DNA of 54,234 bases from an uncultured Alsobacter sp. (GTDB taxonomy: Bacteria > Pseudomonadota > Alphaproteobacteria > Rhizobiales > Beijerinckiaceae), in contig NZ_CAMFHB010000042.1 of the NCBI RefSeq assembly GCF_945952055.1, forward strand, positions 1 to 54,234. Reading direction: 5' to 3'. The notes under the pieces were generated by a model. The model was not told where the DNA came from. It searched no databases and saw nothing but the letters and a program-made list of their open reading frames with translations. The stretch's first letter is position 1, and every line of letters begins with the position of its first letter. Position numbers and translations under genes: made by a program. This document shows positions 1-54,234 of the stretch, one piece after another.

Positions 1-385
1 GCTCGGGCCTGGCGGCGGCAGGCGCCGCCTTGACGGGCGCCGGCGCCGGCTCGCGTGGTCCAGCGTCCGCCGGCGCGTCCTCGGCGGGTTCGGGGGCGGG
101 TTCGGCGACAGGCGGCGGCGCGGGCTTGGCGGCGACGGCGCCCTCCCCGGCCTCGAGGCGGACGAGGACCGACCCCACGGCGAGCGTCTGGCCCACCTCC
201 CCGTTCGTGAACACGACGCGCCCCGAATGCGGCGCGGGGATCTCCACCGTCGCCTTGTCGGTCATCACGGCCGCGAGGATGTCGTCCTCGCGCACCACGT
301 CGCCCGCCTTCACGCGCCACTCGACGAGCTCGGCCTCGGCGACGCCTTCCCCCACGTCCGGAAGCTTGACGGTGATCTCGGCCAT
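1..385 (-). CDS. bkdB: Lipoyl acyltransferase (E2) of branched-chain 2-oxoacid dehydrogenase, C-terminus beyond window edge
   Basis: Only the first 128 residues are inside the window; the rest lies beyond position 1. Residues 2-78 form a lipoyl domain with the lipoylated lysine at K44 in the motif MTDKATVEIP. An Ala/Pro/Glu-rich flexible linker follows, as expected before the peripheral-subunit-binding and catalytic domains. The start ATG overlaps the stop of the E1 beta gene (ATGA, 383-387), so the two are translationally coupled. E2 cores carry the acyl group from E1 to CoA. The assignment to the branched-chain rather than the pyruvate complex rests on the adjacent BkdA-type E1 genes. Confidence 0.88.
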   Translation of the reverse strand, partial: MAEITVKLPDVGEGVAEAELVEWRVKAGDVVREDDILAAVMTDKATVEIPAPHSGRVVFTNGEVGQTLAVGSVLVRLEAGEGAVAAKPAPPPVAEPAPEPAEDAPADAGPREPAPAPVKAAPAAARPE

Positions 386-1401
386 CACACAGCCTCCACC
401 GCGGCGCGCAGCGCTTCGCCGACGCGCTTGGGTCCCGGGAAATAGGTCCATTCGAGCGCATGCGGATAGGGCGTGTCATAGCCCGCAACACGCACGACCG
501 GCGCCTCGAGATGATAGAAGCAGTGCTCCTGGACCAGCGAGACGAGCTCGGCCCCGAAGCCCGACGTCAGCGTCGCCTCGTGCACGACCACGCAACGCCC
601 CGTCTTCGACACGGAGCGCACGATGGCGTCGAGGTCGAGCGGGACCAGCGTGCGCAGGTCGATGACCTCCGCGTCGATCCCCGTCTCCTGCGCCGCGGCC
701 TCGGCGACGTGTACCATGGTGCCGTAGGCCAGCACGGTGACCGCCGTCCCGGCGCGCCGGATGGCGGCCTGCCCCAGGGGGATCGGCGCATGGCCGGTCG
801 GAACCTCACCCAGCTCATGCTTCGACCACGGCACGATCGGGCGATCCGGGTGGCCGTCGAACGGGCCGTTGTAGAGCCGCTTCGGCTCCAGGAAGATCAC
901 CGGATCGGGATCCTCGATGGCGGCGATCAGCAGGCCCTTGGCGTCGCGCGGGTTGGACGGGACCACCGTCTTCAGGCCCGCGACATGCGTGAAGAGGGCT
1001 TCCGGGCTCTGGCTGTGGGTCTGCCCGCCGAAAATGCCGCCGCCGGTGGGCATGCGGATGACCAGGGGGCAGGTGAAGTCGCCGGCCGAGCGGTGGCGCA
1101 GGCGCGCCGCCTCCGAGACGATCTGGTCGTAGGCAGGGTAGACATAGTCGGCGAACTGGATCTCGACGCAGGGCCGGAGCCCGTAGGCCGCCATGCCGAT
1201 CGCCGTGCCGACGATCCCGGCCTCGCTGATCGGCGCGTCGAAGCAGCGGTCCTTGCCGTACTTCTTCTGCAGGCCCTGCGTGCAGCGGAAGACGCCGCCG
1301 AAATAGCCGACGTCCTCGCCGAACACGACCACATTGTCGTCGCGTCCCATCATCACGTCGAGGGCGTCGCGGATCGCCTCGATCATCGTCATGCGGGCCA
1401 T
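385..1401 (-). CDS. bkdA2: Branched-chain 2-oxoacid dehydrogenase E1 component, beta subunit
   Basis: A protein of 338 aa beginning MARMTMIEAIRDALDVMM, the usual length and start of the E1 beta family. It has the transketolase pyrimidine-binding region near the N-terminus (VVVFGEDVGYFGGVF, then RCFDAPISEAGIVG) and a C-terminal transketolase domain (AVTVLAYGTMVHVAEAA). With the alpha subunit it forms the heterotetrameric TPP-dependent E1 that decarboxylates 2-oxoacids derived from Leu, Ile and Val and acylates the lipoyl arm of E2. It lies 4 bp downstream of the alpha gene and overlaps the E2 gene by 3 bp, so the three form a tight operon. An upstream in-frame extension overlaps the alpha gene and is not needed. 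Confidence 0.93.
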   Translation of the reverse strand: MARMTMIEAIRDALDVMMGRDDNVVVFGEDVGYFGGVFRCTQGLQKKYGKDRCFDAPISEAGIVGTAIGMAAYGLRPCVEIQFADYVYPAYDQIVSEAARLRHRSAGDFTCPLVIRMPTGGGIFGGQTHSQSPEALFTHVAGLKTVVPSNPRDAKGLLIAAIEDPDPVIFLEPKRLYNGPFDGHPDRPIVPWSKHELGEVPTGHAPIPLGQAAIRRAGTAVTVLAYGTMVHVAEAAAQETGIDAEVIDLRTLVPLDLDAIVRSVSKTGRCVVVHEATLTSGFGAELVSLVQEHCFYHLEAPVVRVAGYDTPYPHALEWTYFPGPKRVGEALRAAVEAV

Positions 1402-1405
1402 GGGC

Positions 1406-3592
<2,187 letters not shown>

Positions 3593-5029
3593 TCAGACGC
3601 CGTGCTTGATGGCGATGGTCTTCAGCGCCGCAAAGCCATAGAGGGCCTCGAACCCCTTCTCGCGTCCATGGCCCGAGCGCTTGACGCCACCGAACGGCAG
3701 CTCGATGCCGCCGCCCGCGCCGAAATTGTTCACGAAGACCTGGCCGGACCGGATCTTGCGGGACAGGCGCAGGGCACGGCCGAGGTCGGCCGTCCACACG
3801 CCCGCCGCCAGCCCGTAGGGCGTGCCGTTGGCGACGCGAAGCGCTTCCGCCTCGTCGCGCACCTTGATGGCGACGAGGACGGGGCCGAAGATCTCCTCCT
3901 GGGCTAGCGCGTGGTCGGGCGGAACGTTCCCGATCAGCGTGGGCTTCACGTAGAAGCCGCCCGGCGGCAGGTTGGTCCCGAACGAGCCCTCGGCCAGGAT
4001 CTGCAGCCCGTCCCGTCGGGCCATCGCCAGGAAGCCCTCGATCCGCTCCTTCTGCTGCGCGTTGACGACGGGGCCGAGATCGAGGTCCTGCGCGGCGGAG
4101 CCGACCCGCTGGGCGGCGAAGCGCTGGGCGAGGTCGGCGGTGAACCGGTCGTAGATGCTCTCCTCGATCAGCACGCGCGAGCCCGCGCTGCAGGTCTGGC
4201 CGGCGTTCTGCACGATGCTGCGGGTGATCACCGTGCCGGCGTCGGCAAGGTCCGCGTCGGCGAAGACGATCTGCGGCGACTTGCCGCCGAGTTCGAGGGT
4301 CACCGGGATCGTGTTGCGGGCGGCGGCAGCCTGGACCAGCGTGCCGACCTCCGGCGAACCGGTGAAGCTGATGTGGCCGATGCCCGGATGGCTGGTGAGC
4401 GCGGCGCCGGCCTCCTCCCCCAGACCCGTGACGACGTTGAAGGACCCGGCCGGGAACCCCGCCTCGAGCGTGAGCTCGGCGATGGCGAGCGAACTCATCG
4501 AGGTGTCCTCGGCCGGCTTGAGCACGACCGCGTTGCCCATGGCCAGCGCGCCGCCCACCGAGCGGCCCATGATCTGAAGCGGATAGTTCCAGGGGATGAT
4601 GTGGCCGGTGACCCCGTGCGGCTCGTAGAACGTCATGACGCTGACGCCGTTCTGCGACGGGATCGTCTCGCCGTGCACCTTGTCGGCGGCGCCGCCGTAG
4701 TACTCGAAATAGCGCGCGCACATGGTGACGTCGGTGCGGGCCTGCGACACCGGCTTGCCGACGTCCTCGCTTTCGATCCGCGCCAGCCGTTCCGCGTCGC
4801 GCTGGATGAGCGCGGCCAGCCGCATCAGCATCCGTCCGCGCTGCAGGGCCTCCACCCGGCCCCATTCACCGTCCAGCGCCGCCTCGCCGGCCCGCACCGC
4901 CGCGTCGATCTCGGCGGCGCCGCCCCGGGCGATCTGGGCCACGACGGTCCCGTCGGAAGGATTGACGACCGCGATGGTCTCCTTGCCGGGCACCGTGCGT
5001 CCGTCGATGAAATGGCCGTAGGTCTTCAT
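3593..5029 (-). CDS. NAD(P)-dependent aldehyde dehydrogenase
   Basis: A protein of 478 aa, standard for the ALDH superfamily. The oxyanion Asn is N148 (IPWNYP), the general base Glu is E246 in ELGGKSPQIVF and the nucleophile is C280 in GQTCSAGSR. The cofactor glycine motif is FTGSPEVG (residues 222-229). It oxidises an aldehyde to the acid; the substrate cannot be read from sequence, though the family resembles betaine-aldehyde and semialdehyde dehydrogenases. The start MKTYGHFIDG is preferred over an upstream in-frame ATG because this is the usual family N-terminus. It probably shares a transcript with the hydratase-type gene that follows. Confidence 0.92.
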   Translation of the reverse strand: MKTYGHFIDGRTVPGKETIAVVNPSDGTVVAQIARGGAAEIDAAVRAGEAALDGEWGRVEALQRGRMLMRLAALIQRDAERLARIESEDVGKPVSQARTDVTMCARYFEYYGGAADKVHGETIPSQNGVSVMTFYEPHGVTGHIIPWNYPLQIMGRSVGGALAMGNAVVLKPAEDTSMSSLAIAELTLEAGFPAGSFNVVTGLGEEAGAALTSHPGIGHISFTGSPEVGTLVQAAAARNTIPVTLELGGKSPQIVFADADLADAGTVITRSIVQNAGQTCSAGSRVLIEESIYDRFTADLAQRFAAQRVGSAAQDLDLGPVVNAQQKERIEGFLAMARRDGLQILAEGSFGTNLPPGGFYVKPTLIGNVPPDHALAQEEIFGPVLVAIKVRDEAEALRVANGTPYGLAAGVWTADLGRALRLSRKIRSGQVFVNNFGAGGGIELPFGGVKRSGHGREKGFEALYGFAALKTIAIKHGV

Positions 5030-5154
5030 GGGGTCACCACGCCTCTGTCGCAACGCGCGCGGCCCGGGAGCGGAACCGCCGCGGCGCGATCTTACCGCCT
5101 TCGGCCGATGCCGGCACCGGGCAAGATGAGGCGTGCGTGGTGCGAACGTCGCGC

Positions 5155-6315
5155 TCAGCGCCCCGTGATCGAGGAGACGTCGATCTCGTAGATCTGGCGC
5201 TCGCCCGTATGGGCCGAATCGATGCTCACCTTACGACCGTCGCGGCTCCAGCGCGGATGCAGGTCGCAGCGCAGTTCGCCCGCCAGTTGGGGCGGCGAGA
5301 AGAACACGCCGATGTCGATGCGGCGGCCGGTCGCCATCTCGTAGAGCATCAGCGTGCGGTTGCTCTGCGCGTCGGGATAGGTGTCCGTCATCATGAAGCG
5401 GCGGTCCGGCGAGAAGCTGCAATGGCCGTCCGAGGAGAACACGTCGGCGCCGAAGGTCTCGAAGCCCGGCCCGTGCAGGTCGTAGAGGGCGTACTCGTCG
5501 CGCTGCGTCCCCGGCGTGCGCGCATAGGCGACGATCCGGCCGTCGTCATGGTAGCCGAAATGCGAGAAATACGTGTTGTCGTGCACGAGCCTGATCTGCC
5601 GGCCGTCGGCGCTGGAGCAGAAGAAGCGATCGTTGAACCTCACCTTCGGATCGAACTGGCACCGGTTCAGGAACACGAAGTTCGCGCCGCTCGGCGAGAT
5701 CGTCAGGTGGTTCACCCAGTGCGGCCCGAGGTGCATCCGGGGGATGGTCTGGTGCTCGAACAGCCGCTGCAGGGAGATGATCAGTTCGCTCTCCCCGGTG
5801 GCCAGGTCGATGCGGAAGACACCGTCGTGCTCGGGATGCGGATCGGGCAATGTGTTCTCGACGCCGTCCGGATAGCCGTAGCCCGGGCGGGTGTGGTGCA
5901 GGCGCGCATAGTTCAGGCCCACCGCATAGGTGTCGCCGACCGCGTAGAAGGACCGCGACAACCGGCGGCGCTCGCCGGTCGCCACGTTGTGGATCACGCC
6001 GAAGAAGCGGTCCTGCTCACGAACGTTGTAGATGATCGTGTTCTCGGGCTCCGAGGGCAGCCACTGCAGCATCGTGCCCTGCTGCCAGCTCCACGCCGTG
6101 GTTTCGGCGACGGGAACGAAGCGGTTGCCCTCGTGCGTGTCGATGAGGCCGATCACCGCCGGGTCGTCACGGGTCGGCTGGCGGTCGATGAACCCGACGC
6201 GCAGCGCCAGGTGATAGCGCCCGGACGCGTTCCAGGGAAACTTGTCGTAGTAGCCGAAGAAATGATGCCCCCCTTGCGTGAGCGCGGTGGCGGGCAGCAG
6301 GTGGCTTTCGATCAT
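5155..6315 (-). CDS. Six-bladed beta-propeller (PD40/TolB-like) protein, possibly related to the oligogalacturonate lyase fold
   Basis: A protein of 386 aa without signal peptide or membrane segment, so probably cytoplasmic. Recurrent propeller-blade signatures are seen, for example LTISPSGANFVFLNR, CSFSPDRRFMMTDTYP and HPRWSRDGRKVSIDS, which read like PD40/WD40-type blades. It begins with HHFFGYYDKFPWNASGRY, a segment I associate with uncharacterised propellers near polysaccharide genes. It is the last gene of the glycoside operon and overlaps the preceding gene by 4 bp (ATGA). Oligogalacturonate lyases have this fold, and plant-cell-wall sugars would suit the GH4 and ABC genes upstream, but I cannot confirm the lyase metal ligands. 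Confidence 0.6.
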   Translation of the reverse strand: MIESHLLPATALTQGGHHFFGYYDKFPWNASGRYHLALRVGFIDRQPTRDDPAVIGLIDTHEGNRFVPVAETTAWSWQQGTMLQWLPSEPENTIIYNVREQDRFFGVIHNVATGERRRLSRSFYAVGDTYAVGLNYARLHHTRPGYGYPDGVENTLPDPHPEHDGVFRIDLATGESELIISLQRLFEHQTIPRMHLGPHWVNHLTISPSGANFVFLNRCQFDPKVRFNDRFFCSSADGRQIRLVHDNTYFSHFGYHDDGRIVAYARTPGTQRDEYALYDLHGPGFETFGADVFSSDGHCSFSPDRRFMMTDTYPDAQSNRTLMLYEMATGRRIDIGVFFSPPQLAGELRCDLHPRWSRDGRKVSIDSAHTGERQIYEIDVSSITGR

Positions 6316-7772
6316 GGGGAGGCTCCGTCGGCCTGGGTCCTGGGCTCCGAAAGGTCGAGGGAGAGAACCGTCTCGCCGACCCGGATGGTGAGGTCCTGCG
6401 CGTGCGCCGGCGCGCGGCAGAAGACGCTTTCGATGGCGTTGCCCGTCGGCCACGGGGCGTGCGCCTCGGGCCAGGGCCGGTTCAGCCGATCGCGGGCCGC
6501 GGCGGCGAGCCCGTCGGCGATCTCGCCGACGGCGCAGGCCACGCGCACCGGCCCTTCCGCGAAAAGCCGCGTCTCCGGCCGCTCGGGATCGCGCCGCAAC
6601 GGGACCGTGCTCGCCAGGGCGAAGCCGACGTCAGCGTGGCGCCCGGTGAGGAGCCCCGGCTCCAGGCGGACGTCCTCGAGCCCCCAGAGCGGCACCGTCA
6701 CCGCGGCGTCCCCGTCGTGAAGGGCCTCGACCAGCGCGCCGTCGCGCCGGGTCCGCAGCGCACCCGTGCCGAGGATGCGCAGGTCGGACCCGAGCGCCGC
6801 CATCCAGGCCCCGCCGCGGGAGGCCACGGCGAGGGATCCCCGGCGCCACAGCGTCAAGCCGGTCGCATGCGAAGGGGCCAGGAACACCTCCTGCGCCGTG
6901 CCGTCGCGCGCGATGTCGGCGAGCACCGGCGGCGGCACGTAGCCCGACAGCGCGAGCGCCCGGACGACGGCTGCCCCGACGTCCGCGACGCCGCGGCCCC
7001 AGAGGAACCACGAGAGGGCGGCGTCCCGGTCGACGGCGGCCGTCTCGGCGGGCGGCCAGGCGACGGGAACGCCCTCGACGCTGCCGAGCGCGAGCGCGAA
7101 GGCGTGGGCGTCGACCAGCGCCGCCGCCCAATCGGCGATGTCGCCGGCCTGGGTGGCGGCCAGGGCCAGGAGCGCCACCAGGCGCGCATGCAGGTCCGGC
7201 GCCGTGACGTCGATCCCGCCGACCGTCGCGATGCCGGGCCACGCCTCGGCCAGTACGGCCTGGTCGGGCCGCATGTCCGCCTGCACGACCCGTCGGACGA
7301 GATCGAGGATCGCGCAGCCGCCGGCGGGGCTCGCGTCGCCGATGATGCTCAGCCAGGCCTCGCGGGAGCCGCCCGTATCGCCGTGAGCGCGGAGGGTCGC
7401 GGCGAGAGCGGCCGGGTCATCCTCGTCACGGGCCAGCCGCGGCGCGACCGTGAGGGCCATGCGGTGTTCGACCGGTACCGCGCTCCAGAACTGCTGCAGC
7501 GGTGGCGTCGCGACGACGTGGTAGAGGCCCGGCGCGAGATTGACCGTCGTGCCCAGGCCGACGGGCTCGCTGTCGGGGCCGAGCGTCACGGAACGCTCCG
7601 CATGCGTCATGCCGGCCGCGTCCACCAGCCGGAGCGTCACGTCGCACAGCGTGTCGAAGGGCTCGGAGCAGGACAAGGTGACGGCCCCCCGCGTGTAGAG
7701 CGCGCGGCCGAGCACGAGGCGCGGCAGCAAGCGGCGATACCTGGCCAGCCGGTCCGTCGCTTCGGCGCTCAT
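6312..7772 (-). CDS. Unrecognised 486-aa protein of the glycoside/ABC operon
   Basis: I do not recognise this family. No signal peptide or transmembrane segment is visible. Residues 1-125 look beta-rich (GAVTLSCSEPFDTLCDVTLRL, then VNLAPGLYHVVATPP), like an Ig- or sandwich-type domain. About residues 125-300 are helical and Ala/Leu-rich with repeated WxxA and LALA patterns. The last 180 residues again look beta-rich (LTLWRRGSLAVASRGGAWMA). That order would suit a carbohydrate-active enzyme with an all-alpha core, but this is inference. It overlaps the upstream ATPase gene and the downstream propeller gene by 4 bp each, so it is made in step with the transporter. Confidence 0.7.
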   Translation of the reverse strand: MSAEATDRLARYRRLLPRLVLGRALYTRGAVTLSCSEPFDTLCDVTLRLVDAAGMTHAERSVTLGPDSEPVGLGTTVNLAPGLYHVVATPPLQQFWSAVPVEHRMALTVAPRLARDEDDPAALAATLRAHGDTGGSREAWLSIIGDASPAGGCAILDLVRRVVQADMRPDQAVLAEAWPGIATVGGIDVTAPDLHARLVALLALAATQAGDIADWAAALVDAHAFALALGSVEGVPVAWPPAETAAVDRDAALSWFLWGRGVADVGAAVVRALALSGYVPPPVLADIARDGTAQEVFLAPSHATGLTLWRRGSLAVASRGGAWMAALGSDLRILGTGALRTRRDGALVEALHDGDAAVTVPLWGLEDVRLEPGLLTGRHADVGFALASTVPLRRDPERPETRLFAEGPVRVACAVGEIADGLAAAARDRLNRPWPEAHAPWPTGNAIESVFCRAPAHAQDLTIRVGETVLSLDLSEPRTQADGASP

Positions 7773-8830
7773 GGATGGGCCAGTGCCGGCGAGGGCTCGG
7801 GCATGCTCATGCCGGACAGCCCGAGTTCCTCGGCGCGGTGGCAGCGCACCATGCGACCCGGGGCGATTTCCCGCAGGGCCGGCACCTCGCTGCGGCAACG
7901 CCGCTTGTCGTCGAAGCGGCAGCGGGCGTGGAACGCGCAACCGCGGGGCACCGAGTAGGGATCGGGGATGCTCCCGGGGATGGCGGCGAGCCGCTCCCCT
8001 TTCTGCCGCAGGCCGAAGCGGGGAATCGAGTGCAGGAGGGCGTGCGTGTAGGGATGCAGCGGCGCGGCGAAGATGTCGCCCACCGGGCCGGCCTCCACGA
8101 CCTTGCCCAGATACATGACGACGACGCGCTCGGTCATCTGGGCCACCACGCCGAGATCGTGGGTCACGAAGAGGATGGCCATGCCCGCCTCGCGCTGCAG
8201 CCGGCGCATGAGCGCGAGGATCTGCGCCTGGGTCGTCACGTCGAGCGCGGTGGTCGGCTCGTCGGCCATCAGCAGGCGCGGATCGCACGACAGCGCCATG
8301 GCGATCATGGCACGCTGGCGCATGCCGCCCGACAGCTCGTGCGGGTATTGCCTGGCGATCATCTCCGGCCGCGGCATGGCCACGCGGGCCAGCGTTTCCA
8401 CGGCCCGCACCCAGGCCTGCTCCGGCGTGGTGTTGCCGCGCAGCATGATGGCCTCGACGATCTGGTCGCCGATGGTGTGCACCGGCGACAGCGACGACAT
8501 CGGCTCCTGGAAGATCATCGCGATCTCACCGCCGCGGATCATGCGGATCTCCCGCCCGTCGCCGGGCAGCGTCGCGAGATCCACCACGGTGTCGTCCTTT
8601 CGCCGCCAGCGGATCGCGCCGTCGACGACCTTGCCGGGGCGCGGCACGATCCTGAGGATCGAGCGCAGGAGCACCGACTTGCCGCATCCGCTCTCGCCGA
8701 CGATGCCGACGGTCTCGCCCTGGGCCACGGACAGGCTGGCACCGTCGACGGAGCGCACGGTCCCCTGGGGCAGCGAGAACTGCGTGCGGAGGTCCTCGAC
8801 CTCCAGGATGGGCCCCTTGTCCGCGATCAT
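7769..8830 (-). CDS. Dipeptide/oligosaccharide ABC transporter ATP-binding protein (DppD/OppD type)
   Basis: A protein of 353 aa with Walker A GESGCGKS near residue 45, Q-loop FQEPMSSLSP, signature LSGGMRQR, Walker B LLMADEPTTALD and the H-loop histidine in VTHD. The C-terminal oligopeptide-transporter domain has a cysteine cluster (GCAFHARCRF, then CRSEVPAL, then VRCHRAEE), as in Opp/Dpp ATPases that carry an iron-sulfur centre. It pairs with the next ATPase to drive the two permeases. Start and stop codons overlap both neighbours by 4 bp. Confidence 0.93.
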   Translation of the reverse strand: MIADKGPILEVEDLRTQFSLPQGTVRSVDGASLSVAQGETVGIVGESGCGKSVLLRSILRIVPRPGKVVDGAIRWRRKDDTVVDLATLPGDGREIRMIRGGEIAMIFQEPMSSLSPVHTIGDQIVEAIMLRGNTTPEQAWVRAVETLARVAMPRPEMIARQYPHELSGGMRQRAMIAMALSCDPRLLMADEPTTALDVTTQAQILALMRRLQREAGMAILFVTHDLGVVAQMTERVVVMYLGKVVEAGPVGDIFAAPLHPYTHALLHSIPRFGLRQKGERLAAIPGSIPDPYSVPRGCAFHARCRFDDKRRCRSEVPALREIAPGRMVRCHRAEELGLSGMSMPEPSPALAHP

Positions 8831-9885
8831 GGCCGCGCCTCCCGGGCCACATAGTCGGACGGCCCTGCCAAGGTGAGCTCCTCGGCCCGGTGGCACCGCA
8901 CGAAATGTCCCGGCACGACCTCGCGCAGCGCCGGCCGCGTCGTCTTGCAGGCCTCGGTGCGGTAGCGGCACCGGGGATGGAAGGTGCAGCCGCTCGGCGG
9001 ATTGGCCGCGTTGGCCAGTTCGCCCTCGAGCACCGCGGCCTCCCGGCGCGCCGCCGGGTCGGGAACCGGCACCGCCGCCATCAACGCCTCGGTGTAGGGA
9101 TGGAGCGGGCGCGAGAAGAGGGCTTCATTGCTGGCCAGTTCCACGACCTGGCCGACATACATCACCGCCACGCGGTCGCAGATGTACTCGATGACGCCGA
9201 GGTCGTGGGCGATGAACAGGTAGGTGAGCTGGCGCGACGCCTGCAGGTCCTGCAGGAGGTTGAGGATCTGCGCCTGCACGGACACGTCGAGCGCCGACAC
9301 CGGCTCGTCGCAGACGATGAACCGGGGCGACAGGCCCAGCGCCCGCGCGATGCCGATGCGCTGGCGCTGTCCGCCCGAGAAGGCGTGGGGATAGCGCGTC
9401 ATGTGGTCGGCGCGCAGGCCCACCTGCTCGAGCAGGTCGGCCACCATGTCGCGCACGGCGCGGCCCTTGGCGATCCCGTTGATGACGATCGGTTCGCCGA
9501 TGATGTCGAGCAGCGACATGCGCGGATTGAGCGACGTGATCGGGTCCTGGAAGATCATCTGCAGGTCGCGCCTGTAGGGCCGCATGCCCGACGGCGAGAG
9601 CGTCGCGAGGTCGACCGGCTCCTCGCCGTCCGCGCCACCCGGCCGCTTGTACAGAATCCGGCCGGAGGTGGGGTCCAGCGCCCGGGCGATGCAGCGGCCC
9701 AGCGTCGTCTTCCCGCAGCCGCTTTCCCCCACGAGGCCGAAGGTCTCGCCCGGCTGGATGGCGAAGTCGACGCCGTCGACGGCGCGGATCGGCGCCGCCG
9801 CGGCCTGGAACATCGAGCGCCGGGCGCCGTAGTGCTTGCACAAGCCTTCGACCCGGAGGATCGGTTCGGCGGGGGTCGTGTTCAC
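8827..9885 (-). CDS. Dipeptide/oligosaccharide ABC transporter ATP-binding protein (DppF/OppF type)
   Basis: A protein of 352 aa with Walker [11 protein letters not shown]-loop [10 protein letters not shown], signature FSGGQRQR, Walker [13 protein letters not shown] and H-loop IAHD. The C-terminal cysteine motif [16 protein letters not shown] is of the OppF type. I chose the GTG start at 9885 ([15 protein letters not shown]): an AGGAG box lies 6 nt upstream of it, whereas the in-frame ATG at 9924 lies inside the upstream permease gene. It forms the second half of the nucleotide-binding heterodimer. Confidence 0.92.
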
Positions 9886-9898
9886 CCGGCGCTCCTGC

Positions 9899-11038
9899 TC
9901 AGCGTGAGAACGGATCGGCCGCATCGCGCGCGCCGTCTCCGAGGAAGTTGAAGGCCAGCACGATCGACACCACGCACGCGGCCGGGCCGATCCACAGCCA
10001 CGGATAGAACGTGATGGTCTGGATCTTCTGCGCCTCCTGCAACAGCACGCCCCAGCTGACCGTCGGCGGCTTCAGCCCGACGCCGAGGAAGCTCAGCGCC
10101 GTCTCGCCGATGATGATCCCGGGGATCGCCAGCGTGAGCGTCACGATCACGTAGCTCATCAGGTTGGGCACGAGATGGCGCGCGATGATGCGGAACCACC
10201 CGGCCCCGTAGACCCGCGCGGCCGTGACGAAGTCCTGCTCGCGCAGGGCCAGGAAGCGCCCGCGCGCCACCCGGGCCGTGCTCGTCCAAGACACGAGCGA
10301 CAGCACGAGGAGGATCGCGAAGTACTGGTACACGGGCGGCCAGTCGCGCGGCACCGCCGCCGCCAGCCCGAGCCAGAGCGGGATCGTCGGGATGGCGATG
10401 ATCGCCTCGATGATGCGCTGGATGACCGTGTCGATCCGGCCGCCGAACAGTCCGGACACCCCGCCGATGAGGAGGCCGAGCACGAGGCTGAGCAGCACGG
10501 AGATCATGCCGACCGACAGGGAGATCTGGGCGCCGTGCAGCAGCCTCGACAGCATGTCGCGGCCGAAGGCGTCGGTGCCGGCGAGGAACACGTAGCCGCC
10601 GGGCGCGCCGAAGAGGTGCAGGTCGGTCTCGAACAGCCCCAGGACCTCGTGCGTCTCGCCGCGAACGAAGAGCGCGAGCGGGAAGATCCGCGACGGATCG
10701 TCGGCGTAGACGAGGCGCATCGTCTTCGGGTCGCGGCTCATGCGGTAGCCGTAGACGAAGGGTCCGCGGAAGGTGCCGTCCTTGTCGAACAGGTGCACGG
10801 ACTGCGGCGGAGCATAGAGGTAGCGCGAGCGCGTGGAGGGCGAGCTCGGTGACACGAAGCTGGCGAACAGCGTGACGAGATAGGCCGCGATCAGGAACAC
10901 GAGGGATGCCACCGCGAGCCGGTGACGCCGGAATTTCCACCAGGTCAGCCGCGCGGGCGACACCACCTTGCCGACGGCGGCCGGGACGGCCACGGCGCCC
11001 TCGTCTCCGATCTCGGAGGTCGTCGCTTCGGCGGTCAT
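9899..11038 (-). CDS. Dipeptide/oligosaccharide ABC transporter permease (DppC type) with long periplasmic insertion
   Basis: A protein of 379 aa. The first membrane helix is near residues 40-62. The region between it and GTDAFGRDMLSRLLHGAQ (about residues 65-155) is an unusually long hydrophilic segment, longer than in DppC but similar in placement to YejE-type permeases. After it come five predicted membrane helices and the cytoplasmic coupling motif around RVYGAGWFRIIARHLVPN. The protein forms half of the transmembrane channel. Its start overlaps the stop of the partner permease by 4 bp. The extra loop may contact the large binding protein encoded upstream. Confidence 0.92.
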   Translation of the reverse strand: MTAEATTSEIGDEGAVAVPAAVGKVVSPARLTWWKFRRHRLAVASLVFLIAAYLVTLFASFVSPSSPSTRSRYLYAPPQSVHLFDKDGTFRGPFVYGYRMSRDPKTMRLVYADDPSRIFPLALFVRGETHEVLGLFETDLHLFGAPGGYVFLAGTDAFGRDMLSRLLHGAQISLSVGMISVLLSLVLGLLIGGVSGLFGGRIDTVIQRIIEAIIAIPTIPLWLGLAAAVPRDWPPVYQYFAILLVLSLVSWTSTARVARGRFLALREQDFVTAARVYGAGWFRIIARHLVPNLMSYVIVTLTLAIPGIIIGETALSFLGVGLKPPTVSWGVLLQEAQKIQTITFYPWLWIGPAACVVSIVLAFNFLGDGARDAADPFSR

Positions 11039-12012
11039 AGCCGGATCCTCGGGTCGGCCCACACGAGCAGCAGGTCGGACAGGAAGGTGCCGATCACGGT
11101 CAGGACGCTCAGGATGAAGATGATCGAGGCGGCCAGGAACATGTCCTGGGATCGCACCGCGTTGAGCAGCAGCGGGCCCGTCGTCGGCAGGTTGAGCACC
11201 GTCGCGGTGATCTCCGTGCCCGAGACGAGGTGCGGCAGCGTGAAGCCGATCGTCGACAGCACCGGGGAGATCGCCACCCGCACCGGATATTTGAGGATCA
11301 GCTTCCACTCGGGAAGGCCCTTGGCCCGCGCGGTCTCGACATAGGCCTGGCTGAGTTCGTCCAGCAGCATTCCGCGCATCACGCGCATGGTCGCGGCCGT
11401 GCCGCCGAGCCCGATGATCAGGATCGCCAGCGACAGGTTCGACAGCATGTCGAGCACCCGCCCCACGGACCACGGCGCCAGCTCGTACTCCGGCGAAAAC
11501 AGCCCGGCCACGTTGCCGCCGAAATAGGTCGAGTTCACGTAGATCAGCAGGATCGCCATCAGGAAGTTGGGGATGGCCAGGCCGATGAACCCGACGAAGG
11601 TGAAGGTGTAGTCGAGGACGGAATACTGCCGGACGGCGGAATAGATCCCGATCGGCACGGCCAGCGCATAGACGAAGAGCGCGGTGGGGATGGTGATCGC
11701 CAGGGTCAGCGGCAACCGTTCCTCCAGGAGGTCGAGAACGGTGCGCTGGTACTGGAAGGAGATGCCGAAATTCCCCATCAGGAGGTTGCTGATCCAGCGC
11801 CAGTACTGCACGAGGAGATTGTCATCCAGCCCGAACTGGGCACGAAGCGCCTCCACCGCGTCCTGGGTGATCTGGTCGCCCCCGGACAGGGTCGCCAGGT
11901 ACGAGTTCACGAAGTCGCCCGGCGGCAGCTGGATGACCAGGAACGCGATGACGCTGATGATGAACACCGTTGCGACCATCTGGAGGGAGCGGTGCATCAG
12001 GTAGGCGAGCAT
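11035..12012 (-). CDS. Dipeptide/oligosaccharide ABC transporter permease (DppB type)
   Basis: A protein of 325 aa with an N-terminal membrane helix (residues 8-28, MVATVFIISVIAFLVIQL) followed by the family motif PPGDF. Five more helices follow, and the coupling motif is ETARAKGLPEWKLILKYP. It is the usual length for DppB/OppB. The start MLAYLMHRSLQMV at 12012 gives the standard N-terminus; an upstream in-frame start adds only an Arg/Pro-rich stretch. It lies 67 bp downstream of the binding-protein gene and overlaps the DppC-type gene. Confidence 0.92.
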   Translation of the reverse strand: MLAYLMHRSLQMVATVFIISVIAFLVIQLPPGDFVNSYLATLSGGDQITQDAVEALRAQFGLDDNLLVQYWRWISNLLMGNFGISFQYQRTVLDLLEERLPLTLAITIPTALFVYALAVPIGIYSAVRQYSVLDYTFTFVGFIGLAIPNFLMAILLIYVNSTYFGGNVAGLFSPEYELAPWSVGRVLDMLSNLSLAILIIGLGGTAATMRVMRGMLLDELSQAYVETARAKGLPEWKLILKYPVRVAISPVLSTIGFTLPHLVSGTEITATVLNLPTTGPLLLNAVRSQDMFLAASIIFILSVLTVIGTFLSDLLLVWADPRIRL

Positions 12013-12079
12013 GGGCGGACGTGGCCTCCTGGGCTGGCGAACGGGGCGGGCCGGCATGGCCCGCCCCCGCTGACTGCGG

Positions 12080-14053
12080 CTACTTGCGCTCGCCGGACCA
12101 GGCCCCGCCGGTGAAGTAGGTCTGCTCGACGTTGTAGTGGTGGTTGCCCAACCAGTCGAAGCTCGTGACGCCGTCCTCGGGATAGTTCACGTAGTTGGCG
12201 CCGAGGATGACGGGGATCGGCACTTCGCCGACATCGCCGATGTTCCACAGGTTGCGCGCGTTGAGCTGCATGATCTCCTTGCCGATGGCCAGACGCCTGG
12301 CTTCGTCCACGGTGATCTGCATCTCGTCGAACAGGTCCTGCACGCGCTTGACGTCTCCCGTCGGCGCCTCGCCGCGCTTGCCGCCGCTTTCGTACCACTG
12401 CGCGTAGGACATCCCCCACACGTTCCATCCGGTGGTGAGGTAGGGAACGTGCCACTCGGGCGAGTGCGGGAACATAGTGTCCGAGCACTTGTCGCCGATC
12501 CAGACGCCGAACTCCATGTCGTTGTTGTCGATCAGCGCCCGAACCTGCTCGCGTGCCACGGAGCGCACGTTCATGGTGATCCCGACCTCCCGCAAGAACT
12601 CGATCAGCAGTTCGCCGACGGCGACGCTGCCGGGATCGTCGACCGGGACGTCCAGGTTGAGCCGCAGCGGCTTGCCGTCCGGCCGCAGCCTGATCTTCTG
12701 GCTGTCGCGCTTGGTCAGGCCGATCTGGTCGAGCAACGCGTTGGCGCCCTTGGGATCGTACTGCGTATCCTGCTTCGCCAGCGTGTCGTCGCGCCAGCGC
12801 GACCCCGGGATCATCTGCAGCTGCGCGGGCTTTCCGTAGCCCAGGTAGATCGTGTCGATGATCATCTGCCGGTCGATGGCGATCGACAGCGCCTTCTTGA
12901 AGCGGATGTCGTTGAACAGCTTGCGCAGCTCGGGGTCCTTGGCCGTGTGGTTGAGCATGAAGGTGTGCTCGGCCGCGCGGCTGGTCTTCCACAACCTCGT
13001 CACGTAGTGACCCTTCGTCGCGTTCTCCTTGTAGAGCGGGAGGTTGGTGAAGGTCGTGTCGGTGTTGACCCAGTTCAATTCGCCCGCCGCGATCGCCGCA
13101 TCGCGGATCTCGGCGCTTTCGAAGTTGGTCAGGATGATGTCGTCGATGTAGGGCAGCTGGCGCCCGTCCGGATCGACCTTCCAGTAGTAGGGGTTCCGGT
13201 CGGCGACCAGCAGGTTCTGCCGCATCGGCTGCGCGAGGCGGAACGGCAGCAGCGTCGGCATGTCGGTGTTGAGGAAGGGCATCAGCCACTGCACGTTCGT
13301 GCGGTTGTTGATGAGGTCCACCCACGACGTGAAGCCGGCATCCGCCACGCGCTTCTTCAGCGCCGCCTCGTCCGTGAACGCCGGATGGAACTGCTCGAGG
13401 TAATGGCGCGGCAGCCAGCGCGGGATCGTGGCGCCCACGCCGTGGGCGAGCAGCGCCGGCAGGTTGGCGTGCGGCTCGGGAAAGGTCCACTCGACGGTGT
13501 GGTCGTCCACCAGCCGGAACGTCGGCACCGTGCCCTTGATGATGAACTGCGCCATGGGCGCCGGGCTGATCTGCTTGTTCAGGTTGATGTGGTTCCACCA
13601 GAACTCGAAGCCGCGGGCATCGAAGGGCGCGCCGTCCGACCAGCGGATGCCCTTGCGCAGCACCAGCGTGAAGGTGCGTCCGTTGTTCGAATAGGACCAG
13701 CTTTCCGCGAGGTTGGGCTGGATGGTGCCGCCATCGCGCGCGATGCGCAGGATGGGCTCCGGTCCCCAGGCGGAGCGCGCCTGGAAGCCTCGGTTCTGGA
13801 TGATGCCGGTCCGGATGTGGCCGCCATAGGTGCCCGTCGACGTCATCGGTTCGACGACCACCGGCGTCGGCGGCAGGCGCTTCTCGACCGGCGGCAGCTT
13901 GCCGTCGGCGACCAGCTTGGCGAGCGCCGGCGCTTCCTTGTACTTCGACTGTGCGGCGGCCTGGCGCACGGGCAGTCCCAGGGCCGCGACGGCGGCGCCG
14001 GCGCCCCCGAGTTGCAGGAACCGGCGGCGGGTCGACGTGGTGTGATCGATCAT
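12080..14053 (-). CDS. Family-5 ABC transporter substrate-binding protein (peptide/oligosaccharide type), Tat-exported
   Basis: A protein of 657 aa, longer than most DppA/OppA proteins (500-550). The N-terminus TSTRRRFLQLGGAGAAVAAL is a twin-arginine signal with probable cleavage near AAAQ at residue 35. Family features are LAESWSYSNNGRTFTLVLRK followed by WSDGAPFDARGFEFWW, and the later FKKALSIAIDRQ. Members bind di- or oligopeptides, nickel or oligosaccharides in the periplasm. Here the GH4 glycosidase upstream and the AraC regulator favour an oligosaccharide or glycoside, but this is inference. It is followed by the two permease genes in the same direction. Confidence 0.92.
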   Translation of the reverse strand: MIDHTTSTRRRFLQLGGAGAAVAALGLPVRQAAAQSKYKEAPALAKLVADGKLPPVEKRLPPTPVVVEPMTSTGTYGGHIRTGIIQNRGFQARSAWGPEPILRIARDGGTIQPNLAESWSYSNNGRTFTLVLRKGIRWSDGAPFDARGFEFWWNHINLNKQISPAPMAQFIIKGTVPTFRLVDDHTVEWTFPEPHANLPALLAHGVGATIPRWLPRHYLEQFHPAFTDEAALKKRVADAGFTSWVDLINNRTNVQWLMPFLNTDMPTLLPFRLAQPMRQNLLVADRNPYYWKVDPDGRQLPYIDDIILTNFESAEIRDAAIAAGELNWVNTDTTFTNLPLYKENATKGHYVTRLWKTSRAAEHTFMLNHTAKDPELRKLFNDIRFKKALSIAIDRQMIIDTIYLGYGKPAQLQMIPGSRWRDDTLAKQDTQYDPKGANALLDQIGLTKRDSQKIRLRPDGKPLRLNLDVPVDDPGSVAVGELLIEFLREVGITMNVRSVAREQVRALIDNNDMEFGVWIGDKCSDTMFPHSPEWHVPYLTTGWNVWGMSYAQWYESGGKRGEAPTGDVKRVQDLFDEMQITVDEARRLAIGKEIMQLNARNLWNIGDVGEVPIPVILGANYVNYPEDGVTSFDWLGNHHYNVEQTYFTGGAWSGERK

Positions 14054-14148
14054 GGCGTTTCCCTCCTTGCAGCGTGTTGCGCGTTCGACGTCACCGGGGT
14101 CCTGTCCCTTGTCGGGATCTGCCGTGGCCCCGTCCTGCTTCCCTGCCC

Positions 14149-14165
14149 CGCCGCTCGCTGCGGCG
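14149..14165 (-). other. Stem-loop between the GH4 and binding-protein genes
   Basis: Within the 130-bp gap 14054-14183, CGCCGC pairs with GCGGCG around a 5-nt loop. It has no T-run. A hairpin here could adjust the ratio of binding protein to glycosidase by processing or attenuation. I see no clear promoter in this gap. Confidence 0.35.
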
Positions 14166-14183
14166 AGGCCCGAACCCGAGCCC

Positions 14184-15590
14184 TCAGGCGCCTGCCCGCA
14201 CCGAGCCGACGTTTCCGTGCCAATGCTGCGGAACCGCCTCGCGCTCGGCCTCGAGCAGTTCCTCGATCAGCGCCTCCGTGTCGGCGATCGAGTTGGTCAG
14301 CGGATCGACCAGCAAAGCGCGCCGCAGGAGGTCCTTGTCGCCGGTGACGACGGCCTCGGCGGTCAGCTCGTGCGTATCGAGGACGATGTCCTGAAGCGCC
14401 CGGAGGCCGCGCGGCATGTCGCCGACCGGACGGGGCCTCGGCCCATCCATGTCGATGTCGCAAAGCAGCTCGAGAAACGCGTCGGCCGGAAGGTTGGGGA
14501 CGGCCGTGCCGTTCGTCGTGTTGACGTAGAAGGGCTTGCCCAAGCCTCCCACCATGTTCTCAATGATGTCGGTGGCGTGGTCGGGCCCGAAGTCCGTCAT
14601 GTACCTTGTGATCGGCCACTCACCGGAGATGTACCGGTCGATGCCGTCCCACATCTCGCGATGACGCTCGTACCGCGCTTCCGTCTCCCACAGCGACAGT
14701 TCCGGAATGGCGTCCGGGACCACGCCATGGCCCTGCCAGAAGCGGAGATACTCCTTGGTGTGCGCCACGCAGGCCGGCACCTTGCCGAACAGGCGGTAGA
14801 GTTCGTAGCCGATCGCGTCGTTGTGGATGGCCTTGGCGCCCGTGTCGCCGCCGTCGGTTTCGGTCGCCGCCTTGCGGCGGATGGCCTCGGCGATGTCCGG
14901 CAGGACGTCGCGGCCGTCATAGGTGGCCGAGAGGACCCAGGTGAAGTGGTTGACGCCGGCGATGCGCAGGTCGAAGCGCGCGTCCCGCTCCCGATCGAGC
15001 GGCTCGTCGATGCCGACGATGCCGGCGCGCTCGGCATAGAGACGCTTCACGTGGGGCATGTGCAGGCTGTCGCACAACGCGAAGCTCTTCAGCTCCGGCG
15101 CGTAGCGACGCAGCGCCATGCCGTTCACGGTCGACGGGTTGATGTAGTTGATGACCCAGGCGTCCGGGCACAGCTCCTGGATGTCGCGGGCGCAATCGAG
15201 AATCACCGGCAGTTCGCGCAGGGCCCTGAACACGCCGCCCGGGCCGATGGTGTCCCCCGAGCACATGCGGATGCCGTACTTGGCCGAGATCTGCGTGTCG
15301 AGGCCGCGATAGCGGACGGTGTCCTTGGCGAAACTCAGCACGACGAAGTCGCTGGACGCCAGGACGTCGCGGCGCTCGAGGCTGGCCTCCACCCGCAGCT
15401 TGACGCCGTTGGCCTCGACGACCATCCGCGCCAGCTTCTCCAGCCGGGCGAGCCGCTTGGGGTCGGTGTCGACAAGCGCCAGCGTGCCGTTGTTGAGATG
15501 GGGTGAATGGACCATCTGCCAGATCGCCTGCCTGCCGAAGAACAGGCTGCCGGCACCGATGATGGTGACCTTGGGACCGACCATGGCCAT
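14184..15590 (-). CDS. Glycoside hydrolase family 4 protein (NAD- and metal-dependent alpha-glycosidase/galacturonidase type)
   Basis: A protein of 468 aa. It opens with a Rossmann fold (VTIIGAGSLFFGRQ, residues 8-21). The GH4 metal ligands are visible as C173 in ALCDSLH and H215 in AGVNHFTWVL. The central NPSTVNGMALRRY is also family-typical. GH4 enzymes cleave glycosides by transient oxidation at C3 using bound NAD and Mn(II); members act on alpha-glucosides, alpha-galactosides, 6-phospho-glucosides and alpha-galacturonides. No phosphotransferase genes are present, so a non-phosphorylated substrate is likely. The start at 15590 has a GGAGG box 7 nt upstream. It is the first gene of the operon, divergent from an AraC regulator. 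Confidence 0.88.
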   Translation of the reverse strand: MAMVGPKVTIIGAGSLFFGRQAIWQMVHSPHLNNGTLALVDTDPKRLARLEKLARMVVEANGVKLRVEASLERRDVLASSDFVVLSFAKDTVRYRGLDTQISAKYGIRMCSGDTIGPGGVFRALRELPVILDCARDIQELCPDAWVINYINPSTVNGMALRRYAPELKSFALCDSLHMPHVKRLYAERAGIVGIDEPLDRERDARFDLRIAGVNHFTWVLSATYDGRDVLPDIAEAIRRKAATETDGGDTGAKAIHNDAIGYELYRLFGKVPACVAHTKEYLRFWQGHGVVPDAIPELSLWETEARYERHREMWDGIDRYISGEWPITRYMTDFGPDHATDIIENMVGGLGKPFYVNTTNGTAVPNLPADAFLELLCDIDMDGPRPRPVGDMPRGLRALQDIVLDTHELTAEAVVTGDKDLLRRALLVDPLTNSIADTEALIEELLEAEREAVPQHWHGNVGSVRAGA

Positions 15591-15715
15591 CGTGCGTCCT
15601 CCCTTGGTGCGGCTGTCCACCCTTGACCGGGGCGCCGCTTGAAATCGAACGTGCCGTCAAAATAATCGCATTCCACACGGCTGGCGTTTCGTTTCGGGAG
15701 GTGAGAAAGTCGAAC
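15591..15715. promoter_or_regulatory. Divergent promoter region between the GH4 operon and the AraC regulator
   Basis: The 125-bp gap separates two outward-facing genes and is clearly more A+T-rich between 15640 and 15670 than its surroundings. AraC-family activators usually bind such shared regions. I could not define -35/-10 boxes with confidence. A degenerate match to the TetR-type operator family seen further right (11 of 14 positions compared with the site at 24785) lies at 15646-15659 but has a poor right arm. Confidence 0.5.
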
Positions 15716-16585
15716 ATGGAGATCTTCGAGCTGCACCGCCAGCCCGACGTCGTGCTGCCCGAACTGCAGAGCCTGGGCTGGTGCCACACGCTGCGGCCGC
15801 TGTTCGGCGGGCCGCGGACCGACGGCCGAATCGCCTTCGAGGTGGGCTATCTGGCCAGCGGCAGCATCGAGTGGCTGACGCCCGCCGGGCTGGAGGAAGC
15901 CGGCCCGGGCTCCGTGCTCATCGACAAGCCCGGCGACTGGCAGGGCGGCGTCAGCGCCATCGTCCATCCCTGCGAGCGCTACTGGATCCGCTTCAACTTT
16001 CCGCCCGTGGCCGCGCTGCCGGGATTGAAGGAGACCACGGTGACGCGGCTGGCGGCCATGTTCGCGGACATGACGGTCCGGCACTTCCCAGCCTCGCAGG
16101 AGTTGCGGAGCCACTTCGACCGCCTGCTGCACGAGCAGCGCACCCCGGGCCAGTTCGCCGAGGAGATTGCCAGGGCCTGTTTCCACCAGATCCTGTACTG
16201 CGTGGCGCTCGACTACGAGCGCGGCCGCTCCGTGCAGTACAGCGATCCGGTGCAGCGCTCGATCCGCTTCATGGGGCGCCGGTTGGACCGCGACTGCGCG
16301 GTCGACGAGGCGGCGCGCGCCGTCGGCCTCAGCGTTGGCTATTTCCACGACCTGTTTCTCAAGGAAGTCGGCGTGACGCCGGCGCGATTTCACACGCGGG
16401 CCCGCGTCGCGCTCGCCAAGCGCAAGCTCATCGACAGCGACGAGACCGTGACCGACATCGCGATCGGCCTGGGCTATTCGTCCAGCCAGTACTTCGCCAC
16501 CACGTTCAAGCGAATAGTCGGCCTCACGCCCAGCGACTACCGCCGCCTGCGCGACGAGCATCTGGGGCCACGCCCGGCGCGATGA
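15716..16585 (+). CDS. AraC-family transcriptional regulator of the glycoside operon
   Basis: A protein of 289 aa from the ATG at 15716 (MEIFELHRQPDVVLPEL). A GGGAGGTGA box lies about 11 nt upstream; a longer form from 15623 is possible but lacks a ribosome binding site. Residues 10-130 form a cupin-like sensor domain (GYLASGSIEWLTPAG). The C-terminal 100 residues hold the two AraC helix-turn-helix units: AVDEAARAVGLSVGYFHDLF, then TVTDIAIGLGYSSSQYFATT followed by FKRIVGLTPSDYRR. AraC proteins of this type usually activate sugar-use operons on binding the sugar. Its divergent placement from the GH4 gene makes that operon the likely target. Confidence 0.9.
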   Translation: MEIFELHRQPDVVLPELQSLGWCHTLRPLFGGPRTDGRIAFEVGYLASGSIEWLTPAGLEEAGPGSVLIDKPGDWQGGVSAIVHPCERYWIRFNFPPVAALPGLKETTVTRLAAMFADMTVRHFPASQELRSHFDRLLHEQRTPGQFAEEIARACFHQILYCVALDYERGRSVQYSDPVQRSIRFMGRRLDRDCAVDEAARAVGLSVGYFHDLFLKEVGVTPARFHTRARVALAKRKLIDSDETVTDIAIGLGYSSSQYFATTFKRIVGLTPSDYRRLRDEHLGPRPAR

Positions 16586-16593
16586 GGGGGACA

Positions 16594-16612
16594 GGCCGAC
16601 GAACCCTCGGCC
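16594..16612. terminator. Candidate bidirectional terminator hairpin between convergent genes
   Basis: GGCCGA pairs with TCGGCC around a 7-nt loop, in the 55-bp gap between the AraC gene and the convergent shikimate-dehydrogenase-like gene. There is no T-run, so termination would need Rho or be partial. Confidence 0.4.
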
Positions 16613-16640
16613 CCACCGCGTCGCCGCCTCCCGCGACACG

Positions 16641-17471
16641 TCAACCGAGGGTGGCGAGTTTGCGCAGCGTGTCGGGCGATGCGACCGGGAGCCCGAAGAA
16701 TTCCAGGTAGGCCGGGATCTGCTCGAAGAGCATGTCGGTGCCGACCTGATATTGGCAGCCGCGGGCGCGGGCTGCAGCCAGGAAGGGCGTGATCTGCGCC
16801 TTGAGCACCACCTCTCCCACGAAGCTGGAGGCGGCGATGCGGGTCACGTCGAGGGGAAGCGGGTCGCCGTCGTTCATGCCCAGCGGGCTGGCGTTGACGA
16901 CGATGTCGCGACCAGCCGGATCGCGGTCGCCGACGACGACGGCGAGCGTCGGATAGTGGCGCGTCAGCCGGGCGGCCAGGACGTCCATGGCCGACTGGTC
17001 CGGATCGTAGAGGGCGATGGATCCGACGCCCGCCGCGGCCAGGGAGGCGGCGATCGCCGACCCGACGCCGCCCGCGCCGACCACGAGCGCATGCGCTCCC
17101 CGGATCGTCCGGTTCTTGGACGTCACGCCGCGCACGAAGCCCTCGCCGTCGAACTGCTCACCCGTGGTGGTGCCGTCGGCCTCGAAGCGGATGGCGTTGC
17201 AGGCGCCCGCGATCTGGGCCGCGACCGAGACATGGTCGACGAGGTCCACCGCGGCGCGCTTGTGCGGCATCGTGATCAGGGCGCCGCGAATGTTGCGCAG
17301 CCGCTTCAGCGCCGCCAGCACCGGCTCGAAATCGTCCTGCTGCACCGCCATCGGGACCACGACCGCGTTGCATCCGACGCTGGCGAACCAGGGATTGTAG
17401 ATCCCCGGCGATTTGAAGGTCGTCGTCGGATAGCCGACATGGGCGATCAGGAGCGTGTTGCCGTCGATCAT
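16641..17471 (-). CDS. Shikimate-dehydrogenase-like NAD(P)-dependent oxidoreductase with altered substrate pocket
   Basis: A protein of 276 aa with the shikimate dehydrogenase fold. The N-terminal substrate domain has the catalytic Lys K71 in ITMPHKRAAVD, N92 in ACNAI and the catalytic Asp D108 in EQFDGEGFVRG. The NAD(P) domain begins with VVGAGGVGSAI (residues 130-140). The substrate motif, in AroE the two serines of HSxSP, reads GYPTTTFKSPGIYN here: by eye the first Ser is F19 and only S21 remains. That makes true shikimate doubtful. It follows a GntR gene by 68 bp on the same strand and faces away from an ABC transporter and dehydroquinase-like gene, so a catabolic role on a quinate/shikimate-like acid is more likely than aromatic biosynthesis. 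Confidence 0.82.
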   Translation of the reverse strand: MIDGNTLLIAHVGYPTTTFKSPGIYNPWFASVGCNAVVVPMAVQQDDFEPVLAALKRLRNIRGALITMPHKRAAVDLVDHVSVAAQIAGACNAIRFEADGTTTGEQFDGEGFVRGVTSKNRTIRGAHALVVGAGGVGSAIAASLAAAGVGSIALYDPDQSAMDVLAARLTRHYPTLAVVVGDRDPAGRDIVVNASPLGMNDGDPLPLDVTRIAASSFVGEVVLKAQITPFLAAARARGCQYQVGTDMLFEQIPAYLEFFGLPVASPDTLRKLATLG

Positions 17472-17539
17472 TGGGTACGCCTTGTCGGGCGCGGAGCGTC
17501 GCGCCGCGCTCGGGGGGCGAGCCGCACCCCGGGGATGTC

Positions 17540-18331
17540 TCACACGTCCGTCATCGCCGCTTTCCGCGATGCGCGCCGCCGGGGCACGTCGGCCGCCGGC
17601 TGGCCGGCGGCCTTCGCCGCGCCAACACGCCCCTGACCCGCGGCCCAGCTCGGCACGGTGCCATCCAGCGCCATGTCCAGGCAGCTGTTGATGTGCACCT
17701 CGAGGATGGCGGAAGCCCGCGCCGCGTCGCGCGACAGCGCGCAGTCGAGAAGCTTGGCGTGCTCCTTCACCGACACGTCACCCCTGAACGTCACGGCGAT
17801 GGTCAGGTAGCGCAGGTAGCGATCGTGCACCTGGCCATAGGTCTCCATCAGCACGCGGGAGCCGCAGGCCGAGATCATGGCCCGGTGGAAGTCGCTGTCG
17901 CATTGCCGCAGCAGCGCGAGATCGACGTCCGTGCCTTTCAGCATACGGTGCTCGAGCACCGAGAGCTTGTGGTGGGCGGCCACGACGCGGGCCTCCCAGT
18001 CGAGGTCGCCGGCGGAGAAAGACAGGGACATGGCATGGCTCTCGAGCAGGAGCCGCAACGCCGCCACCTCCCGAAACTCAGTGGGCGAGGCCGGCGCCAC
18101 CTCGAAGCCGCGCTGGCCCTCGGCGACGACCAGTCCCTCGGACGACAGCCGGTTCAGGAGCTCACGGATCGTCCCGACGCTGGCGCCGTAGCGCCGGCTC
18201 GCGTTGTCGAGGCGCAAGCGCTCACCCGGCGCGAGCTCGCCGAACAGGATGTCGTTCCGAATGCGGTTGTAGACGACCTCGCCGACGGTCTCTCCCGGAC
18301 CGCGGTCGTGATCGTTGTGATGATCCGTCAT
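17540..18331 (-). CDS. GntR-family transcriptional regulator (FadR/FCD subfamily)
   Basis: A protein of 263 aa. Residues 12-80 form the winged helix (VGEVVYNRIRNDILFGELAP, then LRLDNASRRYGASVGTIREL). Residues 95-230 form the all-helical FCD ligand domain, with the metal-ligand-type histidine in DSDFHRAMISACGS and another in VKEHAKLLDC. FCD regulators commonly sense organic acids or sugar acids. The gene is divergent from the polar-amino-acid-type ABC transporter operon and is followed by the shikimate-dehydrogenase-like gene, so it probably controls both directions. The C-terminal 35 residues are a basic, Ala/Pro-rich tail. Confidence 0.9.
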   Translation of the reverse strand: MTDHHNDHDRGPGETVGEVVYNRIRNDILFGELAPGERLRLDNASRRYGASVGTIRELLNRLSSEGLVVAEGQRGFEVAPASPTEFREVAALRLLLESHAMSLSFSAGDLDWEARVVAAHHKLSVLEHRMLKGTDVDLALLRQCDSDFHRAMISACGSRVLMETYGQVHDRYLRYLTIAVTFRGDVSVKEHAKLLDCALSRDAARASAILEVHINSCLDMALDGTVPSWAAGQGRVGAAKAAGQPAADVPRRRASRKAAMTDV

Positions 18332-18345
18332 GATTCCATTTCACC

Positions 18346-18411
18346 ATCATCCAGCGCACAAGGCAATGCACGCCATATTGCAAAACGTTGGATGATCGCC
18401 TATTCGTCCAA
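18346..18411. promoter_or_regulatory. Operator/promoter candidate for the GntR regulator: three TGGAYGA half-sites
   Basis: Three copies of the same half-site are present: ATCATCCA at 18346-18353 (reverse), TTGGATGA at 18388-18395 and TCGTCCAA at 18404-18411 (reverse). The last two form a near-perfect 8+8 bp inverted repeat with an 8-bp spacer. A possible promoter toward the transporter has -35 TTGCAA at 18378-18383 and -10 TATTCG at 18401-18406, 17 bp apart, so the inverted repeat would cover the promoter. This fits repression by the adjacent GntR protein. Binding is inferred, not shown. Confidence 0.5.
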
Positions 18412-18463
18412 TGGTCGACGCTAAGTACGACACTCTCCGACAAGTCGGCTCCCGAGGAAACGC

Positions 18464-19132
18464 TTGAACTACACGCTCGATTTCGGACCGGTGATCAGCG
18501 GGCTGCCCGACCTCCTGAAGGGGTGCGCGGGAACGCTGTTCCTCGCGGTCACGGGCATGACGCTCGCGCTGGCGATCGGAATCGGCGGGGTCGTCCTGCG
18601 CGACTCCAATGTCAAGGCGCTGCGGATCCTCGTGATCTCGTTCGTCGAGCTGATCCGGAACACGCCCTTCCTGGTTCAGATCTACTTCGTGTTCTTCGCC
18701 CTGCCGCTGGTAGGGATCCGCCTCAGCCCGACGCCCACCGCCATCGTCGCCCTTGGCCTGAACGGCGGCGCCTACGCGATCGAGATCATCCGCGGCGGCG
18801 TCCAGTCGATCCACAAGGGCCAGATAGAGGCGGGGCTGGCGCTCGGCCTGCACAAGACGGACGTGTTCAGATTCATCGTGCTGCGGCCGGCACTGCGCGC
18901 GGTGTACCCCTCGCTGACCGGCCAGTTCATCATGCTGACGCTCACGACGAGCATCGCGTCCGCGATCGCGGCCTACGAACTCACCTCCGTGGCCAAGCTG
19001 ATCGAGAACGAGTCGTTTCGCAGCTTCGAGGTCTACGGAACGATCACGCTGCTCTACCTGGCGATGTCGTGGATCATCATGAAGGCCTTCGCCGTCCTCT
19101 CCATGCGCTACTTCAGCTACCCGGTGAAGTAG
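18464..19132 (+). CDS. Polar-amino-acid-type ABC transporter permease (HisM/HisQ family), TTG start
   Basis: A protein of 222 aa with about five membrane helices. The permease coupling motif is GQIEAGLALGLHKTDVFRF, and the HisM-family signature ELIRNTPFLVQIYFVFF lies near residue 60. The start is a TTG at 18464 preceded by GAGGAAA at 18454-18460; no ATG or GTG gives the family N-terminus. With the second permease it forms a heterodimeric channel. It is the first gene of an operon (permease, permease, binding protein, ATPase, dehydroquinase-like). Confidence 0.9.
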   Translation: MNYTLDFGPVISGLPDLLKGCAGTLFLAVTGMTLALAIGIGGVVLRDSNVKALRILVISFVELIRNTPFLVQIYFVFFALPLVGIRLSPTPTAIVALGLNGGAYAIEIIRGGVQSIHKGQIEAGLALGLHKTDVFRFIVLRPALRAVYPSLTGQFIMLTLTTSIASAIAAYELTSVAKLIENESFRSFEVYGTITLLYLAMSWIIMKAFAVLSMRYFSYPVK

Positions 19133-19142
19133 GAGCGGACGA

Positions 19143-19784
19143 ATGGGAGCCCCCGAATTCCTCTTCCTTCTCCAGGGCCTCAAGTGGACGGTCCTGCTCT
19201 CCGCCATCGGCTTCGTCGGCGGCGGGATCGTCGGCCTGCTGGTGGCGCTGGCCCGCACGTCCGGCCAGCCCCTGCTGGAGCGCGGCACGGCGGCCTACAT
19301 CGCGCTCTTCCAGGGCACGCCGCTGCTGATGCAGCTTTTCGTGGTGTATTACGGCCTGGCTCTGGTGGGCCTGGAACTGGAGTCCTGGCAGGCCGTCGCC
19401 ATCGGCTTCACGGCCAACTCCAGCGCCTTCCTCGGCGACATCTGGCGCGGGTCGATCGAGGCCGTGCCGAAGGGCCAGACGGAAGCGGCCAAGGCGCTGA
19501 GCCTGAGCTACGTCTCCCGCATGCGTGACGTGATCCTGCCGCAGGCGATCCAGATTTCGCTGCCGGCCACCGTCGGCTTCCTCGTGCAGCTGATCAAGGG
19601 CACGTCGCTGGCGTCCATCGTCGGCTTCACCGAGCTCGCGCGCGCCGGCAACATCGTCTCCAACCAGACCTTCAAGCCCCTTCTCGTCTACGCCGTGATC
19701 GGGGTGATGTACTTCGCACTGTGTTGGCCGTTGTCCCTTCTGGGCTCCTGGCTCGAACGTCGGATTGCCGCGCCGACCCGTTGA
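19143..19784 (+). CDS. Polar-amino-acid-type ABC transporter permease (HisQ/HisM family)
   Basis: A protein of 213 aa with the HisM signature AYIALFQGTPLLMQLFVVYY and coupling motif GQTEAAKALSLSYVSRMRDV. An AGGAG box precedes the ATG at 19143, 10 bp after the stop of the partner permease. The length and the order of two permeases followed by a binding protein and an ATPase are typical of Glu/Gln/His/Arg importers. Confidence 0.92.
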   Translation: MGAPEFLFLLQGLKWTVLLSAIGFVGGGIVGLLVALARTSGQPLLERGTAAYIALFQGTPLLMQLFVVYYGLALVGLELESWQAVAIGFTANSSAFLGDIWRGSIEAVPKGQTEAAKALSLSYVSRMRDVILPQAIQISLPATVGFLVQLIKGTSLASIVGFTELARAGNIVSNQTFKPLLVYAVIGVMYFALCWPLSLLGSWLERRIAAPTR

Positions 19785-19821
19785 ACCGCGGCATGAAAAG
19801 ACCGAACTGGAGGATGCGTCG

Positions 19822-20658
19822 ATGAAGAAGACACTGGACTTGAGCCGCCGCGCCGTCATGGCCGGAGCCGCAGCGACCCTCGCCCTGCCGGCGCTGATGA
19901 CGTCCCGGGCGTTCGCCATCACGCCGGACGAGATCAAGAAGCGCGGCAAGGTGATCATCGGCATCCAGGGCGACAATCCGCCGTGGGGCTTCGTCAACAG
20001 CTCGGGCAAGCAGGAAGGCATCGACGCCGACATCGGCGAACTGTTCGCCAAGGAGCTGGGCGTGCAGGTCCAGTTCGTGCCGCTCGAGGTCGCCAACCGG
20101 ATCCCCGCCCTGACGTCGGGCCGCGTCGACATCCTCTTCGCGACGATGGCCATGTTCCCCGACCGCGCCAAGGCGGTGCAGTTCAGCAAGCCTTATGTGG
20201 CCAACCAGATCGTGCTGCTGGCGCCCAAGACCGTCGAGATCAAGACCAACGCCGACATGGGCAAGGTGTCGATCTCCGTCGCGCGCGGCGCGGCGCAGGA
20301 CACCGAGGTGACCAAGAACGCGCCGGCGGGCACGAACATCCTGCGCTTCGACGGCGATGCCGCCTCGATCCAGGCCGCCGTCTCCGGCCAGGCTCAGGCG
20401 CTGGGCGGCAACATCTTCTACATCCGCCGGCTCGAGGAAGCGAAGCCGGGCGTGTTCGAGCAGAAGCTGGTGTTCTCCAACATCTACAATGGAGCCTGCA
20501 CCCGCCTCGGCGAGAAGGAGATGAACGCCCTCGCCAATACCTTCATCGACAAGATCAAGGCCAGCGGCGAGCTCAAGGCCATCACCGACAAGTGGATGAA
20601 GGCCGAGCAGCCTCCGATGCCGACGAGCATGGAAGGCGTTCCCTTCACCGCCAGCTGA
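19822..20658 (+). CDS. Polar-amino-acid-type ABC transporter substrate-binding protein with changed ligand contacts
   Basis: A protein of 278 aa with an N-terminal twin-arginine-like signal (LSRRAVMAGAAATLALPAL) and probable cleavage near residue 32. The SBP family 3 core is clear (PPWGFVNSSGKQEGIDADIG, then FSKPYV). In amino-acid-binding members a conserved Arg binds the alpha-carboxylate and an Asp binds the alpha-amino group. Here the Arg is kept (R115, FPDRAKAVQFS), but the Asp position reads N197 in AQALGGNIFY by my alignment with HisJ. That suggests a carboxylate ligand without an alpha-amino group, in keeping with the two shikimate-pathway-like enzymes beside it. This is inference from one residue. 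Confidence 0.85.
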   Translation: MKKTLDLSRRAVMAGAAATLALPALMTSRAFAITPDEIKKRGKVIIGIQGDNPPWGFVNSSGKQEGIDADIGELFAKELGVQVQFVPLEVANRIPALTSGRVDILFATMAMFPDRAKAVQFSKPYVANQIVLLAPKTVEIKTNADMGKVSISVARGAAQDTEVTKNAPAGTNILRFDGDAASIQAAVSGQAQALGGNIFYIRRLEEAKPGVFEQKLVFSNIYNGACTRLGEKEMNALANTFIDKIKASGELKAITDKWMKAEQPPMPTSMEGVPFTAS

Positions 20659-20682
20659 TCGCAGCCAGACGAGGGCTTCACC

Positions 20683-21444
20683 GTGCCAGCACAACCCGAA
20701 CGCGCCGACCCGCTCATCACAATGGAGGGCGTGGACAAGTGGTACGGTGAATTCCATGCCCTGCGCGGCGTCAACATCGAGGTCCGCCGGGGCGAGAAGA
20801 TCGTCCTGTGCGGGCCTTCGGGATCGGGCAAGTCGACCCTGATCCGGTGCATCAACCACCTCGAGGCCGTCCAGAAGGGCCGCATCGTGGTGGACGGCAT
20901 CTCGCTCGACGACAGCGCCCGGGCCGTGGATGCGGTCAGGCGCGAAGTCGGCATGGTGTTCCAGAGTTTCAATCTCTTCCCGCACATGACGGTGCTGCAG
21001 AACTGCACGCTGGCGCCGATGCGCGTGCGCGGGCTCAACCAGGCCGAAGCCGAGGCGACGGCCCGCAAGTATCTCGAACGGGTGCGCATCGGCGAGCAGG
21101 CCGCCAAGTATCCCGCCCAGCTCTCCGGTGGTCAGCAGCAGCGCGTCGCGATCGCGCGGGCGCTGTGCATGGAGCCCAAGGTCATGCTCTTCGACGAGCC
21201 GACCTCGGCCCTCGATCCCGAGATGGTCAAGGAGGTCCTGGACACCATGATCGGGCTCGCGCGCGACGGCATGACCATGGTCTGCGTCACTCACGAGATG
21301 GGTTTCGCCCGCCAGGTGGCGGACCGGGTCATCTTCATGGCCGACGGGGAGATCCTGGAAGAGGCCGCCCCCGAGACGTTCTTCAAGAACCCGCAGCATC
21401 CGCGCGCGCGGACGTTCCTGGGCGAAATTCTCGCCCATCATTGA
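20683..21444 (+). CDS. Polar-amino-acid-type ABC transporter ATP-binding protein (GlnQ/HisP family)
   Basis: A protein of 253 aa with Walker [11 protein letters not shown]-loop [15 protein letters not shown], signature LSGGQQQR, Walker [21 protein letters not shown] and H-loop [14 protein letters not shown], all in the GlnQ form. The start is GTG at 20683 with GAGGG 7 nt upstream; the ATG at 20722 would remove the first beta strand. It energises the import system encoded just upstream. Confidence 0.93.
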
Positions 21445-21459
21445 GCGATGGAGCCTCCG

Positions 21460-21912
21460 ATGGCGCACCCGAAACTCATGGTCCTCAACGGACCCAACCT
21501 GAACCTGCTGGGAGAACGGGAGCCTCAGATCTACGGCACCACGACGCTCGCCCAGATCGAAGATCTTTGCAGGGCGCAGTGCGAAAACTGCGGCTTCGAG
21601 CTCGACTTCCGCCAGACCAACTTCGAGGGCGTGCTGATCGAGAGCATCCACGAGGCGAGAAAGACGGCCGCCGGCATCATCATCAACCCGGCGGGGCTGT
21701 CCTTCACCTCGGTGGCCTTGCTCGACGCCCTCAAGATGTTCGACAACCCGAAGATCGAGCTGCACATTTCCAACATCCACCGGCGGGAAGAGATCTATCA
21801 CCGCTCGCTGGTGTCGAAGACGGCCACGGCGGTCATCGCCGGCCTGGGCCCGGCCGGCTACGGCCTGGCCGTGCAGGCCATGCGCCTCCTCGTCGACGAA
21901 GGCCGGGTCTGA
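21460..21912 (+). CDS. aroQ: Type II 3-dehydroquinate dehydratase-like protein with a substituted active-site histidine
   Basis: A protein of 150 aa, exactly the family length. Expected features are LNGPNLNLLGEREPQIYG with catalytic R20 and Y25, N76 in IIINPAG, and E100/H102 in IELHISNIHRREEIYH. However, the family motif Y-T-H-T-S reads L-S-F-T-S here, so the His that normally contacts the substrate ring hydroxyls is F82. The dodecameric enzymes dehydrate 3-dehydroquinate; in catabolic settings they feed quinate toward protocatechuate. The substitution, together with changes in the neighbouring dehydrogenase, hints at a related but different ring substrate. The ATG at 21460 has GGAG 6 nt upstream, better than the ATG at 21448. 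Confidence 0.85.
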   Translation: MAHPKLMVLNGPNLNLLGEREPQIYGTTTLAQIEDLCRAQCENCGFELDFRQTNFEGVLIESIHEARKTAAGIIINPAGLSFTSVALLDALKMFDNPKIELHISNIHRREEIYHRSLVSKTATAVIAGLGPAGYGLAVQAMRLLVDEGRV

Positions 21913-21918
21913 CCAGGT

Positions 21919-21954
21919 CGCGGCCGCAAAGGGCCGCGCCGGATCTGCCTTTTC
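21919..21954 (+). terminator. Candidate intrinsic terminator after the dehydroquinase-like gene
   Basis: A perfect 7-bp stem, CGCGGCC with GGCCGCG around the loop GCAAAG (21919-21938). A short T-run (CCTTTT) ends near 21953. It lies between convergent genes and could serve the plus-strand operon. Confidence 0.5.
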
Positions 21955-21978
21955 GCGGAGAGGCTGCGCGCTGTCCGT

Positions 21979-22878
21979 TCAGCCGGCCGCGAACCGATCG
22001 TACTGCGCCGCGTAGTCCGCCTGCTCGGCGGGGGTGCAGGTGACCATGGGCGGGAGAGGCACGGCGTAGGCAGGGTCCTTGTGGATGTGGGCCAGCGTGG
22101 CCTTCACGCCCGAGATCAGCACCTTGCCGTCGAACATCTTGCGGATGGACACCGCCGTGGCGAGCGCGGCGTCGTCCCCCTGGTGGAAGCCCCTGGCGCA
22201 CCAGGCCGAATTGAGGTTGGCGGTGGCCGAGATGCAGCCCGCGAAGAGGCCCGACCGCGCCTCGGCCAGCGTCGCCTCGTTGGACGGGAACACGGCGAAG
22301 CCCGGATGGGCCCGCGCCACGGTGCGCGCATACTCCATGTCGCCCGAGGAATCCTTGAGCCCGGCGATGATCGGGCCGAAGGCGCCGATCAGCTCGGCCA
22401 CCAGCGAGGGCGCGTAGGGCACGCCCGACAAGGCCGGGAAGTGGTAGAGGTAGAGCGGAATGGGCTGGGCGGCCGTGGCGCTCACGAGGCGCTCGAAGAA
22501 GCGCATCATGCCGGCATTGGAGATGCCCTTGTAGTAGAAGGGCGGGATGATCAGGGCCCCGGCGAAGCCGAGCTTGGCCGCGTGCCGGGTGAGGTCCTCG
22601 GCGTCCGAGATCGAGGCCGCGCCCGTGCCGACCATCAGGCGGCCCATCGGCAGGCCGGCCTCCTTGAGGGCGGTCATCACGCGCTGGCGCTGGGCCAGGC
22701 TGAAGGAGGTCGCCTCCCCGGTCGTGCCCAGGATGTTGAGCGCATCGCAGCCATTGTCCAGGAGATGCCGCGCCAGCTTGAGATAGCGCGGCAGATCCGG
22801 TTCGCCCGCGGCATCCACGGGAGTGGCGATTGCAGCAATGACGCCCTTGAGCGGTGTGGCCACCTTGATCTCCGACAT
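21979..22878 (-). CDS. DapA-family (dihydrodipicolinate synthase/N-acetylneuraminate lyase-type) Schiff-base aldolase
   Basis: A protein of 299 aa forming a TIM barrel. It has the GTTGE motif at residues 51-55, the Schiff-base lysine K175 in IAGLKDSSGD, and a tyrosine motif LYLYHFPALSG in place of the usual YNxP. The family includes DapA, NanA, 2-keto-3-deoxy-gluconate aldolase and 5-keto-4-deoxy-glucarate dehydratase, all acting on pyruvate- or 2-oxoacid-linked substrates. Given the neighbours, a catabolic aldolase or dehydratase is more likely than lysine biosynthesis. It is convergent with the dehydroquinase-like gene. The ATG at 22878 has no strong ribosome binding site; a GTG at 22968 would add 30 residues of low-complexity sequence. 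Confidence 0.85.
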   Translation of the reverse strand: MSEIKVATPLKGVIAAIATPVDAAGEPDLPRYLKLARHLLDNGCDALNILGTTGEATSFSLAQRQRVMTALKEAGLPMGRLMVGTGAASISDAEDLTRHAAKLGFAGALIIPPFYYKGISNAGMMRFFERLVSATAAQPIPLYLYHFPALSGVPYAPSLVAELIGAFGPIIAGLKDSSGDMEYARTVARAHPGFAVFPSNEATLAEARSGLFAGCISATANLNSAWCARGFHQGDDAALATAVSIRKMFDGKVLISGVKATLAHIHKDPAYAVPLPPMVTCTPAEQADYAAQYDRFAAG

Positions 22879-22977
22879 TCGACGTTCAACGGACGCGGCA
22901 GGTCCGGGCGGCCAAGTCTGTCCCGCCGCCCGGACCGACGCAAGATGGCACGCGGCGACCGCCTTCACCGCATGGGG

Positions 22978-23331
22978 CTACTCGCGGACCGGCGCGCGGA
23001 GCCGCTCGACGAAAACGGCATACTGCACGGCGGCGGTGGTCCGGCTCCGGGTCCGCAGCTTGCGCAGGATGTGCGTCACGTGGCTCTTGATCGTCGACTG
23101 CGCCGCTCCGCAGCGATAGGCGATCTGCTTGTTCATCAGGCCATGCGCCATCAGGGACAGGATCACGAGCTCGGTCTGGGTGAGGCAGGCCAGACGCTGC
23201 TCGAACTCGCCCGGGGCGACCATGAGATCGTCGCGCTCGGCGATCTCCCGCCAGATCGGCAGCCGGTGCGCGGCGGCTTGCGCGGCCGCCGTCGAGGCGT
23301 GGTCGAGCCGTTGCACTGCGGGATCGTCCAT
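22978..23331 (-). CDS. Small orphan LuxR-type helix-turn-helix protein
   Basis: A protein of 117 aa with no receiver, PAS or autoinducer domain. Residues about 49-110 match the LuxR/GerE DNA-binding domain: LTQTELVILSLMAHGLMNKQ followed by IAYRCGAAQSTIKSHVTHIL. The first 45 residues are helical (AAAQAAAHRLPIWREIAERD). It lies between the DapA-type gene and a small dimeric-barrel protein gene, all on the minus strand. With the 18-bp gap upstream it may be cotranscribed with the gene at 23350-23691, which has an operator-like site at its promoter. Its target is unknown. Confidence 0.8.
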   Translation of the reverse strand: MDDPAVQRLDHASTAAAQAAAHRLPIWREIAERDDLMVAPGEFEQRLACLTQTELVILSLMAHGLMNKQIAYRCGAAQSTIKSHVTHILRKLRTRSRTTAAVQYAVFVERLRAPVRE

Positions 23332-23349
23332 CCGTCTCGTCCCCGGCCG

Positions 23350-23691
23350 CTACTCGGCCTTCTCCACGCGACCGGTGATCGGGCTGTAGATCCACACCAT
23401 CCGCTCGGGGGAGAGCGCGGGCGACAGGGGCATGGCCGGCGTGCCGCTGGCGGCCTTCAGCGCCGTCAGGGTGGTCTGGACGTCGTCGATGTCGATCTCG
23501 TAGACCGCGAGATACTTCCAGTCGAACGGGGGCGCACGGTGCTGCTTGTCGCTCAGCACGAAGCGCTGCGCCGCCACGACGCCCGGAAGCTTGAGCACGT
23601 CGGCCAGATGGACGTTCGTGTACCAGTCGTTGAACGCGTCCTCCTGGCCCTCGATCGGATTGGTCAGTGCGAGCAGATTGTACTTCGGCAT
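23350..23691 (-). CDS. Small dimeric alpha/beta-barrel-like protein (function unknown)
   Basis: A protein of 113 aa starting MPKYNLLALTNPIEGQEDAF. The pattern of an N-terminal beta strand, EDAFNDWYTNVHLADVLKLP and then a VAAQRFVL strand is that of EthD/DUF-type ferredoxin-like barrels found in many aromatic and terpenoid degradation clusters. The WYTNVHLADV segment has the conserved Trp, Tyr and His typical of this fold. The catalytic role is unknown; such proteins may act as decarboxylases, isomerases or steroid/lactone-handling accessory proteins. It is divergent from an SDR gene, and two operator-like repeats lie in the shared promoter region. Confidence 0.72.
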   Translation of the reverse strand: MPKYNLLALTNPIEGQEDAFNDWYTNVHLADVLKLPGVVAAQRFVLSDKQHRAPPFDWKYLAVYEIDIDDVQTTLTALKAASGTPAMPLSPALSPERMVWIYSPITGRVEKAE

Positions 23692-23756
23692 GAGGCAGGC
23701 GCTCCTTCCCGAGGTGCCCGGGCGCGCGCTGGGAGGCGGCCCGGGTTTCGAGAAAT

Positions 23757-23770
23757 CTAACCACCGTTCA
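23757..23770. promoter_or_regulatory. TetR-type operator candidate (site 1) over the promoter of the 23350-23691 gene
   Basis: The sequence is CTAAC-CACC-GTTCA, a member of the CNAAC-N4-GTTNR family seen seven times in this window. On the minus strand a promoter can be drawn: -35 TTGTGG (23777-23782), a 17-bp spacer and -10 TAGATT (23754-23759). The site overlaps the -10 and the spacer, a position fit for repression. Confidence 0.6.
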
Positions 23771-23846
23771 AAAACACCACAAGCCCCATCGCGCGGCTTT
23801 CCCGTTGCCGCTTGCCAGCCCGCCCCGTTTCCTGTGTCATCGGTTT

Positions 23847-23860
23847 CGAACGACCGTTCG
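23847..23860. promoter_or_regulatory. TetR-type operator candidate (site 2) upstream of the SDR at 23901
   Basis: The sequence is CGAAC-GACC-GTTCG, with perfect 5-bp inverted arms and flanks GGTTT/GGTTA. It sits 40 bp before the SDR start codon and 90 bp from site 1, so the divergent region carries one operator for each direction. I could not fix a convincing -35/-10 pair here. Confidence 0.6.
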
Positions 23861-23900
23861 GTTATCTTGTCGAACGCCACCTGGGGACGGGAGACGCCCG

Positions 23901-24740
23901 ATGACGCAAGCAGCCGGATCGATCGCAGGACGCGCCTATCTCGTGACGGGCGGCGCATCGGGAATCGGCGAGGCCTGCGCCAAGGCGCTGGCCGCGGCCG
24001 GCGCCTCGGTGGGCATCGGTGACCTCGACCCGGAGGCGGCCGCCAGGGTCGCGCGCGAGATTGCGGCGGCGAACGGCCGGGCGGTCCCCCTGCCCTTCGA
24101 CGTGCGCGACGCGGCGGCGACGGCCGCGGCCGTCGAGACGCTAGAGCAGGCCTTCGGCAGGATCGACGGTCTCGTGACCGCCGCCGGCCTGTCCCGCCCG
24201 CGCCCCGCCGAAAGCATGGATGAGGCGACGTGGGATCTCGTCGTCGACACCAACCTCAAGGGAATGTTCCTGTCCTGCCAGGCGGTCGGCCGGCGCCTGC
24301 TCGCCGGCCAGGGCGGCGCCATCGTCAACATCGGATCGGTCAACTCCCTGGGCGGCTTCGCCGGACGGGCGAACTACTGCTCCGCTAAATACGGCGTGGA
24401 CGGGCTGACCAGCGTGCTCGCCATCGAATGGGGCCGGCGGGGCATCCGCGTCAACGCGGTGGCGCCCAACGGCGTGGACACGCCGCTGGTGCGCAAGGGC
24501 ATCCCGCCCGGCTTCGTCTCGAATGTGCTGGAGAACCGGACGCCGCTCGGCCGCATGGGGCGCCCGGAGGAGATCGCCGCGGTGGTGTTCTTCCTGCTGT
24601 CGGACGCCGCATCCTACGTGACCGGCGCCACCATTCCGGTCGACGGCGGCCTCACGGCAGGCTTCTACACCAACGCGCAGGGCGCCGACCTCGCCTCGTC
24701 GTCCCTGCTGGCCTCGGGCGTCTACGCCGAACCCACCTGA
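23901..24740 (+). CDS. Short-chain dehydrogenase/reductase (SDR)
   Basis: A protein of 279 aa, classical SDR. The cofactor motif is TGGASGIG (residues 15-22), with GDLDP afterwards, where the aspartate in the second beta strand favours NAD. The catalytic set is the Ser in NIGSVNSLGG and the Tyr/Lys in YCSAK. It ends with the usual VDGGLTAGFY region plus about 20 extra residues. It oxidises or reduces a secondary alcohol or ketone. An MTQAAGS start with GGGAG 7 nt upstream was chosen over a longer reading. It is the first gene right of the paired operators and precedes the LIV-type transporter. Confidence 0.92.
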   Translation: MTQAAGSIAGRAYLVTGGASGIGEACAKALAAAGASVGIGDLDPEAAARVAREIAAANGRAVPLPFDVRDAAATAAAVETLEQAFGRIDGLVTAAGLSRPRPAESMDEATWDLVVDTNLKGMFLSCQAVGRRLLAGQGGAIVNIGSVNSLGGFAGRANYCSAKYGVDGLTSVLAIEWGRRGIRVNAVAPNGVDTPLVRKGIPPGFVSNVLENRTPLGRMGRPEEIAAVVFFLLSDAASYVTGATIPVDGGLTAGFYTNAQGADLASSSLLASGVYAEPT

Positions 24741-24784
24741 ATCGAGGCCCCGAACGCACGCGGGCGATTGACGCCCCCCAAAAT

Positions 24785-24798
24785 CGAACGTACGTTCA
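24785..24798. promoter_or_regulatory. TetR-type operator candidate (site 3) over the LIV-transporter promoter
   Basis: The sequence is CGAAC-GTAC-GTTCA; its central 12 bases GAACGTACGTTC are a perfect palindrome. A promoter fits across it: -35 TTGACG (24768-24773), 17 bp and -10 TACGTT (24791-24796). The predicted start would leave a leader of roughly 35 nt before the binding-protein ATG. Confidence 0.65.
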
Positions 24799-24841
24799 AA
24801 AACAACAAAAAAGACCACCAGCCATAGACAGGGAGGACACC

Positions 24842-26113
24842 ATGTCCACGACCTTCACGAGACGGCACTTCACCGGTCTTCTTGCTGCGAGCGGCGCGGG
24901 TGCGCTGTCCCTCTCCTCCAAAGGCGCGCGAGCCCAGAGCGGTCCCATCCGCCTCGGCCTGATCTCGCCCCTCAGCGGGTCGCAGGAGATCATCGGCCGC
25001 TACCAGCTGGCCGGCGCGACCATCGCCGTGAACCAGATCAACCAGGCCGGCGGCGTCCTCGGGCGCAAGCTCGAACTCGTGCCGCGCGACGACAAGGCCG
25101 CTCCGGCGGCGGGCGTCGCCGCCTCCAAGGACCTCGTCGGCGCCGGCGTGAACCTCATGTTCGGCGTCCTGTCCAGCGGCGTGGCGCTCGCCATCGCGCC
25201 GACGCTGCAGGGCGACAACGCCGTCCTCGTGCTGTCGGCGGCCTCGGCCAACGAACTCACCCACGACCAGTTCAGCCCCAACCTCTTCCGGATCTCGGAC
25301 CAGGCCTTCATGCGCCAGAGGGCGCTGGCCAGGCTCGTGGCCGCGGACTACCCGGCGATCACCACCTGGACCGCCATCAACCCGCAGACCGCCATCGGGA
25401 CGTCCAACTGGGATTCCTTCGTGGACGGCCTCATGCAGTTCTATCCGGAACTGACGAAGAAGCAGGTCGAGGTCGCGGAGGCGATCTGGGCCAAGTTCGG
25501 CGCGACCGACTACAAGAACGACCTCACGCAGCTGATGCGCCGTTCGTCCGAAGGGCTGTATTGCGGCGTGTACGGCGGCGACGCCGTGACCATGTTCGGC
25601 CAGGCCGCGTCCTATGGCCTGACGAAGAAGTTCAAGGTCATCGTCGATCCGGGCAGCGAGTTCATCATCGCCCAGGCGATGGGCAAGAACACCCCGCCCG
25701 GCCTGTGGTCTGGCTTCCACTGGTATTTCGGCGCGTACAAGGGCCGCAAGATCAACGACGAGCTCTACGACGCCTACGTCAAGCAGACCGGCGACAAGTT
25801 CCCGGCCGGCTACGTGGGCGAGGCTCATGCGGCCGTCCTGGCCTACGCCGCCGCCATCCAGAAGGCGGGCGGCACCGAGACGGCGCAGGTCATCCGCGCG
25901 CTCGAGGGCCTGACCTTCGATACCTGCAAGGGCGAGCGCACGATCCGCAAGGAAGACCACCAGGCCATCTGCGACCTGAACTTCGTGCAGTTCGGCCCCG
26001 ACTCGAGCGACCAGGGCTGGACGGTGACGGGACACAAGGTGATCAAGGGCGCCGACGCCATCGAGCCCCCGACCCCGGGGCAGCCGCTGAAGTTCCAGTA
26101 CAACAAGAAATGA
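24842..26113 (+). CDS. Branched-chain amino acid-type (LIV) ABC transporter substrate-binding protein
   Basis: A protein of 423 aa with a twin-arginine signal (FTRRHFTGLLAASGAGALSL, cleavage near GARAQ at residue 31). The periplasmic-binding fold type I is clear: IRLGLISPLSGSQEIIGRYQ, then GAGVNLMFGVLSSGVALAIA, then ALARLVAADYPAI. The LivK-type hydrophobic pocket cannot be judged by eye. In catabolic islands of this kind, such importers commonly take up aromatic or alicyclic carboxylic acids rather than leucine. GGGAGG precedes the start. It is the first gene of a five-gene transporter unit. Confidence 0.92.
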   Translation: MSTTFTRRHFTGLLAASGAGALSLSSKGARAQSGPIRLGLISPLSGSQEIIGRYQLAGATIAVNQINQAGGVLGRKLELVPRDDKAAPAAGVAASKDLVGAGVNLMFGVLSSGVALAIAPTLQGDNAVLVLSAASANELTHDQFSPNLFRISDQAFMRQRALARLVAADYPAITTWTAINPQTAIGTSNWDSFVDGLMQFYPELTKKQVEVAEAIWAKFGATDYKNDLTQLMRRSSEGLYCGVYGGDAVTMFGQAASYGLTKKFKVIVDPGSEFIIAQAMGKNTPPGLWSGFHWYFGAYKGRKINDELYDAYVKQTGDKFPAGYVGEAHAAVLAYAAAIQKAGGTETAQVIRALEGLTFDTCKGERTIRKEDHQAICDLNFVQFGPDSSDQGWTVTGHKVIKGADAIEPPTPGQPLKFQYNKK

Positions 26114-26120
26114 CGCCGTT

Positions 26121-26145
26121 CCGCCGGGGTCCATGACCCCGGCGG
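26121..26145 (+). other. Strong hairpin between the binding-protein and LivH-type permease genes
   Basis: A perfect 11-bp stem (CCGCCGGGGTC with GACCCCGGCGG) closes on the 3-nt loop CAT, 7 bp after the stop codon, with no T-run following. Hairpins at this place usually protect the upstream binding-protein mRNA or partly stop transcription, giving more binding protein than permease. Confidence 0.65.
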
Positions 26146-26176
26146 ATTCCGTTCGCCCTGATCCCTCGAGGCTGCC

Positions 26177-27064
26177 GTGTTGTCGAGCATCGCCGGCCCG
26201 CTGTTCAACGGGCTCTTCGCGGCCATGGTGGTCTTCCTGTTCGCCAGCGGGCTGACCCTGGTGTTCGGGATCCTGCGCGTCCTCAATTTCGCGCATGGCG
26301 GCCTGTTCATGATCGGCGCCTACCTCGCCTTCACGCTGAGCGGCGTGACGGGCGGGTCGGAGATGGGCGTCCTGCGCTACGTGCTCCTGTGCGCGCTGGC
26401 GGGCGTCGGCCTGGGCATCCTCGGCTGGCTGGTCGAGCGCAGCATCTTCCGGCCGCTGCAGAAGGTGGACGAGGCCTATTCGCTCATCGCCACCTACGCC
26501 CTGCTGCTGATCTGCGAAGGCGCTGTGAAGGCGATCTGGGGCGTGAACTTCCGCAGTGTTCCCACGCCGCCCCTGCTGGCGGACGCATGGATCGCAGGCG
26601 ACGTGGTGATGCCGGTCTACGCGGTCTTCGTCATCGCCGTCGGCGTGGCGTTCTACGCCGCGCTGGAATGGATGCTGCACCACACCCAGACGGGCAAGCT
26701 GATGAAGTCGGTCGCGTCCGACCCCTGGATGGCCGGCAAGCTCGGCGTCAACGTTCCGCGCCTCTACGCCTGGATCGTCATCGCGGGCTTCTTCCTGGCC
26801 GGCGTGGTCGGGGGCCTGCTGCTGCCCAACCAGACCCTTTCGCCCAATCTCGCCAACGCCTTCGTCGTGCAGGCCTTCGGGGCGCTGATCGTTGGGGGAA
26901 TGGGCAACGTGCGCGGCACCTTCCTCGCCGCCATTCTCCTCAGCGTCATCGACAGCTTCGGATCCCTCTACTTCCCCGAAATCCCCGGCCTGTTCTTCTA
27001 CGTGGCGATGGCCATCATGCTCGTGGTGCGCCCGCAGGGCCTCATGGCCGGAGGCAGCCTGTGA
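26177..27064 (+). CDS. livH: LIV-type ABC transporter permease (LivH)
   Basis: A protein of 295 aa with about eight membrane helices and family motifs GLTLVFGILRVLNFAHGGLF and GALIVGGMGNVRGTFLAAIL. The GTG start at 26177 follows GAGG; the next codon, TTG, could also serve. Its stop codon overlaps the start of livM (TGATG). It forms half of the translocation pore. Confidence 0.93.
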   Translation: MLSSIAGPLFNGLFAAMVVFLFASGLTLVFGILRVLNFAHGGLFMIGAYLAFTLSGVTGGSEMGVLRYVLLCALAGVGLGILGWLVERSIFRPLQKVDEAYSLIATYALLLICEGAVKAIWGVNFRSVPTPPLLADAWIAGDVVMPVYAVFVIAVGVAFYAALEWMLHHTQTGKLMKSVASDPWMAGKLGVNVPRLYAWIVIAGFFLAGVVGGLLLPNQTLSPNLANAFVVQAFGALIVGGMGNVRGTFLAAILLSVIDSFGSLYFPEIPGLFFYVAMAIMLVVRPQGLMAGGSL

Positions 27065-28053
27065 TGGAGCCCTCGCCCGCCCAGGCCTCCCCGCTCATGC
27101 GCTTCGGCCTCGCGATGCTGTGCATGGCGGCCTTCCTCGCCCTGCCCGGCATCGCCGACAAGGGAATCGTGTTCCTGGCAGGCACGGTGGCGCTGCAGAT
27201 GGTGTTCGGCCTGACCTGGAACCTGATGTTCGGCCAGACCGGGCTCGTCAGCTTCGGGCACGCGTCCTTCTTCGCCGTCGGCGGCTATGCCTATGCCTAT
27301 GCGGCGCGAGCGTTGCCCCAGGTTCATCCCCTCCTCACCTTCGCCGGCGCCGGCCTCCTGTGCGCGGCGATCGCCGCCCTGGTGGGGCTCATCGCGCTAC
27401 GCCGCTCGCAGGGGGTCTATTTCGCCATCCTGACACTGGCGCTGAGCCAGATCGTCTACCTGGTGATCTCGTCGTCGGCGGCACTCGGCCGCGAGGACGG
27501 CTTCACCGGCATCCGGCGCCCCAAGTTGCCGCTCGGCTGGACGACGATCGATCTGGCCGCGGGCAATGCCTATTACTACTTCATCGTGGTGGTCTCCGCG
27601 CTGCTGGCCGGGATCGTCTGGTGGGTGACGCACAGTCGCGTCGGCCGCGTCTTCCGGGCCATCCAGCAGGACCCCGAGCGCGCCGCCTTCCTCGGCATCC
27701 CCGTGCAGCGCTACCGGCTCATGTCCTATGCCATCGCCTCGGGCGTGGCCGGCGTCACCGGAGCCCTGTTCGGTCCCTGGTTGCAGATCCTGACGCCCGA
27801 GGTGGCCCACTGGACGGCGTCGGCCAGGCCCATCCTCTACACGCTGCTGGGCGGCGTTCACTTTTTCTGGGGTCCCGCCGTCGGGGCGCTGGGCTTCGCG
27901 GTTCTCGAATACGGCACCCGCACCCTGCACGGTATTTCCGAGATCGTGACGGGAGCCATCCTGCTGGCGGTCGTCCTCGCCGCGCCGGGCGGCATCCTCG
28001 GGGCCGTGGCGCGGCTGCGCCAGCGCATAACCGGCAAGGAGCGGCGGCCATGA
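27064..28053 (+). CDS. livM: LIV-type ABC transporter permease (LivM)
   Basis: A protein of 329 aa with family motifs NLMFGQTGLVSFGHASFFAV near residue 55 and GVAGVTGALFGPW plus HWTASARPILYTLLGGVHFF toward the C-terminus. It has about nine hydrophobic segments. The start overlaps livH by 1 bp and the stop overlaps livG by 4 bp, so the order livH-livM-livG is translationally coupled. Confidence 0.93.
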   Translation: MEPSPAQASPLMRFGLAMLCMAAFLALPGIADKGIVFLAGTVALQMVFGLTWNLMFGQTGLVSFGHASFFAVGGYAYAYAARALPQVHPLLTFAGAGLLCAAIAALVGLIALRRSQGVYFAILTLALSQIVYLVISSSAALGREDGFTGIRRPKLPLGWTTIDLAAGNAYYYFIVVVSALLAGIVWWVTHSRVGRVFRAIQQDPERAAFLGIPVQRYRLMSYAIASGVAGVTGALFGPWLQILTPEVAHWTASARPILYTLLGGVHFFWGPAVGALGFAVLEYGTRTLHGISEIVTGAILLAVVLAAPGGILGAVARLRQRITGKERRP

Positions 28054-28832
28054 GCACCCCGTTGCTGGAGGCGACCGGCCTCTTCAAGTCCTACCCCGCC
28101 GTCAAGGTGCTCAAGAACGTCAACCTGACCGTGGCGGGCGGGGACACCTTCGCCATCATCGGCCCCAACGGCGCCGGCAAGACGACCCTGTTCAAGGTGC
28201 TGAGCGGGGAGTTGTTTCCCGACAGCGGACAGGTGGCCCACGAGGGGCGCGACGTCACCACCGTGCCCGCGTGGCAACGCGTGCGGCTGGGCTTCGGGCG
28301 TTCGTTCCAGGTGGCCCGGGTGTTTTCCGACCTGACCACCGAGGACAACGTCGTCGTCTCGGTGGAGGCCCACCGGCGCAATGCCGGGCTGGGGCAGCGC
28401 CGGCCCCTGGCCTGGGCTCCCACGGCCGAGGTCCGCGAGGGCGTGATGGAGACGCTGCGGGAGGTGGGGCTCGTCGACAAGCGCCGGGTCGTGGCGCGCC
28501 TCCTGTCCCACGGCGACAAGAAGCGCCTCGAACTCGCGATGTGCCTGGCCCTGCAGCCGAAGATCCTCATGCTCGACGAGCCCACCGCGGGCATGTCCCC
28601 CGCCGACCGGAAGTCGGCGACAGAGCTCCTCGCGATGGTCAAGGAGCGCCACGGGATGACGATCGTCCTGACGGAACACGACATGGACGTGGTCTTCGGG
28701 CTGGCGACCAAGGTGGCGGTCCTCCATTACGGGGAGATCGTGGCCCAGGGTGCGCCGGACGCCGTGCGCAAGGATCCCCTGGTGCGCGACATCTATCTGG
28801 GCCACGGCGGCGCGGGAGCCGGTCATGCTTGA
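28050..28832 (+). CDS. livG: LIV-type ABC transporter ATP-binding protein (LivG)
   Basis: A protein of 260 aa with Walker A GPNGAGKTT, Q-loop FGRSFQVARVFSDLT, a signature variant LSHGDKKRLELAM (the SHGD form is normal in LivG), Walker B ILMLDEPTAGM and H-loop TEHDMDVVFGLA. It powers the LivH/LivM pore together with LivF. It overlaps livM by 4 bp and livF by 8 bp. Confidence 0.93.
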   Translation: MSTPLLEATGLFKSYPAVKVLKNVNLTVAGGDTFAIIGPNGAGKTTLFKVLSGELFPDSGQVAHEGRDVTTVPAWQRVRLGFGRSFQVARVFSDLTTEDNVVVSVEAHRRNAGLGQRRPLAWAPTAEVREGVMETLREVGLVDKRRVVARLLSHGDKKRLELAMCLALQPKILMLDEPTAGMSPADRKSATELLAMVKERHGMTIVLTEHDMDVVFGLATKVAVLHYGEIVAQGAPDAVRKDPLVRDIYLGHGGAGAGHA

Positions 28833-29529
28833 GGTCGGGCCGCTCGACGCCTTCTACGGCGACAGCTACGTCGTGCAGGGCGTGCGCCTGACGGTCGGAG
28901 AAGGCGAAGGCGTCGCCATCCTCGGACGCAACGGCGCCGGCAAGAGCACGACCATGAAGGCGATCATGGCCGGCGGGCCCCGCGCCGTGGGCCCTGTGCT
29001 CCACCGCGGCACGTCGATCGCCGACCTCGCGGACCATGAGCGCGCCCGCCGCGGGCTCGCCCTGGTGCCGGAGGACCGGCGGATCTATCCGCACCTGACC
29101 GTGGCGGAGAACATCGCCATGGGCCGGCATGCGGCGCGCCCCGGCGCGACGCCGTACACCGTCGAGGAGATCTTCGCCTTCTTCCCGGTCCTGCGCGACC
29201 TGGCGCAGAGGCTCGGCTTCGAGCTGAGTGGAGGCCAGCAGCAATTGCTCGCCGTGGCCCGGGCCGTCGTGGCGCGTCCCGATTGCCTGTTGCTGGACGA
29301 GCCGACCGAGGGGCTCGCGCCCGTCCTCGTCGAGGCGCTGGCGCGCCAGATCGAGCACATCCGATCCGCCGACGGCATGGCGCTCCTCCTCACCGAGCAG
29401 AACGTCTGGTTCGCGCGCAAGAGCACGACGAGGCTCTACCTTCTCGATAGCGGCCGCGTGGTTTTCGAGGGATCCTGGGATGCGTTCGACGCGAGGCCCG
29501 ATCTGCAATCGCGCTATCTCGCCCTGTGA
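28825..29529 (+). CDS. livF: LIV-type ABC transporter ATP-binding protein (LivF)
   Basis: A protein of 234 aa with Walker A GRNGAGKST, the LivF-typical VPEDRRIYPHLTVAENI, signature LSGGQQQLL, Walker B LLLDEPTEGLAP and a terminal TEQN in place of the H-loop histidine segment, which is usual in LivF. The ATG at 28825 lies inside the end of livG. It completes the transporter unit. Confidence 0.93.
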   Translation: MLEVGPLDAFYGDSYVVQGVRLTVGEGEGVAILGRNGAGKSTTMKAIMAGGPRAVGPVLHRGTSIADLADHERARRGLALVPEDRRIYPHLTVAENIAMGRHAARPGATPYTVEEIFAFFPVLRDLAQRLGFELSGGQQQLLAVARAVVARPDCLLLDEPTEGLAPVLVEALARQIEHIRSADGMALLLTEQNVWFARKSTTRLYLLDSGRVVFEGSWDAFDARPDLQSRYLAL

Positions 29530-29571
29530 GCGCGCGACCCGGGACGCCGACCAAGGAGAGACCGCAAGACC

Positions 29572-30309
29572 ATGCCGAACCGTTCACAGGACTTCGCCGA
29601 CCAGGTGGTCGTGGTCACCGGCGCGGCCCGCGGCATCGGCCGCGCCGTAGCCAACGCCTTCGCGCGTGATGGCGCCATCGTGCACGCCTCCGACATCGGC
29701 CCCATCGACGACGCCTCCGCCTTCGCCCACGTCCATCAGTGCGACGTCACCGACCGCGCCAGCGTCGCGCGGATGGCGGATGCCATCCTGAGGACGTCCG
29801 GCCGGGTGGACGTGCTTGTCAACAATGCCGCCGCCGTGACGCCGGCCGCTCCCATCACCGAGCTCGATCCGCAGCAGTGGGACCACGCGATGGCGGTCAA
29901 CGTGACCGGCGTCTTCAACGTCACCCGCGCGGTCCTGCCGGCCATGAGCCGCGGCGCGCGCATCATCAACATCGCATCCACCTTCGCCCATGTCGGGGCG
30001 CCGGCGCGGGTCGCCTACTCCGCGACCAAGGGCGCCGTGCTGGCCTTCACCCGCAGCCTGGCGCTCGATCTGGCTCAGCAGGGCATCCGCGTGGCCTCGG
30101 TCTCGCCGGGCGCGATCGCCACCGACCGCATGGTGACCCAGTTCGGCTCGGTCGAGCAGGCCACCGCGACGATGGGGCCGCTCCATCCGGTCGGGCGACT
30201 GGGCCAGCCGGACGAGGTCGCCGACGCGATCTCGTTCCTGGCCTCGCCGCGCGCGTCGTTCATCACCGGCGCGGACCTGCTCGTGGACGGCGGGTACACG
30301 GCGCGCTGA
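29572..30309 (+). CDS. Short-chain dehydrogenase/reductase (SDR)
   Basis: A protein of 245 aa with cofactor motif TGAARGIG (residues 15-22), ASDIGPIDD after the second strand (Asp favours NAD), structural NNAA, catalytic Ser in NIASTFAHVG and YSATK. The C-terminus has the usual SFITGADLLVDGGYTAR. It lies 42 bp after livF with an AAGGAG box and precedes a CoA-transferase gene, so it may act early on the imported acid or its CoA ester. No sequence feature fixes the substrate. Confidence 0.92.
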   Translation: MPNRSQDFADQVVVVTGAARGIGRAVANAFARDGAIVHASDIGPIDDASAFAHVHQCDVTDRASVARMADAILRTSGRVDVLVNNAAAVTPAAPITELDPQQWDHAMAVNVTGVFNVTRAVLPAMSRGARIINIASTFAHVGAPARVAYSATKGAVLAFTRSLALDLAQQGIRVASVSPGAIATDRMVTQFGSVEQATATMGPLHPVGRLGQPDEVADAISFLASPRASFITGADLLVDGGYTAR

Positions 30310-30379
30310 CCGCCCGCGCGGCGGGCAACGGCATGGGCTCGAGCGGACACGCCCGGGCGGACGGGACGGGGTTTTCGAG

Positions 30380-31609
30380 ATGGACGGCATGACGACGGGT
30401 GCCCTGGCGGGCGTGAAGGTGCTGGACCTCACCCAGATGCTGGCGGGTCCCTACTGCACCATGTTGCTGGCCGACCAGGGCGCCGACGTCGTCAAGATCG
30501 AGCCGGTCGGCGGCGATCCGACCCGCCTGTTCGGACCGTTCCGGGCCGACGACACCGCCCGGCACTTCGGCGGCTACTTCCAGAGCACCAACCGCAACAA
30601 GCGCAGCCTGGCCCTCGACCTGAAGGCGCCCGAAGGCGTCGCGCTGTTCCGCCGCCTCGCCGCGGACGCCGACATCGTCGTGGAGAACTTCCGGGCCGGG
30701 GTGATGGACAAGCTGGGGCTCGGCTACGAAACCCTGGCCGCCGCCAATCCGCGCCTCGTCTACGCCGCGATCCGCGGCTTCGGCGACCCGCGCACGGGCC
30801 GCAGCCCCTACGCCGACAGACCCGCCTTCGACGTGGTGGCCCAGGCGATGGGCGGAGCGATGGGCATCACGGGTCCCGACGCGCGGACGCCCCTGAAGAT
30901 CGGACCGGGCATCGGCGACATCTTCCCCGCCGTGCTCGCGGCCTTCGGCATTCTCGCCGCCTTGACCCACGCCCGCAGTTCCGGCCGTGGCCAGTTCCTC
31001 GACGTGGCGATGTACGACGGCATCGTCGCGCTCTGCGAACGGCTCGTCTACCAGTTCTCCTACACGAACAAGGCGCCGGTGCCCGAGGGCAACCACCACC
31101 CGATTCTCTGCCCCTTCGGCGTGTTTTCCGCCCGTGACGGCGCGGTCACCATCGGCTGCCCGCGCGACACGTTCTGGCTCGAGCTGGTGGACGCGATGGG
31201 CCGGCCGGAGTTGCGCGGCGATCCCCGCTTCGCCAGCAACAACGACCGGCTGGCGCACGCCGCCGAGACCAACCGCATCGTCGAGGAGTGGACGAGCCGG
31301 CGGACGAAGGCCGAGATCGCGCAGGCCCTCGACGGCCGCGTGCCGTTCGGCCCCGTGAACACGGCGGAGGACATCTTCGCCGACCCGCACATGCAGGCGC
31401 GCCAGATGCTGGTGGAGGTCGAGCACCCGGGGTCGGCCACGCCGGTGACGATCGCCTCGACGCCCATCCGCATGACCCGGACGCCGGGCGGGGTGCGCCA
31501 ACGCGCGCCGCTGGTGGGCGAGCACTCCGCGCAGGTGCTGGCCGACGCCGGCATCGACCCGCGCGAGGTCGCCGACCTGATGGCCCGCGGGATCGTCGCC
31601 GGCGCTTAG
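30380..31609 (+). CDS. Family III CoA-transferase (CaiB/BaiF type)
   Basis: A protein of 409 aa, standard length. The N-terminal signature is LDLTQMLAGPYCTMLLADQG followed by ADVVKIEP. The catalytic aspartate that forms the acyl-CoA anhydride is most likely D180 in GPGIGDIFPAVLA. The second large-domain motif is GQFLDVAMYDGIVALCERL. These enzymes move CoA between carboxylates (formyl-CoA, carnitine, bile acid, succinyl-mesaconate). Beside an importer it could activate the incoming acid without ATP. BaiF, a bile-acid CoA-transferase, belongs to this family, but the resemblance alone does not show a steroid substrate. Confidence 0.92.
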   Translation: MDGMTTGALAGVKVLDLTQMLAGPYCTMLLADQGADVVKIEPVGGDPTRLFGPFRADDTARHFGGYFQSTNRNKRSLALDLKAPEGVALFRRLAADADIVVENFRAGVMDKLGLGYETLAAANPRLVYAAIRGFGDPRTGRSPYADRPAFDVVAQAMGGAMGITGPDARTPLKIGPGIGDIFPAVLAAFGILAALTHARSSGRGQFLDVAMYDGIVALCERLVYQFSYTNKAPVPEGNHHPILCPFGVFSARDGAVTIGCPRDTFWLELVDAMGRPELRGDPRFASNNDRLAHAAETNRIVEEWTSRRTKAEIAQALDGRVPFGPVNTAEDIFADPHMQARQMLVEVEHPGSATPVTIASTPIRMTRTPGGVRQRAPLVGEHSAQVLADAGIDPREVADLMARGIVAGA

Positions 31610-31628
31610 CCCGCGGGCCGGCGACGGC

Positions 31629-31940
31629 TCACGGCATCGGGGAGAAATGCGTGGGCTTGAGGATGACGTTTTCCATCGTCTGGATGAGCGGCAGCGTCTT
31701 GGGTCCGAAGGCGATCCATTCGGGATCCGCGTAGAGCCTGGCGCGCAGCTCCTCGCGCTCCGCCATGCTCTCGTAGGCCCACATCGTGACGATCTGGTTC
31801 TGCGGCCCGATGTCGGAGGTGAAGTAGCCCAGCATGCGAAGATACTTGCGATGCAGGGCCAGCCCTTCCGCCTCGTAGAGCCGGAGGAACTCGGCCGTCT
31901 TGCCGGGGTGCAACGTGTAAGTGCGCTTCTCGACGATCAT
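31629..31940 (-). CDS. NIPSNAP-family protein
   Basis: A protein of 103 aa with the NIPSNAP start MIVEKRTYTLHPGKTAEFLR and a second half-motif NQIVTMWAYESMAEREELRA, as in the dimeric alpha/beta-barrel NIPSNAP family. The function of bacterial members is unknown; they often sit in catabolic or CoA-ester clusters. It is convergent with the CoA-transferase gene (19-bp gap) and divergent from an acyl-CoA dehydrogenase, with operator site 4 between them. Confidence 0.85.
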   Translation of the reverse strand: MIVEKRTYTLHPGKTAEFLRLYEAEGLALHRKYLRMLGYFTSDIGPQNQIVTMWAYESMAEREELRARLYADPEWIAFGPKTLPLIQTMENVILKPTHFSPMP

Positions 31941-32010
31941 GGACTTCCTCCCTGGGATGGCGCCAATCTGGGCGCTTGGAGCGAAGCCTAGTCCGACTTG
32001 CCGAACGTTT

Positions 32011-32024
32011 CAAACAGATGTTAG
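32011..32024. promoter_or_regulatory. TetR-type operator candidate (site 4), divergent NIPSNAP/acyl-CoA dehydrogenase region
   Basis: The sequence is CAAAC-AGAT-GTTAG. Seventeen bases here (32011-32027) are the exact reverse complement of 34154-34170 at site 5. A plus-strand promoter is possible: -35 TTGCCG (31998-32003), 18 bp and -10 TAGAAA (32022-32027), with the operator on the spacer and -10. Confidence 0.6.
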
Positions 32025-32104
32025 AAAACGCGGGCACAGGCGGGCTTGAGTGCCGTGCCGCCCGGACCGCGTTCCGGGCCGTCAGACAATCCAGGGAGAA
32101 CGCC

Positions 32105-33241
32105 ATGGTCGAGCGCACGCTGTTCGGAGAGGAACACGAGATCTTCCGCCAGGCGGTGCGCCGGTTCATGGAGCGCGACCTGGCGCCGCACCACGAGGCG
32201 TGGGAGGAGGCCGGCGAGGTGCCGCGCTGGGCCTGGAAGCGGGCCGGCGAGCAGGGCTATCTGTGCGCCGCGATCCCGGCCGAATACGGCGGCGCCGGCG
32301 CCGACAGGCGCTACTCGATCATCCTGATGGAGGAGCAGGCCCGGCTCAATCTCACCGGTCTCGGCTTCGCGCTGCATTCCGACATCGTGGCGCCCTACAT
32401 CCACCACTACGGGTCGGAGGCCCAGAAGCAGGCCTGGCTGCCGGGCATGGGCAGCGGCGACCTGATCGCGGCCATCGCCATGACGGAGCCCGGTGGCGGC
32501 TCCGACCTGCAGGCCATCCGCACCAGCGCGGTGCGGGACGGCGACCACTACGTCATCTCCGGCCAGAAGACGTTCATCACCAACGGCCAGACGGCCGACC
32601 TGATCCTGGTGGCCTGCAAGACGGACCGCAGCGAAGGGGCCCGAGGCATCAGCCTGATCATGGTGGAAGCCAGCCGGGCGGGCTTCGAGCGGGGCCGGCG
32701 CCTGAAGAAGATGGGCACCAAGGCGCAGGACACCTCGGAGCTGTTCTTCAACGAGGTCAGGGTTCCCGTGTCCAACCTCATCGGCGAGGAGGGCAAGGGC
32801 TTCGTCTACATGATGCAGGAACTGCCCTGGGAGCGCATGCACGTGGGCATCCAGGCGGTCAGCTGCTGCGAGGCGGCCCTGGAGTGGACCATCGACTACA
32901 CCCGGAACCGGAAGGCCTTCGGCAAGCCGGTGCTCGATTTCCAGAACACGCGCTTCACGCTGGCCGACTGCAAGACGCAGGTGCAGGTGGGTCGCATCTT
33001 CCTCGACCGCTGCCTGGAGCTCGTCCTCGAGGGCAAGCTCGACACCACCACCGCCGCGATGGTGAAGCTCTGGACCAGCGACATGCAGGGCAAGGTGCTC
33101 GACGAGCTGCTGCAGCTGCACGGCGGCTACGGGTTCATGTGGGAATACCCCATCACCCGCGCCTTCGCCGACGCCCGCGTCCAGCGCATCTACGCCGGCA
33201 CGAACGAGATCATGAAGGAGCTGATCGGCCGCACGCTATGA
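32105..33241 (+). CDS. Acyl-CoA dehydrogenase (LCAD/isovaleryl-like active-site arrangement)
   Basis: A protein of 378 aa with the flavin motif IAAIAMTEPGGGSDLQAIRT and K-T-F-I-T-N-G following (YVISGQKTFITNGQ). At the C-terminal position where MCAD/SCAD have the catalytic Glu in YEGT, this protein reads YAGTNEIMK. The base is therefore probably the Glu in LPWERMHVG, the place used in long-chain and isovaleryl-CoA dehydrogenases. It introduces an alpha,beta double bond into an acyl-CoA and passes electrons to ETF. The start was set by GGGAG upstream of the ATG at 32105. The 3' end overlaps the convergent NmrA-like gene by 6 bp. Confidence 0.92.
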   Translation: MVERTLFGEEHEIFRQAVRRFMERDLAPHHEAWEEAGEVPRWAWKRAGEQGYLCAAIPAEYGGAGADRRYSIILMEEQARLNLTGLGFALHSDIVAPYIHHYGSEAQKQAWLPGMGSGDLIAAIAMTEPGGGSDLQAIRTSAVRDGDHYVISGQKTFITNGQTADLILVACKTDRSEGARGISLIMVEASRAGFERGRRLKKMGTKAQDTSELFFNEVRVPVSNLIGEEGKGFVYMMQELPWERMHVGIQAVSCCEAALEWTIDYTRNRKAFGKPVLDFQNTRFTLADCKTQVQVGRIFLDRCLELVLEGKLDTTTAAMVKLWTSDMQGKVLDELLQLHGGYGFMWEYPITRAFADARVQRIYAGTNEIMKELIGRTL

Positions 33242-34114
33242 CGCGCGCGGCAGTTCGGAAAGCCGCGCCGCGGCGAACGCCCGCCAGGTCGTCGCCGGGC
33301 GACCGGTGACCTCCTCGACGGTGGGAAACACGGCGTCGGCCAGCGGCAGGTCCCCGGTCTCGGCCAGAACGAGGCCTTCGGCGAGGCTCTTGGCGTAGAC
33401 CGGCTCCATGCCCTGCCGCTGCAGGATGGCGAAGAGCTCGGCCGCGGGCCGCGGGCGATACTCCACCGCCCGGCCGGTCACCTCGGACAGGACGGAGGCG
33501 ACCTGCGCGAAGGTCGCGCGCTCGCTGGCGAGCGGATAGGCCTTGCCGGCGTGGGCCGCGGGATCGGCGAGGGCCACGGCCGCCACGGCGGCGATGTCGT
33601 CGCTGGCGATCCAGCTCACCGGGCGATCCGCCACGAAGTGGACGATGCGATCGGGCCTCGCCCGCACGCCGGCCCACGCGGTGTCGATGAAGAAGTTCGG
33701 CCGCAGGTGCGTCCACGAAAACCCCATGGCCTCGATGGCGCGCTCGATGAGCTGATGCCAGGCGAAATGCGCCAGCGGCGTGTCGTCGGCCGCCAGCGCG
33801 CCCAGGTGCACCACGTGCCTCACGCCCGCCGCCTTGGCGGCGTCCAGGGCGCGCTTGGACTGCACCAGCATGTCGACCGTGTAGCCGGTCGCCAGGAACA
33901 GGGCATCGACCCCGTCCATCGCGGGTCGCAGCGTCGCGGGAGCATCGTAGTCGAGGCGCACGGCGGCGTGTCCCGCCGCGGCGATCGCCGCATCACCCGC
34001 TGCACTGCGCGAGGCGCCCAGCACCTGCACGTCGTCGTCCGCCGTGGCGGCCAGGGCCTTCAGCACGGCGCCGCCGACGGTGCCCGTCGCCCCGGTGACG
34101 AGGATGCGTCGCAT
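33236..34114 (-). CDS. NmrA/atypical-SDR NAD(P)-binding protein
   Basis: A protein of 292 aa with the Rossmann start ILVTGATGTVGGAVLKALA and a following DVQVLGASRSA, the layout of the NmrA/isoflavone-reductase atypical SDR group. Other family features are MDGVDALFLATGYTVDMLVQ and FFIDTAWAGVRA. It lacks the classical YxxxK. Members include redox sensors and quinone or imine reductases; the function here is unknown. It is divergent from an EamA transporter gene with site 5 between the two, so the pair is probably co-regulated. Confidence 0.82.
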   Translation of the reverse strand: MRRILVTGATGTVGGAVLKALAATADDDVQVLGASRSAAGDAAIAAAGHAAVRLDYDAPATLRPAMDGVDALFLATGYTVDMLVQSKRALDAAKAAGVRHVVHLGALAADDTPLAHFAWHQLIERAIEAMGFSWTHLRPNFFIDTAWAGVRARPDRIVHFVADRPVSWIASDDIAAVAAVALADPAAHAGKAYPLASERATFAQVASVLSEVTGRAVEYRPRPAAELFAILQRQGMEPVYAKSLAEGLVLAETGDLPLADAVFPTVEEVTGRPATTWRAFAAARLSELPRAS

Positions 34115-34156
34115 GGTGACCTCCCACGATGCCGGCCGCTTGACCGGGCCAAATTT

Positions 34157-34170
34157 CTAACATCTGTTTG
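34157..34170. promoter_or_regulatory. TetR-type operator candidate (site 5), divergent NmrA-like/EamA region
   Basis: The sequence is CTAAC-ATCT-GTTTG. A plus-strand promoter overlaps it with the same geometry as at site 3: -35 TTGACC (34140-34145), 17 bp and -10 TCTGTT (34163-34168). In both cases the -35 begins 17 bp before the operator and the -10 occupies operator positions 7-12. Confidence 0.65.
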
Positions 34171-34189
34171 TTTTTGTAGCGGGGAACGA

Positions 34190-35155
34190 ATGCCCATGTC
34201 CAGCGGCCGGAGCCAGGCGGGCCAGACCAGACCGGGCCAACTCAGCCCGGGGTCCGCGAGGCCGGGTCTCGTCGAGTTCGCCCTGCTGGGCGGCATCAGC
34301 CTCGCCTGGGGCTCGTCCTACATGTTCACGAAGATCGCCGTGACCGCCCTGCCGCCGGTGAGCCTCGTGGCCGGGCGAACGGTGCTCGCCGCGGCGGTGA
34401 TGGCGGCCGTGGCGCTCGCCAAGGGCGGGGTCCGCCTGCCCTGGCGCGAGCTGCCGGTCTTCGCGGTGGTCGGGATCGCCAGCGGCGCCCTGCCCCTGAT
34501 CCTGATCGCCACCTCCGTGAGCTACGTCAATTCCTCCGTCACCGCGACGGCCATGGCGCTGGTGCCGCTGTGGGCCGGCGTGCTCGCCGCGGCACTCGGG
34601 CAGCGACCGACCCCGCGCAGCCTCGTCGGCCTCGCCCTCGGTTTCGCGGGGATCCTGGTCCTCTTCGGTCCCCAGGCGCTGGCCGCCCTGGGCGACTCGG
34701 CCCGCGGCGCATTGGCCGCGCTCGCCGCGTCCCTGGTGTTTTCCAGCTCGCTGTTCCTCTCCAGGCGCGTGCGCCATCGCGACATCCTCACCGTGGCGAC
34801 GGTGACGCAGGTCATGTCCGCCCTCTTTGCCGTCGCCGTCGCGCTCGTCGTCGACGGCCTGCCGACCGTGATTCCCTCCGCGTCGGTCCTGGGCGCCGTC
34901 GCCGTGCTGGGCATCGCCAACACGGCCCTGGCCAACCTGCTGCTGTTCATTCTGCTGGCGCGGGCCGGTGCGGGCTTCACGTCGCTCAACAACTATCTCG
35001 TGCCCACGGTGGCGGTGGCCTGCGGCGCGCTGTTCCTCGGCGAACGGCTCACCGCGGCCTCCGTGTCGGGCGCGGGCCTGATCCTGCTCGGCGTCGCCGT
35101 GGCGACGCTTCCCGCTCTGCCGTGGCTCGGCGCCCGCAAGGACGGAGCGTCCTGA
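34190..35155 (+). CDS. EamA/DMT-family membrane transporter
   Basis: A protein of 321 aa with about ten membrane helices in two EamA repeats. The first repeat starts at LLGGISLAWGSSYMFTKIAV and the second near GALAALAASLVFSSSLFLSR, with the end-of-domain motif ALFLGERLTAASVSGAGLIL. Such proteins usually export metabolites or amino acids. In a TetR-controlled catabolic island it might remove a toxic pathway intermediate, as an inference. The ATG at 34190 follows GGGGAA; the ATG at 34196 is an alternative. A Gly/Pro/Arg-rich 25-residue N-terminal tail is unusual for the family. Confidence 0.88.
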   Translation: MPMSSGRSQAGQTRPGQLSPGSARPGLVEFALLGGISLAWGSSYMFTKIAVTALPPVSLVAGRTVLAAAVMAAVALAKGGVRLPWRELPVFAVVGIASGALPLILIATSVSYVNSSVTATAMALVPLWAGVLAAALGQRPTPRSLVGLALGFAGILVLFGPQALAALGDSARGALAALAASLVFSSSLFLSRRVRHRDILTVATVTQVMSALFAVAVALVVDGLPTVIPSASVLGAVAVLGIANTALANLLLFILLARAGAGFTSLNNYLVPTVAVACGALFLGERLTAASVSGAGLILLGVAVATLPALPWLGARKDGAS

Positions 35156-35197
35156 GCGCTCGCGCGCGATCGGGGCACGAGGCGCTTGTCATGGTTT

Positions 35198-35211
35198 CGA
35201 ACGAGTGTTAG
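35198..35211. promoter_or_regulatory. TetR-type operator candidate (site 6) upstream of the SDR operon at 35314
   Basis: The sequence is CGAAC-GAGT-GTTAG with flanks GGTTT/GTTTT. A promoter fits: -35 TTGTCA (35186-35191), 17 bp and -10 TAGGTT (35209-35214). It would drive the long plus-strand gene run that begins at 35314 and continues to 48.4 kb, with a leader of about 90 nt. Confidence 0.62.
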
Positions 35212-35313
35212 GTTTTGATCGTCCCGGCGGTTTGGAACGGCCGGAACCAATCGATGAAGCCGCCCGCGTCCGCGCCGCCGGACAGGCCGGGTGGCCAGGG
35301 AAGGATCGCGCCG

Positions 35314-36069
35314 ATGCAACGGTTGCAGGGCAGGCTCGCCGTCGTCACGGGAGCCGCGAACGGAATCGGGCGGGCCTCGGCTCTCCGCTTCGCCTCGGAA
35401 GGCGCCAACCTCGCCTTGATCGACCTGGAGAAGGACGGTCTCGACCGCGTCGCCGGGGAAGCCCGCCGCCACGGCGCGAAGGTGCACACCATCGCCGGCG
35501 ACTGCACCGACGAGGCCACCATCGTGAAGGCCTTCGACGAGATCCGGCAGACCTGCGGCTTCGTCGACGTGCTGATGAACAATGTCGGCCAGAGCGCCCG
35601 CGAGAGGGCGTCCGAGTTCTACAAGTCCGAGCCGGAGGTGTGGCGCTTCGTTCTCGACGTCTGCCTCATGGCGACGCTGCTGGCCTCGCGCCAGGTCGTG
35701 CCGGCCATGCGCGAGGCGCGCAAGGGCAAGATCGTCAACGTCGCGTCGAACGCGGGCATGGCCGGCGAGGTCGGGATCAGCGAATACGCGGCCGCCAAGA
35801 TGGGCGTGATCGGGTTCACCCGGTCGCTGGCACGTGAGCTCGCTCCCTTCCACGTCAACGTCAACGCGGTGTGCCCGGGCGTCACCAAGACCCGGGTCAT
35901 CGAGCGGATCTCGCCCGAGATCGTGGCCAAGATCGAAGCCTCGATTCCGCTCGGCTTCTTCGCGGAACCGGAGGACATCGCCGCCGTGGCCGCGTTCCTG
36001 GCCAGCGACGACGCCCGCTACATGACCGGCCAGTCCGTCGTCGTCGACGGCGGGCGCTGGATGGTCTGA
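35314..36069 (+). CDS. Short-chain dehydrogenase/reductase (SDR)
   Basis: A protein of 251 aa with cofactor motif TGAANGIG and ALIDLEKDG (Asp, NAD-preferring). The structural motif is NNVG rather than NNAG, an allowed variant. The catalytic residues are the Ser in NVASNAGMAG and YAAAK. It ends with MTGQSVVVDGGRWMV. The start at 35314 has AAGGA upstream. It is the first gene after operator site 6 and is followed 60 bp later by a larger MFE-like SDR. It probably oxidises a ring or side-chain hydroxyl of the pathway substrate. Confidence 0.92.
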   Translation: MQRLQGRLAVVTGAANGIGRASALRFASEGANLALIDLEKDGLDRVAGEARRHGAKVHTIAGDCTDEATIVKAFDEIRQTCGFVDVLMNNVGQSARERASEFYKSEPEVWRFVLDVCLMATLLASRQVVPAMREARKGKIVNVASNAGMAGEVGISEYAAAKMGVIGFTRSLARELAPFHVNVNAVCPGVTKTRVIERISPEIVAKIEASIPLGFFAEPEDIAAVAAFLASDDARYMTGQSVVVDGGRWMV

Positions 36070-36080
36070 GGACAACCCGC

Positions 36081-36096
36081 CGGGCCCACGGGCCCG
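36081..36096 (+). other. Intergenic GC stem between the SDR genes
   Basis: CGGGCCC and GGGCCCG form a 7-bp inverted repeat separated by AC, in the 60-bp gap 36070-36129. There is no T-run; it may affect mRNA stability. Confidence 0.3.
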
Positions 36097-36129
36097 CCCC
36101 CACACTCACGCACGGGAAAGGCCCGATCG

Positions 36130-37044
36130 ATGGCTGGACTTCTCGAAGGAAAGGTGGCGCTCGTCACGGGCGCCGGCAGAGGCATCGGCCGCGAGATCGC
36201 GATGATGATGGCGGCCCACGGCGCCAGCGTCGTCGTCAACGATCCGGGCGTGTCCCTCGACGGTCAGGACGACGAGACGGACGGGCCGGCGAAGGCCGTC
36301 GTCCGCGAGATCACGGCGGCCGGCGGCAAGGCCGTCGCCGATTTCGGCTCGGTGGCCGAAGCCCCGCAGGCCCGCGCCATGGTGAGCCGCGCCGTCGACG
36401 AGTTCGGCAAGATCGACATCGTCGTGAACAACGCCGGCATCCTGCGCGACGTCATCTTCCACAAGATGACGGACGAAGACTGGGACGCGGTGATCAAGGT
36501 CCATCTCTACGGCAGCTTCAACGTCAGCCGGGCCGCCGCGGATTTCTTCCGGGCCCAGGCGTCCGGCACCTTCGTCCACATGACGTCCACGTCCGGACTC
36601 GTCGGCAATCCCGGCCAGGCGAACTACTCCGCCGCCAAGATGGGCATCGTCGGCCTGTCGAAGTCGCTGGCGCTGGACATGAGCCGCTTCAACGTGCGCT
36701 CGAACTGCATCTCGCCCTTCGCCTGGAGCCGCATGGTGGGGTCGATCCCCAACACTCCCGACCAGGAAGAGCGCCTCGCCGGCCTGCGCAAGCTCACCCC
36801 GGACAAGATCGCGCCCGTGGCGGTGTTCCTCGCCAGCGATGCCGCGGCCCAGGTCAACGGCCAGATCTTCGCCGTGCGCGGCAACGAGATCTTCCTCATG
36901 AGCCAGCCGCGGCCGCTGCGCTCCGCCCATCGCTCCGAGGGCTGGACGCCCGAGACGCTGCGCGACCACATGCTGCCGGCGTTGCGCACCAGCTTCGTCC
37001 CGGTGGAGATGTCGCGCGAGGTCTTCTCCTGGACGCCGGTGTGA
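36130..37044 (+). CDS. SDR resembling the (3R)-hydroxyacyl-CoA dehydrogenase domain of multifunctional enzyme type 2
   Basis: A protein of 304 aa, about 50 residues longer than the other SDRs here. The N-terminus has TGAGRGIGREIAMMMAAHGA and VVNDPGVSLDGQ, the cofactor-loop insertion typical of the peroxisomal MFE-2/HSD17B4 dehydrogenase domain. The catalytic residues are the Ser in TSTSGLVGNPGQ and YSAAK. The C-terminal tail (SQPRPLRSAHRSEGWTPETL) also follows that family. It would oxidise a 3-hydroxyacyl-CoA to the 3-oxoacyl-CoA. The next gene starts within its stop codon and encodes a MaoC-fold protein, the domain that follows the dehydrogenase in MFE-2. Confidence 0.88.
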   Translation: MAGLLEGKVALVTGAGRGIGREIAMMMAAHGASVVVNDPGVSLDGQDDETDGPAKAVVREITAAGGKAVADFGSVAEAPQARAMVSRAVDEFGKIDIVVNNAGILRDVIFHKMTDEDWDAVIKVHLYGSFNVSRAAADFFRAQASGTFVHMTSTSGLVGNPGQANYSAAKMGIVGLSKSLALDMSRFNVRSNCISPFAWSRMVGSIPNTPDQEERLAGLRKLTPDKIAPVAVFLASDAAAQVNGQIFAVRGNEIFLMSQPRPLRSAHRSEGWTPETLRDHMLPALRTSFVPVEMSREVFSWTPV

Positions 37045-37046
37045 CG

Positions 37047-37466
37047 ATGCAGCGGTACCGGCGCTTCGACGAGGTGGAGGTCGGCGAGGTCTTCCCGGCC
37101 GCGCCCCTGACCTTCACCGCCGACGGCGAGAAGGTCGCAGCCTTCCTGGCGGCGACCGGAAACGACGGTCGCCTCTACCGGGACGGCGAAGCGCTGGCAC
37201 GGGTGCCGTCCATGATCGCCTGCGTCTATCTCATCGACCTGCTGACGGCGCGCCGCAGCCCTCCCGGCGGCATCCACGCCAAGCAGACGCTCGCCTTCCA
37301 CCGCCCCCTGCGACTGGGAGAGACGCTCTCCATCCAGGGCCGCGTGACCGAGAAATACGTGCGCAAGGAGCGGCCCTACGTGGTGTCGACGTTCGAGGCG
37401 CATGGCGAGGACGGGAGCCTGGTGTCGAGCGGACAGGTCACGTCCATCTGGGGGCGCGACCCATGA
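37047..37466 (+). CDS. MaoC/hot-dog-fold protein, FAS1-like N-terminal type
   Basis: A protein of 139 aa from the ATG at 37047 (MQRYRRFDEVEVGEVFPAAP); a GTG at 37041 overlapping the previous stop is an alternative. It has the hot-dog strand pattern (HAKQTLAFHRPLRLGETLSI, then VVSTFEAHGEDGSLVSSGQV) but not the catalytic D-x4-H of R-hydratases. Such proteins form heterodimers with a second, catalytic MaoC-type protein, as in ChsH1/ChsH2 and HadA/HadB. The next gene, overlapping by 4 bp, supplies that partner. Confidence 0.82.
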   Translation: MQRYRRFDEVEVGEVFPAAPLTFTADGEKVAAFLAATGNDGRLYRDGEALARVPSMIACVYLIDLLTARRSPPGGIHAKQTLAFHRPLRLGETLSIQGRVTEKYVRKERPYVVSTFEAHGEDGSLVSSGQVTSIWGRDP

Positions 37467-37915
37467 GCGTGGCACCCCTGTCGACGACCGCTCCGGTGCC
37501 GCGCGCCGGCGAGACGCTGCCGCAGGTGGCGCGCACGGTGGACCAGGCGACGATCGACGCCTACGCCCGCGCCTCGGGCGACTTCAACCCCATCCATGTC
37601 GATCCCGCCTTCGCCGCGACCGGCCCCTTCGGCCGCACGATCGCGCACGGGCTGATGACCCTGGCCTACGTCGCCGAGATGCTGAACGGCTGGAGCCGGG
37701 GCGCCTTCGACGCGGCCGGCACGCTGGACATCGCCTTCGTGGGGCCCGTCTTCGCCGGAGACCGGGTCGAGGTGAACGGCACCGTCGACGACGTCGGCGA
37801 GCAGGACGGCCGGGCCGTCGCGAGCATCACGCTGGAAGCCAAGGCCGGCGAACGGACGATCCTGGCCGGACGGGCGAGGATCCCGCTGGCGACACAATCG
37901 GGGACGATGGCATGA
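37463..37915 (+). CDS. MaoC-family enoyl-CoA hydratase (catalytic subunit)
   Basis: A protein of 150 aa with the R-specific hydratase motif ASGDFNPIHVDPAFA, giving the catalytic pair D40 and H45, followed by FGRTIAHGLMTLAYVAEML. It adds water to a trans-2-enoyl-CoA to give the (3R)-hydroxyacyl-CoA. It overlaps the non-catalytic hot-dog partner and the thiolase-fold gene by 4 bp each, which suggests a stable complex made in fixed ratio. Confidence 0.88.
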   Translation: MSVAPLSTTAPVPRAGETLPQVARTVDQATIDAYARASGDFNPIHVDPAFAATGPFGRTIAHGLMTLAYVAEMLNGWSRGAFDAAGTLDIAFVGPVFAGDRVEVNGTVDDVGEQDGRAVASITLEAKAGERTILAGRARIPLATQSGTMA

Positions 37916-39078
37916 GCCGGGAAGCTGTAATCGTGGGGGTGGGCGACATCCCCCTGAAGGACGGACGCGCGGTCGGCGGCGGCTCGGTGCTGCAGGTCCA
38001 GGCCCGCGCCGCCAAGGCGGCCATCGACGATGCCGGCCTCGCCATGAAGGACGTCGACGGCCTGCTGGTCGCCGGCCTGTGGGGGCAGCCGGGTCCCGGC
38101 ATGCTCGCGTCCGTGACGCTGGGCGAATATCTCGGCGTGTTCCCGCGCTTCGCCGACACCACCAACATCGGCGGGTCGGCCTTCGAGGCCCACGTGGCCC
38201 ACGCCGCGATGGCCATCGAGCGCGGCTACTGCGACGTGGCGCTGATCGTCTACGGCTCGGTCCAGAAGAGCGAGCGCAGCCGCACGCTGGGGGGCCGCCC
38301 TCCGGTCCTGACCATGCAGTTCGAGAACGTCTGGGGCATCCCCCAGCCCGTCGGCGGCTACGCGCTGGCGGCCCGCCGCCACATGCACGAGTTCGGCACC
38401 CGCGAGGAGCAGCTCGCCGAGATCGCGGTGGCGACCCGGGCCTGGGCGGCGCTCAACCCCGCCGCCACCATGCGCGATCCGCTCACCATCGACGACGTGA
38501 TGCGCAGCACCCCGATCAGCGACCCGCTCAAGCTGCTCGACTGCTGCCTGGTGACCGACGGTGCCGGCGCGATCGTCATGACCACGGCCGAGAACGCGCG
38601 GGCCCACGGCAGCCGCATGATCCACGTCCGGGGCTACGGCGAGGCGCACACGCACTGGTCCATCGGCGCCATGCCGGACCTCGCGCGCCTCACCGCGGCG
38701 GAAATGTCGGGCCGCCGCGCCTTCGAGATGGCGGGGATCCGCCACGACGCCATCGACATCGTCGAGTGCTACGACAGCTTCACCATCACCGTGCTGATGA
38801 CGCTGGAGGCGCTGGGCTTCTGCAAGCCCGGCGAAGGCGGCGCCTTCGTCTCCGGCCAGCGGACCGCGCCCGGAGGAGCCTTCCCGCTCAACACCAATGG
38901 CGGGGGCCTCTCCTACTGCCATCCGGGCATGTACGGCATCTTCCTGCTGATCGAGGCCGTTCGGCAGCTCAGGGGAGAGGCCGACGCACGGCAGGTCCCG
39001 GGCGTCCGCACCGCCCTCGTCCACGGCACCGGCGGGACGCTGTCCTCCGGCGGCACCGTGATCCTCGCCAACCATTGA
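37912..39078 (+). CDS. Thiolase-fold protein lacking the thiolase cysteine; Ltp2-like acyl-CoA aldolase/lyase candidate
   Basis: A protein of 388 aa aligned along the SCP2-type thiolase family. Where thiolases have the nucleophilic Cys (as in NNxCSTG), this protein reads ADTTNIGGSAFEAH (residues 81-94) with no Cys, so Claisen chemistry is unlikely. Conserved C-terminal blocks are VECYDSFTITVL (Y287) and NGGGLSYCHPGMYG (Y335, H337). Known Cys-less members of this group, such as Ltp2, work with a DUF35 partner and cleave beta-hydroxyacyl-CoAs by retro-aldol chemistry using tyrosines. A DUF35 gene follows 7 bp later, and a MaoC hydratase pair precedes. A retro-aldolase role is my inference. Confidence 0.8.
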   Translation: MSREAVIVGVGDIPLKDGRAVGGGSVLQVQARAAKAAIDDAGLAMKDVDGLLVAGLWGQPGPGMLASVTLGEYLGVFPRFADTTNIGGSAFEAHVAHAAMAIERGYCDVALIVYGSVQKSERSRTLGGRPPVLTMQFENVWGIPQPVGGYALAARRHMHEFGTREEQLAEIAVATRAWAALNPAATMRDPLTIDDVMRSTPISDPLKLLDCCLVTDGAGAIVMTTAENARAHGSRMIHVRGYGEAHTHWSIGAMPDLARLTAAEMSGRRAFEMAGIRHDAIDIVECYDSFTITVLMTLEALGFCKPGEGGAFVSGQRTAPGGAFPLNTNGGGLSYCHPGMYGIFLLIEAVRQLRGEADARQVPGVRTALVHGTGGTLSSGGTVILANH

Positions 39079-39085
39079 GGCCGAG

Positions 39086-39520
39086 ATGTCGACGCCAGCC
39101 GAGAGCACCTACGACAAGCCGCAGCCCGTCATCGATCCCGGCACGAAGCCGTTCTGGGACGCGGCACGGGCTCACCGCCTGTCCATTCCCCGCTGCCGGG
39201 CCTGCGGCCAGCACCACTTCTACCCGCGCGAGCTCTGCCCGCACTGCCACTCGGACCAGCTCGACTGGACCGACGTGTCGGGCAAGGGCGAGATCTACAG
39301 CTACACCATCGCTCGCAAGCCGGCCGGACCGGTGTTCGCCGCCGACGTGCCCTACGTGATCGCCATGGTCACCCTGGACGAAGGCCCGCGGATGCTCACC
39401 AACATCGTGACGCCCGACGTCGAGCAGGTCCGGATCGGCGACCGCGTGACGGTCCGCTTCGAGGACGTGACGCCCGAGCTCACCTTGCCGAAGTTCACCC
39501 TCGACAAGGACCCGTCGTGA
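39086..39520 (+). CDS. DUF35 zinc-ribbon/OB-fold protein, partner of the thiolase-fold protein
   Basis: A protein of 144 aa. The rubredoxin-like zinc ribbon is CRACGQHHFYPRELCPHC (residues about 33-50), preceded by the DUF35 helix PFWDAARAHRLSIPRC. The OB fold follows, with GEIYSYTIARKPAGPVFAAD and RIGDRVTVRFEDV. DUF35 proteins bind thiolase-fold enzymes and are thought to help CoA-substrate binding. It lies directly after the Cys-less thiolase-fold gene, and its stop overlaps the start of the next acyl-CoA dehydrogenase (GTGA). Confidence 0.9.
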   Translation: MSTPAESTYDKPQPVIDPGTKPFWDAARAHRLSIPRCRACGQHHFYPRELCPHCHSDQLDWTDVSGKGEIYSYTIARKPAGPVFAADVPYVIAMVTLDEGPRMLTNIVTPDVEQVRIGDRVTVRFEDVTPELTLPKFTLDKDPS

Positions 39521-40752
39521 TCCCCGCCCAGGTTCCGCAGGACATCGTCCAGGTCGGTGAGAGCCTCATCCGCTTCGTCGAGCGCGAGGTGGTGCCGCTG
39601 GAACAGGAGAACCGGGCGCTGCTGGCCAGCGACCGCACGATCTTCGACGAGCACGGCCGCTTCACGGACGCGGTGCAGGCGCTGCGCAAGACGGTGCGCG
39701 AACGCTCGGCCCGCGAGGGCTTCTATACGATGTTCGGCCCCGAGGAGCTGGGCGGCGGCGGGCTGGGCCCGATGGCGGCGGTGTACCTTAACGGCCTCCT
39801 GTCGTCGCATTGCGGCCCGGGCCGCGTGCTGATCCACCCCGTGGTGATCCCCTCCCCGTTCACGAACGGTCTCTCGCCCCTGCTCACGAGCCTTCGGGCG
39901 GACGTGCGGGCGCGCTACCTGCCTGCCCTGGCCAGCGGCGAGAAGACCCTGTGCTTCGGCCTCAGCGAGCCCAACGCCGGATCCGACGTGTTCGGCATGG
40001 CGACGCGCGCGGTCCGCGACGGCGACCACTGGATCCTCAACGGCTCCAAGCAGTGGATCACCAACGGCCCCTACGCCGACTACGCGATGATCTTCGCCGT
40101 CACCGACACGGAGAAGGCCGCGAAGCGCTCCGGCGGTGTCACCGGCTTCTTCGTCGACACCCGCAGCCCGGGCTTCTCGGTGGTCTCCACCATCCCGATC
40201 ATGGGGCAGCTCGGCGCGGAGATCGGCATCCTCTCCTTCGACGGGCTGCGCGTGCCCGACGACCACCGCCTCGGCGAGGTCGACAAGGGCCTCGCGGTGG
40301 CGATGCACGGCGTCAACATCGGGCGCCTGGGGCTTTCGGCGACCTGCATCGGCATGGCCCGCTGGGCGCTGGCCCAGGCCGTCGACTACGCCAAGATCCG
40401 CAAGACCTTCGGCCAGCCCATCGGCGACCATCAGGCCGTGCAGATCCTGCTGGCCGACAGCGCGGCCGACATCTACGGCGCCGAGACGATGCTGCTCGAC
40501 TGCGCGGCGAAGCTGGAGCGCGGCGAGCGCGCCCTCGCCGAGCTCTCGATGGTCAAGCTGCGCTGCACCGAGGCCGCCAACACCGTGTTCGACCGCTGCA
40601 TGCAGGTCCACGGCGGCATGGGCCTCACCAACGAGCTCCGGCTCGAGGCGGGCTACCGCTTCACCCGGTCCATGCGCATTCCCGACGGCACCAGCGAAAT
40701 CCAGCGGCGCACCATCGCGCGCGAAATGCTGAGCCGCGGCATCACCTTTTGA
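39517..40752 (+). CDS. Acyl-CoA dehydrogenase with Asp at the canonical C-terminal Glu position (ACAD10/11-like)
   Basis: A protein of 411 aa with flavin motifs LCFGLSEPNAGSDVFGMATR and WILNGSKQWITNGP. The C-terminal signature reads IPDGTSEIQRRTIAREML, so the MCAD-type catalytic Glu of YEGT is replaced by Asp, as I recall for ACAD10/11-type enzymes. The start is a GTG at 39517 overlapping the DUF35 stop, with AAGGA upstream. It is placed between the hydratase/aldolase block and an ADP-forming acyl-CoA synthetase, and so probably desaturates a branched or large acyl-CoA. Confidence 0.9.
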   Translation: MIPAQVPQDIVQVGESLIRFVEREVVPLEQENRALLASDRTIFDEHGRFTDAVQALRKTVRERSAREGFYTMFGPEELGGGGLGPMAAVYLNGLLSSHCGPGRVLIHPVVIPSPFTNGLSPLLTSLRADVRARYLPALASGEKTLCFGLSEPNAGSDVFGMATRAVRDGDHWILNGSKQWITNGPYADYAMIFAVTDTEKAAKRSGGVTGFFVDTRSPGFSVVSTIPIMGQLGAEIGILSFDGLRVPDDHRLGEVDKGLAVAMHGVNIGRLGLSATCIGMARWALAQAVDYAKIRKTFGQPIGDHQAVQILLADSAADIYGAETMLLDCAAKLERGERALAELSMVKLRCTEAANTVFDRCMQVHGGMGLTNELRLEAGYRFTRSMRIPDGTSEIQRRTIAREMLSRGITF

Positions 40753-40760
40753 GGACACCC

Positions 40761-42863
40761 ATGGCCCACGCCGATCCTGCCCGGCTCGACGCCCTCTTCC
40801 GCCCGCGGTCGGTCGCCATCCTCGGTGCCTCCGACGATGCGACCCGCATCTCCGGGCGGCCGGTGCGCTATCTCATCGAGGGCGGGTTCAAGGGCGGCAT
40901 CTATCCGGTCAACCCGAACCGCGAGACGGTGCAGGGACTGAAGGCCTACAAGTCGCTCGCCGACTGCCCCGAGGCCCCGGACGTGGCGATCATCGCCGTG
41001 CCGCTGGCGCTGACCGAGGGCGCCGTGCGCGACTGCGTGGCGCGCGGCGTGCGCGGGGCCGTGATCTTCTCGGCGGGCTATGCGGAGGCGGGCGAGGAAG
41101 GCCTGGCGATCCAGAGCCGCATCACGGACATCGCCCGGGCCGGCGGCCTGCGGCTGTTGGGCCCCAACTGCCTCGGCATCTTCAATCCGCGCATCGGCTT
41201 CTTCGGCACCTTCACCCAGTCGCTCGACCGCGAGATGCCCAAGCCCGGCGAACTCGGCATCGTCAGCCAGAGCGGCGCCTACGGCTCGCACATCGCCTAC
41301 CTGGCGCGGCGCCGCGGCATCGGCATCGGCTACTGGATCACCACCGGCAACGAAGCCGACGTGGACGTGTCGGAAGCCATCGAGTGGATGGCCGGGCAGG
41401 ACGACGTCAAGGTCATCATGGCCTATGTCGAGGGAGTGCGGAACGGTCCGCGCTTCCGCGCCGCCCTGGAGCGCGCGAGGGCCAACCGCAAGCCCGTCGT
41501 CATGATCAAGGTCGGCAGGTCCGAGACCGGCGCCAAGGCCGCCTCGTCCCACACCGCCTCCCTCGCCGGCTCCGACGCGGTCTACGACGCGCTGTTCCAG
41601 CAGACCGGCGTCTACCGGGCGACCACCACCGAGGAGCAGATCGACGTCGCCTATGCCTGCATGCGCGGCATCTTCCCGGCGAGCAACCGGCTGGGCGTGG
41701 TGACGCTGTCGGGCGGCGCCGGCGTCCTCATCTGCGACGCCGCCGAGCGTCACGGGCTCGACGTCGCGCCGATGCCGGACGACGCGCAGCGCAAGCTCAA
41801 GGAGCTGCTGCCCTTCGCCTCCGTGACGAACCCGGTCGATACGACCGCGCAGGCCCTCAACGACATGTCGCTGCTCGCCCGCAACATCGAGGTCATCCTC
41901 GAGGAAGGCGGCTACGACGCGCTGATCGGCTTCTTCACCACCGTCCCCAACACGCGGACGCTGTCGGCACCGCTGCGCAAGGCGATCATGGATGGCTGCG
42001 CGCGCTTCTCCGACCGGCTGATCGTGATGGCCATGATCGGCGATCCCGAGGTGGTGCGCGACTACGAGGCCGCCGGCTTCCTCGTCTACGAGGACGCGGA
42101 CCGCGCCGTCGTCGCCATCGCCGCGCTCGCGCGTTTCGCCCAGGCGTTCGCACGGCCCGCCGCGCCCGCGCAGGTGGCCGCGACCGGCCAAGGATCCCTG
42201 CCGAAGGGTCCCGTTTCGGAACCGGACGCCAAGCGCATCCTGTCGGGCGCGGGCGTGCCCTTCCTCGACGAGCGCCTCGCGACCGACGCCGCGGCGGCCG
42301 GAGCCGCCGCCGACGCGATCGGCTATCCCGTGGTGCTCAAGATCGTCTCGGCGGCCATCGAGCACAAGACCGAGATCGGCGGGGTCATGGTCGGCGTGGC
42401 CGACCGCGCCGCGGTCGAGGCCGGCTTCGCCGAACTGCTGCGCCGGGCGGCCCTGCACCGCCCCGACGCGGCCATCGACGGGGTGCTGGTCGCCCCCATG
42501 GCGCGTGGCGGCGTCGAGGTGATCGCGGGTGTCGCGCGCGACCCGGTGTTCGGCCCCGTGGTCATGTTCGGCCTCGGCGGCGTGCACGTGGAGGTGTTGC
42601 GCGACGTGTGCTTCCGCCTCGCACCCTTCGGCCGCGACGAGGCCATGGCCATGATCTCGGGCATCCGCGGCCACGCGCTGCTGGAAGGCGTGAGAGGCGC
42701 CGCTCCCAGCGACGTCGAGGCGCTGGCGGACCTGCTGGTGTCGCTCTCGCGCTTCGCCGCCGCCCATGGGGACGATCTCGAGTCGATTGATCTCAATCCA
42801 GTCCTGGTGCGCCCGCGCGGCGAAGGCGTTGTCGCCCTCGACGCTTTGCTGGTAACCCGCTGA
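40761..42863 (+). CDS. ADP-forming acyl-CoA synthetase (acetyl-CoA synthetase/protein acetyltransferase-like, ATP-grasp)
   Basis: A protein of 700 aa. Order of domains: CoA-binding Rossmann domain (residues about 10-135, FRPRSVAILGASDDATRISG), succinyl-CoA-ligase-like domains (IVSQSGAYGSHIAYLARRRG; phosphohistidine H264 in ASSHTASLAGS), and a C-terminal ATP-grasp domain from about residue 480 (AIGYPVVLKIVSAAIEHKTE, ending SIDLNPVLVRPRGEG). It lacks a GNAT domain, so it is a synthetase rather than a Pat-type acetylase. It couples ATP to ADP + Pi with acyl-CoA formation, or the reverse. Together with two AMP-forming ligases and a CoA-transferase, the island has four routes to CoA esters. Confidence 0.9.
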   Translation: MAHADPARLDALFRPRSVAILGASDDATRISGRPVRYLIEGGFKGGIYPVNPNRETVQGLKAYKSLADCPEAPDVAIIAVPLALTEGAVRDCVARGVRGAVIFSAGYAEAGEEGLAIQSRITDIARAGGLRLLGPNCLGIFNPRIGFFGTFTQSLDREMPKPGELGIVSQSGAYGSHIAYLARRRGIGIGYWITTGNEADVDVSEAIEWMAGQDDVKVIMAYVEGVRNGPRFRAALERARANRKPVVMIKVGRSETGAKAASSHTASLAGSDAVYDALFQQTGVYRATTTEEQIDVAYACMRGIFPASNRLGVVTLSGGAGVLICDAAERHGLDVAPMPDDAQRKLKELLPFASVTNPVDTTAQALNDMSLLARNIEVILEEGGYDALIGFFTTVPNTRTLSAPLRKAIMDGCARFSDRLIVMAMIGDPEVVRDYEAAGFLVYEDADRAVVAIAALARFAQAFARPAAPAQVAATGQGSLPKGPVSEPDAKRILSGAGVPFLDERLATDAAAAGAAADAIGYPVVLKIVSAAIEHKTEIGGVMVGVADRAAVEAGFAELLRRAALHRPDAAIDGVLVAPMARGGVEVIAGVARDPVFGPVVMFGLGGVHVEVLRDVCFRLAPFGRDEAMAMISGIRGHALLEGVRGAAPSDVEALADLLVSLSRFAAAHGDDLESIDLNPVLVRPRGEGVVALDALLVTR

Positions 42864-42880
42864 ACTGTTCCGACTATCCC

Positions 42881-42896
42881 GCCGGCCCGTGCCGGC
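42881..42896 (+). other. Short GC hairpin before the enoyl-CoA hydratase gene
   Basis: GCCGGC, a 4-nt loop and GCCGGC, in the 59-bp gap after the ADP-forming synthetase. There is no T-run; it is probably a processing or attenuation element at most. Confidence 0.25.
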
Positions 42897-42922
42897 ATTG
42901 ACCTGACATCCGGGAGGACGCG

Positions 42923-43723
42923 ATGGGCGTCGACTACTCAGGCTACAAGTACATCGCCTTCTCGCGCACGGACCGCGTGATGACGGTGACGTTCAACCGG
43001 CCGGAAGCCCTCAACGCCATGACGGCCGCCATGCACGAGGAGGCCTCGCGCCTCTTCTACGACCTGGGCCGCGACCACGACATCGACGTCGTCGTGCTGA
43101 CGGGCGCCGGCAAGGCCTTCAGCGCGGGCGGCGACATCGCCGGCATGCGCGAGATGTACGACGACCCCGAGAAGTTCGACCTCGGCATCATGGAAGCCAA
43201 GAAGGTCGTCTTCGGCATCCTCGACTGCGAGAAGATCATCGTGTGCAAGATGAACGGCGACGCGGTGGGCCTCGGCGCCACCATCGCGCTGTTCTGCGAC
43301 ATCATCTTCGCGGCCGACCACGCCCGCATCGGCGACCCCCACGTGCGGGTCGGCCTCGCCGCGGGCGACGGTGGCGCCGTGATCTGGCCGCAGGCGATCG
43401 GCTATGCCCGCGCCAAGGAGTACCTGCTGACCGGAGACCTCATCAAGGCGCCGGACGCGGCGGCCATGGGCCTCATCAACTACGCGGTGCCGGCGGCCGA
43501 ACTCGACGCCCGCGTGGACGCCTTCGTGGCCCGCCTCGCGGCTGGCGCCATGACCTCGATGCGCTACACCAAGACCGCCATCAACATCGGCCTGAAGCAG
43601 CTCGCCCATTCGATGATGGACACCTGCATGGCCTACGAGGCGCTGACCAACCGCACAGCCGATCACCTGGAGGCGATCAACGCCTTCAGCGAGAAGCGCA
43701 AGCCCCGCTTCACCGGCCGCTGA
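42923..43723 (+). CDS. Enoyl-CoA hydratase/isomerase family (crotonase-fold) protein
   Basis: A protein of 266 aa with a crotonase start RVMTVTFNRPEALNAMTAAM, the oxyanion-hole segments GAGKAFSAGGDIAGMRE and GDAVGLGATIALFCD, and the active-site loop GDPHVRVGLAAGDGGAVIWP. By eye the first catalytic Glu of classic hydratases (QPE) is His here, while GDGG keeps an acidic residue nearby, so the exact reaction (hydration, isomerisation or hydrolysis) is uncertain. It starts a block of hydratase, acyl-CoA dehydrogenase, ligase, SDR and acyl-CoA dehydrogenase. Confidence 0.9.
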   Translation: MGVDYSGYKYIAFSRTDRVMTVTFNRPEALNAMTAAMHEEASRLFYDLGRDHDIDVVVLTGAGKAFSAGGDIAGMREMYDDPEKFDLGIMEAKKVVFGILDCEKIIVCKMNGDAVGLGATIALFCDIIFAADHARIGDPHVRVGLAAGDGGAVIWPQAIGYARAKEYLLTGDLIKAPDAAAMGLINYAVPAAELDARVDAFVARLAAGAMTSMRYTKTAINIGLKQLAHSMMDTCMAYEALTNRTADHLEAINAFSEKRKPRFTGR

Positions 43724-43754
43724 GGCCCGCGCGACCGCGCCAGGGAGAACCGCG

Positions 43755-44918
43755 ATGGACTTCGGCGAACCGGAACACGTCGGGATGCTGCGCACGAGCA
43801 TCCGCCGGATGCTCGAGAAGCATGCACCCCGCGAGCTGATGGCTCGCTGGGACGAGGAGGACGCGGTCCCCCGCGCCCTCATGGGCCCCATCGCGGACCT
43901 CGGCGTCTGCGGCATGACCATCCCGGAGGAGTACGGCGGAACGGGCCGGGACATCCTCGCGACGATGGTCACCGTGGAGGAGCTGTCGCGCCGCTCGATG
44001 GTGATCGGCACGCTATACCTCATGAATGCCTGCTACGGCAGCATGAACATCCTGGCGTCCGGCAGCGAGGAGCAGAAGCAGCGGCTGCTGCCGCGCCTGG
44101 CGGCGGGCGAGATCCTGTTCGCCTACGGCCTGTCCGAGCCCGACGTGGGGTCCGACCTGGCGAGCGTGAAGACCAGGGCCGAGCGCCACGGCGACACCGT
44201 CGTCATCAACGGCATGAAGCGCTGGTGCTCCGGCGCCGAGAAGGCCGACTACATCTACGCGCTGGTGCGCTCCGGCGAGCCCGACGCGCGCTACAAGAAC
44301 CTCTCGCTGGTGCTCATTCCCCCCACCGCGAAGGGTGTCACCCTCACCCACATCCCGGCCATGGGCGCGCGCGGCCTGAACACCAACGACGTCGCGCTCG
44401 ACAACGTGGAGATCCCCATCGCCGACGTCATCGGCGGGGAAGAGGGCTGGAACCAGGGCTGGCCCAAGCTGGTGGGCCCGGCGCTAGAGGTCGAGAAGCT
44501 CGAGGTCGCGGCCATGGCGCTCGGCATCGCGGCGCAGGCCGTGGACGACGCCTGGGCGTATTCGCAGCAGCGCAGCCAGTTCGGCCAGCGCATCTGCTCG
44601 CACCAGTCGATCCGCCACATGCTGGCGGACGTGCAGACCAAGCTCGCGGCCGCGCGCCTGATGCTCTACCGGGGCTGCTGGCTCGCCGACAACGACCTGC
44701 CCTGCTCGGTCGAGACGTCGATGGCAAAGATGTATGTCTGCGAGACGGGCCTCGACATCGTGCTGACCTGCCAGAAGGTGATGGGCGCCTACGGCTACGC
44801 GCGCGGCTTCGACATGGAGCGGCACGTGCGCGACATGCTGCTCATGCCGATCATCGGCGGCTCGACGGCGATCCAGAAGAACAACATCGCGAACCGCTTG
44901 GGCCTGCCCAAGCGCTGA
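43755..44918 (+). CDS. Acyl-CoA dehydrogenase with non-canonical C-terminal motif
   Basis: A protein of 387 aa with flavin motifs FAYGLSEPDVGSDLASVKTR and VINGMKRWCSGAEKADYIYA. The C-terminal signature reads LMPIIGGSTAIQKNNIA instead of IYEGTSEIQR, so the MCAD-type Glu is absent. A Glu in ALEVEKLEVAAMALG, the position used by long-chain and isovaleryl enzymes, may be the base. It follows the enoyl-CoA hydratase gene by 31 bp with GGGAG at the start and is followed by an AMP-forming ligase. Confidence 0.9.
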   Translation: MDFGEPEHVGMLRTSIRRMLEKHAPRELMARWDEEDAVPRALMGPIADLGVCGMTIPEEYGGTGRDILATMVTVEELSRRSMVIGTLYLMNACYGSMNILASGSEEQKQRLLPRLAAGEILFAYGLSEPDVGSDLASVKTRAERHGDTVVINGMKRWCSGAEKADYIYALVRSGEPDARYKNLSLVLIPPTAKGVTLTHIPAMGARGLNTNDVALDNVEIPIADVIGGEEGWNQGWPKLVGPALEVEKLEVAAMALGIAAQAVDDAWAYSQQRSQFGQRICSHQSIRHMLADVQTKLAAARLMLYRGCWLADNDLPCSVETSMAKMYVCETGLDIVLTCQKVMGAYGYARGFDMERHVRDMLLMPIIGGSTAIQKNNIANRLGLPKR

Positions 44919-44944
44919 GACGGTCGGGACGGGGGAGGACACGC

Positions 44945-46528
44945 ATGATCGAGACGCTTGGCGACCTGCTGCGCAACAACGCGCACAAGTTTCCGGACGA
45001 GACGGCCTTCGTCTATGCGGACCGGCGGATCTCGTTCCGGCAGCACTTCGACCGTGCCAACCGGCTCGCCTCGGCGATCTGGAAGCGCGGCCTGCGCCGC
45101 CAGGACCGGGTCTCGATCCTGTCGCAGAACACGATCGAGTTCATGGAGACCTACGCGGCCTGCGAGCTCGCCGGCTTCATCGCCGCGACGGTGAACTGGC
45201 GCCTCGCCCCGCCCGAGATCGAGTACATCCTGAACGACTCGACGCCCCGCCTGCTGGTGTTCGAAGCCCAGTATGCCGGTGTGGTGGACCAGATCCGCCA
45301 CAAGCTGCCCCACATAGAGGGGTTCGCCTGCTTCGGCGGCCCGGCGCCGGACTGGGCCATGTCCTACGAGGACCTGCTCGCCGGCGGCGACGGCGAGGGC
45401 GCGCCCAGCCGTCCCCTGCCCGACGAGATCATGCATCTCATCTACACCAGCGGCACCACCGGCCGGCCCAAGGGCGTGATGCGCTCGCACCGAGGCGAGA
45501 TCGCGGTGGCGCAGCTGATGGCCACCGAACTGGGGCTGATCGTCTCCGACCGCCTGCAGCTCATGATGCCGGTGTTCCACGTCGGCTCGCGCTTCCTCCA
45601 GCTCGGCGCCCACCTGCGCGGCGCCACGGTGATCCTCCACCACGACTTCAAGCCCGCCGACATCGTGGCCACCATCGTGCGCGAGAGGGTCACCATGACC
45701 CACATGGCGCCGACCATGGTGCAGGCGGTGCTCGGCGTGCCGGGCATCGAGGAGGCCGATCTCACCTCGCTGCACACCATCTGCTATTCGGCGGCCCCCA
45801 TGCCGGTGCCGCTGCTGCGCCGCGGCCTGAAACTGCTCGGGCCGGTTTTCCTGCAGCTCTACGGGATGACCGAGGGCGGCGGCACCACGCTGCACAAGCG
45901 CCAGCACAAGCCCGACGGCACGCCGGAGGACGTCCGGCGCCTGGGCTCGATCGGCCAGGCCGCGCCGACGGTGGACATCAAGATCGTCGACGACGAGGGG
46001 CGCGAGCTGCCCGTCGGCCAGACCGGCGAGATCCTGACGCGCACGCCGAGCCACATGGTGGGCTACTGGAACAACTCCGCCGCCACGATCGCCGCCTTGC
46101 GGGGCGGCTGGTACCACACCGGCGACCTCGGCATGCTCGACGAGCAGGGGTTCCTGTATCTCGTGGACCGCAAGAAGGACATGATCATCTCGGGCGGGGA
46201 GAACATCTACTCGCGCGAGGTCGAGGAGGCCCTGGCCACCCATCCCTCCGTCCAGGACGTCGCGGTGATCGGCGTCAAGGACGAGTACTGGGGCGAGGTG
46301 GTGCGCGCCATCGTGGTGCTCGCGCCGGGCGGCCAGGCCGCCGAAGCGGAGCTCATCGAGCACTGCAAGACGCAGATCGCCAGCTACAAGAAGCCCAAGT
46401 CCGTCATCTTCACCAGCGAGCTGCCCCGGCTTCCCAGCGGCAAGATCAACAAGGTCGTGCTGCGGCAGGTCCACGGCAGCGCCGCGCCCGCCGGCGGCGC
46501 GGCAAACGAGACGAGGAGCAAGCCATGA
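44945..46528 (+). CDS. AMP-forming acyl-CoA synthetase (FadD/long-chain-fatty-acid-CoA ligase family), paralog 1
   Basis: A protein of 527 aa. The phosphate-binding motif is LIYTSGTTGRPKGVM and the adenylation motif is LQLYGMTEGGGTTLH. It also has YHTGDLGMLDEQGFLYLVDR, then KKDMIISGGENIYSREVEEA, and the C-terminal lysine in LPRLPSGKINKVVLR. It activates a carboxylic acid to the acyl-CoA via acyl-AMP. It closely resembles the second ligase at 50091, sharing the segments NWRLAPPE and THMAPTM. Its stop overlaps the next SDR start by 4 bp. Confidence 0.93.
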   Translation: MIETLGDLLRNNAHKFPDETAFVYADRRISFRQHFDRANRLASAIWKRGLRRQDRVSILSQNTIEFMETYAACELAGFIAATVNWRLAPPEIEYILNDSTPRLLVFEAQYAGVVDQIRHKLPHIEGFACFGGPAPDWAMSYEDLLAGGDGEGAPSRPLPDEIMHLIYTSGTTGRPKGVMRSHRGEIAVAQLMATELGLIVSDRLQLMMPVFHVGSRFLQLGAHLRGATVILHHDFKPADIVATIVRERVTMTHMAPTMVQAVLGVPGIEEADLTSLHTICYSAAPMPVPLLRRGLKLLGPVFLQLYGMTEGGGTTLHKRQHKPDGTPEDVRRLGSIGQAAPTVDIKIVDDEGRELPVGQTGEILTRTPSHMVGYWNNSAATIAALRGGWYHTGDLGMLDEQGFLYLVDRKKDMIISGGENIYSREVEEALATHPSVQDVAVIGVKDEYWGEVVRAIVVLAPGGQAAEAELIEHCKTQIASYKKPKSVIFTSELPRLPSGKINKVVLRQVHGSAAPAGGAANETRSKP

Positions 46529-47277
46529 GCGAACGCGAGACCGCCTTCGTCACGGGCGCCGCCAAGGGCATCGGCAAGGCCATCGTCGAACGGCTGGCCG
46601 GCGAAGGTTACCGCGTCGTCGCGGTCGACCGGCTGGAGGCCGTGCACGACGTAGCCCGCGCGCTCGCCGGGGCGGGACACGCGGTCGAGGCGCAGGTGCT
46701 CGACATCCGCGACAGGGCGGCGATCGGCGCCACCCTGGACCGCCTCGCGCCACTCGACGTCCTCGTCAACAACGCCGCCGTCACCAGCACCTTCCCGTTC
46801 GACGAACTCACGGAAGATCATTTCCGCGAGATGTTCGAGATCAACACGCTGGGCACCTTCGCCGTGGCGCAGGAAGGCGCGCGGCGCATGCGCAACGGCG
46901 GGCGCATCGTCAACATCGCCTCGCGCTCCTTCGCCGGCGCGCCCCAGATGGCCCATTATGCCGCGTCGAAGACCGCGGTCGTCGGCCTGACGCGGGCCAT
47001 GGCCATCGACCTCTCCCCGCGCGACATCCGCGTCAACGCGGTCGCCCCGGGCGTCGTCGACACCGACATGCTCCACTACATGACGCCCGAGCGGCAGAAG
47101 GTGATGCTGAGCCTCCAGCTCCTGGGGCGGATCGGCAAGCCCGAGGACATCGCCCGCGCGGTGTCGTTCCTCGCCTCCCGCGAGAACCACTACATGACCG
47201 GCCATGTCCTCGTGGTGGACGGAGGCCGATCGCTCGGCCAGGGCCAGCTGCCGCCGGAGGAGGACCCGCATGCCTGA
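46525..47277 (+). CDS. Short-chain dehydrogenase/reductase (SDR), paralogous to the one at 53318
   Basis: A protein of 250 aa with TGAAKGIG, VAVDRLEAVH (Asp for NAD), NNAAVTSTFPFDEL, the catalytic Ser in NIASRSFAGAP and YAASK. The C-terminal end reads MTGHVLVVDGGRSLG. The unusual NIASR and VDGGRS-type ends, and DMLHYMTPERQ, are shared with the SDR at 53318 (MFRSLTPERQ), so the two look like duplicates. It overlaps the ligase before it and the acyl-CoA dehydrogenase after it. Confidence 0.92.
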   Translation: MSERETAFVTGAAKGIGKAIVERLAGEGYRVVAVDRLEAVHDVARALAGAGHAVEAQVLDIRDRAAIGATLDRLAPLDVLVNNAAVTSTFPFDELTEDHFREMFEINTLGTFAVAQEGARRMRNGGRIVNIASRSFAGAPQMAHYAASKTAVVGLTRAMAIDLSPRDIRVNAVAPGVVDTDMLHYMTPERQKVMLSLQLLGRIGKPEDIARAVSFLASRENHYMTGHVLVVDGGRSLGQGQLPPEEDPHA

Positions 47278-48427
47278 GCTCAACGAGGAACGGTGGCTCA
47301 TCCGCGACAGCGCCCGCACCTTCACCCGCGAGAAGGTGCGCCCGGTCGCCGACCGGCTCGACCCGGTCAAGGGATCGATCCCGGACGACCTGATCCGGGA
47401 CATGGCCGAGATGGGCTATTTCGGGATCCTCATCCCGGAGGAGCACGGCGGCCTGGGCCTGGGCGCCTTCGAGTATTGCCTCGTGGCGGAGGAGCTGGCG
47501 CAAGGCTGGATGAGCGTCGCCTCGCTCATCGCCCGCGGCAACGGCCTCATCGGCTCGCTCAAGGCGATGACGCCCGAGCAGAAGGCGACCTACCTGCCGC
47601 GCATGGCCGCCGGCGACTTCCTCGGCGCCTTCTCCCTGTCCGAGCCCGACGCGGGCTCGGACGTGGCCGCCATTTCATGCCGCGCCCGGCGCACCGACGA
47701 CGCGTGGGAGATCACCGGCAACAAGTACTGGTGCACCTTCGCGGACGGGGCGGACTTCATCCTCGTCTTCGCCAGGACGCAGCCCGAGGTCGACAACGCC
47801 GCGCGCCACAGGGGCATCTCGGCCTTCATGGTCGAGAAGCCGCGCGGGCAGCTTCCGCAGGGCGTGTCGGGCGCTCCGATCCCCAAGATCGGCTACCACG
47901 GCTGGACCACCTGGGAGCTCGCCTTCGACCGCTGCCGCGTGCCGCTCGGCAACCTGATCGGCGAGGAAGGCCGCGGCTTCTACCTGGCCACGGCGGGTCT
48001 CGAGACGGCACGGGCGCACACCGCCGCCCGGTCGATCGGACTGGCGCAGGCGGCGCTCGACGACGCGGTCGCCTATGCCGGCCAGCGGCGCCAGTTCGGC
48101 GCGCCGATCGGGTCCTTCCAGGCGATCCGCTTCAAGATCGCCGACATGGCCACCCAGATCGAGGCCGCGCGCTCGCTGCTCTACGACGTCTGCACGCGCA
48201 TCGACCAGGGCGTGCGGTGCGACAAGGAAGCCTCGATGGTGAAGCTCTTCGCATCCGAGATGTCGGAGAGGGTGACGAGCGAGGCCCTGCAGATCCTGGG
48301 CGGCGGCGGCTACACCACGCTGAACCAGGTCGAGCGTCACTGGCGCGACGCGCGCCTCACGAAGATCTTCGAGGGCACCTCGGAGATCCAGATGCGGATC
48401 ATCTCCGACCACATCCTCGGCCGCTGA
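47270..48427 (+). CDS. Acyl-CoA dehydrogenase, canonical active site
   Basis: A protein of 385 aa with flavin motifs LGAFSLSEPDAGSDVAAISC and WEITGNKYWCTFADGADFIL. The C-terminal signature is KIFEGTSEIQMRIISDHILG, which retains the MCAD/SCAD-type catalytic Glu. It is the only one of the four dehydrogenases here with that canonical residue, so it probably takes a different acyl chain from the others. A GGAGGAGG box inside the end of the SDR gene drives the ATG at 47270. It is the last gene of the plus-strand run before the convergent TetR gene. Confidence 0.92.
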   Translation: MPELNEERWLIRDSARTFTREKVRPVADRLDPVKGSIPDDLIRDMAEMGYFGILIPEEHGGLGLGAFEYCLVAEELAQGWMSVASLIARGNGLIGSLKAMTPEQKATYLPRMAAGDFLGAFSLSEPDAGSDVAAISCRARRTDDAWEITGNKYWCTFADGADFILVFARTQPEVDNAARHRGISAFMVEKPRGQLPQGVSGAPIPKIGYHGWTTWELAFDRCRVPLGNLIGEEGRGFYLATAGLETARAHTAARSIGLAQAALDDAVAYAGQRRQFGAPIGSFQAIRFKIADMATQIEAARSLLYDVCTRIDQGVRCDKEASMVKLFASEMSERVTSEALQILGGGGYTTLNQVERHWRDARLTKIFEGTSEIQMRIISDHILGR

Positions 48428-48448
48428 GGACCGACACGAACCCGCCGG

Positions 48449-49123
48449 TCAGCGCGATCCGCGCGCGCTTCGCGCCGCGCGCGGACGAACCGGCGCCGCG
48501 GCCTCGACCGCCAGCGTCGGGACGGTCTGCTTGCGCAGGCCGCTGGTGATCAGGCCGGCGAACTCATGGGCCACCTGGTCGATCGAGCGGCCGCCCGGCT
48601 TGTACCACTCCACCGTCCAGTTGAGTGCGCCCAGGATGAACAGGCGCGCCAGGGTGAGGCTCGCATCGTTGCGCAGCTCGCCGTTGCGCTGGGCCCCTTC
48701 CAGGATCTGCTGCCACATGGCGGCGTAGCTGTCGCGCAGCTTGAGGTTCTTGGCGCGGATCGCCTCGGGCACCTGGCCGAACACGCGGCGTGTCGCCAGC
48801 GTGTAGTCGCCGAACTCGATGATGGCCGTGAGATGGGCGCGGACCGCGGTCTCGATCCTGGTGAACCCGTCCGCGTCGTCGGGCAGGCTCGCCATCGCCT
48901 GGCGGACGGAGTCGGTCACGGCAGTGATGCCGATGTCGAGCACGGCCCCGATCAGATCGTCCTTCGACTTGTAGTGATAGTAGATGCTGCCCGCCTGCAG
49001 GTCTGCTTCCTCGGCGATGGCGCGCATCGTGGTCCCGGCATAGCCGTAGTCACGAAAGATCTTGGCGGCCGCGTCCAGCACGCGTTGCTGGGAGTGGGCC
49101 GACTTCGGAAGTTTCTTGGCCAT
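48449..49123 (-). CDS. TetR/AcrR-family transcriptional regulator, likely repressor of the catabolic island
   Basis: A protein of 224 aa. The N-terminal helix-turn-helix spans about residues 12-58: QQRVLDAAAKIFRDYGYAGT, then MRAIAEEADLQAGSIYYHYK. The C-terminal part is an all-helical ligand domain that ends in a basic, Ala/Arg-rich tail. An MAKKLPKSAHS start was chosen; an upstream in-frame extension is basic and lacks a ribosome binding site. It is divergent from the crotonase-ligase-SDR operon at 49.3 kb, with operator site 7 between. Site 7 belongs to the motif family found at six other promoters here, so this is the best candidate for the shared repressor. TetR proteins of this kind (for example PsrA) often sense acyl-CoAs or fatty acids. 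Confidence 0.9.
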   Translation of the reverse strand: MAKKLPKSAHSQQRVLDAAAKIFRDYGYAGTTMRAIAEEADLQAGSIYYHYKSKDDLIGAVLDIGITAVTDSVRQAMASLPDDADGFTRIETAVRAHLTAIIEFGDYTLATRRVFGQVPEAIRAKNLKLRDSYAAMWQQILEGAQRNGELRNDASLTLARLFILGALNWTVEWYKPGGRSIDQVAHEFAGLITSGLRKQTVPTLAVEAAAPVRPRAARSARGSR

Positions 49124-49207
49124 GGGGTCTCTCAGGTGTCCGCGCGACAATACAATCCTTTGCCCGACGGAGGAAACGACCCGGCGCACCGGCGAGCATA
49201 AAAAATT

Positions 49208-49221
49208 CTAACTAGTGTTAG
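49208..49221. promoter_or_regulatory. TetR-type operator candidate (site 7) between the TetR gene and the divergent crotonase operon
   Basis: The sequence is CTAAC-TAGT-GTTAG, with perfect 5-bp inverted arms and A/T-rich flanks. On the minus strand it overlaps a good -10-like TAGAAT (49205-49210). On the plus strand it overlaps TAGGTT (49219-49224), the same -10 as at site 6. It is well placed for autoregulation and control of the 49302 operon. Confidence 0.65.
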
Positions 49222-49301
49222 GTTTTGCCATGGTGTAGCGTTCGCCAAACGCGCGTCCGGGCTCCGCAGAGGGGCCGAGGAGCCGCGCATGGGGAGGTCC
49301 G

Positions 49302-50081
49302 ATGGCTCTCGTCACCGTCGAGCGACACGCCCGAGGCATCGTCCGGGTCGTGATGAATCACGTGGAGGCGCGCAACGCGATGGGCGAAGCCCTGCGGGGC
49401 GAACTGCTGGAGCTTCTCCAGCCGCTGCTCGGCGAATCGTCGACCCGCGTCCTCGTCTTCGCGTCGGCGCTTCCGAACTTCTCGGTGGGCGGCGACCTCA
49501 GCCGCATGGACACCCTCTCCGACCCCAAGGAAGGGCGCAAGCGCATCCAGTCGGCCCATCGGCTCCTGCGCCTGCTGCTGGCCACAGGCATCCCCATGAT
49601 CGCGGAGGTCCGCGGCCACGCCGTCGGGGCCGGCGCGGGGCTGGCACTGCTCTGCGACACCCTCGTCATGGCCGAGGGCGCCAGCATCGGCTTCCCCTTC
49701 CCCAAGGTCGGCCTCGCCCCGGACTTCGGCGTCGCCTACACCCTGCAGCGTCGCATCGGCCCCGCCGCGGCGCGCCAGGCTCTCCTCTACGCGCGCAGCT
49801 ACGGGGCGGCGGACGCGCTCGCCATCGGCCTGGCCGACGAGGTCGTTCCCGACGCCGACCTTCAGGCCCGTGCCCTGCAGCGCGCCGAGGAGCTCGCCGC
49901 CCTGCCCTCGCTCGCCCTGCAGCTGACCAAGCGGATGCTGGAGGCGTCCACGGACGCCGAGGCGGTGCTGAACGCCGAGGCCCTGAGCCAGCCGCTGTGC
50001 TTCGCCAGCGACGATTTCCGCGAGGGGCTCGAGGCCTTTCGCCAGAAGCGCAAACCCCACTTCGACCCCGGCGTCGCCTAG
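49302..50081 (+). CDS. Crotonase-fold enoyl-CoA isomerase/hydratase (PaaG-like active-site motif)
   Basis: A protein of 259 aa with RGIVRVVMNHVEARNAMGEA, oxyanion-hole segments NFSVGGDLSRMDTL and RGHAVGAGAGLALLCD, and the active-site loop FPFPKVGLAPDFGVAYTL. The PDFG Asp with no QPE Glu matches the arrangement of PaaG-type enoyl-CoA isomerases and 1,2-epoxyacyl-CoA isomerases, so double-bond shift is more likely than hydration. GGGAGG lies before the ATG. It is the first gene of an operon with a ligase and three SDRs. Confidence 0.88.
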   Translation: MALVTVERHARGIVRVVMNHVEARNAMGEALRGELLELLQPLLGESSTRVLVFASALPNFSVGGDLSRMDTLSDPKEGRKRIQSAHRLLRLLLATGIPMIAEVRGHAVGAGAGLALLCDTLVMAEGASIGFPFPKVGLAPDFGVAYTLQRRIGPAAARQALLYARSYGAADALAIGLADEVVPDADLQARALQRAEELAALPSLALQLTKRMLEASTDAEAVLNAEALSQPLCFASDDFREGLEAFRQKRKPHFDPGVA

Positions 50082-50090
50082 GAGCCCGCG

Positions 50091-51644
<1,554 letters not shown>

Positions 51645-51656
51645 GAACCAAACGGG

Positions 51657-51668
51657 CCGGCGCGCCGG
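51657..51668. repeat. GC palindrome in the gap between the ligase and the SDR trio
   Basis: CCGGCGCGCCGG is a perfect 12-bp palindrome within the 81-bp intergenic stretch 51645-51725, which also holds other short GC inverted repeats. No promoter or T-run is visible. Confidence 0.3.
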
Positions 51669-51725
51669 AAGGCGTCCGGCCGGAAACGGCCCCGTCAGGG
51701 GCGGACGGCGGACCGGGGAAGAGCG

Positions 51726-52514
51726 ATGCTCGAAATGTTTTCGCTGCAGGGGAAGGTGGCCCTCGTCACCGGGGCCAGCCGGGGGCTCGGCCGCGTCATG
51801 GCCGACGGGCTCGCCAGGGCCGGAGCCCACGTGGTGCTGGTGGCCCGCGACCGGGCGCGCCTCGAGGACACGGCGCGCGACATCGCCGCCGCCGGCGGGA
51901 CGGCGAGCGTGCTGGCGCTGGACCTCGCCGACGAGCAGGCGGTGCGCGAAGGGATCCGCGGCATCGGGGAGCAACTCGGCCGCATCGACGTCTGCGTCAA
52001 CAACGCCGGCATCATCAACTGGCAGGCCCTCCTGGACAGCGACCTCGAGGATTTCGAGCGGATCATGGCCACCAATGTGAGGGCCACCTTCGTCGTCGCG
52101 CAGGAGTGCGCCGCCCTGATGCGCGCAGGCGAGCGGCGGGGCGGGCGCATCATCAACGTCAGCTCGATCCTGGGCCTGCTGGGCCGCGCCAAGCTGCACG
52201 CCTACTGCACCTCCAAGGCCGCGATCATCGGCCTGACGCGCTCGCTGGCGGCCGAGCTGGGCAGCGACGGCATCACCGCCAACGTCATCGCGCCGGGCTA
52301 TTTCGAGACCGACATCAACGCCAGCCTGACCTCGCGGCCCGGCTACGTGGAGGCCGTGAGCGGCGTCACCCCGATGCACCGCTGGGGCCGTCCCGAGGAA
52401 CTCGTCGGCACGGTCCTCTACCTGGCTTCGGCGGCGTCGGGATACGTCACCGGGCAGGTCATCCACGTGGATGGCGGCATGTCCGCCAGCTTCACCTTCG
52501 AACTCGCGGCCTGA
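51726..52514 (+). CDS. Short-chain dehydrogenase/reductase (SDR)
   Basis: A protein of 262 aa with TGASRGLG, VARDRARLEDTA (Arg after the second strand favours NADP), NNAGIINWQALLDSD, the catalytic Ser in NVSSILGLLG and YCTSK. The C-terminal end is VTGQVIHVDGGMSASFTFEL. It is the first of three consecutive SDR genes and is closest to the next one (both read SRGLG and end near a MHRWGRPEE or LRRWGQPEE segment). Confidence 0.92.
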   Translation: MLEMFSLQGKVALVTGASRGLGRVMADGLARAGAHVVLVARDRARLEDTARDIAAAGGTASVLALDLADEQAVREGIRGIGEQLGRIDVCVNNAGIINWQALLDSDLEDFERIMATNVRATFVVAQECAALMRAGERRGGRIINVSSILGLLGRAKLHAYCTSKAAIIGLTRSLAAELGSDGITANVIAPGYFETDINASLTSRPGYVEAVSGVTPMHRWGRPEELVGTVLYLASAASGYVTGQVIHVDGGMSASFTFELAA

Positions 52515-52523
52515 GGACGATCC

Positions 52524-53321
52524 ATGACCGCACGCTTCTCCCTCGAGGGACAGGTCGCCGTCGTCACCGGCGCCTCGCGCGGCCTGGGCTTCGACATGGC
52601 CCGCGCCATCGCCGAGTCCGGTGCCAGGGTGTACATGACCGCCCGCGGCGTGGCCCAGCTCGAAGAGGCCGCCGCAAGGCTCCGCGCGGACGGCCTCGAC
52701 GTGCGCGCCTGCCCGTTCGACCTTTCCGACAAGGACGCCTGCGTCGCCGCGCTGGCCGCCGTCGGCAAGGACGAGGGGCGTCTCGACATCCTGGTCAACA
52801 ACGCGGGCATCAATGCCTGGGAGCCGCTGGCGCAGGCCACGACGGCGACCTGGGACAAGGTGATGGCCACCAACGTCACCGCCACCTACCTGCTGGCCCG
52901 CGAGGCGGCGCGGCTGATGGTGCCGCGGGGATACGGGCGCATCGTCAACGTGGGCTCGGCGCTGGCCGTGAAGGGACGCGAGAACATCGCGGCCTACGTG
53001 TCGAGCAAGCACGGGCTCGCCGGGATGACCCGCGCCCTGGCGGCCGAGCTCGGTCCGCACGGCATTACCTGCAACATGCTGGCGCCGGGCTACTTCGTCA
53101 CCGAGATCAACACCACCATCCTGGCGCGGCCGGGCTACGAACAGGGCGTGTCTCGCCGCATTCCGCTGCGCCGCTGGGGCCAGCCGGAGGAGATCGGCGG
53201 GGTCGCCGCGTTCATGGTCTCGCGCGCCTCCAGCTACATGAACGGCCACATCCTGATGGTGGACGGTGGCCTGACAGAAACCCTGGTCCTGCCTGTCGAC
53301 ACCGTGGGAGAACGCCAATGA
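52524..53321 (+). CDS. Short-chain dehydrogenase/reductase (SDR)
   Basis: A protein of 265 aa with TGASRGLG, MTARGVAQLEEAA, NNAGINAWEPLAQAT, the catalytic Ser in NVGSALAVKG and YVSSK. The segment APGYFVTEINTTILARPGYE parallels APGYFETDINASLTSRPGYV in the previous SDR, which shows tandem duplication. Its stop overlaps the next start by 4 bp. Confidence 0.92.
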   Translation: MTARFSLEGQVAVVTGASRGLGFDMARAIAESGARVYMTARGVAQLEEAAARLRADGLDVRACPFDLSDKDACVAALAAVGKDEGRLDILVNNAGINAWEPLAQATTATWDKVMATNVTATYLLAREAARLMVPRGYGRIVNVGSALAVKGRENIAAYVSSKHGLAGMTRALAAELGPHGITCNMLAPGYFVTEINTTILARPGYEQGVSRRIPLRRWGQPEEIGGVAAFMVSRASSYMNGHILMVDGGLTETLVLPVDTVGERQ

Positions 53322-54052
53322 CCGACACGCGCGAAGTGGCGCTCGTGACCGGCGCGGCGCGGGGCATCGGCCTCGCGACCGTCCGCCGCCTGCTGGAGGA
53401 CGGCTTCCACGTCGTCATGGTGGACCAGAATGCGCAGGCGCTCGAGGCCAGCGCCGCGACCCTGCGGGACACCAGCAACCTGGTCGAGCACCATGCCCTG
53501 TCCATCACCGACCGTGCCGCGGTCTCGGCCCTGATCGGGTCCCTCCCCCGCCTCGACGTGCTGGTCAACAACGCCGCCATCTTCTGGGACGGCAAGTTCG
53601 ATACGGCGACCGACGACGACTACCGGCGCATGTACGAGGTGAACGTCGTCGGCACCTTCATCGTCGCCCAGGAAGCCGCCCGGGTGATGCAGCGGGGTGG
53701 GCGCATCATCAACATCGCCTCGCGCGCCTACCTGGCGGGCTATGCCCACTCCGCCTACATCACCTCCAAGGCCGGCGTGCTCGGCCTGACGCGCAGCATG
53801 GCCATGGACCTCGCCGAGCGCGGGATCCTCGTCAACGCCATCGCGCCGGGGCTGATCGAAACCGAGATGTTCCGCTCGCTGACGCCCGAGCGCCAGCAGG
53901 AGCTCATCGCCAAGCAGCCCACCAAGACGGTCGGGCAGCCCGAGGACATCGCCAACGGCATCGCGTTCTTCGCGAGCCCGCGCACCCGCAACGTCACGGG
54001 CCAGATCCTCACCCTCGACGGAGGGCGCTCGATGGGGATCGCGGTCTACTGA
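53318..54052 (+). CDS. Short-chain dehydrogenase/reductase (SDR), paralogous to the one at 46525
   Basis: A protein of 244 aa with TGAARGIG, VMVDQNAQALE (Asp for NAD), NNAAIFWDGKFDTAT, the catalytic Ser in NIASRAYLAG and YITSK. It ends with VTGQILTLDGGRSMGIAVY. It shares NIASR, LTRSMAMDL/LTRAMAIDL and TPERQ with the SDR at 46525. It is the last gene of the island in this window. Confidence 0.92.
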   Translation: MTDTREVALVTGAARGIGLATVRRLLEDGFHVVMVDQNAQALEASAATLRDTSNLVEHHALSITDRAAVSALIGSLPRLDVLVNNAAIFWDGKFDTATDDDYRRMYEVNVVGTFIVAQEAARVMQRGGRIINIASRAYLAGYAHSAYITSKAGVLGLTRSMAMDLAERGILVNAIAPGLIETEMFRSLTPERQQELIAKQPTKTVGQPEDIANGIAFFASPRTRNVTGQILTLDGGRSMGIAVY

Positions 54053-54182
54053 GAGCTCGTGAATCGTTCTTCCGCGCCGTTTTGCATCCAACTCTCAGTA
54101 CGCGCCCACCCCGCCGCCGTCCTGCCCGGGCTCGGGCCTACTGGATTCCCACATCTCCGCACGGCCGGATTGAGCGCGTTCT

Positions 54183-54234
54183 CCCTCCCCTGCAGGGGAG
54201 GGTGGCAGCCGCGAAGCGGCTGACGGGTGGGGAC
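54183..54234. repeat. REP/BIME-like palindromic intergenic element, cut by the window edge
   Basis: A perfect 20-bp palindrome occupies 54183-54202 (CCCTCCCCTG and its complement). It is followed by a second stem-loop at 54206-54222, where CAGCCGC pairs with GCGGCTG around GAA, and then GACGGGTGGGGA. Twin hairpins of this type are common repeated intergenic elements in Rhizobiales genomes. Downstream of a gene end it can also act as a transcript end. The preceding stretch 54053-54182 shows no gene; I see no clear promoter in it. Confidence 0.6.

Follow-up and report, generated by a model that had tools for sequence, protein, structure and literature searches.

PsrA is a TetR regulator of fatty-acid use that recognizes an AAC/GTT-type repeat, and KstR has the operator TNNAACNNGTTNNA, with an N2 spacer where the sites described here have N4. 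KstR2, KstR and BkaR of mycobacteria, like the system proposed here, are TetR regulators that control local sets of CoA-thioester catabolic genes through palindromic operators. The BkaR operator core is given as GTTA(N)T(N4)A(N)TAAC (PMC3920632), unlike the present sites. AtuR/RdmA of Pseudomonas are also TetR repressors of acyl-CoA-type pathways; their site is given as AGCAAGCGCTTGG and CCAAGCGCTTGCT (PMC9973270), which differs from the present operator. The nearest published operator is that of PaaR (TTHA0973) of Thermus thermophilus, with the consensus CNAACGNNCGTTNG (PMC6651687). PaaR is likewise a TetR regulator of a CoA-thioester pathway, compared here by operator only: site 2 of the present locus fits its consensus fully and site 3 all but the last base, while the other five sites share the AAC-N4-GTT frame and differ at inner positions. 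PaaR controls phenylacetate genes, whereas in the present operator the inner bases are free and the A/T flanks matter. Among open-licence PMC papers, we found none on the regulon described below.

The regulator in question is encoded at 48449..49123 on the minus strand of the window, the whole 54,234-nucleotide stretch analyzed here. The 224-residue protein combines a TetR_N helix-turn-helix with an all-helical C-terminal domain (TetR_C_24), which places it in the TetR family. It did not pass the NCBIfam equivalog models for KstR (30.1 of the 280 bits needed), FadR of Bacillus (58.5 of 200), FasR (45.2 of 330) or AcuR (23 of 247). An earlier note had likened the sites to those of PsrA-type regulators, but membership of PsrA is not supported: the NCBIfam PsrA model, whose name points to Vibrio, scored 45.8 of 300 bits, and 2fbq, which we take to be PsrA, matched only profile positions 7 to 84, the DNA-binding part. 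AibR (isovaleryl-CoA), MbdR (3-methylbenzoyl-CoA) and Bacillus FadR share 18 to 21% identity with it and serve other pathways. On a Roseibium plasmid, a relative with 44% identity shares a gene cluster with a member of the AtuA family. Our alignment of homologues comprised 38 of 48, the window's included; near-identical sequences and two with stops (L075 and L081) were among those omitted.

Seven palindromic sites and the genes beside them

The seven operator-like sites of the earlier note were all recovered as exact matches to CNAACNNNNGTTNR, which occurs in the window at 23757, 23847, 24785, 32011, 34157, 35198 and 49208 and nowhere else. Strand matches numbered 12, compared with a mean of 1.1 and a maximum of 8 in shuffled sequences (0 of 100 reached 12). 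Gene calls by codon usage place every site in intergenic DNA before one or more called genes, in agreement with the proposal that they stand at the heads of transcription units. Their palindromic consensus is about TTTCTAAC-N4-GTTAGAAA. Family and structure matches of the island proteins give general enzyme classes only, and the targets named below, with their operon membership, are predictions; scores are those of the weight matrix described in the next section.

Site 1 (23757..23770, minus strand; score 22.0) precedes a gene for a 113-residue protein that matches nothing in Pfam or NCBIfam (23350..23691, minus strand) and overlaps its -35/-10 region, TTGTGG/TAGATT. Site 2 (23847..23860, plus; 22.7) precedes an SDR oxidoreductase gene (23901..24740, plus), the start of which was set by eye (codon-usage call, 23943). 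Site 3 (24785..24798, plus; 24.9), with a -35 TTGACG beginning 17 nt upstream, precedes a liv-type ABC transporter run (24842..31609, plus) of a binding protein, two permeases, two ATPases, an SDR and a family III CoA-transferase; the permeases, ATPases and SDR were named from sequence. Site 6 (35198..35211, plus; 27.3), with -35 TTGTCA and -10 TAGGTT, precedes an SDR gene heading a 13-gene run (35314..48427, plus). This run encodes, in order, two SDRs, two MaoC/FAS1-DH-like proteins, a thiolase, a ChsH2-like OB/Zn-ribbon protein, an acyl-CoA dehydrogenase, an ADP-forming-type CoA ligase, an enoyl-CoA hydratase, an acyl-CoA dehydrogenase, an AMP ligase, an SDR and an acyl-CoA dehydrogenase. 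Genes 35314-36069, 43755-44918 and 46525-47277 were named from sequence, and gene 47270-48427 from sequence together with a below-cut-off match.

The remaining sites, to which no strand was assigned, lie between divergent genes. Site 4 (32011..32024; 27.5) separates a NIPSNAP gene (31629..31940, minus) from an acyl-CoA dehydrogenase gene (32105..33241, plus). Site 5 (34157..34170; 31.8), with a -35 TTGACC, separates an NmrA-like reductase gene (33236..34114, minus) from an EamA transporter gene (34190..35155, plus). Site 7 (49208..49221; 36.3) lies between tetR and a plus-strand unit at 49302..54052 that encodes an enoyl-CoA hydratase, an AMP ligase and three SDRs, the latter named from sequence. 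The two AMP ligase genes of the island lie at 44945-46528 and 50091-51644.

Specificity and conservation of the probable operator motif

The 14-bp core alone is unspecific genome-wide, and the A/T flanks are needed. The bare core CNAAC-N4-GTTNG occurs at 38 places in the genome compared with 35 for its reversed control, which is chance level, and five of the 38 fall in the window, which makes up 0.8% of the genome. The A/T-flanked 20-mer WWHYNAACNNNNGTTNRDWW, which was written from the seven sites, occurs at nine places in 6.62 Mb (seven in the window and one each on contigs C67 and C2), and its reversed control at none.

Motifs learned elsewhere, which use none of the letters of the seven sites, gave the same result. 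A weight matrix was trained on 41 distinct sites from a set of 24 loci in other genomes; these were selected with the core pattern plus a flank filter, one was poor (10.6), and some loci (e.g., L045) contributed none. It picked exactly the seven sites in the window (22.0 to 36.3; next score, 8.7), and its maximum over 20 segments of 20 kb (400 kb) of the same genome was 15.6. A motif constrained to be palindromic and 20 positions wide was also derived de novo from the 200-bp upstream regions of 18 class-wide TetR relatives (39 to 48% identity), loci from 13 genera that were not selected by motif (four came from one genus). It likewise ranked the seven sites first (12.7 to 19.5; next, 4.7; maximum in the 400 kb, 8.3). 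Chance or a repeat artifact was rejected on the strength of the shuffles, the flanked-pattern control, the foreign-trained matrix and the de novo motif.

Matrix scores above 18 were found 35 to 131 bp upstream of the TetR start at 15 of the 18 class-wide loci (10 of the 13 genera); the other three (L077, L082 and L089) had no good site upstream of TetR, nor did L039, L040, L044 and L046 among the 28 relatives' loci used. Where TetR genes stand in tandem (L047 to L051), the site lies 744 bp upstream of the matched one, and at L069 two sites lie downstream of TetR instead of upstream. Across 15 whole genomes with a TetR orthologue, taken from the 28 relatives, the flanked pattern matched 109 times compared with 17 for the reversed control.

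At E<=1e-60 the TetR was present in only 2 of 297 genomes of the order (its own and G092), giving no usable correlation, and the 20-mer, found in 226 of the 297, looks like background there. In the 11 listed same-family genomes besides G000 it matched 16 times compared with 22 for the control, and AT-rich genomes matched often. The matrix, with its GC-rich background, overcalls in AT-rich DNA: the one locus above 18 among 17 distant TetR loci (L052 to L068) was L059, at 30% GC. A Rhodococcus relative (H20, L137) had one weak match (19.4), away from the region upstream of TetR, and two of the five matches above 11 on a Polaromonas plasmid (L135) fall inside annotated genes.

Each of the seven sites is matched by a counterpart in front of the corresponding gene in at least one other genome. 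Sites 1 and 4 to 6 have counterparts in four to seven compared genomes: site 1 in L107, L109, L114 and, at a contig end, L110; site 4 in all seven of L106 to L112, of which L106 starts at the site; and sites 5 and 6 also in L106 to L112. Sites 2 and 3 have one each (L107:6515 and L107:5542). At site 7 the 14-mer CTAACACTAGTTAG upstream of tetR is invariant in the window and 12 further loci (L024 to L035), while its flanks diverge. One of these loci, L027, belongs to Microvirga antarctica, a relative that can be cultivated and has the island in synteny. In front of the gene at 42923 in the window, the operator that relatives have before the enoyl-CoA hydratase is absent (no matrix score of 5 or above).

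Promoter geometry, proposed mechanism and competing explanations

The earlier note had drawn four -35/-10 pairs, at sites 1, 3, 5 and 6, and the -35 half of this proposal stood. At site 6 all eight sequences have a TTG 12 nt upstream of the operator, and at site 5 seven of eight have one at 17 nt; both counts include the window. Inspection by eye also finds the -35 TTG kept in 4 of 4 uncut sequences at site 1 and in 2 of 2 at site 3. By the same inspection, the -10 half is fair at sites 1 (TAGATT) and 6 (TAGGTT), and is weak and not conserved at sites 3 and 5. Computation shows the sites, their conservation, the -35 geometry and a link between the sites and this TetR subfamily.

It is highly likely that the seven sites are operators through which the TetR encoded at 48449..49123 represses the island, with an acyl-CoA as the most likely inducer. 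The operator-promoter geometry suggests repression: we infer that a TetR dimer would bind each palindrome over the -35/-10 spacer or the -10 and block RNA polymerase, so that the transport, CoA-activation and beta-oxidation-like genes would be off together. A pathway intermediate, most likely an acyl-CoA thioester, would then bind the C-terminal domain and release TetR from the DNA. At site 7, control of the divergent gene is clearer than autoregulation of tetR, since the operator stands well upstream of a conserved -10-like sequence of tetR.

With the same operators and repressor, the inducer could instead be a nucleotide, a free carboxylic acid or some other small molecule, which we regard as a minor possibility. 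Ligand pockets of TetR proteins vary, and DarR, a c-di-AMP binder, is one of the closest matches in both sequence and fold. An acyl-CoA is nevertheless plausible because the protein resembles several CoA-thioester-binding TetRs, namely KstR2, FadR, AibR and MbdR, over its full length. FadR and AibR, going by their entry titles, respond to CoA thioesters, as do KstR2 (PMC13176608) and MbdR, and many of the predicted target genes encode CoA-thioester enzymes.

It is improbable that the sites are operators of another regulator, such as a paralogous TetR, with the neighboring tetR merely one of its targets. Some relatives hold more than one homologue per genome (L028 and L040, under the same isolate name), and cross-recognition is possible. 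Within the window's own genome the TetR lacks a second close homologue (25% identity for the next best); none of that genome's seven other TetR loci reaches a matrix score of 8 (maximum, 7.5); and the operator accompanies this TetR subfamily into different gene neighborhoods.

A third view, in which the palindromes are chance repeats or pieces of promoters that no dedicated protein binds, is very improbable. Four of them overlap -10-like hexamers and the core occurs at background frequency, but both arms are mostly conserved in aligned counterparts while the central bases and flanks vary. Site 4 is conserved although 0 of 7 sequences have a TTG there at the distances tested; flanked sites are concentrated in the island; and the motif tracks a TetR subfamily.

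Extent and meaning of the predicted regulon

The matrix scans, the de novo motif and the counterparts in other genomes support the claim of a TetR regulon over the island, with a predicted regulon that takes in the transcription units called between 23350 and 54052. The predicted regulon reaches beyond the window onto C67, probably the DNA adjoining the window's contig (C42), an adjacency we infer. Three further sites lie on C67, one of them before a Rieske oxygenase. The C67 units comprise a second ABC transporter of the branched-chain type, a gene resembling enoyl-CoA hydratase and the Rieske oxygenase with a ferredoxin, as well as a metallo-hydrolase gene with genes resembling acyl-CoA dehydrogenase and CoA-transferase downstream of it.

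Gene control of this kind is familiar and fairly ordinary, and it is well supported here. About 32 called genes of the window and part of C67 are tied into one predicted regulon, the operator predicts which further genes share the same pathway, and the regulator could be turned into a sensor of the pathway substrate. A broad TetR subfamily, annotated in 25 listed plasmid records only as TetR/AcrR family or transcriptional regulator, is now linked to a specific DNA site. We give even chances to the view that the subfamily, spread over Alphaproteobacteria and some Betaproteobacteria, keeps CTAAY-N4-GTTAG with A/T flanks across different acyl-CoA islands, the operator acting as a portable regulatory tag. 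If so, the second ABC transporter and the Rieske oxygenase would have joined the regulon by gaining an operator, and the operator could be used to locate unknown catabolic genes genome by genome.

Seven operator-like sites in the catabolic island

The 14-mer pattern occurs at seven places in the window (sites 1 to 7, at 23757, 23847, 24785, 32011, 34157, 35198 and 49208), all at the positions reported in the earlier note and none elsewhere in the 54 kb. Its 12 strand matches compare with 1.1 expected, and 0 of 100 shuffles reached at least 12. Codon-usage gene calls confirm that all seven sites are intergenic, each preceding the start of one gene or of two. Judged from gene order and strand, the transcription units that they head run from 23350 to 54052 and hold 32 called genes. 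A short LuxR-type (GerE) gene at 22978-23331, directly downstream of the 113-aa gene behind site 1, is possibly cotranscribed with it and hence in the regulon. At 42864-42922, in front of an enoyl-CoA hydratase gene, the window has no operator, although relatives do.

Motifs learned from relatives of the TetR gene

A related-locus search returned 45 loci (L numbers, mostly stretches of other genomes), of which 28 (L024-L051) hold clear relatives, at 37-81% identity, of the TetR gene at 48449-49123 (minus strand). From a set of 24 of these we built a symmetric 24-bp matrix on 41 distinct sites, none contributed by the genome under study. The seven window sites score between 22.0 and 36.3, and the runner-up in the window has 8.7; the maxima were 11.1 in ten simulated sequences and 15.6 in 20 stretches of 20 kb from the same genome, whose seven other TetR loci score at most 7.5. 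Because the training sites were picked by the core pattern of the finding itself, its independence extends to the data but not to the motif shape. Of the 28 loci, 19 (L024-L038, L041-L043 and L045) have a place scoring above 15 in the 350 bp that precede the TetR start, and L039, L040, L044 and L046 have none; in L047-L051, two TetRs stand in tandem and the site is 744 bp upstream of the second.

Another 18 relatives (39-48% identity, 13 genera) came from 385 genomes drawn across the class with no motif selection. In 15 of the 18, representing 10 of the 13 genera, the matrix score exceeds 18 at 35-131 bp upstream of the TetR start; the exceptions are L077, L082 and L089. We then ran a Gibbs search, constrained to a symmetric 20-mer and without the motif of the finding, on the 200 bp preceding each of the 18 genes, and it returned TTTCTAACGATCGTTAGAAA. 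The top window places of this de novo model are exactly sites 1 to 7 (scores 12.7-19.5), followed by an eighth place at 4.7; its maximum in a 400-kb background is 8.3. This ranking is the strongest evidence linking the sites to the TetR at 48449-49123, as the earlier note had proposed. A degenerate intergenic site outside the island, at 15646-15659 (matrix 8.7, de novo model 4.7), is probably due to chance.

Relatives in L039, L040, L044, L046 and L077 have an altered recognition-helix region (YYYFGTK, TFAGSIYY) and no upstream operator, possibly reflecting changed specificity. Against a simple helix rule, L075, L081, L087 and L088 also carry YYYF, yet keep a CTAAT-type site.

Specificity and conservation across genomes

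On specificity, the observation needs one correction. The bare core CNAAC-N4-GTTNG occurs at 38 places in the 6.62-Mb genome versus 35 for the reversed control, and the core by itself is therefore not specific. With A/T flanks it occurs at nine places versus 0 (the seven of the window plus single places on contigs C67 and C2), a pattern that was derived from the seven sites themselves and is therefore not relied on as evidence. Allowing at most two mismatches, WWWYCTAACNNNNGTTAGRWWW occurs at eight places (five in the window, two on C67 and one on C2, the last scoring just 11.4 with the 24-bp matrix) versus one for the reversed control. Summed by hand over 15 whole genomes with an orthologue, WWHCNAACNNNNGTTNRDWW gave 109 forward matches versus 17 reversed. 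Across ten of these genomes with complete sets of places, 53 of 76 fall on the TetR contig, such contigs ranging up to 561 kb and the share in genome G679 being 8 of 16. A same-family genome without a close orthologue (G255, contig C35, 68580-79434) has three AWACAAAC-N4-GTTTGTAT palindromes within 11 kb, which may mark a separate regulon whose operator is related.

Synteny of the island extends to many Hyphomicrobiales loci and, in part, to Acetobacteraceae. Stretches of seven other genomes were compared, and each of the seven sites has a counterpart there ahead of the same gene. Those of sites 4, 5 and 6 occur in all seven (L106-L112) and that of site 1 in four; those of sites 2 and 3 occur in L107, the one stretch compared that contains their genes. 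In a gapless operator-anchored alignment, the two arms are invariant for the most part and the central bases vary, while distant flanks share 19-42% of their positions with the window. Ahead of tetR, CTAACACTAGTTAG is unchanged in the window and 12 loci, some of them near-duplicates. This cross-genome comparison supports the operator identity and the coverage of the catabolic island by one predicted TetR regulon, the central proposal of the earlier note.

That note had also drawn -35/-10 pairs at four sites, and the -35 half stands. Counting the window, 8/8 sequences have TTG 12 nt upstream of the site 6 operator, and 7/8 have it 17 nt upstream of the site 5 operator; by eye, it lies 12 nt upstream at site 1 in all four sequences not cut off and 17 nt upstream at site 3 in 2/2. 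At site 4 there is no TTG at 12 or 17 nt. Since TTG is kept at a fixed distance across genomes, the -35 elements count as conserved, with the operator spanning the spacer together with the -10 region. At sites 3 and 5, the -10 hexamers, judged by eye, are poor and not conserved. The main site before the SDR gene is accompanied, 35-38 bp further upstream, by a weaker operator-like site in three relatives (L109:1384, L110:1987 and L111:4922), and the pairs are possible tandem operators.

Proposed mechanism, known operators and reach of the regulon

Most likely, a TetR dimer would sit on each operator, over the promoter, and block transcription until released by an acyl-CoA of the pathway; we infer binding, repression and ligand alike. 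Autoregulation of tetR is uncertain because its conserved -10-like sequence lies well downstream of site 7.

The KstR operator differs from the present one. TetR relatives on plasmids of Roseibium (L136, 44% identity) and Nitratireductor (L138, 41%) have the present operator type and lie in clusters with biotin-carboxylase genes, joined in Roseibium by an AtuA-family gene; the operator of Pseudomonas AtuR is unlike that in these clusters. The AtuR (PMC9973270) and BkaR (PMC3920632) operators differ from the present one. The closest found, compared by operator alone, is that of PaaR (TTHA0973), whose quoted consensus is CNAACGNNCGTTNG (PMC6651687) and is matched in full by site 2. A literature search limited to open-licence papers found no description of the present regulon.

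The window is an entire contig, C42. Contig C67 of the same genome (L022) starts with an ABC transporter whose five genes are 80-89% identical to those facing, in L024, the gene that ends the window's island; on this gene order, C67 probably adjoins C42 downstream. It carries candidate operators at 5067 (matrix 34.3), 5956 (28.1) and 13173 (28.6), the last of which, in the stretch 13173-14726, precedes by ~114 bp a gene for a VanA-type Rieske oxygenase, itself followed by a ferredoxin gene. The nearest solved structure to this oxygenase is dicamba O-demethylase, and the operator before its gene suggests that a ring or O-methyl oxidation step may belong to the same regulon.
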